From contig JAHBMJ010004213.1 of NCBI GenBank assembly GCA_018398765.1, positions 1 to 64,000 of the forward strand: DNA of 64,000 bases, given 5' to 3'. This DNA is from Chromera velia. Taxonomy: Eukaryota; Sar; Chromeraceae. Shown piece after piece: positions 1 through 64,000 of the stretch. Position 1 is the stretch's first letter; every line of letters begins with the position of its first letter. Below the pieces are notes generated by a model, which made no database searches, was not told the origin of the DNA, and worked only from the letters and a program-made list of their open reading frames with translations. A program made the position numbers and the translations under genes.

Positions 1-839
1 CGCGTTTTAAAGAATGTTTATTAAATTTAAAAGCTTATAAACAACGATTAAATACAATAGAACACCCTATGTTATTCTTATATTTCAAAGTCCGAAATGA
101 TGTTAAAGTCCGGTAGGTCTCATTATGTCATTCTTCTGTCTGTGTCATCCGCTACAGATAAGGTCAGTGCAGTGATGTACATCTGTTGTGCTCGTTGGAT
201 GCAGGCTTCAACCGTCTCAGAGCTAGACCTCAGAGGAGCAAGACCTCTGCGGTGGCTGCAGATACAGGTAAGTGGGAAGGATATGTGGCGTGTGGTCGCG
301 TGTGGTGCCTATGTGACAGGCGCTGTATGTCTAGCATTGGTCAAACTCTGTGGGAAACTCTTCATCTGATCCGCTCCCTTTTTCTCTATGCCATTCTACA
401 CCAACCAATATCAACCAATGGGTTTGAATAGAGAGAACTGTATGAACTAACTGCTTCAGGCGGCAAATCCAGGCGGCGGGTGGTGGCGGAAGGCTGGCGG
501 GTGGTGGTGGGGGGCTAGTGGCGGGCGGACGGGGATATAAGAGCGTGGTAGACTTTCCTTTGATGGGTATTTCTTTCGTTGGCGGGGGGGTCCAAGCATT
601 GATAGACTCCAGGGCCCCGCCAGGTTAAGCTGCCCGCCACCCCGCCAAGTCGTGGCGACATGACTTTGAACCAATTTTTTGAAGTGAAGATGTAACCCGC
701 CATCAGTTTTGTTGGCTTAAATCAACACTTTAGAATGTAGAAAAAAAGATTGGTATATAAACTAAGTGCCCGCCATATCTAGATTTTTTGTTAGAGAATA
801 TATAAAGTTAGGATCACCCTTATACAGTAATGTAGTACT
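1..839. other. Left edge, mostly unassigned; one exon-like segment
   Basis: I recognise no complete gene here. Positions 205-267 look like a 63-nt internal exon: they are preceded by GGATGCAG and followed by GTAAGT, and are open in frame (ASTVSELDLRGARPLRWLQIQ minus its last residue fits the 20-residue limit only in part). No neighbouring exon was found. Positions 455-680 are GC-rich, with GGCGGGTGGTGGCGG-type runs facing complementary CCCGCCACCCCGCC about 150 bp away, so this stretch may be a small foldback element. The rest shows nothing I can name. Confidence 0.25.
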
Positions 840-1003
840 ACCCTCTGGCTTCACGATTCACACAATCGATCATCATATGCTGCATCTACCCACAAGCGCA
901 TTTCTAGATTTCTGACTGCATGAAAAACTAAGTCCCTCGCTTCTGCAACAGCAGTCCACAACACAGTACACAGAGTCTGAAAGACGTAAACAGAGGGACA
1001 CAT

Positions 1004-1018
1004 CAGTGGTTTAACTCA
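1004..1018 (+). repeat. Left terminal inverted repeat of the Plavaka-type element
   Basis: CAGTGGTTTAACTCA, preceded by AT. It pairs with 6610-6624. Confidence 0.85.
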
Positions 1019-1580
1019 AACTATGTTTCAATAATGATTACTCAATACCAATAGTCACTCTATTCATTTCTAATCATTAGTCAGGTATTATGTAAATGGA
1101 TAATCATTATATGAATATAATGATTATTTTGCTATAATGATTATGTATTCACTTAATATCTGCCCTGCTAGCTCTGGCGACAGATAGACATAGCGGGAAG
1201 GCCCTAGGGTGGAACATATCAATCAATAAATCAATCAAAATCAATCAATAATCAGGAATGAATATAGTGTTAGATATAGTGACTATCCGTTTCAAATACT
1301 CATTATACGTAACATGTGCTTCATCACCATATGGCAGCTATTATGGCTACCATGTAGTGCCTTTTTCGGGCTGTTTGATTTTTAACCAACTAGTCAACGA
1401 GCTTGCGATCGATCTACACAACCAGACAAGAAACGAAAGGGGACATGAATGAACGGATGTTGAGGAGGACACCTGACATGCAGACAGGTAAAAGGAGCTT
1501 TTCTGTCATTAGAGAGAAGAAAGGAGAGAGAAGAGAGCAGAGAGCTTTTCCTTTTTTTCCTTTTGTTCTCCTCTCCCTTC

Positions 1581-1986
1581 GACACCTGACCTCTGTATGA
1601 ATAAATGGACAGAGGAGACGTCGTTGCATGAATAGGGGGACACCTGACCTCTGTGTGAATGAACGGACAGAGGAGACATCGTTGCATGAATGGGAGGACA
1701 CCTGACCTCTGTGTGAATGAACGGACAGAGGAGACGTCGTTGCATGTTTGGGAGGATACCTGACCTCTGTGTGAATGAACGGACAGAGGAGACGTCATTG
1801 CATGAATGGGAGGACACCTGACCTCTGTGTGAATGAACGGACAGAGGAGACGTCGTTACATGAATGGGAGGACACCTAACCTCTGTGTGAATAAACGGAC
1901 AGAGAAGACGTCGTTGCATAAATGGGAGGACACCTGACCTCTGTGTGAATGAACGGACAGAGGAGACGTCGTTGCAAGAATGAATG
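1581..1986. repeat. 58-bp minisatellite, seven copies
   Basis: Units start at 1581, 1639, 1697, 1755, 1813, 1871 and 1929, each beginning GACACCTGACCTCTG (GATACC or GACACCTAACC in two copies) and differing by a few substitutions. The array lies inside the Plavaka-type element, upstream of its minus-strand frame. Long open frames across it are a by-product of the repeat. Confidence 0.95.
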
Positions 1987-2227
1987 AATGGAGGGAGGAA
2001 AGGTGGATGCAAGCACATCAATAATATCACGGTAAAGCCGATGCAAGAAGGGTACAGACGGCGGTGAGGCAAGAGAACAAAGGCAGTAACCAGAGGGGAA
2101 AAGGGTGTTTCCAACCACAGGATGCGAAGAAAGGAGAGTTCAAGTAAGATAGATGGATAAAGAGTCTGATCGTGGTGAGCGAAGGCAGAGAAAAAAAGGA
2201 GACGGGAACAATAGCAAAGATACACTC

Positions 2228-2899
2228 TCAGTGAGTGCGAATCACTGACCGCGCGAAGAGGAAGAAGACGTTTCCGAGACCGATATAGTCTTTGTTGGAC
2301 ACGATCCCCTCAACATGCTGCAAAAAGGCGGCAGTCAGCGGGCTTGGGCTCTTTTTCCCCCTTTTCGAAAGCAGCTTCGGCTCTTTGAATCGTCCGAACT
2401 CAACCGTCTCTTCCTCTATCACTGGGATTGCAGCAATAGAGAGTGGGAGCCCTCGAAGGTTGTCGACACCAGGGCAGGGTTCTTGGAGGATTTGATGCAC
2501 CTCTGCTGCGATGTCGAGCTTGAGCAATTTCTCAAAAATCCGCAGCCGTGTGTCGATGTACTCTTTGATCTTCTTCCAGTCCTTCAGTTGTGCAGCCTTC
2601 TTCTTGAGGGCCTTCATCTCTTTGTTGACGACGTCAACAGCAGATCTCTTCTTTTTTTTTCCCTCCAACGTGTCATCAAGCTCAGTATCAGAGTCTGCCT
2701 GGTGTGAGGAGGCCTCAACCTTGGCAACTCTCTTTTGTAGATTTTTTCCTCAGAACTTCTCTACAGTTGTTGTTGCTGCTGTTGCACCATCAGCTGTCTC
2801 TGCAGCACACCTCGATCCCACAGTATGTTGTCTCTTCAGCACTTTCTTCTTATCTTTTACACCATCCAGAAGCGGTGGCTTTAGCCCGTGCCCTAACAT
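2228..2899 (-). pseudogene. Accessory lysine-rich protein frame of the Plavaka-type element, one in-frame TGA
   Basis: Read from an ATG at 2899 there is one continuous frame to the TGA at 2228, 223 codons, interrupted by a single TGA at 2750-2752. The first 49 residues are basic, then Ala/Thr-rich. The later part has a run of lysines followed by an amphipathic, probably coiled-coil stretch (KEMKALKKKAAQLKDW). I recognise no domain. It lies on the opposite strand to the transposase, as accessory genes in large DNA transposons sometimes do. The internal TGA is probably decay; a short intron removing it cannot be excluded, and host genes in the window use TGA as a normal stop. It could encode a DNA-binding or nuclear accessory factor, but that is a guess. 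Confidence 0.5.
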
Positions 2900-3570
2900 G
2901 AACAAAAAGTAAACAGGGCGACTCAGAGACGGAAGAGAAAAGAAAGTGTATCCTCGATCGAAGTGAACACTAAATGACTGTCAACACGTGAAGAAAAAAA
3001 CTGTGCATATACGTAGAGATTGCGTGTCACCACAGGAGCACACGAGGTTCAATCAGGTGTGATACAACAATTCTAAAGAGGTTGTAAGCGAACACAGAAG
3101 CAACAAAGACGTCACCTCAGGGCAGTGAAGAACGACTTGTTGTTCTGGAGGAGTGATTTTTTTTTTTGCACGTACGCCAATGCGGAGCGCGGCGGTGCAT
3201 GCACGCATGGGCCGGGCAGTGCGTCCAGGAGGCGGCACCAAAAGATATATGCGCGCATGCAGCGACAGCGCAACACTGCGCAACGGAGAAAAGCAACAGC
3301 GTTCAGCAGCCTCTCTGCTATCTCTTTCTGTTCCTCTCTCTGAAGCATTCGGTCAGCAAGTAGTCTTAAAAGTCGCCTCATTCCGCCTCAAGCAGCCTCA
3401 AGTAGCCTTCTATTCTGTGAACGCGGTGCCGTTATGGCTCCAACTCGAAAGCCGCGCCCCGTGGGAAGGGCCTGGGGAAAGGAGCCAGAGGTCGTGCTCT
3501 GTTTAAAAGATCGTCGCAAAAGTTTGGAGATGTGGGCGTGTGACGATGCCCTGGACCAGGGTGCGGGTGG

Positions 3571-6282
3571 ATGATTCGACATTCCGGCCCCATATCCAAA
3601 AATTCTTTTATTGCCAATCATCTGCGAGACGCACACAGAATGACGCTGGGGGAGGCCCAGTTTCAAGCGCGGTCTGCCTTCCAAGAACTCAAGGCGGTGG
3701 ACGATGTATTGTATGATGCCTCACCGCATGATGGGGGCTACGTTGGGGGCAAGCAGGAGCACGATTCACATGCAGATGGTGCAGACGGCGATAGAGGTTG
3801 GGAGGACGAGAGCGATAGTGACAGCTCTGAGTGGGAGGACGAGAACCCTCTGACTGAAGAAACTGAGTATGTTTGAAAGTACATATTTCGTACAGTCAGG
3901 CACGCTTTTTGTTTATTGTTAGTCTGTTAGGGCTTAGCGACTCGAAGTTAACAGAGTTGCTCAACATGTTGCAAGACCCCGACTTTTCGATAGAAGACCT
4001 CTTGAGGGGGGGGCGTCAGAAGATGGGAGAGACGCGGCAAGCTGTGAGAACATTAAGAGAGAAATTTCAGGCCGAGTACAGAAATATGGTGGGGCAGGGG
4101 GTCGTCGCTGAGGTCCCACCCTTTCATGCAAAGACTTTTCGAAATGAGCGTCTGGTTAACCAAAAGACGAAAGAGCAGAAAGAGTTCACTCTCTTCTATT
4201 GCCAGCCCCTTAACGCTTTGCAACACATGATCACATGCACTTGTCTACGCTGGCCGAAAGGTCATCGCAGTATTAAGACACACTCAGAACAGGTATACCA
4301 GAGAAAAGCGGCCGGGGAGGGCAGTGGGGGATCTGGGGAGGCGGCCACCCTGGAAAGGGTATACGGACCTCATCCAAACACAGGTGATTTCTTTTCGGAC
4401 ACTTTCACTGCCTTGGTCCCACCGTCGGTAGCAAGGGAAGAGCCAGAGAGAGGCTTATTGCCTGCCATGTTTAACAGGAATGGAATGGCAAAAAAGCGTC
4501 TCACCCCAATGTATCTTTCCAGTACCTCTTTTGACCTCAACCTGATGCAAAGCGCATTAGGGAAGGTGTGCTTAGGGTTTTGGCCGAGTACCAAACTGCT
4601 GGAGGAAGAGGACACCCCAGAAGCACAGCAGGCTCTTAAAAAGCTCCACAATGAAATGACCACATTCCTCTTCTCAGACTTGGCCCGAGCCGAGTCTGAG
4701 GGACATTCGTTTTCGTTTCTGGAACCTGGGGGGGCGATCATGGACGAACGGGGGAGGGAGGAGGTGAGGCAAAGAGATGTTATCCTTCACATACCCCTGC
4801 AGTTGCTGGCTCTGAATGAGCTCGAGGCCAACAAAATGATGCAACAGTTTGATAAGACTACCTGTGCACTTCTTTGCAGGTCAGTGAGTCTTTATTGCTC
4901 CTTTTGTCCCCTACTCCCTCCTCTACCCGTCTCCTTCCTTTTCCGTCTTTGCTTGCCTGTCTCTGTCTTGTCCCGCTCTCTCTTGTTTTAACCTTCCTCT
5001 TTCATTTCTGTCTACGCCCTTCGAGTTATGGTCCTGTTGGGTCCTGTCTCTCTTGCCCCCTCCCCTCTATTTTTTGCAGGTCTTGCCAAGTCAACACAGA
5101 GGACCTTCACTCCTTTCCTGCAGAAAAGTGGGCCGTAAAAGATCGTGAGTAGTATCAAGCTCAATACAGAGAGATGAAGGAAGAGTCAAAGAAGAGCAAG
5201 AACGCCAGTTTGTCAACCGCAGCGCGAAAGAATGCAAGTGAAGCGCTGTCTTGTCTTCAGAAGGCGAATTTATTCCATTTTACGCAGACAGAGCTGTTTT
5301 TTTTTCATTTCACCGCTTTTAAGCCGATGTATGAGTCCCCTCCCGATGAGATGCACTCTGGTCGGCAAAGGTGCGCATCATATTTGACGGACATGCTTCT
5401 GAAGACAAAGAGCGACTTTTTCCCTCGTGGATACAAAAAAAAAAGTGTGGCTCTTATTGAGCGGTATCTGTTACATTTGCCTCTCCTTCCTGGAGGCATC
5501 CCTCTTCATAACGTGAGCAATTGGAACGGATTCACAGCGAAGCAGAGAAAAGAATTCCTGTGCACAGCCCCTTTTACCCTCGCCAATCTTGAAAAGCGAG
5601 AAGGCGGTTAAGAGAGCTGTGCAAGAGAGTGGAAAAACAGGTGTTTGGGTTAGTCGGCGAAATGTCTTTCGCTCTCTCCATCACTGGAGAGCGCGCGATT
5701 GGAGAAGAGAAAGAAATTTCTTCTCTTCTCGCCTCTTTTCTTCTGACTGTTGTGCTGTGACATTCAAGTCCTGCAGACAAGCGAAAACAGAAGGTAAAGG
5801 CAATCGCAGAAGACATTGAGGCAAAGTGTCGGGTGCGTGTTTTTCGATCTGGAGTCTTCTAGAAGAAAAACATGTTGAAAAAATACATGCTCCGAAGTAT
5901 ATCGCAGCCTGAGCAGATTGAGTGGGGGGTTGTAGATGACATGAAAGAAGAAGCCATCTCTTTTCGTGCATGGTTTTCAGGGCATCGGGGAATGATCAGC
6001 AACACAGCAGTCTTTGATGACGTGCTGTGTGATCTTCGCACGTCGTTCAGGGGTGTTCCGTTGCAGTCTCTTCCATATGTACAGGGGGGGGATTCTGTTG
6101 TGGGTGGGCGGCTTCGTCTTATCTGGAGTGTCGTGCCACAACCTGGTATGCAGCTTCATGATTTGAGTTCAAATCTTCGGCAGCTGTGCCAATTGAATGC
6201 GAATTTCGTTTTCCTCCATTTGTGGAAAAAACTTGAGTTCCACGTGACTGAAGTGTGGCCTTGTGCAAAATTAATTCCATAG
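3571..6282 (+). pseudogene. Plavaka/CMC-like transposase, decayed
   Basis: Successive frames give a transposase of the Plavaka group. An acidic N-terminal part (from 3571) leads into LLRGGRQKMGETRQAVRTL, then VYGPHPNTGDFFSD, RLTPMYLSSTSFDLN and LGFWP, which fit the family block around the first catalytic Asp. A zinc-binding-like CALLC-RSC segment follows, then PPDEMHSGRQ, the counterpart of the family P-D-x-LH-x3-G block. An intron at 4880-5079 (GTCAGT...TTGCAG) restores CRSCQVNTED in frame. The copy is broken: the reading frame shifts near 3870, there is an in-frame TAG at 5150-5152, and the last conserved part (5872-6282) lies in another frame. It would cut and paste the host element if whole. 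Confidence 0.7.
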
Positions 6283-6609
6283 TGTAAGTATACTGAGCTT
6301 GGACAGTATGTTTTTCTTCTGACTGACTCAGTGGCTGATCACATTCGCATTATGCCAGATTTCCTTTGCAGAAAAGAGGGACGAAAGAAGCTGCGTGGCT
6401 GGATTGATACATATTCATGAAAAACATGTGAATAATGATTAGTCTGATTAATAGATGTTTCTTATGAACGGATAATGATTGTTCTCATTAGGTGCTTCTC
6501 ATATTAATCATTATGCGTTTCTCTAACAGTATGTCAGTAATCATTACTAAAATTATTTAATGACCTACTAATGATTATTGCTTTACCTTAATCAGTCACA
6601 AATCATTAG

Positions 6610-6624
6610 TGAGTTAACCCACTG
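6610..6624 (-). repeat. Right terminal inverted repeat of the Plavaka-type element
   Basis: TGAGTTAACCCACTG, followed by AT. It is the complement of the left end at 1004-1018 with one mismatch. Confidence 0.85.
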
Positions 6625-9289
6625 ATACAGGAAGACCATCTAGCAAGCTGAGAAAATGCAAATGCAAGATCCCACCTTATTCTCGTTATCCAGCCAAGCA
6701 TGCCCAAAAGAGTACGATACAGAGCTTCATACTTCATGTCTATCTCTTCTGGCTGCGGCTGAGCAAAGTCTGCTTTGTCTAGACTTTTTGAACCTTTCTT
6801 TCCTGGAGGGATCTTCTCTGAATTAAGATACGACCTCTGACTTTCAAAAAATTGTCTAATCTCTCCCCCTTCCCTGTCATGCGACAACTCTATTCCCACA
6901 CACTTCACTGGCCTGTCGATCTGTCACCTCACCCACCTCATCTGACTCAACTGCCTCAGTCACTTCCTTCAATGTCTTTCTGGCGTCTCTGGTAAAACAA
7001 ATCAAATCATCGACATACATTTACATTGCGCTCTCAACAGACATCACCTTCACGTCAGTGATGATTTCTTCTACCTAAGGAGAAGGAGGGATGCAAGAAG
7101 AAAGGTAGACAAGAATAGACTCTGCAATCTCAAAGAAGAAAAGAGCCTGCAGCTTCGTCTTCAGCCAAGAAGTGAACATTGAATTTCTCGGCGCATCTTT
7201 AAGTCTGTATATTGCTTTCTTTAGTGAATACACCCCCCCTTTGGCTGGAGACTGAAGCTGCTTTTCGGAAAAAGAGGAGGCAGACGAACAAAAACAGAGG
7301 CAGCAGAACCTACAATTAGGCACTGCAAGAAAGCATTTCGAACATCAGTGATTGCGATGGTGAAACGACTGACAAGAGTGAAAACAAAAAGGAGACGAAG
7401 AAGAGAGGTATCAGGGGTACCGCTATATGTCTCTCACTCATGAGTGTCTCGTCCAGGATGCCCAGCACAAACGAGTCGAGCTTGTGGCATTCGTTTCCCG
7501 TCTTTCAGTTTCCATGTAAACACCCACTTACAAAACAGAACAACAGCGCAAAGAGACTGCGAAATTAATTTTCCAAAAACATTATAAGAAGAAAACTTGC
7601 GTACTTCATTCTTCATTACCTGTTTAAACTTTCTTTCCTTCACTGCAAGATCAGACACAGACACAGGAATCTGCGTGCGGCCTGTGTAATCAAGCAAAGC
7701 CTGTGGGTTTGCTGGCTTAGCTCCCACCCCTTCGATGAAAACAGCACACGCAGACGCATGGTGGCCGGAAATAAGACAGCGGCCACAGAAAGTTGAGGGG
7801 TCTGTTCCTTCTGGCACAACATCAACATCATCAAGCACTGGCCATTCTTCCTCTCCCTTTTCCCCCCCATCTCCTTTTCCCCTTTCATTCCCCCCCCCAG
7901 CCTGGAAGCGAGAAGAACGTCTTAGCTGCTCGGCAACAGGCTCGCCGTACAAAAAGAAGTCAGTTTGAGAAGAAGGACGACTTGAAAAAACAAAAGAAAG
8001 AGAAGAATCGGAAGAAGAAGACAAAGAAACAGAAGAAGAAAAAGAAGGCGGTTCAGAAAGAATCACAAAAGAAGATTCACTCCCCTCCCCAGTCATGTTA
8101 TCTTGCGATACATATCGCTTCATTGTCGGGTATACAAGCCCATCGAACACCCACTCTCCCATAAACTCCACCAGTCCAGACTTCAGAAGAACCCCCGGCG
8201 TTGGGCGAGTGCACGCAGGCCCTCTTAGATCAGGATGATGTCTCACCACCCTGTCCCACTACCGTTTGGCAGAGTTCCATTCTGTGAGCTACCACTCATG
8301 TAAAGAAACGGCAAAAAGGAAGAAACCAATCTTTCCGGGGGAACGCAGAGTCTTCTGCACATCCTGTGAAATAAACACAAGAGAGTCACCTGGTATGTAA
8401 TGAACATCAAGTGCGTGACTAAAGACAGACATAAGAGGAGACTTCCCTTACTCATCAGACATACGATTATACGACCACTCAGCAGCACAAAAGAGCGTAG
8501 GAAACCAAGCAAGAGGAAAGCGGAAAGTGTGCATAAGATAGCGTATCAAAGTATGCGCAGTTCGATTAAATTGCTCGACAATTCCCTGAGAGAGAGAAGT
8601 ACGTGGAACACCCGGCAGAATACGACATCATTTCTCTGCCAACAAGGCAGCAACTTTCCCTGCAGATAATTCACCTGCATTGTCTGCACGGGGGACAGCG
8701 GGCACTCCATAAGTCTGAATCCACTCAACAACAGCAAAAAAAATATCTGATTTCTTCTTTAGCGCACGAGCAAGTATTACGTATGTGTGTCTGTTAACCA
8801 TCATAAAAATATAGTGAATTCCAAACGCACGCACCTTCTCCCCCAACTTATCGTCCTGCTGTCTGACTTCCAAAATATCCATCTGAACTTCGGACAGCCA
8901 AGAAGAGCCAGAAGAGCAAAGCGAAAGAGAGGGAAAAGTTGCATTCACTACTTTGTATGATGGATACCAGGACAAAGAAGTTTGCAACAAATGGCGGGGA
9001 ACAGACGAACAATGTTGAAACTGCTTCGAATTTTCTTTTCTTCTTCCTTAACTGCAATGAACGGGGTTTTCGGGTCTATGCCGTAGTCAAAGAGACCGGT
9101 GACAGAACATACATAAGTATAGACTCAAATCATATTCAACGATACATCAGTTCGTTCTTAGATGCTCATTAGGACCGAGCCGTTTCCTATATTTCTAGAT
9201 ATATGTATGAATAAATCCATAGTCAATCATACCGCTCGCCTCAAACTCTAGGCTCACTTTTATCATATTCTACACCAAGCAACTGTATT

Positions 9290-9500
9290 TCTGTTTTGTA
9301 AGTGCCGCCTTCTTCGCTTTCCAGGGCCACTGCGCGCATGTATGCGTGGGCTGGGGTATTTTTGTTTTATAAGTGCCCCCCGCTTCGTTTTCTAAGGCCA
9401 CTTACAACTCCGTGCGAGTTACTTGAGGGGCATGCAGGCGCGAAGTGATTAAGGCATATACGATCGCAGCTCCGTGCGAGTTGCTTGAGGGGCATTTTTT
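9290..9500. repeat. Two interleaved local duplications
   Basis: A segment of about 38 bp at 9294-9332 (TTTTGTAAGTGCC...GGCCACT) recurs at 9364-9403. A second segment of about 32 bp at 9409-9440 (CTCCGTGCGAGTT...GAGGGGCAT) recurs at 9468-9500. No RNA family was recognised. The spacer between the copia fossil and the ankyrin gene holds nothing else clear. Confidence 0.6.
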
Positions 9501-9796
9501 TCAAATCGCGGGCGACACATACCGTGACGTACATGCAGAGACTCAATTAAACCCCCTCCCTCAAAAATGAAAAAATGCGTTATGCGAGTGCGCGCGATCT
9601 CAGGGCCTCTCGGCTGATCTCAGCAAAGCTGAGCTGCCCCCCGAGGCGATCCGGCTGAAAAACAGAATTTTGCGGGCGCGTCCCCAACCGGCCCGCCGGC
9701 TCCGTTAAGCTGCATCGTTCGATGCACTGACTGACCTGGATTAATTTAACAGGAATGGTCGAAACTTGGGTGACGTTGGGTCCTGCAGTCGATGAT

Positions 9797-9815
9797 ATAT
9801 ATTGTAATATATACT
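9797..9815 (+). promoter_or_regulatory. TATA-rich tract before the ankyrin gene
   Basis: A TATATATTGTAATATATA tract lies 150 bp upstream of the ATG at 9965. Similar TA tracts precede other genes here. As a core promoter it would place the transcript start after about 9825, which argues for the ATG at 9965 over TTG or GTG-type starts upstream. Confidence 0.35.
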
Positions 9816-9964
9816 GTCGATCTTTCCGTTGCATGGCTGAAAAGCTGCACAGCTGTGCTAGAACTCTTCTCTTTCTTTTTCCAACCCCTGACCTGCATGA
9901 CTGCAGTCAAGTGCCCGTGCATGCACTTTGGTCGTTGAAGTTGAACGCATGGACTTCTCATTCA

Positions 9965-11584
9965 ATGGACGCCACGGAACCGACTGATCCTGCGCCGTCC
10001 CTCTTCCTCTTGACACCAGTACTGCTTCGGAATGTCAGACGCTTCGTGCCTGTGTCAGCTGAGTTTCTGCAAGAGTATCTGAGAAACTTCCCCAAGGAAG
10101 GAAGACCAGACGACCTGTTGCTCCTCCTTCGCCTGGGCGCAGATGTCAACGGGCTTGTCTCGGCCCCCCGAGAGGAAAGAGCACACTGGGTGGACCTTCC
10201 GTTTTCCCAGGCTGCACTTCACGTTGCAGCTCGGCACGGCTCTGTCCAGGCAGTCGGGCTGTTGTTGTATTTGGGAGCAGACCCTGAGAAGAAGACGGGG
10301 GGGGGGAGACACATGCCACCGGACGACCTCATGTGCACAGCAGACCAGGCCGGGAAGACAGCGCTCATGCAGGCTTCAGAGAAGGGCCACGATCCGGTGA
10401 TCAGAATGCTTCTCGAGAGAGGTGCAAATGCAGACGCTGTGGACAGGTTTGGTTTGGCCGCGTTTTTTTTTGCAGCCCAGTCAGGACATGCCAGCATAAT
10501 AAAGATCTTTGTAGAGGCAAAGGCAGACGTGCATTTGACCTGTGCACTTGGATGCACTGCGCTTATGCGAGCGGCAGGGGGGGGTCGGGAAGAAGTCATG
10601 AGGGTCCTCTTGGAAGCAGGTGCAGACGTGAATGCTGCAGATCGTGCTAGAAGGACAGCACTCACCGTTGCCTCTCAAAAGGGTCGTGTTGGGGCAGTCA
10701 GGGTCCTCATGGAGGCTAAGCCTGAGGTGAACTGGGTCACCAATTTAGGCTGGACCGCTCTGGTGTCTGCTGCTTCTAACGGGCATGCTGGCGTCGTCAG
10801 GGGTCTGCTTGCAGACCGCAGCAGTCTGATGGATGGATGGGGTCAGTGGGCCCTCTGTAAAGCTTCCGAGGGGGGTCATGGAGGGGTGATTGGGGCATTG
10901 CTGGAGGGCGGGGTGGACCCTGATTGGGTCAGCCAGGAGGGCAAGACGGCACTCATGTACGCGTCCGAGGCAGGACGGGTAGAGGCCGTAAAGGCTCTTT
11001 TGGAAGGAAACGCAAACGCCGATGTTGTCAGCAGAGTGGGAGGCCATACTGCACTCATGCTAGCCGCCTCTCGCCGCCAAACGGAGGTTGTGAGAGTCCT
11101 TTTGCAGACAGGAGTGAAAACAGGCACCTCAGACTTGGACGGTAGGACCGTGCTCACATATGCTGCTCAGCACGGTCTGAAAGACATTGTGAAAGCACTC
11201 ATGGACGAGCGTATCGATCCCAACCAGGCCGATCGAAAAAGGAGGCTGCCCCTTATCGAGGCGTCTCGAAACGGTCGCACAGACGTTGTGAAGCTCCTCT
11301 CAGAGGCGGGCGCTGACGTGAATGCCGTCGATTGGCACGGAAGAACGGCACTCATCGTCGCCGCTCAGTCGGGTCTGACAGGTGTCGTGTCGGTTTTGCT
11401 GGAGGCAGAGGGAATTGACGTGTGCTTCGTCGATCAATGCGGGTACACGGCACGCAAACGCGCGGCAAACAATGGGCACAAACATGTTGCCCAAGCGATT
11501 TCGCAGGCAGAAAAAAAAAAGGTAGAAACGAGGCATGCAGTGGAACAACAAAAACACAAAACAGAAATAAAGGAAACTAAATAG
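9965..11584 (+). CDS. Ankyrin-repeat protein, 539 aa
   Basis: Intronless frame. From about residue 50 to 510 it is an almost unbroken stack of about 13 ankyrin repeats of 33 residues, each with the TALMxAxxxGH/R and VxxLLExGAxxN pattern (TALMQASEKGHDPVIRMLL, ALMRAAGGGREEVMRVLLEA). The C-terminal 30 residues are Lys/Glu/Gln-rich. There is no signal peptide or membrane segment, so it is likely a cytosolic or nuclear protein-interaction scaffold; the partner cannot be inferred. The frame is open further upstream to about 9755, with an ATG at 9833, but the TATA tract at 9797-9815 and the protein-like MDATEP start favour 9965. It ends with TAG. Confidence 0.85.
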   Translation: MDATEPTDPAPSLFLLTPVLLRNVRRFVPVSAEFLQEYLRNFPKEGRPDDLLLLLRLGADVNGLVSAPREERAHWVDLPFSQAALHVAARHGSVQAVGLLLYLGADPEKKTGGGRHMPPDDLMCTADQAGKTALMQASEKGHDPVIRMLLERGANADAVDRFGLAAFFFAAQSGHASIIKIFVEAKADVHLTCALGCTALMRAAGGGREEVMRVLLEAGADVNAADRARRTALTVASQKGRVGAVRVLMEAKPEVNWVTNLGWTALVSAASNGHAGVVRGLLADRSSLMDGWGQWALCKASEGGHGGVIGALLEGGVDPDWVSQEGKTALMYASEAGRVEAVKALLEGNANADVVSRVGGHTALMLAASRRQTEVVRVLLQTGVKTGTSDLDGRTVLTYAAQHGLKDIVKALMDERIDPNQADRKRRLPLIEASRNGRTDVVKLLSEAGADVNAVDWHGRTALIVAAQSGLTGVVSVLLEAEGIDVCFVDQCGYTARKRAANNGHKHVAQAISQAEKKKVETRHAVEQQKHKTEIKETK

Positions 11585-12795
11585 AAAAATGTGTAGCGCT
11601 TAGCGGCTAGGTTTAACGTTCGGCAGCACCATGCCTAGTACTTAGCCTAGTACCATGTAATTTCTTAAAAGAATATAATGGATAAACTAATTGAAGTTTT
11701 TTAAAAAAAACATATGATAGATCATCACTATATAGCGATCTAGATAGCGATGGACTATATGGCAGCATGCGATAAAAATTGTTTATCAATATTCAAGTTT
11801 GACAGTTATATAAATTAGCATCATGCATCTAAAATGATCTAAAATTATATCATAATTTATCATTAATTAATGATAACATCGACTCATATTTTTCTTTAAA
11901 AAAAAACATTGATCGACTAATTTGATCTAGAATTTGATTCAGCTATATAGTTTGCTCAAATTATTAGGAGAAAGCAAAACATTAAAAGTTGGTTTAAAGT
12001 CCTAGTCAAAAGTTATACAACAAAGTATACTTCCCCGGCTACGTACTCTATAAGCCTAGTATAGCCCTACTACAGTTCTATGTTTTTTTGTTTTTTTTTA
12101 ATGATAACCCTACTAATAATGAGTTACGCTATCGTCGCTATGATTTGTTCTAGCTTGAATAACGCTATATGTCACCCACGAGACCCTAGACGAGACTGCC
12201 ATCAGTGGCAATCAGTGGTAACATACGTGAAACGCTCATGCAAACGCTTGCGCAAACGCCGATATGATACTTGAATCATACTTATGACCATTGCTGCGTA
12301 GGCATAATGAGGCATTGCATCTCGCTCAGCATCTTGTTGAATCGATTGAACAAACTTGAAACTTGGTACCGAAAAGAGCACGACTGATCAACTCGGAGCA
12401 TCGGGCAGTCAAATTCAATGCTGGTGATCGAGGCGGCTCCATATAGTACGCTTAAAGAAGACACAGGGGTGCAGGATCAAACTTTTGGGTCGGCCAACCA
12501 GGCGCGTCTACAGATGTTAAATTGATGCACGAAAAAGAAAAGATGGCAGGCCTTCAAATTTGTTTAAGCTCTCTGTTGGGTAGGCAGCAGAGTATCGTTC
12601 TCGTAACTTTTTTTTCCACATTTTCACGACCACGTCACAATTCCTCAAGTTCTTTTAAGTCGTCGAGGTAAAGTTGTAGGAATCAGCTCGACCTTCAAAA
12701 AAGTTCCCCCATTTGACTCGGATTCGGTTGGCACGTGAATGTCCACACATGATGTATCGATCCTCCTTCTCGACGGACGTAGGGCAGGTAGGTGA
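11585..12795. other. AT-rich spacer
   Basis: I see no gene here: AT-rich sequence between the ankyrin gene and the last exon of the minus-strand gene. It includes the 3' flank of the latter. Confidence 0.5.
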
Positions 12796-15344
12796 TCAGC
12801 AGGAGCGATAGCAGCAGACGGACATATAGGACTCTTTGGCCTCCGCCAGGAAGGTCTTTGCATCCTTGGCCGCGTTCTTGGGGTCTTTGACGTACGTCTC
12901 TAGTTGTTCGAAGTGGGGCTGCATGTTTCGAGCAGAATTAAAGAAGTTTAATTCATAAAGCAATCAGCCATAAGCTAGGCACAGGTGCACACATAAAACC
13001 ATGCAGTGTCATGAAAAGAAAAGAATTGACTAATGGATTCACCCCCCATACAGTAGTCAGTATCTTCACAATGTGTAGTGAATAAAAGGACGACGCACAA
13101 CTTCCCAAATCAGGCGTAGATATCAGCGCCGCATGTTTTTGAGGCGTTCATGGGCAAATCGATCTATACGGCTTGCCTCGTCAGACATACAAACTCCTAG
13201 AAATACTGCCTGGATAACCCTAGGGAAGTCTGGGCATATTCGAAGGAATGCCTAGGAGATTTAGGGTACATGTCTGGTGGACCCTAGGGGTCTCCCGGAC
13301 AAGTGCCTAGTAGACCCTAGGTACCATCTAGGCAAGTTCCTATCTTATCTTCGGCAGTCTCTTAGCAACATCTTCAGTTTTTCTAAACAATATTAGCTGA
13401 GTTTTCAACTTTAAAAACGTAAGTAAAAGTATTTAATTGATGAATATTTACAGGAATATCATGCCTGCGCTCGGTCAGGCATATCTTCATCTCGCTCTGC
13501 CCCTGCTCCTTCATCGAGAAGCTCTGACTTGTAGTATTCAGGAGAGCTGAAGAGCACCTTATCAGCCTTTGTTAGGGTTTCTATGCTTTCCAAAAACCGA
13601 GTAACAGCGGACCATCTTGTAATATGAAACTCTGGCAAGGCCGCTTTGAGCGCTTTGATGTGGGAAGCTCACCAAAACTGTACCAAGTAATCATTTGGAG
13701 ACGCTTCACAAAGCCAATCCACCATGGTGTACTCTGTGTTCAAACTCCCTCCATGGTGTTCTCTCTATTTTGACAGGGATTGAGCAAAAGCAACAATCCT
13801 ATTTGGGGTGAACTGAATGCTGCTATCTGTCTGTGCATCCTAAAAGAACGGTTAGGCGTCATCTGCTGACTGTGAAGGGGGCAGGAAAAATACAATAAGG
13901 TCCCGCCCAATTCTATACCCATGTTTCCCAGTGAAAGTCTGAAACCCACAACCTACCCCTGCATCAAGATCAAACCAGCCGTAGAGAGAACATTTCCTTT
14001 GTGTTCCATGTCGGTCCATGAGGTTGCCTTGAAAAAATATTTTGTATGCTGACTCTTAATGCTCTAAAATCATGTTATGATTATTTCTACATAAGTATCA
14101 TTATCTAACACTCTTTGTCTAAGCTTGCTTACGATAGGATAGGAACTTACCTAGATGGTGTCTAGGAATGTTTTAGTGTTTGTCCGGTAGCTTTCTAGGA
14201 GTTACTAGGCACTTGCCTGGTAGACCCCAGGTAGACTGCCTAGAAGACCCCCCAGTCTACTAGGCATGTTCCCTAATCTACCTAGTAGTTTCATAGCATT
14301 TTACCGGGAGTTTGTATGTCTGACTAGGCAAGCCGTGTACGTTGCAGAGATTTTTGAGTCCATTTGCACTGAAAAACACTACAACAATGCACTTCATGCG
14401 ATGAATTTGTTTGGAAAAGAAGAGCAGCTTACCGCACCACAGCAGGTGTCACAGACGTGGAATTTCACCTTCTCTTTGAGGTCGAGACAGTTGATCTCAC
14501 TGCTCTTACAGCTCTGCTGTGAGAGCTTCTTCTCTGTGAGTTCTGCAGAGGCTCCGCAGGAAAGATGAGAAGCACAGATGGAATGACGGTGTGAAGAGGG
14601 TTCGCGACGATGGAAAGGAAAGATATCGAGATAGTAGAGAGAGGGGGCGGAGACAGGATACAGACTCTGAAGGACGAGGAGTGCGACAAAAAAGAGATAC
14701 ATGCAAACGTGATCGACAGAAACCAAAGAAGCAAAAAAGAAACAAGCAAAGGTAGCAGCAAAATTGGATACAAATACATGTAGGAGTAGGGAAGGAGACC
14801 ACCAGAATGTAGGTCGATAGGGACCCTGATCGAGAAGTTCGTATTTCATAAACATGCACGCACCCAGAGCTATATATATATGTATGTAGAGCTACCATAA
14901 AATCGGAAGGCAAAAAAATCTACCTCCTATTCAACTCACTTGTCAGCCTGTAATTAGAAATCAGCACACAAACACATACAAAAAAAGGGAGAGTGGGAGA
15001 GAAGAAGAAGGGAATGAGAGAATACAGCGTTCACAAAGTAAATAATTGAAAAAACGAGACTAATCGATACACACATAATACAGAAGTCTCTGCAGCTTGA
15101 TTGATTTTTCCACGGTGTGCGAGGATTGATTTGATGTCTTCTCCCGGCCTGTCTGGTCGCTCGCTGACCTTGTAGTAACGACACAGAAGAGGACAAAGAC
15201 AAACAGAGCGTGGAAGAGCCTGCAACGAAGAATACGTAAATGTATATATATTATATCAGGCGACCGATACGTATATATATACTTGCACGTTTGGACTTGC
15301 GCAGGCCTGCAGAGGAATTATAGTACAAGTATATGCCTTCTGCA
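12796..15344 (-). CDS. Unrecognised multi-exon protein with a membrane segment and C-terminal cysteines (partial model)
   Basis: Four exons are supported on the minus strand. 15344-15297 encodes AEGIYLYYNSSAGLRK (donor GTCCAA). An exon from 15219 continues in phase with a hydrophobic stretch, LFHALFVFVLFCVVTT, a likely membrane helix, then a polar segment; its end, near 15075, is uncertain. 14542-14433 encodes ELTEKKLSQQSCKSSE...KVKFHVCDTCCGA (donor GTAAGC). 12918-12796 completes PHFEQLETYVKDPKNAA...YMSVCCYRSC, ending with TGA. The last two join in phase 0. The junction between the second and third exons does not match in phase, so an exon is missing, and the start is not found. CDTCC and CCYRSC could bind zinc or form disulfides. 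I do not recognise the family. Confidence 0.45.
13167..14337. mobile_element. 1.17-kb TIR element in an intron, TA target site
   Basis: The left end (T)ACGGCTTGCCTCGTCAGAC and the complement of the right end (C)ACGGCTTGCCTAGTCAGAC match over about 30 bp with two mismatches, and weaker inverted similarity rich in CCTAGG and CTAGTAGACC continues for about 150 bp. TA flanks both sides. The interior minus strand has decayed coding sequence, including EFHITRWSAVTRFLESIETL at about 13530-13600, transposase-like but not assignable. It lies wholly inside the intron 12919-14432. Confidence 0.7.
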
Positions 15345-15669
15345 CTGAAAGAGAAAACCCGACACGAAGTAACAGCTGGATGGATACATTAGGAAAGGGT
15401 TGTACACAGAGTGGGGAGCTACATGGAGCTAAACAGAGCGAGACGGCTGACATTGTGATGAGATTCGGTTGTCAGCTAGAGGGCGAGCTTGATGTGGTTG
15501 GTTTCTTCTGAAAGACTGAAGTCTCACTTTCAAAGCTCGGTATGAGAGATCTTGTAGAAAAAGTGTCGAGTCAATGTGATCTGAAGCTGTCACCACAATA
15601 TGACAGTCATTGTAGTCAACTCTGACGCAGAAAAAATTTCTATATATATATACCATATATTTTACCATA

Positions 15670-16612
15670 CTTTGCCCACCGGGGTTTCGGGTCCTCTACC
15701 TAAATATACAAAGTTTGAAAAAACTTCAGATAAATCCATGTAAAGAGCCTGCCCAAAAGTAAGGGGACACTCATACATTGCAGCCTACAAGAAGCGTGCA
15801 CTGCCTCAGTCACAGCTCAGGATTCCTCAATCTAACTTAGAGAGAGAAAAGAGTCGTCAGCCTCCCGGATGGACGCTCTGGTGGGTGCTCTGCAGAAACA
15901 GGAAAGCGACACACATGGATAGAGGGGCATGCAGGGAGGCGGGTGGGTAAATCTTTCAGTTCTTATCACTCTAATAAAAATTTGATTGAAAAGGCTGTTC
16001 TATAGACCCCCCGGACCTTAAAGATGTAATCAGCAACTTTGGAGACCCCCATTTGGTCACTTGAGCTCTGACCCAAGATCTGCCCCTGCCTCGACTTTGC
16101 ATGATCTCTCCAGCCAGAAAAGAGACGGCAGACAAATGCATGCATGGGCGGCCCCGGAAGGCAGTGCGAAAGTGGGTAAAGTATGGGTGAATCTGGTATA
16201 TATATATATATGTAGGAAAATTAATTCATGTGCACGCAGGCCTTAATGACAAATTAATGTACGTTTGTCGCGATTTTATTAAAAGAACTTAAAAAAAAAA
16301 AAAGGTTTTCGCGCGCACCTACATTTGTGCGCTTGGGTGCGCGCGGTTGACTTTTTTGACGCTTGGCACAAAATTAAATCGTTTTCGATCCTGTTGGCCC
16401 GAGATGACTGAATCAAGAGTTCGATCTCAAAACATACAAACAGCCTCTTATCGCATCTTACAATTCTCGGAGGCAGCTTCGAGAGTCCACTTACCCACCC
16501 CCCTTTGCTGATGCAGTGTTACACGGGGTGAGTTGTCTGCGCCAAATCAATTCAGCTGGGAGACGGGAAGTGTTCAACTGACGATTGCTTGCAAGTCGTG
16601 TGGAAGACCCAA
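15670..16612. other. Spacer with a strong GC hairpin
   Basis: There is no gene. At 16311-16343 GCGCGCACC and GGTGCGCGC form a perfect 9-bp stem around a 15-nt loop, preceded by an A13 run. A TA tract lies at 16199-16212. The function of either is unknown. Confidence 0.5.
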
Positions 16613-17111
16613 ATGCCCGAGAAAGAAAAGGAAGAAAAGAAAGAGGGCGCAGATCCCTCTCCACCCAGTGCGATCTCAGCTGAGGTCGTGAAGGAAATAT
16701 ACACCTCAATGTGTGAGGCCCCCAACCCTGAGGAAGCACACAGAGCAGCAGACCGCATCGAAGCCGTCTCCCAGGTCGGACAGAAACAAGAACAGAAGAT
16801 ACCCCCCTTAGCTGTTTCCGAAGCTCGTGATACCGAGGAGCCTTTACAGACGGCTGCGAAGGTGAGCTTTGTGTGCGTGCAGATGGTTGCCGATTTGATG
16901 ACTGATTTTGTTGACTACGTGACCCGGGAGGCCTTCAGAACTGCACAGCACCAGACCACCCACCCCGACTACCCTCTGGGGGAGCCGCCAGAAGTGACTG
17001 CACAGGAAGTCAGGCAGGTTCTCGGTCAGTCAAACACTTCTGTTGCTATGAGCCACTGGCACGGGAGCGGTTGCGTCAGGGATACAGCGAGAGGGCCCAC
17101 GCTTCATTATG

Positions 17112-17142
<31 letters not shown>

Positions 17143-17439
17143 TTCTCTTTTCTATTGATGGGCCGAGCCAGCGTCTCTTCTCTGCATCGACTGCATGTTG
17201 CGGCTGAACAATTCAAAAGACCAAAACGATGCCTCCCTTCTATGTAGACCTTCTGACCCCTGACCCTACCGGTGCGTTGAGGGATCGCGGAACATATATT
17301 TCACTCCGAACACCCGTGAGAGTGGGGGTGCCGGCATGTACGTGCGTATATATGTGCACGCCGACCCCTTTCTCTCTCTCACACACACAAGAGAGAAAGA
17401 GAGAGACTGAGAGAGAGAGGGAAAGAATAAGCGAGCTAG

Positions 17440-17486
<47 letters not shown>

Positions 17487-18684
17487 CGCGCCTGTGCCTG
17501 CGCCTGCGCCTGCGCCTGCGTGTCGCTTGTGGGTGGCGCTGCCGGCCCTTTCAGTGTGTCAAGAGATACAGAGAGAACAAATTCTCGACACACACAGATC
17601 AATGCCCAGTCTCGTGCCTGTGTGTGTGTCTCTCACTCAAAGAAGCTGAATCCATCGTATACAACAGACAGAGGCAGTAATGAATGCATGATGGATGCAT
17701 ACATTCATTCATTCATGCAGAGAACGAATTCGGGATCGACTTGCCGGCTGACCTGCCGGGCGTCAATGAGCCCTTTCCTGCGCTTCCGGTCGGTCCCTTT
17801 TGGATCTAGCTTCCATTGTGGGTATTTATGTATACACCGGATCGCTTGATTTTGTTCCTTCCATCCCAAAGGGTGCGGTGCTCTCCATTCTCTCGGGTCC
17901 GGCTTTTGGATGTCCTGGCTGTCAAAGGAAGGACGCGTATGTGTGATGAAATGACACGATGAACGAAACGCCATTCGAAGTAGAGACCGGTAAGAGGAAA
18001 GGAAAGAAAGATGGACGGAAGGAAGAGGTCATTGCCTCGCCAGTTAGCAGTGAATGAAGCCGAAAAGGAAGAGACCTTCTGCGGTCATGTCGGCTTTCTT
18101 CTTTGCTTATTCTCTTGCTCCCTCTTCTTTTCCCGTTTCGTCTCGCCCTTCCCCTTCTTCTCCTTCTTGCGGTCCCTTTTCTGCAAAAGTGCTGCTTCTT
18201 CACAGAAGTTTAGCAACGACGGATTCGATAGAGTATTTGAGTGACTCGTTATGGCAGGACCACACCATCCACTAGAGATGCAGGTCTTCCTCTGTGTTGT
18301 CTCCTCTTGTCCCCGTTCCTCAGTCTTCCTTCCCTCTTCTTCCACCGCTGTCTGATCAGACTCCTCACTCACATGTGTGCACACCCTCAGGTGGCCTTAC
18401 CGCCCCCCCCGCGAGCCTCTTTGACTCAGCAACGAAGTGAAACTGCCAGGAACAGCTCTGGATCTGCAGCGGCAGCGGCGGCGGCGGCTGCGCCAGGAGC
18501 AGGAGCAGGAGCAGTGGGTCCAGACTCGGTGGTGGACGTTGATGACGATCCAAGCAACGTCGACTTCCAGCTCCCTCCCCAAATGGGCCATGCGGAAGAA
18601 ATGCAGCAACAGCAACAACACGGTCATGGCTTGATGTTGAGGGGGATGGGGTCACTAGCTCCCTTGAGGCCAACAGGATCGTGA
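16613..18684 (+). CDS. TAF12-like histone-fold protein, 257 aa
   Basis: Three exons join in frame: 16613-17024, 17721-17788 and 18391-18684 (donors GTCAGT and GTCGGT). The N-terminus is Glu/Lys-rich. Residues about 83-150 resemble a histone fold: VQMVADLMTDFVDYVTREAF, then EVTAQEVRQVLENEFGIDLP and a Pro-Gly, matching TAF12, where the second helix is followed by an LE-x-K-D-V helix and an I-P-G-F loop. TAF12 pairs with TAF4 in TFIID and ATAC/SAGA-type complexes. The C-terminus adds Ala9, Gly/Ala and Gln tracts (QQQQQHGHG). CENP-X or another small histone-fold protein is the alternative. Reading through GTCGGT instead ends exon 2 at a TAG (17809), giving 166 aa. The start is the first ATG in frame. 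Confidence 0.55.
17108..17520. repeat. Microsatellites inside intron 1 of the TAF12-like gene
   Basis: A CT tract (17110-17152), a GA-rich tract (17390-17425), a GT tract (17442-17478) running into a GC tract (17479-17491) and then four TGCGCC units. They create long low-complexity frames on both strands that are not genes. Confidence 0.9.
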
Positions 18685-19847
18685 TAAACTTCGATCATAT
18701 GGTCAATAGAGATGCATATGCTGTTAAAAATATGTGAATCAACAGTATTATCAACTTAAATCAACTCGTTGCTATTCATGTTAAAGCTAACAGTTAAAGA
18801 ATGGTTACAGGAAAAAAATTAAAGAAATTTAAGAAAAAATTACATTTTTTCAATTTAAAACAGCTATGTTTTGTAGTTGATTTTAGTTGATTTGATTCAT
18901 TGATTGATAGTTAATTTTTACCTGATCGTGCAATTCTTGATATATTCTGGTTGGAACTTTTGGCTGTAAGTTGTTGTCAGAAGAGAAGAAGAAGAAAAAA
19001 ATCTTTTTATATGATAATACGAGGTTATACGAGGTGGTATAGTCATGCAAGAAAAGCTGAGTTAAGAGGGAAGAGCGATTGAGTCTTCTGCTTGGTAGAC
19101 GATCCAGATAATCCAGAAGAATATATATGTACTAGAATATGTACAATTTTAAGTGCTTCGCTTGGTGATACTTGGTGTACTACAGGGTCTCTTTGGTTAA
19201 ATTGGAGACTTTGATCGCGATTGGAAGCTAGCTAGCTGCATGCTCGTACGCTGTGTCCATCTGTCCGCATGCACATAAGCATGCGACACCCTTTTTGCAA
19301 AAAGGTACCATCATGCATATACCTCAGAGGGCAGTGCAGTCCGTTGGTCGCACCAAAAGGCCCCAGAACCAAAGGTGAGCATCCTTCGTGTAGAAGCTCA
19401 CATCGCGCGCGCCCGCGCGCGCGCCTATTTTCCTTTGAAAATAATTTCGAGGCACTAGCTCACCCGCTATCTGTGTGTCACGTGTACATGCCTCGAGGAC
19501 ATGTACGACACGCATGCAAAGAAACAAACTGATCGAAGAAGTGCGTGGCAGCACAAACCTGCTACTCTGAACTATATATGAATGGGTGTCCTTCTTGAAC
19601 CATTCTGATAGTTGTTCCGTCTGTTTGGTTTGGTTGGGTCGAGTCGAATCACGAAAAGACAAACAAACGGTTCAGTGAGCGAGTCCTCTCTGACAGCCAG
19701 CACCGATCGGACCTCAACTTTTGACTGACTGTGTCAAGAAAGAGCGACACACCCACTTGAGCGAAGCCCTTCATTGTCTGGGTCCGTTCCCAGAATCCTC
19801 ATCTGCAATCTGATATATACAACAGACTAGAGCAGGCACTTGGGGCA
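18685..19847. other. Intergenic spacer, AT-rich then GC-mixed
   Basis: No gene recognised. A CG-dinucleotide run (about 19400-19422) and a short TATATA (19813-19818) just upstream of the next start codon are the only marked features. Confidence 0.5.
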
Positions 19848-20478
19848 ATGCCGCGCTTGCGCTTAGTGAAGGCGACTCTCTTCTTGTCGCTGCTCTTTGC
19901 GCTTGCTTCTTCAATTGCACCTACAGAAGCGAACGCCCAGGCTCCTCCCACTCCAAGCCAAAAAGACTTTCTCGAAACACAACCGGCACAGAGCGCAAAT
20001 GCAGCAGCACCCACAGAAGACACCAACGCAGAGGTGCCTGCTGAGGTAGGAGGAACAGACAAGGAGGAGGAGTCCCAAGCGACAAACACGCAGACAGACT
20101 CGGCAGTAAGCACAGAGACCCAGTCGACGGTGTCCTCTGACTCATCCTCCGCCCCAGCGCAGCCATCCTCATCACCTTCGTCTTTTGCACAGACATCCCA
20201 GCAGTCGCACACAAAGGCAAAGAAGGACGCGGCCTCTGCCAGGGTCGCGACTCTGGGCACGAAGGGCAACGCAGCAGCGAAGTCACTCGAGTCTTCCATG
20301 CACCTCTCGCACCAGGGCAGCGGAAGAGGGAAGAAGAGAGAGGGAGGCGACTGCAAGTCAGAGGCTCTGGAGGGCACCGGACTCTCTCTGGCATCCTTCG
20401 CACCTGAGTGAGTTGCTTTTCTGAAAGCTGTCCTATGGCTGGCTGGGTGGCTGGCTGGCTGACTGACTGACAGCCTGA

Positions 20479-20509
<31 letters not shown>

Positions 20510-22318
20510 AATGCATGCATGCATGCCTGACTGACTGACTGACTGACTGACTGACTGACTACATAACTGACTGACAGAGTCACGAATTGAGTGACTGACT
20601 GTCTATGTAACTGACACAGTTACTGACTGACACAGTCACTGACTGACTGATGACTGTTCGAGTCCGCCTACTCGATGTGAGTTCAGATGGAGACTCTCCG
20701 TCTCGATCTTTCTCCTCACGAACTGACGCACAGAAAACGCATCTGTACACGCAACGCTCACCTGTAACAACGACCGGTTGAACGCCTTCTGCTTTGGTAC
20801 AGATGAGAAGGCTTTTTGGTTATTTGCACACTTTATAGGTCCATTCGTCCATCGGTTCTTTTTCTTGAATTTGCCCAACGATGCCTCTTCCTTGTCTTCT
20901 AGTGTGTGGTTGACGTTTTTCGTGAAGCCGTACTTCCCTCTCAAGATTTTGCATTGTTCAGCACTCTAGTTGCTCTCAAGGCTGACATGAGAATTGAATA
21001 CTTTTGGGTCGACTGGTACAAAGCCTTTATTGGATTCACGCTCCCTCTTCCTCGTTTGCATCCTTCTGGTTGCTGCAGGGCCCAAAATTTTGGGGCGAAC
21101 TCTTTTTGTCTGAACATCAACGAGGTGCCCTCCTGCTGCGATGCCAACAGCACAGTAGCCATTGAGGACTTCCTCACAACTGTGGAGACCTCCTATGACT
21201 CTCTGTACTCCAACGAGGCCGCATTCAACCAGAACGATATGCAGGTGCATGAGGGCGGTGGGGGCGCTGGTTGTTTCTTTTTCTTCTTGTTCAACGGGGG
21301 TGCCGTTCAACTTCCTTCAATGATCCCGAAGTATGGTGATGCCGAAGATATTCGAGAGATGCAACTTCCGTTGTTGCCTCCAGCAGACGGTCTCCGTCTT
21401 TGTTTTGCATGTGAACTTTCTTAGAGGTCACTTTGAATTTCCGAATCTCTGAACGCACGTTTTTGTCTTCTTTTCTCTCTGTGTTTTCAGGTCGCAGCGA
21501 CCTACCACGCACTTCAGGAGAGAGTGGGACAGAAGAACTACACATCTGGCAAAGAAGGTAATTGCAGCAGAGGGGAATCCGGAGGGAACATTGACGTCTC
21601 TATCTGCTTTTCCCCTTTCCTCTCTGAATCAGCCTCTTTGTCTCCTGGGAAATTTGTCATTCGACAGAAAGACGAGGATTGTGCTGAAATATTGAAAGGA
21701 AACGGAGGAGACAGAAACAGAGAGGAGACAGCGTATGATCATGCAGAAGTCTCCACAAGACTCTTCGCAGAGAGGAGCTGAAAAGAAGGCAACGCAGATG
21801 AAGAATAGAGCAAGGAAGCAAGAACATGGAAAAGCGCAGCGACCAACGCGTCCCTCCCTTGGCCTCTGCATCATGCATGCAGACGTCCTGATGCTCGATC
21901 AGGAGTTCCTCGACTTCCTCCGCCTTGCCTATGACGTGTTGAACCAGACCGCTACAGAGTACGTCCAGGAGACGGAAACCGACGGGGGCCCTCTCAGCTC
22001 CACCAGAACTTTCCGGTCCTGCCAGCTTCAGGTCTACAAATTCTACAGAAGTCAGCTCGTCAAACAGATCGATAGAATGGCTTTTTTTTGTATTTTTTGA
22101 TTCAAGGTGGAAGATTAGAAGTCAAAACATCCCATACGAGTCTACGAGAGCTACATCGGTCCGGGTTCTCCACAGCGCAAAGAGAACCACAGAGAGACTT
22201 GACGTCCTAGCGGTTGGTTCTTTGATTGTTCCTTTCAGACGGAGGGGGGAAAGGAATCGTTCGTGAGTATTCTCAATTGTCTGGTCCTGCCTGTTTCTCT
22301 CATGAGTGATGCATACAA

Positions 22319-22359
<41 letters not shown>

Positions 22360-24703
22360 GAAGAGCTGTTATTCTGTTGTCTCTCTGTTTGCTTCATTCC
22401 GCATGCTCTGTAACTTGTCTTTCTGCAGATCTTCTCTGTTCCCTCTGTCTTCCCGCCAACCAAGGAGGCACCCTCTTGATCTCCAATAGGGAATGTGCAG
22501 ACGTCGGGTTCGAGTGCGCAGACCCCATGAACAGACTCCGACAACTGGTCAGTTGCCTCCCTCAAAACAAGAAAGAAGCCTTCCCTTCTCCACCTGTAGT
22601 AGTTTTTTTGTGCATACGTGAGTGTGCCTGCATGTACGTTTGGAATGTGCATATTCACAACCGTCGGACTAATCTCTACGTACGTGCAGCGGTGGTCCGT
22701 CAGGGATGCCTTCTATGACTTCAAGACAGCTGCCGGCAATCTGGTGAACGGGACCTACTGCGGATCTGAGAATACAGGCAAATACTGCCCAGATGCTCCA
22801 CAGGACGCAGAAAACGACACCGACACAGAGGCTGCCACGTTCATTCAGACTAGGGAACTCCGGCAAGATCCTGCCGCCGACAATTCAACAGCAAACGCCA
22901 CTACCACGGCAGCTCCAACCGAAGCTCCCGCAACCAACGAAACAGGAAACACAACAACACCCACTCCGGAGACGGTCAACGCCACTACTACTACCCCCCC
23001 GCCCCCCCCCGACGTGAACCTTCCTCCTTCCACCAGCACTACTACAACGACCACCACAACCGCGGTGGATTCTTCAACCGAGGAGTCAACAGAAGAAACT
23101 GCAGAGCCCACTGCCGGTGCCGTCGATCCTTCAGGTCTCCCTCTTCTGGATGGAGACGGAAATTCGAGAAAGGACTGGACAGACGAGGAAATCTGTTCTC
23201 GATACGTTTCAAGTCAGTGCCTGCCTGCCACGGTGTGAGGACTTATTTTGTCAGCAGTTTCTTCCAGCTCATTTTTGTACTGCACGTTCACCCTGCAAAA
23301 ATTACACAAGACAGAAACAGACAAACCACCGAGGAGCAGTAAGTACTGTCATACGTCGGCTGTTGTCCCTTCCCTTCAACGCGTCCTGCCAACCCCTGAC
23401 TGACCCAGACTCCCACTCGAATGCACAAATTCAGGCAGCATCTGTGGGGCGTGACAAGTCCTTCACGTCCCTTGTGCGTGCAGATTTGTTCTGTCCGTAC
23501 CTGAACCTCGGCTTACATACATGCTTTTATACAAAGATGCTTGGATAAATTGTTGGATAGATACATGGATGGATGAGATGGCTGCATGCAGAGAAGGACC
23601 CCCACTCTTTTGCAAAGCGCGTGATGGGAGAGCAGGAGTTCATCCTTCAAGTTGTCGAGACAGCCCTGAAGATCCATAGGGAGACAGTGCCGGTCAGTGA
23701 ATGAAGAGAGAGAAGATGGGGGGAGGGGGCTGTCTGCCAATATATTCTGTTCGAATTGTATGTTCATGCTGATCTTGTCTTTCCACTCCGCTGGCATGAT
23801 CGTCTCCTTCTCCAACATCACTGCAAAGAAAGGCCAAAGGGGAGTTACCAAAAATCCCAGAGCACGTCTCTCACCAATCCCGGATGAGTGGATGGATGGC
23901 GTGTTTTATGCACTTTCTCCCCCTTCCGCCTCTGCTGAAAATGTTCCACTTCCGCAAATAGATTGAGAAGACTGCGTTTTTTAAGGATAATTCAATCTCC
24001 GACAGAATTACACCGCAGATCTTTCTAGAAAACTTGAATGAATTTGGCATCTAGTTCCTGATCCCACGGCTCTTGCTTGTCTCTTTCTTTCTTTGTGCAG
24101 GTTCTGCACTCGGAGGTTCAGATCTTGATGCAGCTTGTAGAGAAGATGGAGAAGCGCGAGACAAAGTCATCTTCCAAGAAGGCCTCCAAGACAAAGAAAA
24201 ACTCCAAAAAACACCAACAGGGACAAATCGAATCCACAGGCGTACAAAAGAGCCCCCGCACAGTCTCTGTCTCAATTTCTGCAGACGGCTCCGTTGTGCC
24301 ATCCGAAACCCCCCAGTCCCTCGTACAAGCTAAGTCCCACACAGCTGCACCCGAGATCGATGCCTCGTATGGCCTGCTGTTCCAGCTCTCCGAGCAGAAG
24401 ACGGGGGCTGAGAAAGACTCGTTCCTCACAGGATTCTCTGATTTCATTGCGGTCTTGGAGAAACTCCCCAAGGGCACAGAGGGAGGAGAGACTTTGTCGA
24501 GAGAATATTTCTCTCAGAATTCTCCAAAATTCGGTCAGCAGAATTTTTCTTTCGGTCGTCCCAAACAGGAAGGAAGTAGACGGAGAGCAGCCCTCCTTTC
24601 TCTCACCGTTCCTCGCACGTGCGCGCGCGCGCACGCACGCACGCACGCACCGACACACACACACACACATTCACACACACACACACACACACACACATTC
24701 ACA

Positions 24704-24751
<48 letters not shown>

Positions 24752-25936
24752 GCATGCACGCATACACCATCCTTGTATGCTCACGCTCATCCTGAAGGAG
24801 ATTTGAAACATGCTTGATGGTTTGAGTGGATGCGAACGTGCAGATCTGCAAAAACAAAACTCTTGAAACACTCTTCGCGAGTTTGACCCGTGCTCTGTAT
24901 TGCTTCACTTCGTCATACGAACGCTGTTTCTTTGTATGTTCACACTTCAAACTGTGTGCATATATGCAGACGCCCAAGGGGACCCCTGCACGGCAGCAGA
25001 GGAGAACGAGGTCTGCCTGTTCCCAATGGACAAAACTGTCAATGGAACAAAGGTGGGTCGGTGCATGGGTTCCGGAGTGATCTGCTGCCTTGCAAGTGAA
25101 TGCGAACCTCTTGCGCTTCCACGCCTATTCTGTAACTCTAAAGTGGAGCTTCTTTCTCTCTATTCTCTCGCTGTCTGTGAATTGCCCACTTGCAAACTTC
25201 ATAAAACTCACATGAGAAACCTACCTTTGTGTGAATGCATGTGGGTACATACCCTCACTGACTGCAGGAGGAGATAGAGTCGGGGGAGTATAACATCACC
25301 GCAGACGGCTGTGCGAGGGGATATGGGCCCAACGGCTGGTGCTGGGTCGAACCTCCCATCACAAAGTCAGCTGATTGAGGAGAGAGCGTTTTTGCTTTTC
25401 GATCTCAGGGTTGTCTGCCGTTCTGTCTGTCTGTCTGTCTGGTCAAGATGCACGCCGTATCCCTTTGGCTTTCTGCCTCTTTGTAGAGAAAAGAGAAGAG
25501 AAGTCATATTTGTCCACTGTCCGTCTGCAGAGCCGAGAAGGAGGGAGGCAAGGACAGAAAGTGGGCAGTATGCAACGAAGCCTGTAACAACCCCAAGGCC
25601 GTCTTCTTCAGCCCAGACGGACAGCAGCCCGAGTCTGCACCCACTCAAGTCAGCACCCCCCCTGAGCCCACAACCACCGTGGCGCCCGAGGAGACGACAA
25701 CGACGACGACCACCGCCTCCTCAGAAGGTGTGCACTTCTCGGAGGATGGGGCGACTGTGAAGGGTTCCTCTGCAGATACTTACCAGACCTCAAAGTATGC
25801 TGCAGAGAACAAAAGTGCAGATGATGAGGAAGAGAAGGAGAGTGGGGCTTTGAGAGTGATGGGAACTTTCGGTTTCCACCTCTTCGCTTTGTTGGGCCTG
25901 GCGCTTCTTCACAACTCTTCTGGGGGGTTGAGATGA
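19848..25936 (+). CDS. Secreted mucin-like protein with Cys domain and C-terminal hydrophobic tail, 907 aa
   Basis: Eleven exons join with matching phase: 19848-20407, 21079-21244, 21491-21557, 21883-22050, 22429-22547, 22690-23212, 23592-23692, 24101-24533, 24970-25052, 25268-25365 and 25531-25936. Residues 1-30 are a signal peptide (RLRLVKATLFLSLLFALASS). Residues 30-186 are Ser/Thr/Glu/Ala-rich. Helical, Cys-containing exons 2-5 follow (CLPANQGG, NRECADVGFECADP). Exon 6 has a Thr/Pro mucin-like stretch with many N-x-T sites; exon 8 is Lys-rich; exons 9-11 have more cysteines (CARGYGPNGWCW) and a Thr run. The end, TFGFHLFALLGLALLHN plus a few residues, is a tail anchor or GPI signal. It is probably a cell-surface or wall glycoprotein. 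The exon 9 end could alternatively be 25095. Family not recognised. Confidence 0.75.
20429..20660. repeat. TGAC/TGCC tetranucleotide array in intron 1 of the secreted-protein gene
   Basis: Degenerate GGCTG, TGCC and TGAC units, including (TGCC)6 and (TGAC)8, begin about 20 bp after the donor GTGAGT at 20408. Confidence 0.9.
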
Positions 25937-28306
25937 GAGAGACGCACACTAAAGCCGTTCATCTGCCTTTGATCGACTTTCCCGGGTTCGGTTTCTTTTG
26001 TTCCAAAGGTCTGCATGCATCATCGTGATGCATGTGGACGCTTCCTTACGCATTCATGCAAACAAACCTCGGCCCTTCTTTCCCCCAAACGCCTTCAACT
26101 CCGAGTCGTGTTCTTCGATCCTTCCGGAGAAGGAGAGTTCCGATGAGTGAAACATACCGACAGAAATGAGCTCTACGTATGCACAAGGTTCATCAATCGT
26201 GATTCTTGCACTGTGCCTAGCTTTTCAATTCAAGCATTTAGACTTTCAACTGATTGTTCTGACGGTATACGGGCCCAACTCGCAATGCAGATCGATCGAT
26301 CGATTGATCAAGTGTGTTTATTTCTAGGTTTATTTGATGTGGGTTCACCAAAATCTGTTTGAAATCATCATATCATCATCACATATTGCATTTAAATGCA
26401 CAATGCTCATGCAGGCTGCGATTATCCGCGCTGGCACTCAAGGTGGCATCCCCCTAGGATAATACACACAAACCTAGACACAAGCATAAATACATAACAC
26501 ATTCTAGAGATATATAAGTGTATACGTCACAACATTATGTCAACATACATATCAGAGTGGTCTAGAAATTGATGTAATATTTTTTTTTGTAAACGTTGTA
26601 CTGCAGTGTTAGAAATACTATATTGATGCTTTATATAGACATTTTTTTAAACTGAACTTAGTCTTAAGCCTAGTCTTAATAAGTCTTAAACTATGTTTCC
26701 TAGTATATTTTAACATTCTATCCCATTAATTAATGAAGTGACTCTATATTAATGAAAAACTTTGAAAAGACTTTCACTTTAAGTTTATTCAAAAAACACG
26801 AAAAAACTAACAAGGAATAAATTAAAAGAAATCATATACAATTTAGATAGACGTCTAAATCTCAAGCTATAGTGTATGACTTCACTACGCTGTCACGTCT
26901 TTTACTTAGGTCTTTGTCTGCTGATACAACTGTACAGCAGGAGTACTTAAAAAGAAGGCACTCGGTTGATCTTACTGATCATCTCAGTTGCATCGATCCG
27001 GCACAAACGTGGACGAAAACACTCTATGATGAAATGACGTAATTTATGTTGCTTTTGCGCATGTGCGTAGATTAATTTCACTCATTATGCCTTATGAAAG
27101 ACCCATAAAAGCGTACACAAACCCATGAATTTTGTCATGAGCATGCATTAAACTTACTCACCGATCAACTAAGTTTATGCAGACAAAGGCAAATCTGAAA
27201 CAATGTGATACCAATAGCTTTTCTCTCTCCGTGCGTATCAGCATGCACGGAGAAAGTAGTGTTTAAGTAGTAGAATTATTGCTTGATAATAAAATTTACT
27301 TATAAAACTATACCATAGTTTTATAATTAATTTTCAATCCAAACGCTTCAACTCACATAAAATAATGGATAGAGCAATGCTAAGAGCATGTGTATAATGA
27401 CAGTTTTGAGTATAAAAAATGAAAACAGTAATAGCTTATAAACCATAAAAGATGAGAACTTTATATCAAAATTTAATTAGAAAAAGCAGTGTTAAAGTAA
27501 ATATGAGTTATGTTATTATGTTTAAACTTATTTACATAAGTTTTTCAATAAATTGTTTTGTTTACTTTTTTGCTTTTTTACAAAAAATTACTTTTTTAAA
27601 GTTTTTTCGTTGACATTACTTTTTTTCTTACTTTTGCTTATTTTGAAAAAAGCAAAAAAATAGGAAAAACTATTTTTACCCTAAGATTTTTTTAAGTTTT
27701 TTATTTTTTTCAAAAAAAGTAACTTTTTCATGACTCATAGATGTTAGTCAGTGTATATCAACATCAGAAAGACAAGAGGAACTTTGATCATTCTTCACGT
27801 GAATATACTAGGAACTGGCGAATGCATACAATTGGATGTTTCTGTGAATACCCACTTTAATTACGCGGTTTATGCTGTGACTTAACTTTTTTTTGGGTGA
27901 GTTAAGCACTCCTATACATGTCGCATCCGCTTTTGCCTGCGTGGCTCTCCATCTGCTGCAGCTTTACTTCTCTTGATCACTGAACACCCCGGGGCCTGTA
28001 GGTTCTTTCGGTGTTCATTGAGGACACTTTCTAACCTTTTCCGCTGCTAGCACGGTTTCTGGTGACTTTTTTGACTCCAGCAGCATTCCAGCAGCCCTTT
28101 TCCATTAAGTGATCGAGGTTTTTGTTATGCATGCCGCGTCCCCATGTATAATTAAGGCTAGACCCAGGTTATTTTCGAAGCACGTCAAAGAACGCACAAG
28201 CATAAAGCGTAAAAAGGAAGTTACTATTTTTTTCAAGTGAATCAACTCTAATTAATAGCTTTTAGTGGCGTAAAAATAAAAATGAAAAGCAAAACGTACT
28301 ATATAC
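25937..28306. other. AT-rich gene-poor block
   Basis: No gene is supported over 2.3 kb. From about 26300 the base composition falls sharply in GC, with poly-T/poly-A runs around 27540-27730. A short hairpin (CTCTCCGTGC/GCACGGAGAAAG) lies at about 27223-27257. Confidence 0.55.
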
Positions 28307-28950
28307 CCTGCAGGTAGCCAGGATTTTACGGGATTTTAGCCCAGGATTTTAGCGGATTTTACGGGATTTTGGCCAGGATTTTAGCGGATTTTAGCGGATT
28401 TTGCCCAAGATTCTGCCAGACTCTTAACGTTAAAAATATAATCCCTACACCTAGGATTTTAGAATCTAAATTCCTGGAAGAAAGCTAAAATCCTAGCCTC
28501 TTCCTAGGATTTTACAGGATTATACAGGATTTTACGAGATTATACGGGATTTTACGGGATTATACGAGATTTTACGGGATTTTAAATAAATGAATAAAAT
28601 TAAATTCAAAGATGAATGATACACTTCAAGGCTGCATAGAAGGGATAACTGGCATCGATTGTGATCGACTTTTATTTCATTGTTTTTATTTATGTTAAAA
28701 TCTCGTAAAATCCCGTACAATCCCGTAAAATCCCAGAAAATCCTAGCATTCATTTCTAAAATCCTACGATCTATAATTTTAGTCTTTATAATCTCTAAAG
28801 CCAGGATTTTAGATTCTAAAATCCTGGAGAAATAGTCCGGCAGAATTCTGGGCAAAATCCACCTAAATCCGCTAAAATCCTGGCCAAAATCCCGTAAAAT
28901 CCGCTAAAATCCTGGGCTAAAATCCCGTACAATTTTTGCTACCTGCAGGG
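28307..28950. mobile_element. 644-bp foldback MITE with TA target site
   Basis: Both ends read CCCTGCAGGTAGC inward and TA flanks each side (28305-28306 and 28951-28952). Inverted similarity continues for over 100 bp. The arms are built from GGATTTTA units with GCGG, CGGG or GGCC variations (TTTTAGCGGATTTTACGGG). There is no coding sequence. The TA target suggests mobilisation by a Tc1/mariner or similar transposase; that is inference. Confidence 0.85.
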
Positions 28951-29077
28951 TAAAGGTAGGAAGCTTATACTGACTGATGAACAAAAAACTTTACAGTATT
29001 TGCAGTCAGCAAGATATACAATGAAATTGTAGTGTGACATCATTCAAATTGCGATACAATACCCTATATACTACCTA

Positions 29078-29461
29078 GGGGGACAAAATTAATACATAAT
29101 TTTTTTGAAAAAAGCGAAGATTTGAGTTTGTCAGAAAAAAGGGGCAGCGTTGGACCAAGCTGACCAAGTAGACTTAGTAAAGACTTATACTAACTAGTTG
29201 GGTCCTACGGGCCTCACATTAATTGGATTAAAAATTTAGTTTGAAGTCCTAGATTTTTTTTTCAATTTTTAGAGCGCTCCTAGACTACCATTTTTTCAAT
29301 TTTACAGATTTGACATATAAAGCAAAACGACAGAGCTATATATAAACAGGAAGTTATCTTTTAGTCTGACGTTAGATTATTTTTACTAGAGTGCCATAAG
29401 CCTATGATGATTGTGTTGAAGATATGCTTCCTGGATATGATATGCATTAATTTTGTCCCCC
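29078..29461. mobile_element. 384-bp TIR element (MITE-like)
   Basis: GGGGGACAAAATTAAT plus RCATA reads inward from both ends, giving a terminal inverted repeat of about 21 bp with one mismatch. There is no coding sequence. Flanks are ...CCTA and TTTT..., so no clear target duplication is seen. The right flank (29462-29502) recurs in a variant form at 32390-32440. Confidence 0.7.
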
Positions 29462-30564
29462 TTTTGGCGACATAAGTTTTGTATACTCATCTTTTGACCT
29501 GTCTAGCACCAATGAAATATGACAAGAAGTAAACATTTATATAATTAAATTAGTAAGCTATAACGGTTTCAATCAAGTGTTAATTAGGGGTTGTAGGGAG
29601 AATGTGTCTCAAATATAAGTAAACTTATTTTTTCTGAAGTGACAGATCAACCAAGCCTATACCGGCTTTCAGTATGCTCCAATTGGATAGAAGCAAGAAA
29701 TAAACTAAACAAAGTGGTAGAGGAAAAGAAAGTGAAGCAAAGGATTCAGAGAGAAGGAATTGAGGGATTGAATACAGCCGAAACAGAAGCAAGGGAGATG
29801 CTGCTTTTGGCTTTACAAGTCGATCCGTATGAAGCATGCAGAGCCGTTTGCGATCTTTGTTACTCACTGTGCACGCCTGTCTCTGTGTGAACGCAACCTT
29901 TTCTTCTTCTGTTCGAGTCTTATATTGTCACCTCCAACGTGCATACAGCTCATGAGCTCACCAAGCAAGCACTTCAGGGGATCTCGCGCTTAGCCTTATC
30001 TCTAGAGTTGAGTGATTGACGATCTCTTGTATGAACATGGGCTGCTGGGAGCACGGCTCCACTCTAGCAAAGCCAACTTCATTCATTCATTCAATTCAAT
30101 CTAGCTTTACCAATTGAGGATGTATAAAGCCAATTACTTTAAAGTAATACTTTATGCTGTATCTACTTCTATTCTAGCCCGCTTGATCCAGTGTCGACTT
30201 CAAAAACGAATCTTCGCCAACTCCATAAAAAAATATACAATACTTTTGTCACCCATGTTGTTGATCGAGCAAACTTTCGATAAGAACATACAAAAGAACA
30301 AACAAAAAAATATAATAAAAATATGATTGTCAAGCAGTAAAAATTTGAAAGAAGACAATGTATGATTTGTTTGATAGAAGTGATATCCTTACTTGATTTA
30401 TTGTAAGTCAAACTTTTGTTGTTCTGAATTTTACTAACATATAGAAACTTAGTTTTTATTTTTTTAGGTTCAAATCATTATACAGTCGAACACATCTACT
30501 CTTTTTTGTGAGAAACAAAGTACATTAAACCTTTTTATAATAGAGCTTTTCTGATAGTTTAGCT
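29462..30564. other. AT-rich spacer with one unassigned open frame
   Basis: The segment TTTTGGCG...GACATAAGTTTTGTATA at 29462 is shared with 32390, where 14 extra bases lie inside it. A plus-strand open frame at 29639-29890 has a plausible helical composition (ARNKLNKVVEEKKVKQRI) but no ATG near its start and no recognised domain. It may be a stray exon. Confidence 0.4.
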
Positions 30565-32141
30565 CAGGGTTGCTTTTCTGGTCGGTAACAGGTCTAGTCT
30601 ACCGGCAATTGCCGGTAACCGGTAATAGCCTCAGTCTGCCTTCCTTTTACCAACAAAAAAAATGATAAAAATTAGGGTCCCAAAAAAAAAATTTCGCCTG
30701 CGGCGCCAACCTTCAGGAACATGTTTTTAAGTGTTTATTGGCATTTAAAAAGCCTATTCATACACAAAAAAAACAAAAAAAATATTAAAAAAATATAAAT
30801 TTTTAATTGCTTCACCCCTATAAGTAGCAAAAAGTTCTAACAGCTCTATAACAGCGTCTGTCCAATAACTACTCCCTTTTTTTACTTTGCTTCATCTCTC
30901 ACTGTTCTGTTTCTCTGTATATCAGGCCTTGACCATCGTTAGAGAGCGATCAAAGTAAGAGACGGAAAAAGTCTACTTCTTTCTGAAAAACGAGGAGATG
31001 GTAAGCCTGCGGCTCTATACTTGCGCAGCCCCTGCCCGGTTTGCTGAGGGGGGAGCAATAAGAAGAACATTGCCTCCTCGAGCTCCCCCCGTGGTACGGC
31101 TAGGTCTAGGGCTGGGTAGTCTCGGACGGAAAGAGGAAGGGGCGGATGCGGCTGCTGCACCGCGGCTACAAAAAAAAGCCAGAGCGACCAGCACCTGAGG
31201 GGACCGAACACTAGCAGAGGCTGGGGCAGAGGGGGGGAGAACACGAATCATGGCTCTTTTTGGAGAGCCTTCTTCTTCTACGCTGCGTCTTCTTCTTTTC
31301 TTTCTTCTTCTCTGTGAAGGCGGCGGGTCTCTGGGCCTTTCTTCCCCCGCCTCCTCTTCTTGTACATACACCTCTTCCTCTACTCTGCTCCCCCCGTTTG
31401 CCTCGATTTTGTCCGTTTAATTATAATTATATACAAAGGTCCACTCGCCTTTCGTTCCCATATTCACTCTCCCTCAGGCTGTCTTTGTCTGCTCACATAC
31501 AAACCTAATTGCCTTTCGTTCACATATTTGCCCTCCCTGTCTCTATAAACGCCCAACCGCCTTTCGTTCACATACTCGCTTTCCCTGTCTTTGTTCGCTT
31601 ATTTACTTATGATTCTTTCATGTCTGCTTGCTTGCAGATAGCAAATCTCCACCCCCCTAGGTCTCCAGAGTCAGAGGCCCTTCGAAGCCTCAGATATCAG
31701 CTTTTAGCGGCGGGTCAGAATCTTTCTTTGGAGGCTGGAGCACTGGATTGGGGGGACTACCCAAACTTTGATGCGGACTCTTTCCGTTGTTGGAATCGCA
31801 CGGGTGCATCTGTTTGGGCCAGCTGTGGTCATTGCGGCCAGTGGTTCTCTGTCTTTGGGCACCAAGTGTAAGATGGGACCCATTGCTTCAACGTGTGTCA
31901 TCTTCAAGCACACTGGCCGCATAGCTATCCCTACAGATGACGCATTGACTTTTTGAATTGACCTTAAGTCTAACCTTAAGTGATTGATTGATTGACCTAT
32001 AACCTAGGGCTTAGGTTATTGAAAAGTGTTAGTGACTGTTAGAATTCTGCCAAGTCTTTGCCAACTGCCAGCAAACTCTGCCGGTAATTACCGGTTACCG
32101 GTAATGAAACTTGTCTACCACCGAAAAAATCGGCAACCCTG
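30565..32141. mobile_element. hAT-type element with perfect 8-bp target duplication
   Basis: Both ends read CAGGGTTGC inward, the typical hAT CAGGG end. GTTTAGCT is directly repeated on each side (30557-30564 and 32142-32149). Subterminal CCGGTAACCGGTAAT-type motifs occur near both ends. No hAT transposase was found in the 1577 bp, so the copy is non-autonomous. An exon-like segment at 31638-31871, preceded by CTTGCAG, encodes an open frame ending ASVWASCGHCGQWFSVFGHQ, possibly captured host sequence. Confidence 0.88.
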
Positions 32142-33445
32142 GTTTAGCTTCTCTAGTTTAAATGAGTCGATATAGGAAAAAAATTATTTCACACAATATC
32201 AGTATCAAAATGTTCTTTATAATTAAGAAGCCCTCTATACAATCAATTAATTTTAAGAAAAATAAAACATTCATAAAGAAATAAAACAAATAAGCGCCTA
32301 TAGTAAATAGACTCCTAGTGAATTGAGTTTAATTCAACTTTGAATAAAATATGTGTTTCACAAAAAAAAAAGATCCACTTTTGGCGTCAACACCATGGAC
32401 GACATAAGTTTTGTATATTCATCTTTTAACCTCTGATTCTGATGAACTGCAAGCAGAGAACAACTCGGGGGCGGGTTTGCCTGAATGTTTGCTTTCCCTT
32501 TTCTCTCTCTACCCCTAGTCGCCCTCATCTCTCCTCCTACCTCTCTCATCCTCCTCTTTTACCCAGCCTCTCTCGCCCTCCTCCCTAATCCTGTCTCTCT
32601 CGTCCGCACCCCTCGTTAGACGGACGCAGCGCGATGGAGGGGAAGGTGGGAGGCCCCGAGTACGGGAAGGGGCCAGAGGTACGGGAGCGGCTGAGCTGGT
32701 GGCTTCAGTGGAGACGTTCGACAAATCGGCAGCGAGCATCGGAACACGGGGGGTGCGTTAGGGTACTCGCTGTTCGGGGAGGGGTATGTCCGCATGGTTA
32801 GGGAAGAAGGGTGTATTGGTGTAGGTGTTAAGTGCGTTTTAGGTCTATCCAGTTGTCATCGTCTAGATAGAACAGATCAACAGAGATAACCGCTTTCCAG
32901 GAAAGGCAGGACCCCCTGGTGCACCATGCCAATGGGAGACATAAGTGTGCAGGATCTCTTTGGTGCAATCGAGCTTGACTGTAATTAATGCTGACGGAGC
33001 ACAAACTGTTTGATTCCGAAAAAGGTTAGTCAATATATATATCTTCCATGCAGGGAGGCGGACAGCCCGACGGGCGGGCGGCCCGCGCGGTCGCGCGGAT
33101 CCGACCTTGTCAGCCGGCCGGCCGGAGATTCGTCGCAAAATGGCTGACTGACCTTTCCACGCACAATTAGTGAAGGACCCATGCATTGAAAGCGTCTTCG
33201 AAGCATTGAAGCTCGCGTCGGATTCCACTATGGATGACTTGCAGATCGATTGTCATTGCTAAGCTGTCGTTTGTGCAAAAAGCTAGTTTGAACGGTCTGA
33301 CTCCGTCCGCTGACAGCTTTTCTCCCAAACACGAAGACACCGCATACATATATATATAGATTGATCGAACTTCTGGCAGCAATCTTCGATAGATCAGTCA
33401 GACTGAGCGAGTATATATATATATACATCTCGGGGCGACAGATCA
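32142..33445. other. Spacer before the E2-UBL gene
   Basis: No gene recognised. TA tracts at 33345-33358 and 33412-33425 lie 88 and 21 bp upstream of the next start codon and may be its core promoter. CGGGCGGGCGGCCCGCGCG (about 33071-33089) is a GC-rich palindrome-like run. Confidence 0.45.
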
Positions 33446-34528
33446 ATGGCTGTGAGGAGGCGAATTCAGAAAGAAGCGGAAGATTTCTCGAAAGAGCCCC
33501 TGCTGCGCATCACAGTCGCCTCAGATCAAGAGGAGGACCCCGGAATCAGCCTGAAGCTCAGGCTCACAATCGAGGGCCCCGAAAAGACGCCATACGAAGG
33601 AAAGCTTCTTCCCCTAGAGATCCTGTACCCCCAGGACTATCCTTTCAGGCCCTTCACGATCATCTCACGATCGTGCGAACAGCCCATGAAGACACGGATA
33701 GTCCACCACCCTTCTCTGGCTTCACATGAACCCTTCTGCCTGTCCTTTCTGCGAACGGCCGGATGCTATCCCGCAATCGAGTGGTCCCCGGCAATGTCCG
33801 CAAGGAAGATCCTCGAAGTATTGATCCTTCCTCAGCTTACTTGTTGTACTTCACAGGAAACCTTCCTAAACTTTTTCAAGGAAAACGGTCACGTTCTCGC
33901 AACCCATTGGCGGCACGTAGCTCCCCAGGGCATGAAGACAAACCCTTCGACCCCGCCTCCACCTGATGCTCTGCCGATTTCTGTGAAGACACTGACAGGT
34001 GATGTTTGCATGCTAGGGCCGTTCTCAGAGAATGCAACAGTCTTGCAGCTGCAGAAGAAAATTCACGAACAGAGAAAAATTCCAGTAACCGACCAGCGAC
34101 TAAATTTTGAAGGGAAAGAGCTGTCGAGTGAACGAGCTCTGGCGGATTACCCTGGACTGCTTATGCGCTCAAGTGAGGGTGGAAGTCAGAGTCCGACTGT
34201 CTATCTTACTGTGAAATCCCGGTGCGACTGCAATTACATGAAATCCAACTGGCTCTGCCAGCTTGCAGAAAAGGACTGGAACCAGTTCTGGGACATGGCG
34301 TCGTTTTGGAATGGAAAGTCCCGTAAGGCGGCGTTGCGGCTCTTCCTGCTCCTGGAGCAGGGCCGTGCTGAGGCGGCGTGTGAGTCCTCGGAGACGGTAA
34401 CGCTCATGGTTGGGCTTCAGAGAGTCTTGCAGGAGAGAAAGAGCAGACAAGCAGCAGGAGGAGGGGAGGAGGTGTCGCTAAGGATTGAAAAACAGGACAT
34501 CCGGAGACTGCTGCTTTCCTTTCTTTGA
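33446..34528 (+). CDS. E2 ubiquitin-conjugating (UBC) domain fused to a ubiquitin-like domain, 360 aa
   Basis: Intronless. Residues about 1-155 are a UBC fold: YPFRPF, then HHPS (87-90) in the HPN position and PFCLSFL with Cys98 eight residues after the HPN third residue, the same spacing as in active E2s, then WSPAMSARKILEVL. The Asn of HPN is Ser here. A proline linker (171-178) leads to a ubiquitin-like domain, 181 to about 258 (PISVKTLTGD, LNFEGKELSSERALADYPG), with no C-terminal Gly-Gly, so it is not processed. The last 100 residues are helical and basic. It likely accepts ubiquitin or a related modifier from an E1 by thioester; the UBL may tether it to the proteasome or an E3. The start is the first ATG, just after TA tracts. 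Confidence 0.85.
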   Translation: MAVRRRIQKEAEDFSKEPLLRITVASDQEEDPGISLKLRLTIEGPEKTPYEGKLLPLEILYPQDYPFRPFTIISRSCEQPMKTRIVHHPSLASHEPFCLSFLRTAGCYPAIEWSPAMSARKILEVLILPQLTCCTSQETFLNFFKENGHVLATHWRHVAPQGMKTNPSTPPPPDALPISVKTLTGDVCMLGPFSENATVLQLQKKIHEQRKIPVTDQRLNFEGKELSSERALADYPGLLMRSSEGGSQSPTVYLTVKSRCDCNYMKSNWLCQLAEKDWNQFWDMASFWNGKSRKAALRLFLLLEQGRAEAACESSETVTLMVGLQRVLQERKSRQAAGGGEEVSLRIEKQDIRRLLLSFL

Positions 34529-34737
34529 TTTAGAATCTAAAAGAGCGAGGGGGGCAGAAGCTTCCAAAAAAGATACTTCGAATCCGAGAGTATTGGCAGG
34601 AAGCCGAAACCAATTTTGCTGCGGCACGGGATGGCTCCCGCCACGTTTTTTTTTTTTTTAACTTTCTGGTGCACACATCGGTACAACTCTCTGTCTCATT
34701 ACCCTTCTGTCGTCCCAAGTCATTCTCTTGTCGTTCT

Positions 34738-34907
34738 CTCTGTCTATCTTGTTTCAGAGACTGTCTGCCTATCTATCTGTCGGTTTGTCTGTTCATCTGT
34801 TCATCTGTCTGTCTGCTTGTCTGTTTGTCTGTTTGTCTGTCTGTTTGTCTGTCTATCTGCCTGTTTGTCTGTTTGTCTGTCTGTCTGTTTGTCTATTTGT
34901 CTGTTTA

Positions 34908-34945
<38 letters not shown>

Positions 34946-34952
34946 CCTCTAT
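34738..34952. repeat. (TCTG)n/(TTTG)n tetranucleotide array
   Basis: Nearly continuous CTGT units with TCTA and TTTG variants lie 200 bp downstream of the E2-UBL stop. Cys/Val/Ser-rich frames over it are artefacts. Confidence 0.95.
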
Positions 34953-35701
34953 CTGAAAAATGAAAGAGAAAAGCGAAACACAAAAAGAAAGAACGATATA
35001 GTATGGCTGTCTTTCTCTCTGCATAGAGCCTACTAGTGTCTATTTGTCGGTCTTTGTGTCATTGTCTGGGTTGTTTTACCGTTTCTTTACAGGTCATCAT
35101 CATCATAGACATGTCCGTACATCTTTGTGACGTCGGTGTTATACATGAATTCGATCACTGGCAGCTTCTCTAGCGTGTACTAATTCCTAAAACTTTAGAA
35201 ATCAATTTTTTATGAACCGTAAGGAGTTGAGACTTGATACAAAAAATGTTTATTTAGTACATTTACTAATATGTAGGTCTATAAACACCGTGAATATCGT
35301 TTTTCAACTTATGACTGGCACTCAAAGTCTGTTCAAGAGAAGTTGACCTCCAAAATTTATTGAAATTCCTTAAAATTCTTTTTTATTCCTCCACAAATTC
35401 TTCCAAATTCATGGGTAAATCCCTGTATTAAATTTCACTCTAAATTTTTACAGGTCTTTTCACTACAATCTGCATGAGTAGATCAAAATTAATTGATTGC
35501 GATTATTATAACTCAGGCTTAGTGCTAAGTTTCGTTAAAATTCAAGTTATGTTTACCAAAATTAGAATTTGGCTGGTCAGACTAGGAATTTAGACAAAAA
35601 AAATGTTACGGTCCCTTAGTCAAATCTAGTATAGTTAAATAAGCTAAAACACTTTCATCTGTTGGCTATTTTTCCTAGATCACCGCGTGATATTGTTTGA
35701 A
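34953..35701. other. AT-rich spacer between convergent genes
   Basis: I see nothing here beyond AT-rich sequence. It is the shared 3' region of the E2-UBL and methyltransferase genes. Confidence 0.5.
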
Positions 35702-37423
35702 TTAAGTCCTGGGAGAGACATGCAGCGCAACACTGAAAAGATACGCCCCCTCTCTTGCCTTCAAATCAACCGGGTGGTCAGGAGCAGCGCCTGCCACCCT
35801 CATGGTCACAAGCCGTCTCTTCATTCCATCCTGCCTCTCTGCGCTCAACGCTGCACTTTCTAACACATCCAAAAACTCCGACGGATCTCCGCAACTTGCA
35901 AGGGCGGCTGAACAGGTGTGAGTCAAAAGAACTCCCCCCTCTTTCCGAAGACACTGCATGGCAAGGCCATTCAACCTCTCGTATTTCCGCTTTGCTGCCT
36001 TGAGGTGTTGCACAGAGGGTGCCAGCTTGGGGGGATCCAGCACCACAACATCAAACCCCCCACAGCGCCCTGACCGGACTGCCTCTGCGCACTCACGCAT
36101 CGCCGTCTCTCCGTCTCCCCGCACAACACGCACAACTTCCCCTGAGGTGCCATTAGAAGTCTCTGCTGACACTGAGGGCAACCATTCAGTACCTGTCTCC
36201 ATCAATTCAACAGAATTTGACCCTGTCTCCTTCGCCCTGCCTTCCCTGTTCGATTGCAAATCTTCTACTGCAGCATTACAGGCGTCTGCAGAGGAGTCAA
36301 CTGCAATGACCGTTTTGGCTCCCCCCACGAGAGCATTCACGGCGAACCCCCCATGAAAGGAAAAGACGTCCAATACCTCTCCATCCCCCTTGAGTGCTGA
36401 CAGGGACCTGAGAAATTTTCGGTTTTCTCTCTGGTCACAGTAAACCCCTGTCTTTTGGCCCTTGAAAGGACGAGCCGTGAATTGCAGTCCATTCTCCCAA
36501 CACAAAACTTTTCCGTCTCGTCTCCTCTCTTCTTCATTCATCAAGAGATCATTCCGAGCTTCTACCCCGTCAGCCTTTTCCGTCTCTTTCCAACCATCTT
36601 GATTGAGTCTGCTCTCAGTCCGTCTCCAGATAAGCCTCACCTTGTCCCCCTCCACCCCTGTCAAACCCCCAACTGCCGATGCCACCTCTTTCCTAATTTC
36701 CTCCTCATACCACTCACACCACCGCGCAGACGAGGAGACTACCGCAAGATCGTTTGTCAAAACGTCAACGCACAGACCAGGGAGCCCGTCACCCTCTCCG
36801 TTCACCAAACGGAATGCAGACGTGTCCTCACTAGGCAATCCTAATGCCTTCCTCAGGTGACATGCCGTCTCGAGGTTTGACCTCACGGCCCTTTGAAGGT
36901 TCTCACGACTCGAGAGAGATGGGTCTGGGGGCAGGGAAGAAAGGAGACGGACACGAAACATCGAGTCCGGATTGAAGACACCAAAACCGACAAAACGGGA
37001 ACCACAGTGGTCGTATACCGTCACAAGAGAATTGGCATCAATTGGTTTCTCGGGTTTGCACACGGCATTCCCGTAAATAGTCCTGCACCCTTCTTCAAAG
37101 AGCCTGGCTTTCCCCCTCTGTACCCTCACGGCTGCATCCAATCCTTTTGGGTCGGGGGGGGTGAGGGGAAGTTCGTCTCGTTCCTCCGCCGTCTCCCCGT
37201 CTCTCTTTCTCCTCTTCCCCCTGTAGCCGTCTCTATGTCGTTGAGGAGGCCTCCCTTTCCGAGACCCGCCGTCCTCTCTCCCCTGTCTCCTCTGAGCCTT
37301 CGAGGGTCGACTCGAGAGAGAGGGAACCGTGTGACCGGAAAATGCCAAGATTTGAAAGACATGGGGATGAAGAGACGGACAAACAAGGCAAACAACACAA
37401 ACAAGCCGAGCAAAGAAAAACAT
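35702..37423 (-). CDS. RlmI-like rRNA (cytosine-C5) methyltransferase with plastid-type leader, 573 aa
   Basis: Class I SAM methyltransferase of the RlmI/YccW family, which methylates C1962 of bacterial-type 23S rRNA. Family blocks in order are VRVQRGKARLFEEG (PUA-like start), LVNGEGDGLPGLCVDV, GQKTGVYCDQRENR, the SAM motif VLDVFSFHGGFAVNAL followed by AVDSS, and catalytic-motif VLDPPKLAPS, then LLTHTCSAA. The leader starts MFFFARLVCVVCLVCP, a signal peptide, followed by a Ser/Arg-rich stretch beginning AFSGHTVPSLSSRPS, the bipartite layout used for complex plastids. Its substrate is therefore probably plastid 23S rRNA; mitochondrial delivery is less likely. A disordered basic linker precedes the PUA part. 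Intronless, start ATG at 37423. Confidence 0.85.
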   Translation of the reverse strand: MFFFARLVCVVCLVCPSLHPHVFQILAFSGHTVPSLSSRPSKAQRRQGREDGGSRKGRPPQRHRDGYRGKRRKRDGETAEERDELPLTPPDPKGLDAAVRVQRGKARLFEEGCRTIYGNAVCKPEKPIDANSLVTVYDHCGSRFVGFGVFNPDSMFRVRLLSSLPPDPSLSSRENLQRAVRSNLETACHLRKALGLPSEDTSAFRLVNGEGDGLPGLCVDVLTNDLAVVSSSARWCEWYEEEIRKEVASAVGGLTGVEGDKVRLIWRRTESRLNQDGWKETEKADGVEARNDLLMNEEERRRDGKVLCWENGLQFTARPFKGQKTGVYCDQRENRKFLRSLSALKGDGEVLDVFSFHGGFAVNALVGGAKTVIAVDSSADACNAAVEDLQSNREGRAKETGSNSVELMETGTEWLPSVSAETSNGTSGEVVRVVRGDGETAMRECAEAVRSGRCGGFDVVVLDPPKLAPSVQHLKAAKRKYERLNGLAMQCLRKEGGVLLTHTCSAALASCGDPSEFLDVLESAALSAERQDGMKRRLVTMRVAGAAPDHPVDLKAREGAYLFSVALHVSPRT

Positions 37424-37968
37424 CACGAGAGACCAATGAAGAAATCAACGCTGCGTTCCTGACAAAGACGCAGAGTGGATAAATTCTCTCAACGCGATGA
37501 ATCCTCAAATGATGAGAGAGACACGACACCCAAAAAAGTTCAATGGACAACGCTCAGCTACAGCTAAGTCTGCCGATCCAAGGAAAGGGTTCACGACATG
37601 CCAGCGATACGCAGCTGCTGAAACCATGTGGCTGCATGTCGGAGGGAAATCCTGGTGGGAAAGCTGTCTGCAACGCGTGACGTACTTCTGACGCCCGGCA
37701 GACGCCCAGACATTAAATTGCTGCTTTTGCCGACTCGCAACCGGCGCGCGGTTCATGGATTCAAACTGCCCCGGCATGCATACCACACTTGGAAATCAAT
37801 TAGTTTGCCGGGGCCCCCGGCCGTGCGCGTTGTTTGCATCGGCCCCTATGGCTCGATCCGACGGACCTGATGCAGTCATGCATGCACTGTCTTCGCAAAC
37901 AGCTAGCAATTAAGGAATTGGAGTCTGAAAACGCACCTTTTTCCGCATTCATGAAGGTCCCCTCCGTC

Positions 37969-37992
37969 TATATATATATATATATATATATT
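37969..37992 (+). promoter_or_regulatory. (TA)n tract in the divergent promoter region
   Basis: A 24-bp pure TA run lies 139 bp upstream of the ATG at 38131, within the 707-bp gap between the divergent methyltransferase and membrane-protein genes. It is a candidate core promoter or simply a microsatellite. Confidence 0.35.
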
Positions 37993-38130
37993 ACGCGAAG
38001 GTTGATGCGCCCTATCCATCAAGTACTTTCTTACACAGCTGAGCGCTTCTGCTTGGCTTTTGATCCGCCAAGGACAAAGCGGATCCTTCCTCTCTGCATC
38101 AAGGTCAGACGTTTACTGAAGTAAGCAGGC

Positions 38131-41100
38131 ATGTTGTTTTCAAAGAAGGGGGGAAGTGTGAGGCCCACGGGTGATGAGTCGACCCGCTTCGAGGAGATGA
38201 CAACTCCGCAGCAATTAAGACACAGTGGTGCCTTCTCACGGACGTCTGCTAGTGCCCGGAGAGCCGGCAGAAGGGAGGAACAGGAAGAAGATATCGCAAC
38301 ACAAAATCGAAGCAACGCAAGCAACACTCGAAAGTGCGTAATCACTTCTCTTTCTCTCTGCGTTGCCTTCTGTATCCTGGGTGCAATAACCTTCCTTCTA
38401 ATGGCTTTGCTCATCCAAGCACGTGTGTTGCCGCCCAGTCTAATGAGCTGTAAGGACGACGGCACGTGTGTGTTGAACACTGGGGGACTGGGGATCAGTC
38501 AGCTAACAGAGCGCTCCATCCGTTCTTCTGCTCCCATTCGCACTACTGAAGTGGAAGTAGAGGCAATTCAACGAAGACTGAACAGCGAGCAAGTGCCCCG
38601 TGTGTCTGGTGCTGTCCTTTTAGTTCTCAGTCAAGCGATCTCAGGGAGGAGTGTGGCCGCCTTAGAAGCAGATGTGCGGGACCCCAGTTCGGGGAAACTA
38701 GTGGGTGTGGCCAGCACAACGGCCACAACGATGGCCTGGAATCCCTCGACGAGTACCACAGCATTCAGCACCTCCATTGATTTACGCTTTACGGACCAAA
38801 GTGCGGGGCCTTTTCTTGCCAGGGCCCTCGGGAATGGAGGGCACGTGGGGTCCCTTCCTCTGGAGCTGGTCAATCTGAAATTAACAGAAGACAGCGAGGA
38901 AGGGGAGGGGGGGACGGCATCGGAGGACGATGGCGTGTTTGATGACGCGTATGTCCTCCTCGAAGGAAGACAGTCAGTCAGTCAGTCAGTCAGTCAGTCT
39001 GGGAGGGGAAGATTGAGGGAACCGGTTTGCGTGTCAATGGAAGAGTCAAAAGGAGATTGCGAGCCCCACTTACTCCACTTTTTGTCCGCTAGTCCACTTC
39101 CCTTAATGAGCGTGGACCTGTGCATGGGTGTGTGTGTGTGTGTGTGCATGTGTATGCCTCGTCGGTAAATTGATCGAAGAGGGGTTTCTGGCCGATGGAT
39201 AAATGGGTGAGTTCAGTGACTGCATGAACAGACTGAAAGTTTGTGTTTCTTCTTCCCATGAGTGCAGACTGTTTCCCCTCGAGCCTCTTGTGAAGAGTCT
39301 GGAGGTCTCTGAAGTCTCCCTGAAGGCCCTCAATCCCGCAGAGAACGACGCTTCGATAGGGGCAGAGGTGGGCTCTTCCGTGGTGGTCGGACTCCTGTCC
39401 CTGACCACCAAACGCAAACGGCTGGGATTGACCCCCCTCAGTCTGCAGCTAGAGGGGGATTTGACTATCAAGGGGGTCGAGGGGGCTTCGGTTTCGTTGG
39501 TGGGGGGGCATGCGCCTCTGTGGATAGGGGGTAGGGGGGATGCAGAGGGAAGTCTCAAGGGCAAACTCACCTGTCCTGAGAATACGGAGGAATCGTCTTT
39601 GCGGTGTGATGGTTTGTCTCGTCTCTCAGGGGAGACTCTTCGTCGGCAATTGGCTGCAGAGAGTGTTGCGCTTTCTCTACAGGGTTCTGCCACGATGGTG
39701 CTCAGGTCCTCCAATGGTATGACAATCGAGGTTGAGGGCGTGGGGGTGAACACGGAAATGGAAATTGGGCATGGGGAAACAGTAGAGAAGTTCGGTGTGG
39801 TTTTGAAAGAAATGAAGTCAGCCGACAGGGATGAACTTCTTTTGGATGTGAACATCCAGGGGGGTCCCTCTTCTTTTTCTGCTGATAAGATGGGAGTCTT
39901 CAAAAGGATGTTCTGGGGTCCCTTGCCCCTTTCTGTGAACTCTGACAGGGGTGACGATCATTCCTCTGCCGGTACCTTCGTTGTTGACGACCTTCGATGG
40001 AGTGCAGAGGGGGGGGAGAGTTCGGATTTGAGTTCGGGGAAAATGAAGTTTGATGAGGGCGAGAAAGGTTCAAACCAGGCAGCGAATTTAGCACACACGC
40101 TCTCCTCCATATTGTCACAGGACGAAGGGGAAGACGACAAGGGCGCTGGTGGACTGACTGCTTCCCTTTCAAACTCCACCGCAGTTGTTAATACCCCAAT
40201 TCCCTGGGTCAAAAATGCCTTTCGGGACCTTTATTTTCCAGTCCACCTGACCATCTCAAAAGAAAAAGAAGAAGAAGACGGGGGAAACCCCACTTTTGTG
40301 CAGCTGAGCTTAAGCAGCCCACGACTGGATCTTTCACTCCCCCCCAACTCCCCCCTGAGCCAGCCACTCCTCTCTGCAACTGCAGAAATGACTCTTTCAC
40401 CCCCCAAAGCTCTGTCTTCCCTCGGCCTTTCTATTCAAACTGCCGGATTCACCATGGCTCTGATGAGTGACGAGAAGGTCGCCTTGGCAGCCATTGCCCT
40501 TCCCCAGACTCCGCCTCTTCCCCTGTCTCCATCAGAATCCTCCGCCGTCTCCTCCAAGGCATCTGCCGTCTCCGTCTCTGTCCCGATGCGCTCCTCTCCC
40601 CTGCTTCTATTGAAGGACGGAGCCCCTTTCGTGGCCCTCCTCTCGGAAGGGGGTGAGGAGGGAAGCTTGACGCTCAGGGGAACGACCTCACTAGCCCTCG
40701 AAGGAATTTCAGAGAGGGCGTCACCCCTGACAGTGGCAGACATCGGGGTGAGTGCAGACCTTCCGTTGGGACCACAGGGGCTGCGGTCTGTTGATTTTCA
40801 GATGGAGGACTTCAAAGTAGAGAGAATGGACGACATGAGGGAGGACTCAGCAGGTTCGGTCGAGGACGTCAAGAGGCTGATATCCTTCTCTGCCTTTCTC
40901 AAAGCACCAACTAGGAGCTTGCCCCTGAAACTGCCCAGAATGGCATTTGACCTTTACACCCCTCAACTTACTGAAATTCAAGAGGGGGGACTACAGGGGC
41001 GCATCGGATGGATGGAGACGCTCAGTACGGTTTCCTTTCGTTCCGAGAAAGACAAGGTAGATGACGTCACCCCTGTGCACGGCCTTATCCTTCTTCCTTC

Positions 41101-43256
41101 AACTGACGAAGGGGAAAGAATTCACGAGACACTTGTCGGCATTTCAAGAGGGGAAGAGGGAGAGAAAACAAGAGACAGCCTCGTGTTCCCCTTCAAGGCT
41201 TCCAAACAGGGAGGACGGTGTGCAGGTCTCAGGGGAGGCGCGGCTCTGTGTCCTCTCTGGCTCACAGGGCTGCTTGAGTCCATGGAAGGGACCTTGAATG
41301 TGACTTCTGCTCAGTCAGTTATGTATTAGTCATGTTACAGCAGTCACACGTCCGTGCTCGTATGTTTTCTCTAAATGGCAAGTCCGAGATTTCTGTAGAT
41401 CCATGATGATCAGGCGAGAGAGAGAAGTCTTGCTGGTGTGCTCAAATCAAGTCGATCTTCTCTCTCTCTCCTTTGACTTTTTTCTGCTGATACCTGAGTG
41501 GGCTTCTTCGCTGTCCAATCGAAACCGTATTTCTGATTGTGCCATGATTCTGATTCTTCAGGATGGATACCCTCATATGTATGCCCTCACTTGAATGTCA
41601 TCTCTCCATTGGCCTCTTGCGTTTGTGCTGCAGGAGTGGAAGGACGATCGCCTCGGTGGCTGCTCTGCAGGATGAAGAAGAGGAAGACCCTGGAGAGGTA
41701 ACGCTGTCAGGGGTGAACGTGACAGGGGTGACTGTGCAGCCTCTGGAGGCATCCGTTTCCTCCGCAGTGGGGCTGGAGGTGCAGGCGGAGGTGGTCATGG
41801 GGGTTTCTCTGCGATTTCCCTCGGGAGTGGAGGATCCGGTTGTTTCGTCTGTGCGGGTTGAGGGCATCATTGGAAGGGGGGAGAAATCGGAAGCGGATTG
41901 GCGGTCTTGGAGTGAAGTCGGGAGTGTGAATTTAACAACCAGTGGGACAGGGGTGGGGGTGAATGTGACTGCGGGGAGACTGGCAACAGTGCTGGGGGGG
42001 GTTGTGGTATCTGTAGGGGAGGGCATGCCGTGGCCCCTTGAGGGTCCCTTCTCCTTCTCTGGGAACTTCACTGTGTCTCTCGCTGAAGGGGGGGAGATAT
42101 CCACTGTGTTTGAGAATATTCCTGTGAGTGGTGAGTGGAAGAAATCTTCCCTCGAGGTCACTCGAATGACTGACCTTCGCAAAAGAGGGGAGAAGCCGAA
42201 GAAGTCGGAAGGCTTGCCTTTTGGTGTGTCTGTGTCTCTCAGTCAATCTGTCCACGTACACTCCCCACTCCCCCTCCCGGAAGTGACCTATTCCCTCCGA
42301 CTCGGCAGTTTTCCTCGAGAGGCAATTGGCACTTTGTCTCTCAGGGGCGTCAAGGTTAATCCAGCAGAGGATGACGGGGGGGGATCGGTGAGCTTTGCCA
42401 GTGGTCGAGGGAGATTTCTGACGATATCGGAAGGTGTGTCTTCCCGTGCGGTGAAGCGCTTCATCACCGAGATGTCGTCTGTCGGCCCTGAAGGGATGAA
42501 CCTGACGGCGGTTCTGGACATGCCGATAGAGAATAGCGAGTTGACGAATGACGGCATTTTGACGTCTCTGTTCCTCCCGGAGAGCCTTCACATCCCGTAT
42601 CTCCCTTGGACGGCAAAAGCGGCACTAGAGGCAGGGGAAGGGGAGGGCGGGAAGAAAACACTTGAATTAAGAATGAATGTGACTGACCTGGCAATAGGGG
42701 AAGAAGAGGAAGAAACGGAGACAGAAGGAGAAGAAGAAACGGAAGCATCGGACGAAGATGATGACCTCCAAGTTTGGCTCTCTGCCTCCCTAGCGCTCAG
42801 TCTTCTTCGTCTGCCAGCAGCCTTGCAAGAAGTGGTTGCTCGTTGGGAGGCTGCCGAGCTGAGAATTCGATTTCTGCAGCAAGAAAAGAGCGAGGATGCG
42901 GATGAAGGGACCGTCATTGCTCGTCTCTCGACGAGTGGTTTGACGAATATGCTCACCCCCGAGTTGGAAGTGAGAGCGAATGACGACCTGAGAGGTGTCT
43001 CTCTCCTTTTGGGGCTTTCTCCCTCCGATGGGGAGATGGAGTTGGTGGATGGTGCAGATTCTCTGACAAGTCTGGGGAGTCTCCTTCTTGAACAGGTGAG
43101 TAAGTAAGTGAGCACGTGAGGGGGTGATGTCTTTCAAGAGAGACAATCTCATGCGTTGTAGCAGCATCGGTTTGTTCGTTGTGTGATCTCTGTGAAGAAT
43201 TAAAAGGGTTCTGGTTGTGCGATGGTGTCATCAAGCATTTGTGTACCTGATGTGAT

Positions 43257-43293
<37 letters not shown>

Positions 43294-46200
43294 ACAGGGC
43301 GAAGAGGGGCTCCCGATTGTCGGGGAGGTCCTCCTTCGGGCCGACACCAGTCTTGGCACAGCGACTTTGGATCCTCTTGAATTTGAAGGCAGAGCAGTTG
43401 TGCAGTCGTCATCCTCTCCTTCTTCTTCTTCCGTTGAGACACCTGGGAGGGAAGAGACTAGAGTGACCGCGTTGGTCATCTCCGACTCGACAGAAGAAGA
43501 ATGGGGAACCTCTGAAGAGACTGTGGAACTTTCACTTGGCGGGGAGTTGGTGAATCCCTTTCCGGTCTCGTTTGTCCTTGGACGTGTGTCTGAGGGTGTG
43601 AGTGTCTCCCTCCGAGTAGAGAATGAAGACGGCGGGCAATTGAGTCTTGTCGGAGAGGGAGAAGGGGAGGAAGGGACAGAAGCGGCAGCACAGTCTTTCT
43701 TCATCATCCCCCCTTTTTCGAATCAATTGATTGCCCGAGGGAAATTGGGGCGGGAGAATGAGAAAGTGCTGTCATCTCTTTTGTCATCCCTCCTGAAAGG
43801 CTCCAACGCCGCTCTGACCGTCTTTCCGTCTGAGAGGACGAGACCACTTGCGTCTCTGCTAGCCGAAGGATTACCGAATCCTCTAGAATGGGACGAGAGG
43901 GCAAGTAGATCCGGTCCCGTTAAGCCGGTTGTGCGTGCACAGAGCGTATCAATGGACTTCGGAAGGAATGGAAACGCCCTTGCAACACCGCAGCTTTCCT
44001 GCGATGTCGGCGTCGAGATCGAATCCCCTCCTGGAGCAGATCTGTCCATGAGAGTCAGTCAGTCAGTCAGTCAGTCAGTCAGTCAGTCAGTCAAGTCGGC
44101 CAGTCAGAGCGTCTGAAAGTCTTTTGTCGGAATATTCCAAGATGGATGGATAGCTTTATGGATGGATGGAAGGAAACTTACTGGCTCTTCAGAGTGAAGA
44201 AGCACTCATTTTGATGGATTAATTCTCTGCTGTGGTTTCTTCTCGAGTGCAGGTTGCGAGTGTGACAGGGGGCCTGAGGCTTCTGTACGAAGGAAGTCAG
44301 GCGGGCACTTTGGGAGTTGAGCTCTCAAACCTTCAGACCTCCTCAGACGGTCTCTCGTTCGAGGGATCCCTCAGAAATGTGGATCTGAGTGGGCCTTCAG
44401 ATGGTCTGCCCAGTTTGGTGCGGGAGTCTCTCTGGGCTGGTGAGGGGACCCGGAAGGACGTTGACGTCTCGGGTGCACCCTCCGTGACAATCCAAACAAA
44501 AATTGGAGAAACCAGAATTGATGCCTTCCCGTTGGCACTTCAAATTCCCCTTGAAGGTCAGGCAGCGTCGATGGGTGCACGGGGGTCCATCAACGCATTC
44601 ACTTGCTTATCCTCTCTTCTGTCAATCCTTCGGAACACATCTGGTCCTTTTGGGTTTTTCTGCTCCCTCTCACTGAATTGACTTCGGCTTCAATTCCCTC
44701 TTGTGCCGCGCTTTGCCCATATTGTAGAGAAAGAAAATCGCGAATTCTAGGGACAGACGAGTGACAAAATTTCCGCCCCGTCTGTCGACTTGGGCGTAAA
44801 CTGAAATAGACATGTTTTATCCCTTTTTGCTTTTGCCATTTCCCCCTCACAAGTGAAGCTAGCTACATTTCCTGTAAGCAGGTGCTGGAGGGTTGATGAG
44901 TGACGAGATGACCACTCGGTCTGTTGAGGTCGACTCGACATCTTCCTCTGGTCTCTCTTTGGGCCTCTCCGTTCGGATCTTCGGGCGCTCCCCGATTCCT
45001 CTTCGTGTCGGGCCTCTCTCTCTGGACGTGTACGACAGACAGGGAACGACGAGCGCGTCTAGTCGGGTGGGCACTCTGAGGTTTCAAGACTTCAGATTGA
45101 GTAATGAGGGGGCTGTGCAGTTGGACGCAAACCTTGAAGTCACTGGGAGTGCAGCCGAGAGAACGGTGTCGAACCTGTTTGCGCTGGAGAGTCAGAGACT
45201 CGCAGTGAGAGGAACAACGTCGAGCTCCCCGTCCCCCTTTCTTCAGCGTGTGTTCCAAGGATGGCAGGCCTCTCTGGAACTCCCCCCCGCTCCCTTTGGA
45301 TTCATCAACGCCATTTCAATTCAGCTGGGGGTCAGTCAGTCAGTCAGGCAGGCAGGCAGACAGGCAGGCAGGCAGGCAGACAGGCAGGCAGACAGGCAGG
45401 CAGGCAAGCAGGCAGGCAGGCAGGCAGGCAGGCAGTCAGTTAGGAAGGCAGACAGGCAGTCAGTCAGTCAGTCAGTCAGTCAGTCAGTCAGTCAGTCAGT
45501 CAGAAAGGAAAACAACAAACAATTTCCTTTAAAAGTTTCTTGAGAGAAAATGGTTGTCCCCTTTCCTGGCTGACAGTGTACTACTGTAACAAATCATTAC
45601 CAACATCAGAGTGTCCGTTCTGCTGATTCCTTCCCATCCTTACCTACCTGTCTGCTCCCCATATTCCCTCCCACCTGCAGTCTTTTCTGTTTATGCGCCC
45701 CAGCGCGACGGTGGTGTTCGAAAATCCTCTGAGCGCAGCCATAGAGGTCCTCTCCTTCAACGCCGAAGTCCGAGTGCCGGGAAGCTCTTCGTCAGTCGAT
45801 CAAACGTGTCGATGGATCATGTGAGATGAGAAGAGAAGAGAAGAGAAGAGAAGAGAAGTGTTGATGTGGTCATCCATTCACTCACTGGATACGCAACACA
45901 GTCTCCTTTCAGAAAGTTCTCTGCTCATGTCACGCTGGTCTCTCTGGCGTGAGAAAGTGTGTAAGTGAGTGAGTGAGTAAGTGAAGAGGTGCGCGGATAA
46001 GTTGTGTTTCTTGCTTGACGCACTGGCACACGATGTTTGCCTGCATACAGAGTGATAGGCACAGTGAAGAAGTCCTGGCCTTCCAGCGCACCCCAAAGAG
46101 TACCCCCACGGGACATCAGCATAGCTTCCGACCTGGACCTGAGCCTTTTGTTGGGCCCTGCGGCCTTCATCACGGGGTTCCAGACTGCGAACTCTGGCCG

Positions 46201-46297
46201 GGCCTCTGTGGATGTCATCGGAAGGGCCAACATTTGGGTCGGGAGGTATAGAATGACGTTGAACTTCAATCAGAAGGGGGTTGACTCAACTTTTTAA
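38131..46297 (+). CDS. Large type II membrane protein with repeated beta-rich domains, 2071 aa
   Basis: Eight exons join with matching phase: 38131-38972, 39268-41313, 41634-43095, 43298-44053, 44253-44556, 44882-45330, 45681-45790 and 46051-46297. Residues 1-69 are polar and basic; residues 70-95 (VITSLSLCVAFCILGAITF) are one membrane helix; the remaining 1970 residues would be lumenal or extracellular. That part repeats beta-rich stretches of the type V-x-L-x-G-x-V-x-V and G-x-L-x-L, and has many N-x-T/S sites. VVFENPLSAAIEV near the C-terminus resembles the LEA_2/WHy pattern. The layout (N-terminal anchor, LEA_2- or DUF3712-like repeats) recalls fungal vacuolar Tag1-type proteins, but that match is weak. 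Acidic linkers (EEEEETETEGEEETE) separate blocks. Six of its seven donors begin GTC. Confidence 0.75.
38971..38999. repeat. (CAGT)7 array spanning the donor of intron 1
   Basis: The donor GTCAGT at 38973 is the first full unit. 38985 is also in phase, so the exon end is ambiguous by 12 nt. Confidence 0.9.
43096..43297 (+). repeat. Intron 3 of the membrane-protein gene: GTRA units at the donor and a (GT)n tract at the acceptor
   Basis: The intron opens GTGAGTAAGTAAGTGAG and its last 40 bases are a (GT)17-type run ending GTGCACAG. Confidence 0.85.
44054..44093 (+). repeat. (GTCA)10 starting exactly at the donor of intron 4
   Basis: Exon 4 ends ATGAGA at 44053 and the array begins with the next base. 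Confidence 0.92.
45331..45503 (+). repeat. GTCA/GGCA/GACA array starting at the donor of intron 6
   Basis: Exon 6 ends CTGGGG at 45330; (GTCA)4 follows directly, then GGCA and GACA units, then (GTCA)n again to 45503. Confidence 0.92.
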
Positions 46298-46520
46298 GCA
46301 AACTGCGGATACTAGTTGCTATCTTAACAATTTATAAAATAGATCAATCCTGATGTTGGTATTAAATCACTGTTAATGTATATGTTTGCTAGCATATTTT
46401 AACTTATTTATACTTATTTATTGAATGAACAACAGACTGAGTGCCACAGTTTTTTTACATTGTTCGTTTTCTCTAGCGTTTTCTGAATCTTTACAATAAT
46501 TTTCAAAGTTTCATCTATGA

Positions 46521-46671
46521 GTCGGCAAACTATTAAAATAGTAAAAATAGTTAACTATTTTTGCTATTTTAGAAACTATTTTAGGACACTATTAAAATAG
46601 TAGTCATTAATAGTAAAATAATGAGTATTTTTACTATTTCAAAGTTGGTTTTACTATTTTACTATTCCGAC
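46521..46671. mobile_element. 151-bp AT-rich foldback, MITE-like
   Basis: GTCGG followed by AAAATAGTAAAA at the left end faces its complement at the right end. The interior is built from ACTATTTT/AAAATAGT palindromes. No target duplication is clear. It lies 224 bp after the membrane-protein stop. Confidence 0.5.
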
Positions 46672-46903
46672 TATTACATGCTAGTATACTCTTTGTGACA
46701 TAAAGTTCCGAGTCCGAGTCAAGTTGCATTACAGTCTGTCACGTGATGTACCTGTTGATCCAAAAGCGCCAAGCGACAGCATTTCGAACTTCAATCGTTC
46801 CGTCGACCCATAGGTGTACCTACATCAGGCCATCTCTGCCAAACTGTGTGCCTGTCTTTTGTACCTGTGAGAATAGCTGTGTGACTTAATTCTTGACGGT
46901 GGA

Positions 46904-47751
46904 TCACTCTGCGAGGGCTGCCCTCTGCCTGTTGAAGAAGGGCCTCAGAGTCCACTCCGTCTCGACATCCGTCATGTCTGCAGTGCCCAGCTCGATCTTG
47001 TAGATCCGCAGTTTGAATCTGCACCAAGGGAATCCGGGGGACATGCGTTCACAGGAGGGTACACGTGCATGTATGCGTACATCGACTTCAGGACGCAGAT
47101 GATACTCGCGCAGGGGAAGAGAAATGCGAATGCGCAGTGACAACCGAATCTCCCTCACAAAACGGGAAGCTGATTTGCTTGTTTTTCTCTTCCCTTCCGC
47201 TCCGTCCCTCCCATTCCATTTGTGAGTCAAAGAGAGAGAAACATTTTCTGGACTCTCAAAATTGTTGAGCTGGAGCAACCACACTCTTGCTCACACACTC
47301 CCTTCCTCTCTTCTTCACCCCATCGGCGAATGAATCAGTGATCCAATGAATGGAACAGTCCGTCAATCAATCAAAGAAGCAGTCAGTCAGTCAGCAAATC
47401 AGTCCACTATCCAATGACTTAGTCCAAAGCAAAAGGAGAAGACGCCTGACTGACAACAAAGAACTGCAGAGAAAATGATTAATACAAACATTTTCTCTCT
47501 TCCCAAAGCTAAATAAGTTAAGCCCATCACACATCAAACGCACCGACCGACCTCGGTCCGATTTCCTTCAACTCTATCGGGTCCTCCTTCCCCCCCTTTC
47601 CCTTCTTCCCTCTGCCTTCCTCCTCCTCCTCCCCTTCCTCTGCTCCCTCAGGACCTCTGCTCGACTCTGCATGATGCGGGAATTGGAATTCATTTATGAA
47701 TGGGCATGCATAAAGAAAGGGGGTGTCGCAGAGTGACCTTGCTCGCGAGCG

Positions 47752-47782
<31 letters not shown>

Positions 47783-49410
47783 GCACACACGAACACACTG
47801 TGTAAGAAGGCAGCTAGGCAGGTGATAAAAAGCATGAGCAACAAAGAAAGGGATGATGGATGCAGCCTGTCGATTGATCAGATAGTGCACTCCTGGCCGT
47901 CTGATGAAATTTTCAAGGACGTGAGTGAGTGCCTGCCTCTAGGCGTAAGGGAGGAAGCAGAGAGTTTCATCTTCCTGACAGACGGACAGAGTGCATCCGG
48001 GGCATGGAGCGCTTTCTGCGCGCTGTGTCATTCGCACACTCACTTACTAACTGATTGACTGACTGACTTTTGCGTTTGTCTTCCCACAGAGTGTGGCGAA
48101 AATGGATTCGGTCCTGGCAGGAAAACACAGGGGAGGAAGGGGAAAGCCAGAGATTGGCTACTCACTCAATGACATGACAGAGAAGGAGAGCGTTGCTGCA
48201 AGTGTGCATCCTAGTGGACGGAATTCGGTTTTGCGGGGATCCACAAAAGAAAAAGACAGAAGGGGTCCGTGACTTTCCCCCGGGGCCCTGACTAATTGAT
48301 TGCATTGATGCGATCGATGCATGGGCCAGAAGTGTTTGTCGCTCGGGTAGTACACTTTCTGTTGGCATGCAGGCTTTCTGACAGCCTCTCTCTCTCCTTC
48401 CCTCCCCCCACCGTGCCCCTCTCACACACACAGACGCACACACAGTGTCACGGACACGTCTTTGTAATGTCCAGGTTGAAGCAAGACTGAAGGACTGCGA
48501 AGACTCTCTCTCACTGATTCATTCCACCTGGACAGGACGCTAGCCCCCCCTTCCTTCTCCTCTCTCTCTTTGCTTCCACGCTTCCCTCGCGTCTTCCTTC
48601 GAAACTTGAGCGAGTCCAAATAGGAAGGAAGGAACTGCCTTCGCCTCGACTCTGCCCTCACACAGACGCACCTGAAAGTTCACGAACGAGACCAGTCTCT
48701 GGGCATGAGGCGCTGCTGGGGGAAAGAGGTACTTGAGGATGTTGGCGACCCTATCGCCTAGTCGGGAGGAAAAATTGTGGAACACTAGGTGGGGGTGGAC
48801 CTGCAGAGGGAGGGAGGGCGGAAGGGAGGGGATCGATCAACAGAGAGAGGGAGAGACAGAAGACGTGCATGAAGGAGTAAAGGCAGACAAGCGTCTCTGG
48901 CAGAAAGAAGGGTGGCGCTGCTTGGAACGGAAGGGAAGATCAAGCTTGTCTTCCTTCCTCCCTTCTGTTTGAAAGAAAAAAAGAAGGGAGCGATCGAGGA
49001 GGAAGCCCCTCCTTCCCTGTTTCGAGTCATCGAATGGCATCTTCGTGAAGGCAGGGGGGAAGATTTTGTCGGAAGGAAGCTGCAGGTCATCCAGGGCCCC
49101 TTTTCTGATGACGGACAGAAAATGCGCATGATCAGTTGGATTGTCCGTGGCAGTCTTTCTCTCGGTCTGAACATCAATCAAAAGTGAAGAAAAAACGAAG
49201 AAAGGACCCAGTCAGTCTCACGCAACCTTTGAAGGTCTTGTCTGTCCGACCTCGGGCATGTTGGCAGGCTTCTCTGGGAGATCGTGTCTGAGGACGACGT
49301 CTGAGAGTCCGAAGTAGGCGGTGGGCCCGTGGGGGAGGTGGGAGACGATGAGACCGTCTGGCTCCCCTCTGTGCTCGTGCACGATGATCAAGTCACTGAT
49401 GTCGTTCCTC

Positions 49411-49473
<63 letters not shown>

Positions 49474-50668
49474 AGGGCGTTGTAGATTAATATCGGAAGG
49501 CAGGAAGGAAAGAGGGAAGGCAGGCAGGAAGGAAGGACAGACGGTTGGAAAGCAGGAAGGAAAGAAGATCGAGAGGAGGGTCGTGTGACTGAGACGAGCC
49601 TAAGGGACGGACGGACGGACGGACACGCCCTCCCTCGCGCCCTCAGGAAGAAATGCATGAATGAATGAATGAATGAATGAATGAAAGAAAGAAAGAAAGA
49701 AAGAAAGAAAGAAAAAGGCAAAGACGCCCACACACCCCGTGACAGTGCAGACAGACCTGCAGAGCTGCACGAGGTCCTTCACGACATAGTTCCCTCTGTT
49801 GACCCTCTGTGCGGTTGGGATCACCAGTCGGAGTTCCTTTGCGAATTGGGTCAGGCGGGACGAGGGGTCCCGGGCGGTGGTGAGGAGAATGCGGGGGTCC
49901 TTCAAGCCTGCAGGTGCACCTCGTACACGTGTGTGCGGGTGGGTATACATTCATGTACACGCACACGTGTGCACAGTGTCCAGGGGACTCCGTCAAGCCA
50001 GCTCTCATCGTCTACAGATGGGTTGGAATGCGTAGACACGTAGACATACTGTAAAACAGATAGAGCGCAGAGACGGGCAGCACGGGGCGTCTGAGAAGAA
50101 CGGAGAGGGACGACTGTAGGGGCGGGGCAACATTAAAGAAAGGAGATGGAAAGCCGAACACAATCGTGATGGGATAGGACGCGAAGGAAAATGAAGGAAG
50201 GGAAACGCGCACAAAGCGAGAGTAAGAGACACGTAGACGGCTAGCGTCTGGGCAGAATGGGCACGAAGAGAGGAGAAAAAAAGAAGAAAAATCACCGAGT
50301 CACAACATGGGAAAGGGATTCAAAATTATGCTGTGACGGTCTGACATTATTGGAGAGAAGGGAAACCTGCGAACTTACAGGACCACAAGATATGAATGAG
50401 TGCTCACGAATACACACTCGTCATTCCGCCGACCTGCGAATGCATACTCGTCGTCAATATGGCTGTGTGGGTCTCTGGTTTTTTCATCTGTGAGGTCAAG
50501 CTTCTTTCTCAAGTCTCTCTCTTCTCCTCTGAGTTCTGTGGGGATCGCCTTCCCTGACTCCAGAGCATCCTGAAGTTTCCGTTTCCTGTCAGAGATGGTC
50601 TTCTCCTTCTCTTCCAACGACTTGCGGTACAGGTATTCCTTCCTTAAACGAACGTTCTTACGGAGCAT
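46904..50668 (-). CDS. IMP4: U3 snoRNP protein IMP4, 316 aa
   Basis: Seven exons join in frame on the minus strand: 50668-50434, 49907-49757, 49410-49251, 48800-48672, 48113-48068 (46 nt), 47666-47552 and 47018-46904. The protein starts [17 protein letters not shown], as IMP4 does, then [87 protein letters not shown] and [20 protein letters not shown]: the whole Brix domain in order. IMP4 works with IMP3 and MPP10 in the nucleolar processome that cuts pre-18S rRNA. An acidic/basic insert ([17 protein letters not shown]) in exon 6 makes it about 25 residues longer than the human protein. Five of six donors begin GTC. Confidence 0.95.
49412..49712. repeat. Simple repeats in intron 2 of IMP4
   Basis: (CA)n at 49412-49453 abuts the exon 3 acceptor on the minus strand, then GA units, GGAA/GGCA units, (GGAC)4, (GAAT)n and (GAAA)n to 49712. 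Confidence 0.9.
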
Positions 50669-51328
50669 CTGGAAAAGAGAAGCGTTTCAAGGGTACGTGA
50701 GAGGCTGATCGTCCAGCCGAGAGCACGGGAAGGGATGGCAACCGGTAAAAATCAAATGGAGACGGGAAAACACTGATCGAGAGACGCTGTGAGAAGACTG
50801 AGGCCCAACACTGCGGAAGTCTGCACGTCGCAATGCTCGTGAATGAAACAAACACCATTGTACCTAGCTACTCAGATCATTCTTGATCTTGTCAGCTCCC
50901 TCTGCACGATGCTGCACGTTCACGACTCTGCTAGCACATCACCCCTGGTGTCCCCCCCCAAAAGTGAATGAACCTACTTTTTGGCTGGAAGCCTTGCCGC
51001 CGCCGCCCTGGAGGCCTTCATATGTAGATCGATTCGAAACGAACCCCTTTTTAGTTTCACGGCGGCTCCGCCGCCGCAAAAACCCCCGGGGTTAATTCAG
51101 CTTCTGACGCGATTTTCTCTAGTAGAACATTCGAGATGAAAGATCTTTCCACCCATCTCCACCTCTCCACCCAAGAAAAGCAACAACAAGAAAGTGGTCG
51201 AAGTCGAGCGTTAAGAGAGTTCGTCCTGTGGTGAAAGATCGAATCTGACTGTGTTTTCTCCTGCCATCTCCGGACGTCTCCGGCCGTCTCCGACAAACTG
51301 TGGGAAGCGACGATCGAGTTTCCTCCCT
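50669..51328. other. IMP4 upstream region and spacer
   Basis: No gene recognised. Positions 51069-51094 carry a GC-rich motif (CGCCGCCGCAAAAACCCC then GGGGTTA) that recurs at 61002-61026, close to the 5S gene. Confidence 0.5.
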
Positions 51329-52045
51329 TCTTTCCTCCGGAATCCTTTCTTCCTTCCTCCTTCTTCCTTCCTGGTGCCCCCCCCGATGATGATAGTGGTG
51401 TGCCTACCACTGTCGGAGGGGGGCTGAGAGACATAAGAGGCACAGGCAGGCAGACTCAGGTAGGAACTCAGGCAATTCATTCAATCAGTCAGCTAGTCAG
51501 TCAATCAGTGAGTCAGTCAATCAGTCCGCCAGTTTCTTCCCTTCTTTCCTTCGGAATCCTTTCTTCCTTCCTCCTTCTTCGTTCCTGGTACCCCCCCCGA
51601 TGATGATAGTGGTGTGCCTGCCACTCTCGGAGGGGGGCTGAGAGACATAAGAGGCACAGGCAGGCAGACTCAGGTAGGAACTCAGGCAATTCATTCAATC
51701 AGTCAGCTAGTCAGTCAATCAGTCCGCCAGTTTCTTCCCTTCTTTCCTTCGGAATCCTTTCTTCCTTCCTCCTTCTTCCTTCCTGGTGCCCCCCACAATG
51801 ATGATAGTGGTGTGCCTCCAGTATCGGAGGGGGGTTTAGAGACTTAGAGACACAAGCAGACACACTCAGGTAGAACTCGGGCAGTTCAGTCAACCAGTCA
51901 GTCAGTGAGTCAGTCAGTCAGTCAGTCAGACAGTCAGTCAGTCAGTGACTGAGTCAATCAGTCAGCCAGTCAGCCAGTCAATCGATGAGTCAGCCAGTGA
52001 ATCAATCAGTCTGTCAGTCAGTCCATCAGTCAGTCAGTAAGTTAA
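51329..52045. repeat. About 200-bp tandem repeat, three copies, with CAGT-type arrays
   Basis: Copies start near 51329, 51541 and 51739, each opening CTTCTTTCCTYCGGAATCC and containing TGATGATAGTGGTGTGCC and a GAGACATAAGAGGCAC-type block. Spacing is 212 and 198 bp because the CAGT/CAAT arrays at the unit ends vary. CAGT units continue to 52045. Confidence 0.9.
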
Positions 52046-52060
52046 GCAGTATTTGGCAGT

Positions 52061-54070
52061 CCATACCATGCCTCACGAACCCCCCCACCTGTGTCAGCTT
52101 CAAACCCTTTCCTGTCAACTCTCATCAACACACAGCATGCGAGTCACTGTCGACTGAGGTGGTAAGCTGACCTACCAGACCTACGAATATATACACAGAA
52201 CGAATGAACCAGAGAGCGGTGAGAGGTCCTGCTGAGAATGTAGACCCGTCCATACTATGCCTCACGAACCTTCCCACCTGTGTGAGCTTCAAACCCCTTT
52301 CCTGTCAACTCCCACCTAGACTCCCACCAACACACAGCATGTGAGTCACTGTCGACTGAGGTGGTAAGCTGACCTACCAGATCTGCGAATATACATACAG
52401 AACGAATGAACCGGAGAGCGGTGAGAGGTCCTGCTGAGAATGTAGACCCGTCCATACTATGCCTCACGAACCCCCCCACCTGTGTCAGCTTCAAACCCTT
52501 TCCTGTCAACTCCCATCAACATACAGCATGCGAGTCACTGTCAACTGAGGTGGTAAGCTAACCTACCAGACCTGTGAATATACACACAGAACGAATGAAC
52601 CGGAGAGCGGTGAGAGGTCCTGCTGAGAATGGAGACCCGTCCATACTATACTTCACGAACCCTCCTACCTGTGTCAGCTTCAAACCCTTTCCTGTCAACT
52701 CTCATTAACACACAGCATGCGAGTCACTGTCGACTGAGGTGGTAAACTGACCTACCAGACCTGCGAATATATACACAGAACGAATGAACCAGAGAGCGGT
52801 GAGAGGTCCTACTGAGAATGTAGACCCGTCCATACTATGCCTCACGAACCCTCCCACCTGTGTCAGCTTCAAACCCCTTTCCTGTCAACTCCCACCTAGA
52901 CTCCCACCAACACACAGCATGCGAGTCACTGTCGACTGAGGTGGTAAGCTGACCTACCAGACCTGCGAATATACATATAGAACGAATGAACCGGAGAGCG
53001 GTGAGAGGTTCTGCTGAGAATGTAGACCCGTCTATACTATGCCTCATGAACCCCCCCACCTGTGTCAGCTTCAAACCCTTTCCTGTCAACTCCCATCAAC
53101 ACACAGCATGCGAGTCACTGTCGACTGAGGTGGTAAGCTGACCTACCAGACCTGTGAATATACACACAGAACGAATGAACCGGAGAGCGGTGAGAGGTCC
53201 TGCTGAGAATGGAGACCCATCTATACTATACCTCACGAACCCTCCCACCTATGTCAGCTTCAAACCCCTTTCCTGTTAACTCCCACCAACACACAGCATG
53301 TGAGTCACTCTCAACTGAGGTGGTAAGCTGACCTACCAAACGTGTGAATATACACACAGAACGAATAAACCAGAGAGTGGTGAGAGGTCCTGCTGAGAAT
53401 GTAAACCCGTCCATACTATACCTCACGAACCCTCCCACCTGTGTCAGCTTCAAACCCCTTTCCTGTCAACTCCCACCTAGACTCCCACCAACACACAGCA
53501 TGCGAGTCACTGTCGACTGAGGTGGTAAGCTGACCTACCAGACCTGCAAAAATACATACAGAACGAATGAACCGGAGAGCGGTGAGAGGTCCTGCTGAGA
53601 ATGTAGACCCGTCCATACTATGCCTCACGAACTCCCCCACCTGTGTTAGCTTCAAACCTTTTCCTGTCAACTCCCATCAACACACAGCATGCGAGTCACT
53701 GTCGACTGAGGTGGTAAGCTAACCTACCAGACCTGTGAATATACACACAGAACGAATGAACCGGAGAGTGGTGAGAGGTCCTGCTGAGAATGGAGACCCG
53801 TCCATACTATGCCTCACGAACCCTCCCACCTGTGTCAGCTTTAAACCCCTTTCCTGTTAACTCCCACCAACACACAGCATGTGAGTCACTCTCAACTGAG
53901 GTGCCAAGCTGACCTACCAAACGTGTGAATATACACACAGAACGAATGAACCAGAGAGCGGTGAGAGGTCTTGCTAAGAGTGTAGATCCGTCCATACTAT
54001 GTCTCACGAACCCTTCTACCTGTGCCCGCTGTAAAACCTTCCCTGTACTTCAAGTTCGACAATCTCCTTT
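52061..54070. repeat. Satellite of 189/202-bp monomers with a three-monomer higher-order period
   Basis: The mark CCATAC (or CTATAC) recurs at 52061, 52250, 52452, 52641, 52830, 53032, 53221, 53411, 53613, 53802 and 53992. The intervals run 189, 202, 189, 189, 202, 189, 190, 202, 189, 190. Every third monomer carries about 13 extra bases (CACCTAGACTCC), and monomer-specific substitutions such as GGAGACCC recur with the same period, so the unit of duplication is about 580 bp. Confidence 0.95.
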
Positions 54071-54149
54071 CTCCCGTTGCGCACTTTCAGATGATTCCCT
54101 GGGCACTGGTGACTAAGATGTACAGACGGAACCTGCAAATGCAAAGTTG

Positions 54150-54340
54150 TCTGACTGAGTGACTTGGCTACTAGCTGTCTGACTGTCTGACTGACATACT
54201 CAAAGACTGACTAATAGGCTTATTTTCTAACTCTGACTGACTGACCGATTGACTGAAAGACTGACTGATGGACTGATTGAGTGACCAACTGTCAATACAA
54301 CTGACTGACTGACTGAATGACTGACTAATTGGCTGAGAGG
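54150..54340. repeat. Degenerate GACT tetranucleotide array, left of the LINE
   Basis: TGACTGAC-type units with frequent substitutions. The LINE inserted into this array, which resumes at 59991. Confidence 0.9.
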
Positions 54341-57300
54341 TGATGATGATGATGATGATTGAGGGTTAAATCCTAGATTTAGTGACACCAAATCCCAAGC
54401 CACTAGCAAGGCTTTGAGGACAACCCAGAGTACACATTCATGGGGGGGGGGGATGAGGAAGCCTGCATGCCAATCGGATCGATTCGCCTCAACTTGCCTT
54501 ATCGACAGAGTGAACCTTCTTAAGACAGTCGGCTATAGCTTTGGAACCGCTTCTAGGCAGAATTGTGCACAACAGCAACACCATATCCTTCATTTTTTTC
54601 TTATTATCAGAAGTGCCTCTCCCGGTTGCACCTGCAACGCGTTGTGCGATCTGTATTCTTATATCAATGGGTGCTTTCTGCTTCGCAATTTCGTATAGTT
54701 CTTTCAGCCTGTTCCGTTCCCTTTCTGTGTCCTTATATTCCGTCAGAACATGAACCTCATCTTTGATCACACGCGAGGGGGACAAACATTTATCGCACAG
54801 CAGTTCCGGTTGGGTTCTATCTATATCCCCCCCTGTGAGAGCCCTGAAAAGCGTACGGAAGCCTGCGGAGGACTGCAACAGACTCTTTGGCAGAGGTTCA
54901 ACACTGCACCCTATCATTTCACTTCTCGGACGCCATTTCCTTTCACTCAGAAGGTGCATGGCCAAACGCTGTCTGGACGGATTCTCTGATTGGAAAGGGG
55001 AGAGATTCGCAAGATGGAGAAAAATTCCGTCTCTGTCTCTAACGTTTCTAGTTTCTTCTTTCAACCAGTCGGACAGCCAGGCACCCTCTACGATCTTTTT
55101 TGCCGCCCTTTTCCTTCTGCCCTTGCCCTTCCCTTTAAACTTGTCCCCCACCATGCTTGGCAATGGAGGCCACAAAAGGGAGCAATCTAATGGAACGGCC
55201 AGCCATTTTACTGTCTTAACGAAGGGTTCACATGAGCCAGCCAAGCACTCATTCCACAATGCCCAGGGTAGAGCACGGTGGATCGATTTGATGCATTGGA
55301 TAAAGCCCCCACTCAACTTACCAAGTAGAAAACTGAATGGCTCGAGAGAGAGAGAGAGAAGGGAAAGCGAAACAAAGGAGTGATGGGAGAGACCAAAACA
55401 ACATCGAACAAAACGTAACTGTAATGCATCGAGGCAGGCAACATCTGTGCTTCTCAGTGGGATCGTTTCCAGTCCATACAGCACGACTGGCAGCCAGAGG
55501 GCCTTGAACAAAGTAATTTTAGAAAAGGGAGAAACAAAGCCCAGAGAAGAGAGAGTACCAAACACCACTCCTAAAGCTTTCTCTGCCGCTTCAATACGGG
55601 CTTCAACTGTCTTACTAAGGTCCCCACCCTCAAAAACCCAGTTGCCCAAATACTTATATTTACTCACCGCTTCCACTGGTCTGCCTTCATAAAGAAAAGG
55701 GGTCCGGGGCACTAGGTCGGGGTGGGGGGAGGAGAGACGCATAACTTTTGTCTTCTTTAAATTCACCTTCAGGCCATGCTCCTTACAATAGTCCTCAAGG
55801 CAAGACAGGCGTTTCTGCAAGTCAGAAGCACTGTGAGCAAACAAAACAAGGTCATCAGCGTATCCGATGCTTTCGATTAAAACGTTAGACAGTCTGACAG
55901 GAGTCTCTCTATCAGTACCTCCAGCCGAGCTTTGATTCCTGTTTTCATTATCGGAGCTGACAGACTTATGCAGATTGTTGATAAAAAGAAGAAAGAGGAG
56001 AGGAGAGAGAGGATCGCCTTGTTTTACTCCTCCGCCTTCTGGAAAGCATTCTGTTGCCCCATTCACCCGAGCCTTCACCTGACTATACATCGAATGAATC
56101 ATCCAAACACTACGGGGAGGCACTCTGAAATATAAATATGGTCGTCGAACGACTTTGTAGTAGTAATCTAAGCTCTAAAACATTTAAAATGAACTCTAAA
56201 CTTATTTTATAAGCAAAAAAAGTTCTAAAAAACAAAAACATGACACTTTTAGAGTATTGGTTGAAGGTTCTTACTCGGACCGGGTTCGAGCTTAAAAACT
56301 ATACGTCTCCACCTCTAGGTTCTTAGGTTCCTAGAACTTAGGTTCTAGCCTTCTCAATCTGACCCTCCAAGAACCCCAAAGAACCTGTCTAAAACCAGTT
56401 ATGAAACATTGAACACGATGAAAATATTCAAAAGTTTGTCCACCAATCCAACAAAAAAACGTTGGAAAAGGACTATAAGAGGTAGAGGGACAAAGAGGGT
56501 TCTAGATGGTAAAGATCAAAAAAGGAAAAAGAGGGTTCTAAGACTTATCAAAACTCTAACAAGAAATTTGTTGTATGAGGTTGGCTCTTCTCTAACTCAA
56601 GCTTTGAAACCATTTTCTTGAATGGTAATGGTATCACTGTTTGATGCGTGACAACTGCTCTTTGCTTTGATATGTTTCATGAAAGTGTTCACCTTTACGT
56701 TGTTCTCTGTGTGGGCTACACATTTCTGCCCTTTTTCTTCCCACTTCTTTTTCTCTTCAGTGGACACATCACCCAGATTGATCTCTGCTGCACACACCTT
56801 GCAACAAAGCTTTGTAGACCACGCTTTGCCATCCCAGTGACCATCCCTTCCATTGTACGTGCTTTTTGATTCGTCTGACGTGAAGACATGCAGGAGTAAC
56901 AAAGTTTTTGTGGGTCACCTTAGCGAGCTCAACCATAACCTTGTTGATCTAGAGAGAGGCAGGGGATGCATCTTCATCACTCATCTCCGATTAATCATCT
57001 CCTCCCTCTTCCTCCGATTCACCTCCTTCTCTGTCTTCATGCGCATGCAATGAATGAAACCGTCTTTATGAAAGGTGAAGAGCTTGCTCGTCTTGTAAGT
57101 CTGTTTGAAGAGAAGAAAAAGCGAGTTGACAGCTGAGTTTTATGATTTTAACGGTCAATTTTGGCATATGTAAGCATTTGTTTTGTTTGTTTGGATCATT
57201 TTAATCATCTAAATTAGGTTTTTAGTCTTTCTGAAGCTTTAGGGAGGGGGTTTTTCATGGTTCTTACAAGTTTTTGTCTAGGTTCCTAGAACCTAGTTTC

Positions 57301-60010
57301 TAGCGGTTTCTCTAGAGAGTAAGAACCAAATGATGGAGACACCACTTTGATGCAACGTAGACTTAATGTTTCTTTAAAGAAGCTTTAAGAATCTGAAACA
57401 ATCTTATACTAACGAGTCTCAAAAAGTAAAAAACAGTGTTAGAACCTATTAGAACCTATGTTATATCATCTTCAATTATAGTATAAACATGCATGGTACT
57501 AGGGTTCTACCTAGAAGTGCTGCCCCGTAGTCCAAACATCGGCTTGGCTTACTCCTTCCTCCCTGAGCCTCTCTGATATTTTGACCCGAGGAACTGTATC
57601 AAACGCCTTGCTGAAATCAACAAACGCGGCAATCAGAGGGCTCTTCTTCTTTTTGGAGCTGAGAATTAACGAAGACAGAGCAACGAAGGCCTCCCTTGTC
57701 CCTACCCCCTGTCTGAAGCCGAGCTGCCTTTCGTCTTCACCTCTTTCCTGATCTTTGAGTCCATGCATCAATAAAGCAAAAATCTTACCCAGAAGCCCCA
57801 CAATGTGGATCGGGCGCCATTCGTTACAGTCGAGACTCGGCGGGCCCTTGGGGACAGGAGCAATGCACAATACATTCCAGTGTTCAGGCTAAAAAGAAAA
57901 AAGGTGAAACAAATTGAAAAAGACAAAGAGCAGCAAGCGGGAGAGAGAAGAAAAGCCAAAATATAACGAGAGGTGACAAGGGCCAACCCCATCTAAACCC
58001 AGTGCCTTCTTTGGGTCAATTCCTTTCAGTGTTTCCTCGATCATGTGTATAGAGAAGGCGGGCTGAGAAGGAAGGGGGAAGGCCAGACCAACAGGTGCAG
58101 GCGGAAGACCAGGACCGTCGAAGACCCCTGCCCAAAACTGAGTGAAAGAAGATGCAGCGGGTTTATTATCCCCTCCCCTCTGTGTTTTGATTTTCCTGTT
58201 CCATTGCCAAACTTTCGAGGGGTCAACTGCTGCTTCTCTAGCTAGCCTCTCTGCTGTCTGTTGCTCGAGCTTACTCCTTTTTGCTGCAAACAGTCGAGCT
58301 CTTTCCCTTCTCAGTTTGACACATTCTTTTCGCAGAGGGTGAGAAGGGTTCGGAACATGTCTTGCCTTTTCCTCTGCCTCCTTCACCTTCAAATGAATCA
58401 GGCGGCATTGAGGGTCCCACCAAGCCTGACGGGTGCTCTGCTTTCTCCCAGACTGTCTTCTCTTCTTGGATGTCTTTCCCCCATCTACCACTGCACCCAC
58501 TTTACTGTCTGCCAGCCTTTCTTCCCAGGAAAGACCCAACTGTTCCAATTGGTCAAGATAAGAAGCCTTGCTGAGAGAATTGGGGGGGGGAGCATTCTGA
58601 GGGGGAGGTGGTTGTGGGGGAAGGGGTGGTGGGTCAGGGGGGGGTGGGATAAGGGGAACAACTTGACCTCCTTCACGCAGTTCGTTTACCCCTCTGTCGA
58701 ACAGGCCAGGAAAAACCGTCTCAGAAAACGGCAGGACCGCTCTGGCGAGAGGAATCATTTCATCATCAGTCACCGGGGAAGTTCTATTAACAGTGAGGAG
58801 AGGGGGGAGAAAAAAGAAATTCTTTTCACCCATGGGGGCATGCGGAGGATCAGAAGACATAGGGAGAGGAAATGAATCAAGAAAAAAAGAAAGAGAAAGA
58901 ACAACATGTTGAGGAGCAAAGTCAGCTTCCAGGTTTGAAGTGGCAGAGGACCAGGCTGTCAAAAGAAAAGGATCTACAAAAAAGTGATCAATCGCTGTTG
59001 TTTCTTCTCCTGCTTTAAAAAAGGTGCACAGGCCCGGAAAGGAGACATCAACACCTAGCCTCTCACATTTCAAGGACAGGCCGTGAAGAAGAATTAAGTT
59101 AGAGCGTTCACAAAGACGAATCAGCCAATTCCCTTGCTTATCAGGTTGACTGCTATGGCTGCAGGCTGACAATCGAGAGGGCTTGCAAGCATCAACTTCG
59201 TTCTCTTCTCTGCTTTCATCAGTGGAATATAGCATTCTTTCCCAAGTCAGCCCTTCCGGCACCCGAGTCCCCAGCTTGCCGTTCATGTCCCCAACCAGGA
59301 TACGCAAATCCTTGAGAGGTACCTGACACAGTGTATCGATCATACCCTCTCTCTTTCTGTCTCTTTGCTCCCTGTCTCTCTGTTTCAGGTCAGACCCTCT
59401 AGGTAGAAAGTACACACCGAAGACATGGAGGACTCTCATGGCTGACTCCCCCCCTTCTGAGGGAGAAAGCACATTCACTGACAGACGGACCAGATTTTGA
59501 CCCACCAGCTCCCACCTTGGCTGCAGTTCATGAACTAAAGAATTCCTGACTAGGATGCATACACCCCCTGTCCTTGCTTCCCCGATGGTTGCGGCTTTCC
59601 TTCTCGACCCTTCCGCTTTGATTTTCCTTCTTAACCACTCAAAGTGATTGAAATTATGCCCTGTGTGAGTGGATGTTCTTACGGGCATGGAAGGGTACTT
59701 CGTTTCCGTCAACACCACAATGTCTGCCTGGCAAGTGGCCAGCCACCGCTCAAGAGCCTTACTTCGTATGCGTGACCCCAGCCCCCCCACATTTACCGTT
59801 TTTATTGTGAGTTTCCTTCTTCCTGAAGCCATGAGACCAGACCTCACATCGTAAGAAGGAGAGAAAACATTGTGGGAGGATGAGGATGCAGAAGAAAAGA
59901 GAAGGGAGGGGGGGACGGCTGAAAGACCCATTGAGGGATTGAAGAGGTTGCGGAGGAGCGCACCAGTGGGGCAGAAGCAGAAGTAGCAGGTTGATTGACT
60001 GACTGACTAG
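54341..60010 (-). mobile_element. LINE (non-LTR retrotransposon) with endonuclease and reverse transcriptase
   Basis: The minus-strand ORF starts at ATG 59931. An apurinic-type endonuclease comes first: VNVGGL, LTETKYPS, GVYFLP, LVGDMNGKLG, IDHFFVDPF, HVVLS. After a proline-rich linker, reverse transcriptase follows: KALGLDGVG, PVPKGPP, LGFRQGVGTREAFVAL, AFVDFSKAFDTV, GVKQGDPLSPLLF, IGYADDLVLF. The C-terminus has CDKC. One in-frame TAG (57889-57891) and a TIR insertion (56109-57531) break it; the frame is otherwise intact. The 3' end is a (ATC)n tail (54341-54358). CTAATTGGCTGAGAGG (54325-54340) and CTAATTGGCTGCGAGG (60011-60026) are a probable 16-bp target duplication. No separate ORF1 is seen. 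The 5' end is placed at 59990-60010. Confidence 0.88.
56109..57531. mobile_element. 1.42-kb TIR element inserted in the LINE, 6-bp target duplication
   Basis: Ends read ACTACGGGGAGGCACT and, on the complement, ACTACGGGGCAGCACT. CCAAAC is directly repeated at 56103-56108 and 57532-57537. Removing the element and one copy restores the LINE frame ADVW-MIHSMYSQV. TAGGTTCTAG-type subterminal motifs occur at both ends. A minus-strand frame (56902-56597) has a zinc-finger-like Cys/His arrangement (KLCCKVCAAE, CVAHT, SSCH), perhaps a BED-type finger remnant. No full transposase is present. Confidence 0.85.
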
Positions 60011-60072
60011 CTAATTGGCTGCGAGGCCGATTGACTGACTAACTGGACTGACTGACTCACTGACTGATATGT

Positions 60073-60109
<37 letters not shown>

Positions 60110-60530
60110 CACTAACTGACTGACTCACTGAATGACAGACTGACTAACTGACAAGCTGACTGACTGACTGACTCATTGACTCACTGAATGACAGGCTGAC
60201 TGACTGACTAACTGACTGACAGGCTGACTGACTGACTGACTGATGGACTGACCGACTGACTGGCTTACTGACTGACTGGCTAGTTGGCTCGCTGCCTGAC
60301 TGGGTGGCTAACTGACATGCCGGCTGACTGATAGTGACTGAATGTGGCTGCTGGCTGACTGACCAACGAGTTGAACGGCTTACAGATTGAGTGCTGATTC
60401 GCTCGTTCACAGGCTGGCTGACTGGCTGAGTGGCTGATAGGCTGACTAACTAGCCGACTGACTGATTGTGCATGACTCACTGTGACTGGCGAGATGACTG
60501 GCTAAGTGACTAGCTTACTGCATGGTAGAC
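59991..60530. repeat. Degenerate GACT tetranucleotide array, right of the LINE
   Basis: The continuation of the array at 54150-54340, with GGCT and GCTG variants. Gln/Ser-rich frames here are repeat artefacts. Confidence 0.92.
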
Positions 60531-61148
60531 TGATACCAGCTCTGAGAGTCAAAAAATATAAGATAGGCTACATTAATTTGCCCCCCAATGAATATAGCAT
60601 GGATGAGTGAGCCAACGAGGAGATCTTGAGCTCTCGTGACCTTACCCTTTGGCTGAAGTAATTCCTCTTTCAGTCAGTCAGCTAGTCAGCCAGTCAGCGA
60701 GCCGGTCATGCAGCAGTCAGTCCGTATGTACATGAGTCACTGCGTAAGCCGCGGATGCACCATGCGAGCAAGTTCACTTTTGACTAACCTTCAGCCTCTG
60801 ACATGCAGCGTTGAACGACTCTTGAACTCTTGTCTCTTCTTCTTCAGTTGTCATGCTAGAGGCTGGAGGGATCTAAGGGGCGTGCAAGTGGCAGAGGAGC
60901 CCAGACAAAGTGAAAGACCATGAGAGTTGCAGGGAGGTGGAGGACATCGTGGAGTCCTCTATGCACGCAAAACGAATCCCGGTTTTGTTGACAGGTTCGA
61001 TCGCCGCCGCAAAAACCCCTGGGGTTATTTATTGTGGGCTTGCGGCCTCTGGACGCCGCCGCTAAAAAAAATAGAGGTTCCAAATAGGATAAGGGGGATG
61101 ATGCTAGCACCAAAGCCGTCCAAAGCCCGCATGTGTTCATCCCAGCGC
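60531..61148. other. Spacer 3' of the 5S rRNA gene
   Basis: No protein gene supported. Positions 61002-61074 hold the second copy of the CGCCGCCGCAAAAACCCC motif, followed by its partial complement (GCCGCCGC then A8). Confidence 0.45.
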
Positions 61149-61153
61149 AAAAA
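61149..61153 (-). terminator. RNA polymerase III T-run
   Basis: TTTTT on the minus strand begins 2 nt after the 3' end of the 5S gene, inside GCTTTTTGCGC. Confidence 0.7.
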
Positions 61154-61155
61154 GC

Positions 61156-61285
61156 GGTCAGCACCCGAAGATGTTCTCAGGCGGTCCCCCACCTTAGTAC
61201 TAAGCGGGCCTCAAAATTTAGGCTTAAATGGCTTAACGTCGGAGTGCGGATGGGATCCGGTGTGTTCCATGTAGTATGGCCGACC
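61156..61285 (-). rRNA. 5S ribosomal RNA gene, with an extra segment of about 12 nt
   Basis: Read on the minus strand it starts GGTCGGCCATACTACATGG, then ACACACCGGATCCCATCCG, ACTCCGACGTTAAGCC, CTTAGTACTAAGGTGGGGG, ACCGCCTGAGAAC and ends GGGTGCTGACC. These are the conserved eukaryotic 5S blocks in order. The 5' GGTCGGC pairs with the 3' GCTGACC as helix I. The length is 130 nt instead of about 119. The excess lies between GTTAAGCC and GGCCCGCTTAGTACT, where 26 nt separate GTTAAGC from TTAGTACT's block instead of about 13. A T5 terminator follows. Single copy in this window. Confidence 0.88.
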
Positions 61286-61468
61286 ACGAAGGCACTGTCA
61301 CCTGTACTGGCTGAGTTTTTCATGTCAGTTTGCATGTATCAGTTTGTAGCTTTTCCATTAAGTTTGAACTTTGAATTCCCCGCTCGCGTGCGCACTCGAA
61401 ACCTACACCGCCGCCTCAACCCTGGAGCACGTACGTTGATTGTCCGTCATTAATAGTGGCTCTTGAAC

Positions 61469-61666
61469 CTATACCTGCAGGACATTCGGTGACCACCTAA
61501 ACGGATTGAAGTAGAGTAAGTGCTCCAAGCAGTCGTCAAAACTGCAGGCAGGAAGTTTTCGCACAAATGTGCGCCATGCCGAGGTATCTATAGACTGCAC
61601 GAACGGATCCTGCCACGCTACCTGATCTACCTCCTTGTGTTTGGGGTCAAAAGAAGTCGGTTTCAA
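61469..61666 (-). CDS. Unassigned coding-like fragment
   Basis: Open minus-strand frame with protein-like composition (TSAWRTFVRKLPACSFDDCL then EHLLYFNPFRW). The end faintly recalls the LLxFNPxxR segment at the end of protein-kinase domains, but nothing else of a kinase is present. It lies in the promoter side of the ETF-QO gene and may be a gene relic or chance. Confidence 0.2.
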   Translation of the reverse strand: MKPTSFDPKHKEVDQVAWQDPFVQSIDTSAWRTFVRKLPACSFDDCLEHLLYFNPFRWSPNVLQV

Positions 61667-61701
61667 AGCTTTCTTTCCGCCAAGAGATTCCCTTGTGTCA
61701 A

Positions 61702-64000
61702 ATGAATTTGCGTCTGATGCAGGGATCCTTTGGGTGCCTCCAGAAGGCAGCCTCTAGGGTGTATTTAACACTATCTCCGCAATGCCGTCTCCTTTCTGTG
61801 CCGTCTCTTTCTCTGAGTCACTCGTCGTTTCCCCGGGGCATTCGTTCTTTCTCCAGCACAACAGGAGGAGAGATTCAGACAGAACGGATGGACTTTGACT
61901 TGCTGATCGTGGGCGCTGGACCTGCCGGTCTCGCCAGTGCCATTCGTGCCAAGCAGGTGGCCAATGAGCAAGGCAAGGAGTTGAATGTGTGTGTTGTTGA
62001 GAAGGGGGGAGAAGTCGGTGCCCATATTCTCTCGGGCAATGTGTTTGAGCCCCGTGCGTTGAAGGAATTATTCTCTGAAGAGGAGTTAGCGGAAGCACCC
62101 CTGACAACACCCGTAAAAGAGGATCGCTTCCTGATTATGACATCCGATAAGTCCGCTCTCCCCATCCCGCAATTTCTGTTGCCGCCGTCTCTTCACAACC
62201 ACGGAAATTTCATCATCTCCCTGGGCTCTCTCTGCAAATGGATGGCAGAGAAGGCAGAAGAACTGGGCGTTGAGGTCTACCCAGGCTTTGCGGCCTCGGC
62301 CGCAGTGAAGAATGAGAAGGGGGCCGTGGTCGGTGTGCAGACAGCAGATGTCGGGATTGCGAAGGACGGAAGCAGGAAAAGCACCTTCGAGCCCGGCATG
62401 GAATTATATGCCAAGCAGACAGTCATAGCAGAGGGGTGCCGCGGCTCCCTTGCCGAGTCTCTGATGGCAGATTTCAATTTGAGGGAGGGTGTGTGTCCCC
62501 AGCAGTATGGAATTGGGTTGAAAGAGGTCTGGGAGGTTCCAAAGGAAAACCACAAACCAGGGTTGGTCCTCCACTCTGTCGGTTGGCCGTTGGACATGTG
62601 GACCTATGGGGGGGCATTTGTGTATCACATGGAGCCCAATTTGGTTCTGATTGGGATGGTGGTGGGATTGGACTACAAAGACCCCTATCTGCATCCGTAT
62701 AACGAATTCCAAAGGTTCAAAACACACCCAAAGATTCGAGAAATGCTTGAGGGGGGCGAGTGTGTTTCGTACGGTGCACGTGCGTTGAATGAGGGGGGAG
62801 TGCAGGCTGTACCGCGTTTATCGTTTCCCGGTGGTGTGTTGACCGGGTGCAGTGCGGGGTTCTTGAACGTTCCGAAAATCAAGGGATCACATCTCGCACT
62901 GAAGACAGGGATGTTGGCGGGTGAAGCCGCCGCATTGCGTTTGTTGAGAGAGGGGGGGGAAGTGGAAGAGGGTGAGGAGATGACAGAGTATGAGAATGCG
63001 GTGAAGGAATCATGGGTGTGGGAAGAACTCCAAAAAGTCCGAAACGCAAAGCCTGCCTTCAAGAAGGGTGGGCTGTGGGGGGGGTTAGCGTATTCAGGTT
63101 TTTCTCTCATGGTTGCACGTGGGAAGGAACCCTGGACGTTTCGGTGGACACAGAAGGACTCCGAGGCAACAGGAGAAAAGGAAAAATACAAGCCGAGAGA
63201 GTATCCGAAACCAGATGGTGTGTTGACTTTCGACCTGTTGGAGAATTTGCAGAGAAGTGGAACGAATCACGAGGCAGACCAACCTGTACACCTTCACGTG
63301 AGGGAGGACAGACAGGATTTGCCCCTCGGCCTGTCGTTGCCGAAATACGATGGGCCAGAGACCCGGTTCTGCCCTGCGAAGGTGTATGAATTTGTTGAGG
63401 TAGGTCAGGGCACGGTGAAGAGGAGAGGAACACGCCAAAGCTCTGGCTTCCTCTGCATCTCTTCTGATACGGGGGGGGTGCCTTTTTTGTTTCTGTTGAA
63501 GTCCTTTTGTAATCGTTTGTCGTCGCGTGAATGTGTGTTTCCTTCTATCCCACTGTCTGCCTGATTGTTGTTCCTCTTGTCTTTCTTTTTTTTTGGGCGT
63601 CTCATGTCTCGCCTTCCTTTCTTCCTTCCTCCTCTTCTGTCTGCCTGATGTCTGTCTGTGAAGAAGACAAAAGAACATCATATGGTCCGCCTCTCTCAGT
63701 CACTCAGTCTGTCTGTTTGTCTGGCTCTTTTTAAAGAGAGAAGAAAAAGCAAGTCAGATAGTCTCTTTGCGTGTCTCTCAATACACATAACAAAAGAATA
63801 CAAAGATCATCTTGCGCTTCTCTATGTCTGTCGTCCTCTCCGTCTCGCTGTACGAAGAAACTTTCCCTTCTGTTCTTCCCTCTTTCTGTCTATCTCTCTT
63901 CTCTATTTGCAGGACGACGACGGGAAGCCGAAACTTCAGATCAACGCTCAGAACTGCCTCCACTGCAAGACGTGCTCCATCAAGACTCCAGGAGAGTACA
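61702..64000 (+). CDS. ETFDH: Electron-transfer flavoprotein:ubiquinone oxidoreductase, partial (runs off the end)
   Basis: Exon 1 is 61702-63399 and exon 2 starts at 63913 (donor GTAGGT, acceptor TTGCAG, phase 0) and leaves the window. The enzyme passes electrons from matrix ETF to the inner-membrane quinone pool. An Arg/Ser-rich presequence (to about RSFSSTTGG, residue 55) indicates mitochondrial import. The FAD motif LLIVGAGPAGLASAIRA is at 67-83; VVEKGGEVGAHILSGNVFEP, TVIAEGCRGSLA, IGLKEVWEV and GGVQAVPRLSFPGG are family blocks. Exon 2 carries NCLHCKTCSIK of the 4Fe-4S site. A second ATG at 61717 could be the true start. The tract between exons is CT-rich. Confidence 0.95.

Follow-up and report, generated by a model that had tools for sequence, protein, structure and literature searches.

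In the Chromera velia introns that we placed, donors carry predominantly C at the third intron position (+3), and the 5' splice site consensus is AG|GTCNGT. Among 88 placed donors, +3 is C in 59, G in 19, A in 7, and T in 3. A sequence-only reading of the window (the entire 64,000-nucleotide stretch under analysis) had reported C at 73% of donors; the larger count, 67% C and mostly from outside the window, confirms that the dominance of +3 C is real and extends well past the window.

Donor consensus in conserved genes

The 88 introns belong to 11 conserved genes (IMP4, ETF-QO, PRP8, six CCT subunits, an ABC-F protein, and PP2A-A) and were placed using reading frame and homology, with GT...AG as the sole requirement. 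Placement accepted GT donors only, and for most genes the reference homolog was a human sequence. Two junctions were set apart as ambiguous before counting: IMP4 intron 5 and one PRP8 junction between INPL and SLFIPAK. Homology placed just two genes of the window, IMP4 and ETF-QO; the other 82 of the 88 donors lie beyond it, in nine other genes, and 19 of the 26 donors of the sequence-only reading (those in the TAF12-like, secreted, and membrane proteins) fall outside the 88-intron count. All counts exclude the +3 frequencies (C, 0.28 to 0.39; G, 0.30 to 0.41) of a self-trained hidden Markov model, which started from a flat donor model and a small coding seed and was drawn to the edges of microsatellites.

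As background for +3 we used the base that follows GT elsewhere inside the same introns (C, 0.299; G, 0.349; T, 0.259; A, 0.093). Relative to this background, C is enriched 2.27-fold at donors and T falls to 0.13-fold, with a binomial p of 3.5e-13 for C at 59 of 87. Because C is so far above background and T is avoided, these values disfavor the proposal, made from the sequence alone, that selection on +3 is relaxed. The same reading had named GTCAGT the single commonest donor, and so it is (27/87); when it is omitted, +3 is still C in 32 of 60. The remaining consensus positions are G at +5 (86/87), G at −1 (78/87), and A at −2 (59/87), with +4 occupied by A in 44 and T in 9 of 87. The 87 introns thus show the U2-type pattern of GT...AG, +5 G, and AG before the GT, of which the search itself imposed the GT...AG intron ends. 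A purine at +3, which is a U2-type preference and no strict criterion, is found in 26 of 88 donors, versus C in 59. U12-type donors read ATATCC or GTATCC, and no such hexamer occurs among the 83 introns listed from a search that did not admit AT donors.

Inside the window, homology places the IMP4 gene on the minus strand at 50668-46907. The exons around intron 1 (49908..50433, first intron base 50433; donor CAG|GTCGGC) align to PDB IMP4 chains over the junction, leaving a gap no longer than one residue. Alignment to the same chains supports intron 2 (49411..49756, first intron base 49756; CAG|GTCTGT), intron 3 (48801..49250, first intron base 49250; GAG|GTCGGA), and intron 6 (47019..47551, first intron base 47551; GAG|GTCGGT), all with +3 C, and intron 4 (48114..48671, first intron base 48671; CAG|GTGCGT), with +3 G. 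For intron 3, an alternative in-frame donor downstream, AAG|GTTGCG, was rejected; it would add eight residues absent from the aligned homologs. Intron 5 begins in a tandem donor array, GTCAGTCAGTCAATCAGTTAGTAAGTGAGTG (48037..48067, minus strand), within a stretch that does not align to homologs. Its start is ambiguous: besides the donor at 48067, AAAA|GTCAGTCAGTCAATCAGTTAGTAAGTGAGTG, an in-frame GTGAGT lies 24 bases further on, within an insert that homologs lack, and the intron is uncounted. The earlier figure of five +3 C donors among six in IMP4 is therefore reduced to four among five firm ones, the sixth (48067) being excluded. In ETF-QO the single donor, GAG|GTAGGT (63400..63405, plus strand), joins VYEFVE to DDDGKPKLQINAQNCLHCKTC and has A at +3, in agreement with the earlier score of zero in one; it was chosen from two in-frame options by length compared with the human protein.

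U1 genes and pairing with the donor

The +3 base of a donor is usually a purine, the preferred partner of U1. A genome search identified one U1 gene above the Rfam cut-off, which starts AAACUUACCUGG and has a canonical 5' end, and a second copy that has the same 5' end and lacks an Sm site. With U1 positions 5 and 6 allowed to vary, a pattern search returned six matches. Both zero-mismatch copies read ACUUACC, and the only match with G at position 6 carries three mismatches; a reversed control pattern matched as often (3 and 4, versus 3 and 3 for the U1 pattern). One U1-derived copy, C3598, has a changed 5' end, AUAUACC, with no G at position 6; it ends after CATTGC, and the later stems and Sm site are absent. 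Neither the genome search nor the pattern search revealed a U1 matching +3 C. The U1-C family is present in the genome.

No donor among 87 matches U1 at all nine positions, and duplex energies indicate that changing +3 from A to C costs about 3.4 kcal/mol of U1 pairing on average. We conclude that the C is not there for U1. The sequence-only reading had supposed that U1 or another factor tolerates or prefers C, or that selection is relaxed, and had advised inspecting the 5' end of the U1 gene. Since that end is canonical, a changed U1 is disfavored, with the proviso that editing and modification are invisible in DNA; relaxed selection does not fit the base counts, and preference by another factor is what remains of that set.

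Candidate readers of the +3 base

Exon-side and intron-side strengths of the donors are negatively linked. The +4 base is A at 28 of 35 donors with a non-AG exon end but at just 16 of the 52 whose exon ends in AG (p = 8e-6). All nine donors lacking G at −1 have NAGT after the GT, as either GTCAGT (7) or GTAAGT (2). GTCAGT therefore acts like a strong intron side, +4 A being favored at non-AG exon ends and seven of these nine donors being that hexamer; the restriction of all nine to two hexamers also makes relaxed selection a poor fit. C at +3 itself showed no significant rise with a weak exon side (27/35 versus 32/52; p = 0.16).

We tentatively favor the reading, plausible but short of probable, that the hand-over step and not U1 pairing sets the +3 letter, with C facing G44 of U6. 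It is possible, if somewhat doubtful, that +3 is now read at the U6/PRP8 step and no longer through U1 pairing, a shift that would have made C the consensus without altering the pairing sequence of either U1 or U6. By this mechanism, +3 C would be recognized with little U1 contribution at that base: U1 would pair with the exon end and +1/+2 and then, past a mismatch, with +5/+6. After U1 departure, +3 would lie opposite G44 (human numbering) in the ACAGAG box of U6. A C could form a Watson-Crick pair there, A or G would make weak contacts, and PRP8, SNRNP27K, and the U6 m6A mark (METTL16) would hold the helix between U6 and the 5' splice site. The C:G44 pair is our best guess.

The components that this hand-over would use are encoded in the genome. 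ACAGAG is kept in all seven U6 copies, and ACAGAGA in six, so that both U1 and U6 genes are canonical, as in U2-type systems. SNRNP27K is matched (PF08648; E, 6e-24) and carries the stretch YMNRKGGFN. A METTL16-family gene (PF05971) is present with an NPPF motif within its locus; the 77-residue NPPF-bearing piece alone matched no Pfam family. PRP8 has QAIMK where human chains, the only rows compared, have QACLK; this stretch crosslinks to the 5' splice site, and the difference is no more than a lead. Several observations count against pairing with G44. The mean U6 duplex energy over 87 donors is −0.92 kcal/mol with C and −1.50 kcal/mol with A, and C aids the duplex only with U at +4 (GUCUGU, −4.7), a base found there in just 9 of 87. 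A U at +3 could form a wobble pair with G44, but no base is scarcer there than T (3/88). In addition, the U6 box is identical in organisms whose +3 base is A or G (PMC10581693), and the +3 difference must therefore involve more than U6.

It is unlikely that +3 has no reader at all, with U1 tolerating any base and C arising from biased mutation or from short tandem repeats (GTCA, GTCT, GTCG). Period-4 repeats are indeed abundant in the introns (lag-4 identity of 0.38 in intron middles), and C follows GTCNGT in 34 of 44 donors. The proportion is lower both inside those introns (57 of 98 occurrences; p = 0.04) and across 200 kb taken from other contigs (316 of 600; p = 0.002). Homology-free counts of MAGGTxNGT over 264 kb also fit such an origin: the C excess is weak (A, 17; C, 25; G, 22; T, 11; C in 25/75) and is gone at sites without a following C (A, 13; C, 8; G, 18; T, 7; C in 8/46), and these counts alone do not show the +3 C effect. 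Weighing against it are the enrichment of C and avoidance of T relative to post-GT bases of the same introns, and the lead that C keeps among donors lacking a second GTC unit (25/46) as well as among those other than GTCAGT.

Repeats at intron starts could alternatively be read by an RNA-binding protein that recognizes GUCN runs and brings in U1 or the tri-snRNP, with +3 C as the first unit; we regard this as distinctly unlikely. GTC recurs in register at +5, +9, and +13 in 39, 14, and 12 of 83 introns, and 34 of 94 sense-strand runs of at least two GTCN units sit at donors (antisense runs number 16). The genome's general repeat habit nevertheless accounts for much of the C at +7, and the donors without a second unit retain their C.

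We give little credence to an unseen U1 (a variant gene, RNA editing, or an unusual modification at position 6) that pairs with +3 C and keeps the classical U1 logic. Editing or modification would escape DNA analysis, the genome search scored best candidates only, and C3598 proves that U1-derived copies with altered 5' ends exist; set against this, C3598 is incomplete, both zero-mismatch copies are canonical at the 5' end, and the sole match with G at position 6 has three mismatches, in a search whose reversed control matched as often. Finally, junctions were placed by reading frame and homology, mostly against human sequences, but that the real ones lie elsewhere, at GTRAGT donors, is very improbable, as the 35 junctions with a single in-frame GT give 24 C, a blind choice of the 5'-most in-frame GT gives 57 of 88, unchosen in-frame GTs have C in 42 of 109 (both ETF-QO candidates included), and +5 G appears in 86 of 87 though never required.

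Relation to known splice site systems

A literature search of article texts apart from supplements, with PMC4501334 included in part, found no published report of an AG|GTCNGT consensus. A +3 C combined with an unchanged U1 offers a natural experiment on how far 5' splice sites are chosen by U1 and how far at the U6 hand-over. In practice, software for gene finding or splice scoring that was trained on GTRAGT may put donors of the C. velia genome in the wrong place.

Diplonemids likewise have odd donors that have been compared with U1; one species has an alternative U1 (PMC12621601), whereas our searches of C. velia found no U1 matching +3 C. Dinoflagellates, which are also alveolates with unusual donors, vary the second intron base (GC and GA donors; PMC4083563 and PMC7789003), while in C. 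velia, where only GT was sought, the GT is kept and +3 differs. In Saccharomycotina it is +4 that switched, from A to U, and +3 varies little (PMC10581693). C. velia differs at +3 instead and has SNRNP27K and the METTL16 family, the loss of one or the other of which goes with that switch; its preference at +4 is for A and not for U.

With canonical U2-type donors (CAG|GTRAGT), those of C. velia share GT-AG, the AG exon end, +5 G, +6 T, and canonical U1 and U6 pairing sequences, and they depart from them at +3, where 67% of the placed donors have C and the canonical base is a purine. With the two major 5' splice site classes described by Parker, Fica and Simpson (PMC11732430) and in PMC10581693, they share the trade-off between the exon side, read by U5, and the intron side, read by U6, including +4 A with weak exon ends.

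Base composition at donor position +3

Alveolins (PF12314) give 11 matches in the genome (177.8 Mb in 4040 contigs, the window being contig C3511) and light-harvesting proteins (PF00504) give 58, which suggests a photosynthetic alveolate. Genes were chosen for conservation sufficient to fix their junctions: IMP4 and ETF-QO in the window, PRP8 and CCT1, 3, 4, 6, 7, and 8 outside it, and an ABC-F protein and PP2A-A met within 20 evenly spaced 10-kb stretches. Junctions were placed from DNA alone by reading frame and homology, with the donor search restricted to GT and GT...AG required. All frame-keeping pairs within 45 bases of sure residues were candidates, and the pick among them followed the length and residues of the homologs. 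Alignments to PDB chains support IMP4, CCT6, and parts of PRP8; for the remaining genes, placement was judged against human sequences. The count omits the first parts of CCT8 and PRP8, as well as a PRP8 junction that falls in a variable stretch, and comprises 88 introns in 11 genes, a sample biased toward conserved genes.

IMP4 lies on the minus strand; of its 317 residues, 1-237 and 272-313 align with IMP4 chains in the PDB (best E 5e-86). Frame and alignment fix five donors (GTCGGC, GTCTGT, GTCGGA, GTGCGT, and GTCGGT), four with C at +3. A sixth junction, which starts within the tandem array GTCAGTCAGTCAATCAGTTAGTAAGTGAGTG, where homologs offer no alignment, was excluded because a second in-frame donor, GTGAGT, lies 24 bases further on. 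The ETF-QO donor is GAG/GTAGGT (exon/intron). The window also holds a 5S rRNA gene (61153-61287, minus strand; Rfam RF00001, E 2e-13), a single open frame joining E2 (ubiquitin-conjugating) and ubiquitin domains (33446-34528, plus strand; Pfam E 3e-12 for UQ_con and 3e-11 for ubiquitin), and, judged by eye, open frames that are putative reverse transcriptase and endonuclease parts of a LINE-type element (54489-56123 and 57889-59931, minus strand).

Across 87 introns of the ten genes other than ETF-QO, +3 was C in 59, G in 19, A in 6, and T in 3; with ETF-QO added (n = 88), the counts were C 59, G 19, A 7, and T 3. By gene, C was found in PRP8 at 15/27, CCT8 9/11, CCT3 8/11, CCT1 8/10, CCT4 7/8, CCT6 4/9, CCT7 0/2, IMP4 4/5, ABC-F 3/3, and PP2A-A 1/1. 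The sequence-only reading, which had counted C by eye at 19 of 26 donors in five genes, is thus borne out at 59/88 (IMP4 4/5 and ETF-QO 0/1 within the window); the in-window recheck covers these two genes, the remaining 19 of its 26 donors being outside its scope. On the exon side of the 87 donors, -2 was A in 59 and -1 was G in 78; on the intron side, +4 was A in 44, G in 24, C in 10, and T in 9, +5 was G in 86, and +6 was T in 67. The median intron length was 346 bases (range 115 to 707).

At the other GTs of these introns, the next base was C at 0.299, G at 0.349, T at 0.259, and A at 0.093. Relative to this background, +3 C is 2.27-fold enriched (binomial P = 3.5e-13; 2.8e-13 with GTNNG as background), and A, G, and T stand at 0.74, 0.63, and 0.13. 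Since A is rare after the other GTs as well, its scarcity at +3 is close to background; what is distinctive is high C and low T. Junctions with a single frame-keeping donor (n = 35) gave C 24, G 10, and A 1. Blindly picking the 5'-most in-frame GT gave C in 57/88, and unchosen in-frame GTs had C in 42/109 (both ETF-QO candidates included). C remained at 32/60 with GTCAGT donors removed and at 25/46 with donors carrying GTC at +5 removed. In a homology-free count over 264 kb, the excess was weak and was gone when the following base was not C.

Intron starts (L031-L036, L041-L042) carry short tandem GTCN runs with variable N; among 83 introns, GTC is repeated in the same register at +5 in 39, at +9 in 14, and at +13 in 12. 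After the first GTCNGT, C followed in 34/44 donors versus 57/98 sites elsewhere inside the same introns (P = 0.04) and 316/600 in 200 kb of other contigs (P = 0.002). Much of this recurrence is a genome-wide period-4 habit. In the ten genes, self-similarity at periods 2 and 4 is elevated in intron middles (0.38 identity at lag 4), which have a T-rich, A-poor sense strand.

U1 and a proposed reading of +3 at the hand-over to U6

A single U1 gene exceeds the Rfam cutoff and starts AAACUUACCUGG. A pattern search leaving positions 5 and 6 free gave six genomic matches, and both exact ones read ACUUACC, so that a changed U1, one option of the sequence-only reading, finds no support at the 5' end where that reading had proposed to look. 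Position 6 is G in a single pattern match, which carries three mismatches; a reversed control gave equally many matches. There are three partial copies (L002, L003, and L043): one that shares the start but has no Sm site, one lacking the 5' end, and one on contig C3598 with one mismatch, reading AUAUACC and ending midway before the later stems. Because the U1 5' end is canonical, +3 C faces U (or pseudouridine) as a mismatch, at a cost that simple duplex calculations on the 87 donors put near 3.4 kcal/mol; none of these donors is complementary to U1 at all nine positions.

We favor +3 being read at the next step, the hand-over to U6. After U1 departs, as described in part of PMC11732430, +4 lies opposite methylated A43 of U6 and +3 opposite G44, which A or G contacts weakly; C would form a pair with G44. 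The genome encodes SNRNP27K, which sits at the U6/5' splice site helix, with YMNRKGGFN, and a METTL16-family gene with an NPPF motif inside its locus, although a Pfam search with the NPPF-bearing piece alone matched no family. Because C would pair with G44 and both genes are present, the earlier proposal of another altered factor is favored, here as a reader at the hand-over; duplex energies speak against it. The U6 duplex gives -0.92 kcal/mol for C versus -1.50 for A, and C improves the energy only when +4 is U, a result that slightly lowers our confidence in the U6 mechanism. T is also the rarest +3 base, though U could wobble with G44. The U6 box (ACAGAG in 7/7 matches, ACAGAGA in 6 of these) is identical in organisms with a purine at +3, so a protein difference, in PRP8, SNU23, PRP38, or SNRNP27K, would still be required. 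PRP8 (C249:11001-30000; L042/L041) reads QAIMK, versus QACLK in the human chains shown, adjoining the RNase H-like domain; this is no more than a lead.

Exon- and intron-side strength

Donors whose exon does not end in AG had A at +4 in 28/35 cases versus 16/52 with AG (P = 8e-6). Each of the nine donors that lack G at -1 was of the NAGT type (seven GTCAGT, two GTAAGT), versus 25 of 78 with G (P = 1e-4); association of +3 C itself with the exon side was not significant (P = 0.16). These counts suggest that GTCAGT behaves as a strong intron side, a pattern that the relaxed selection offered by the sequence-only reading would not produce. A trade-off between U5-strong and U6-strong donors is known from plants and animals, as parts of PMC11732430 and PMC10581693 describe, and the same U5/U6 trade-off between two donor classes is visible in these donors.
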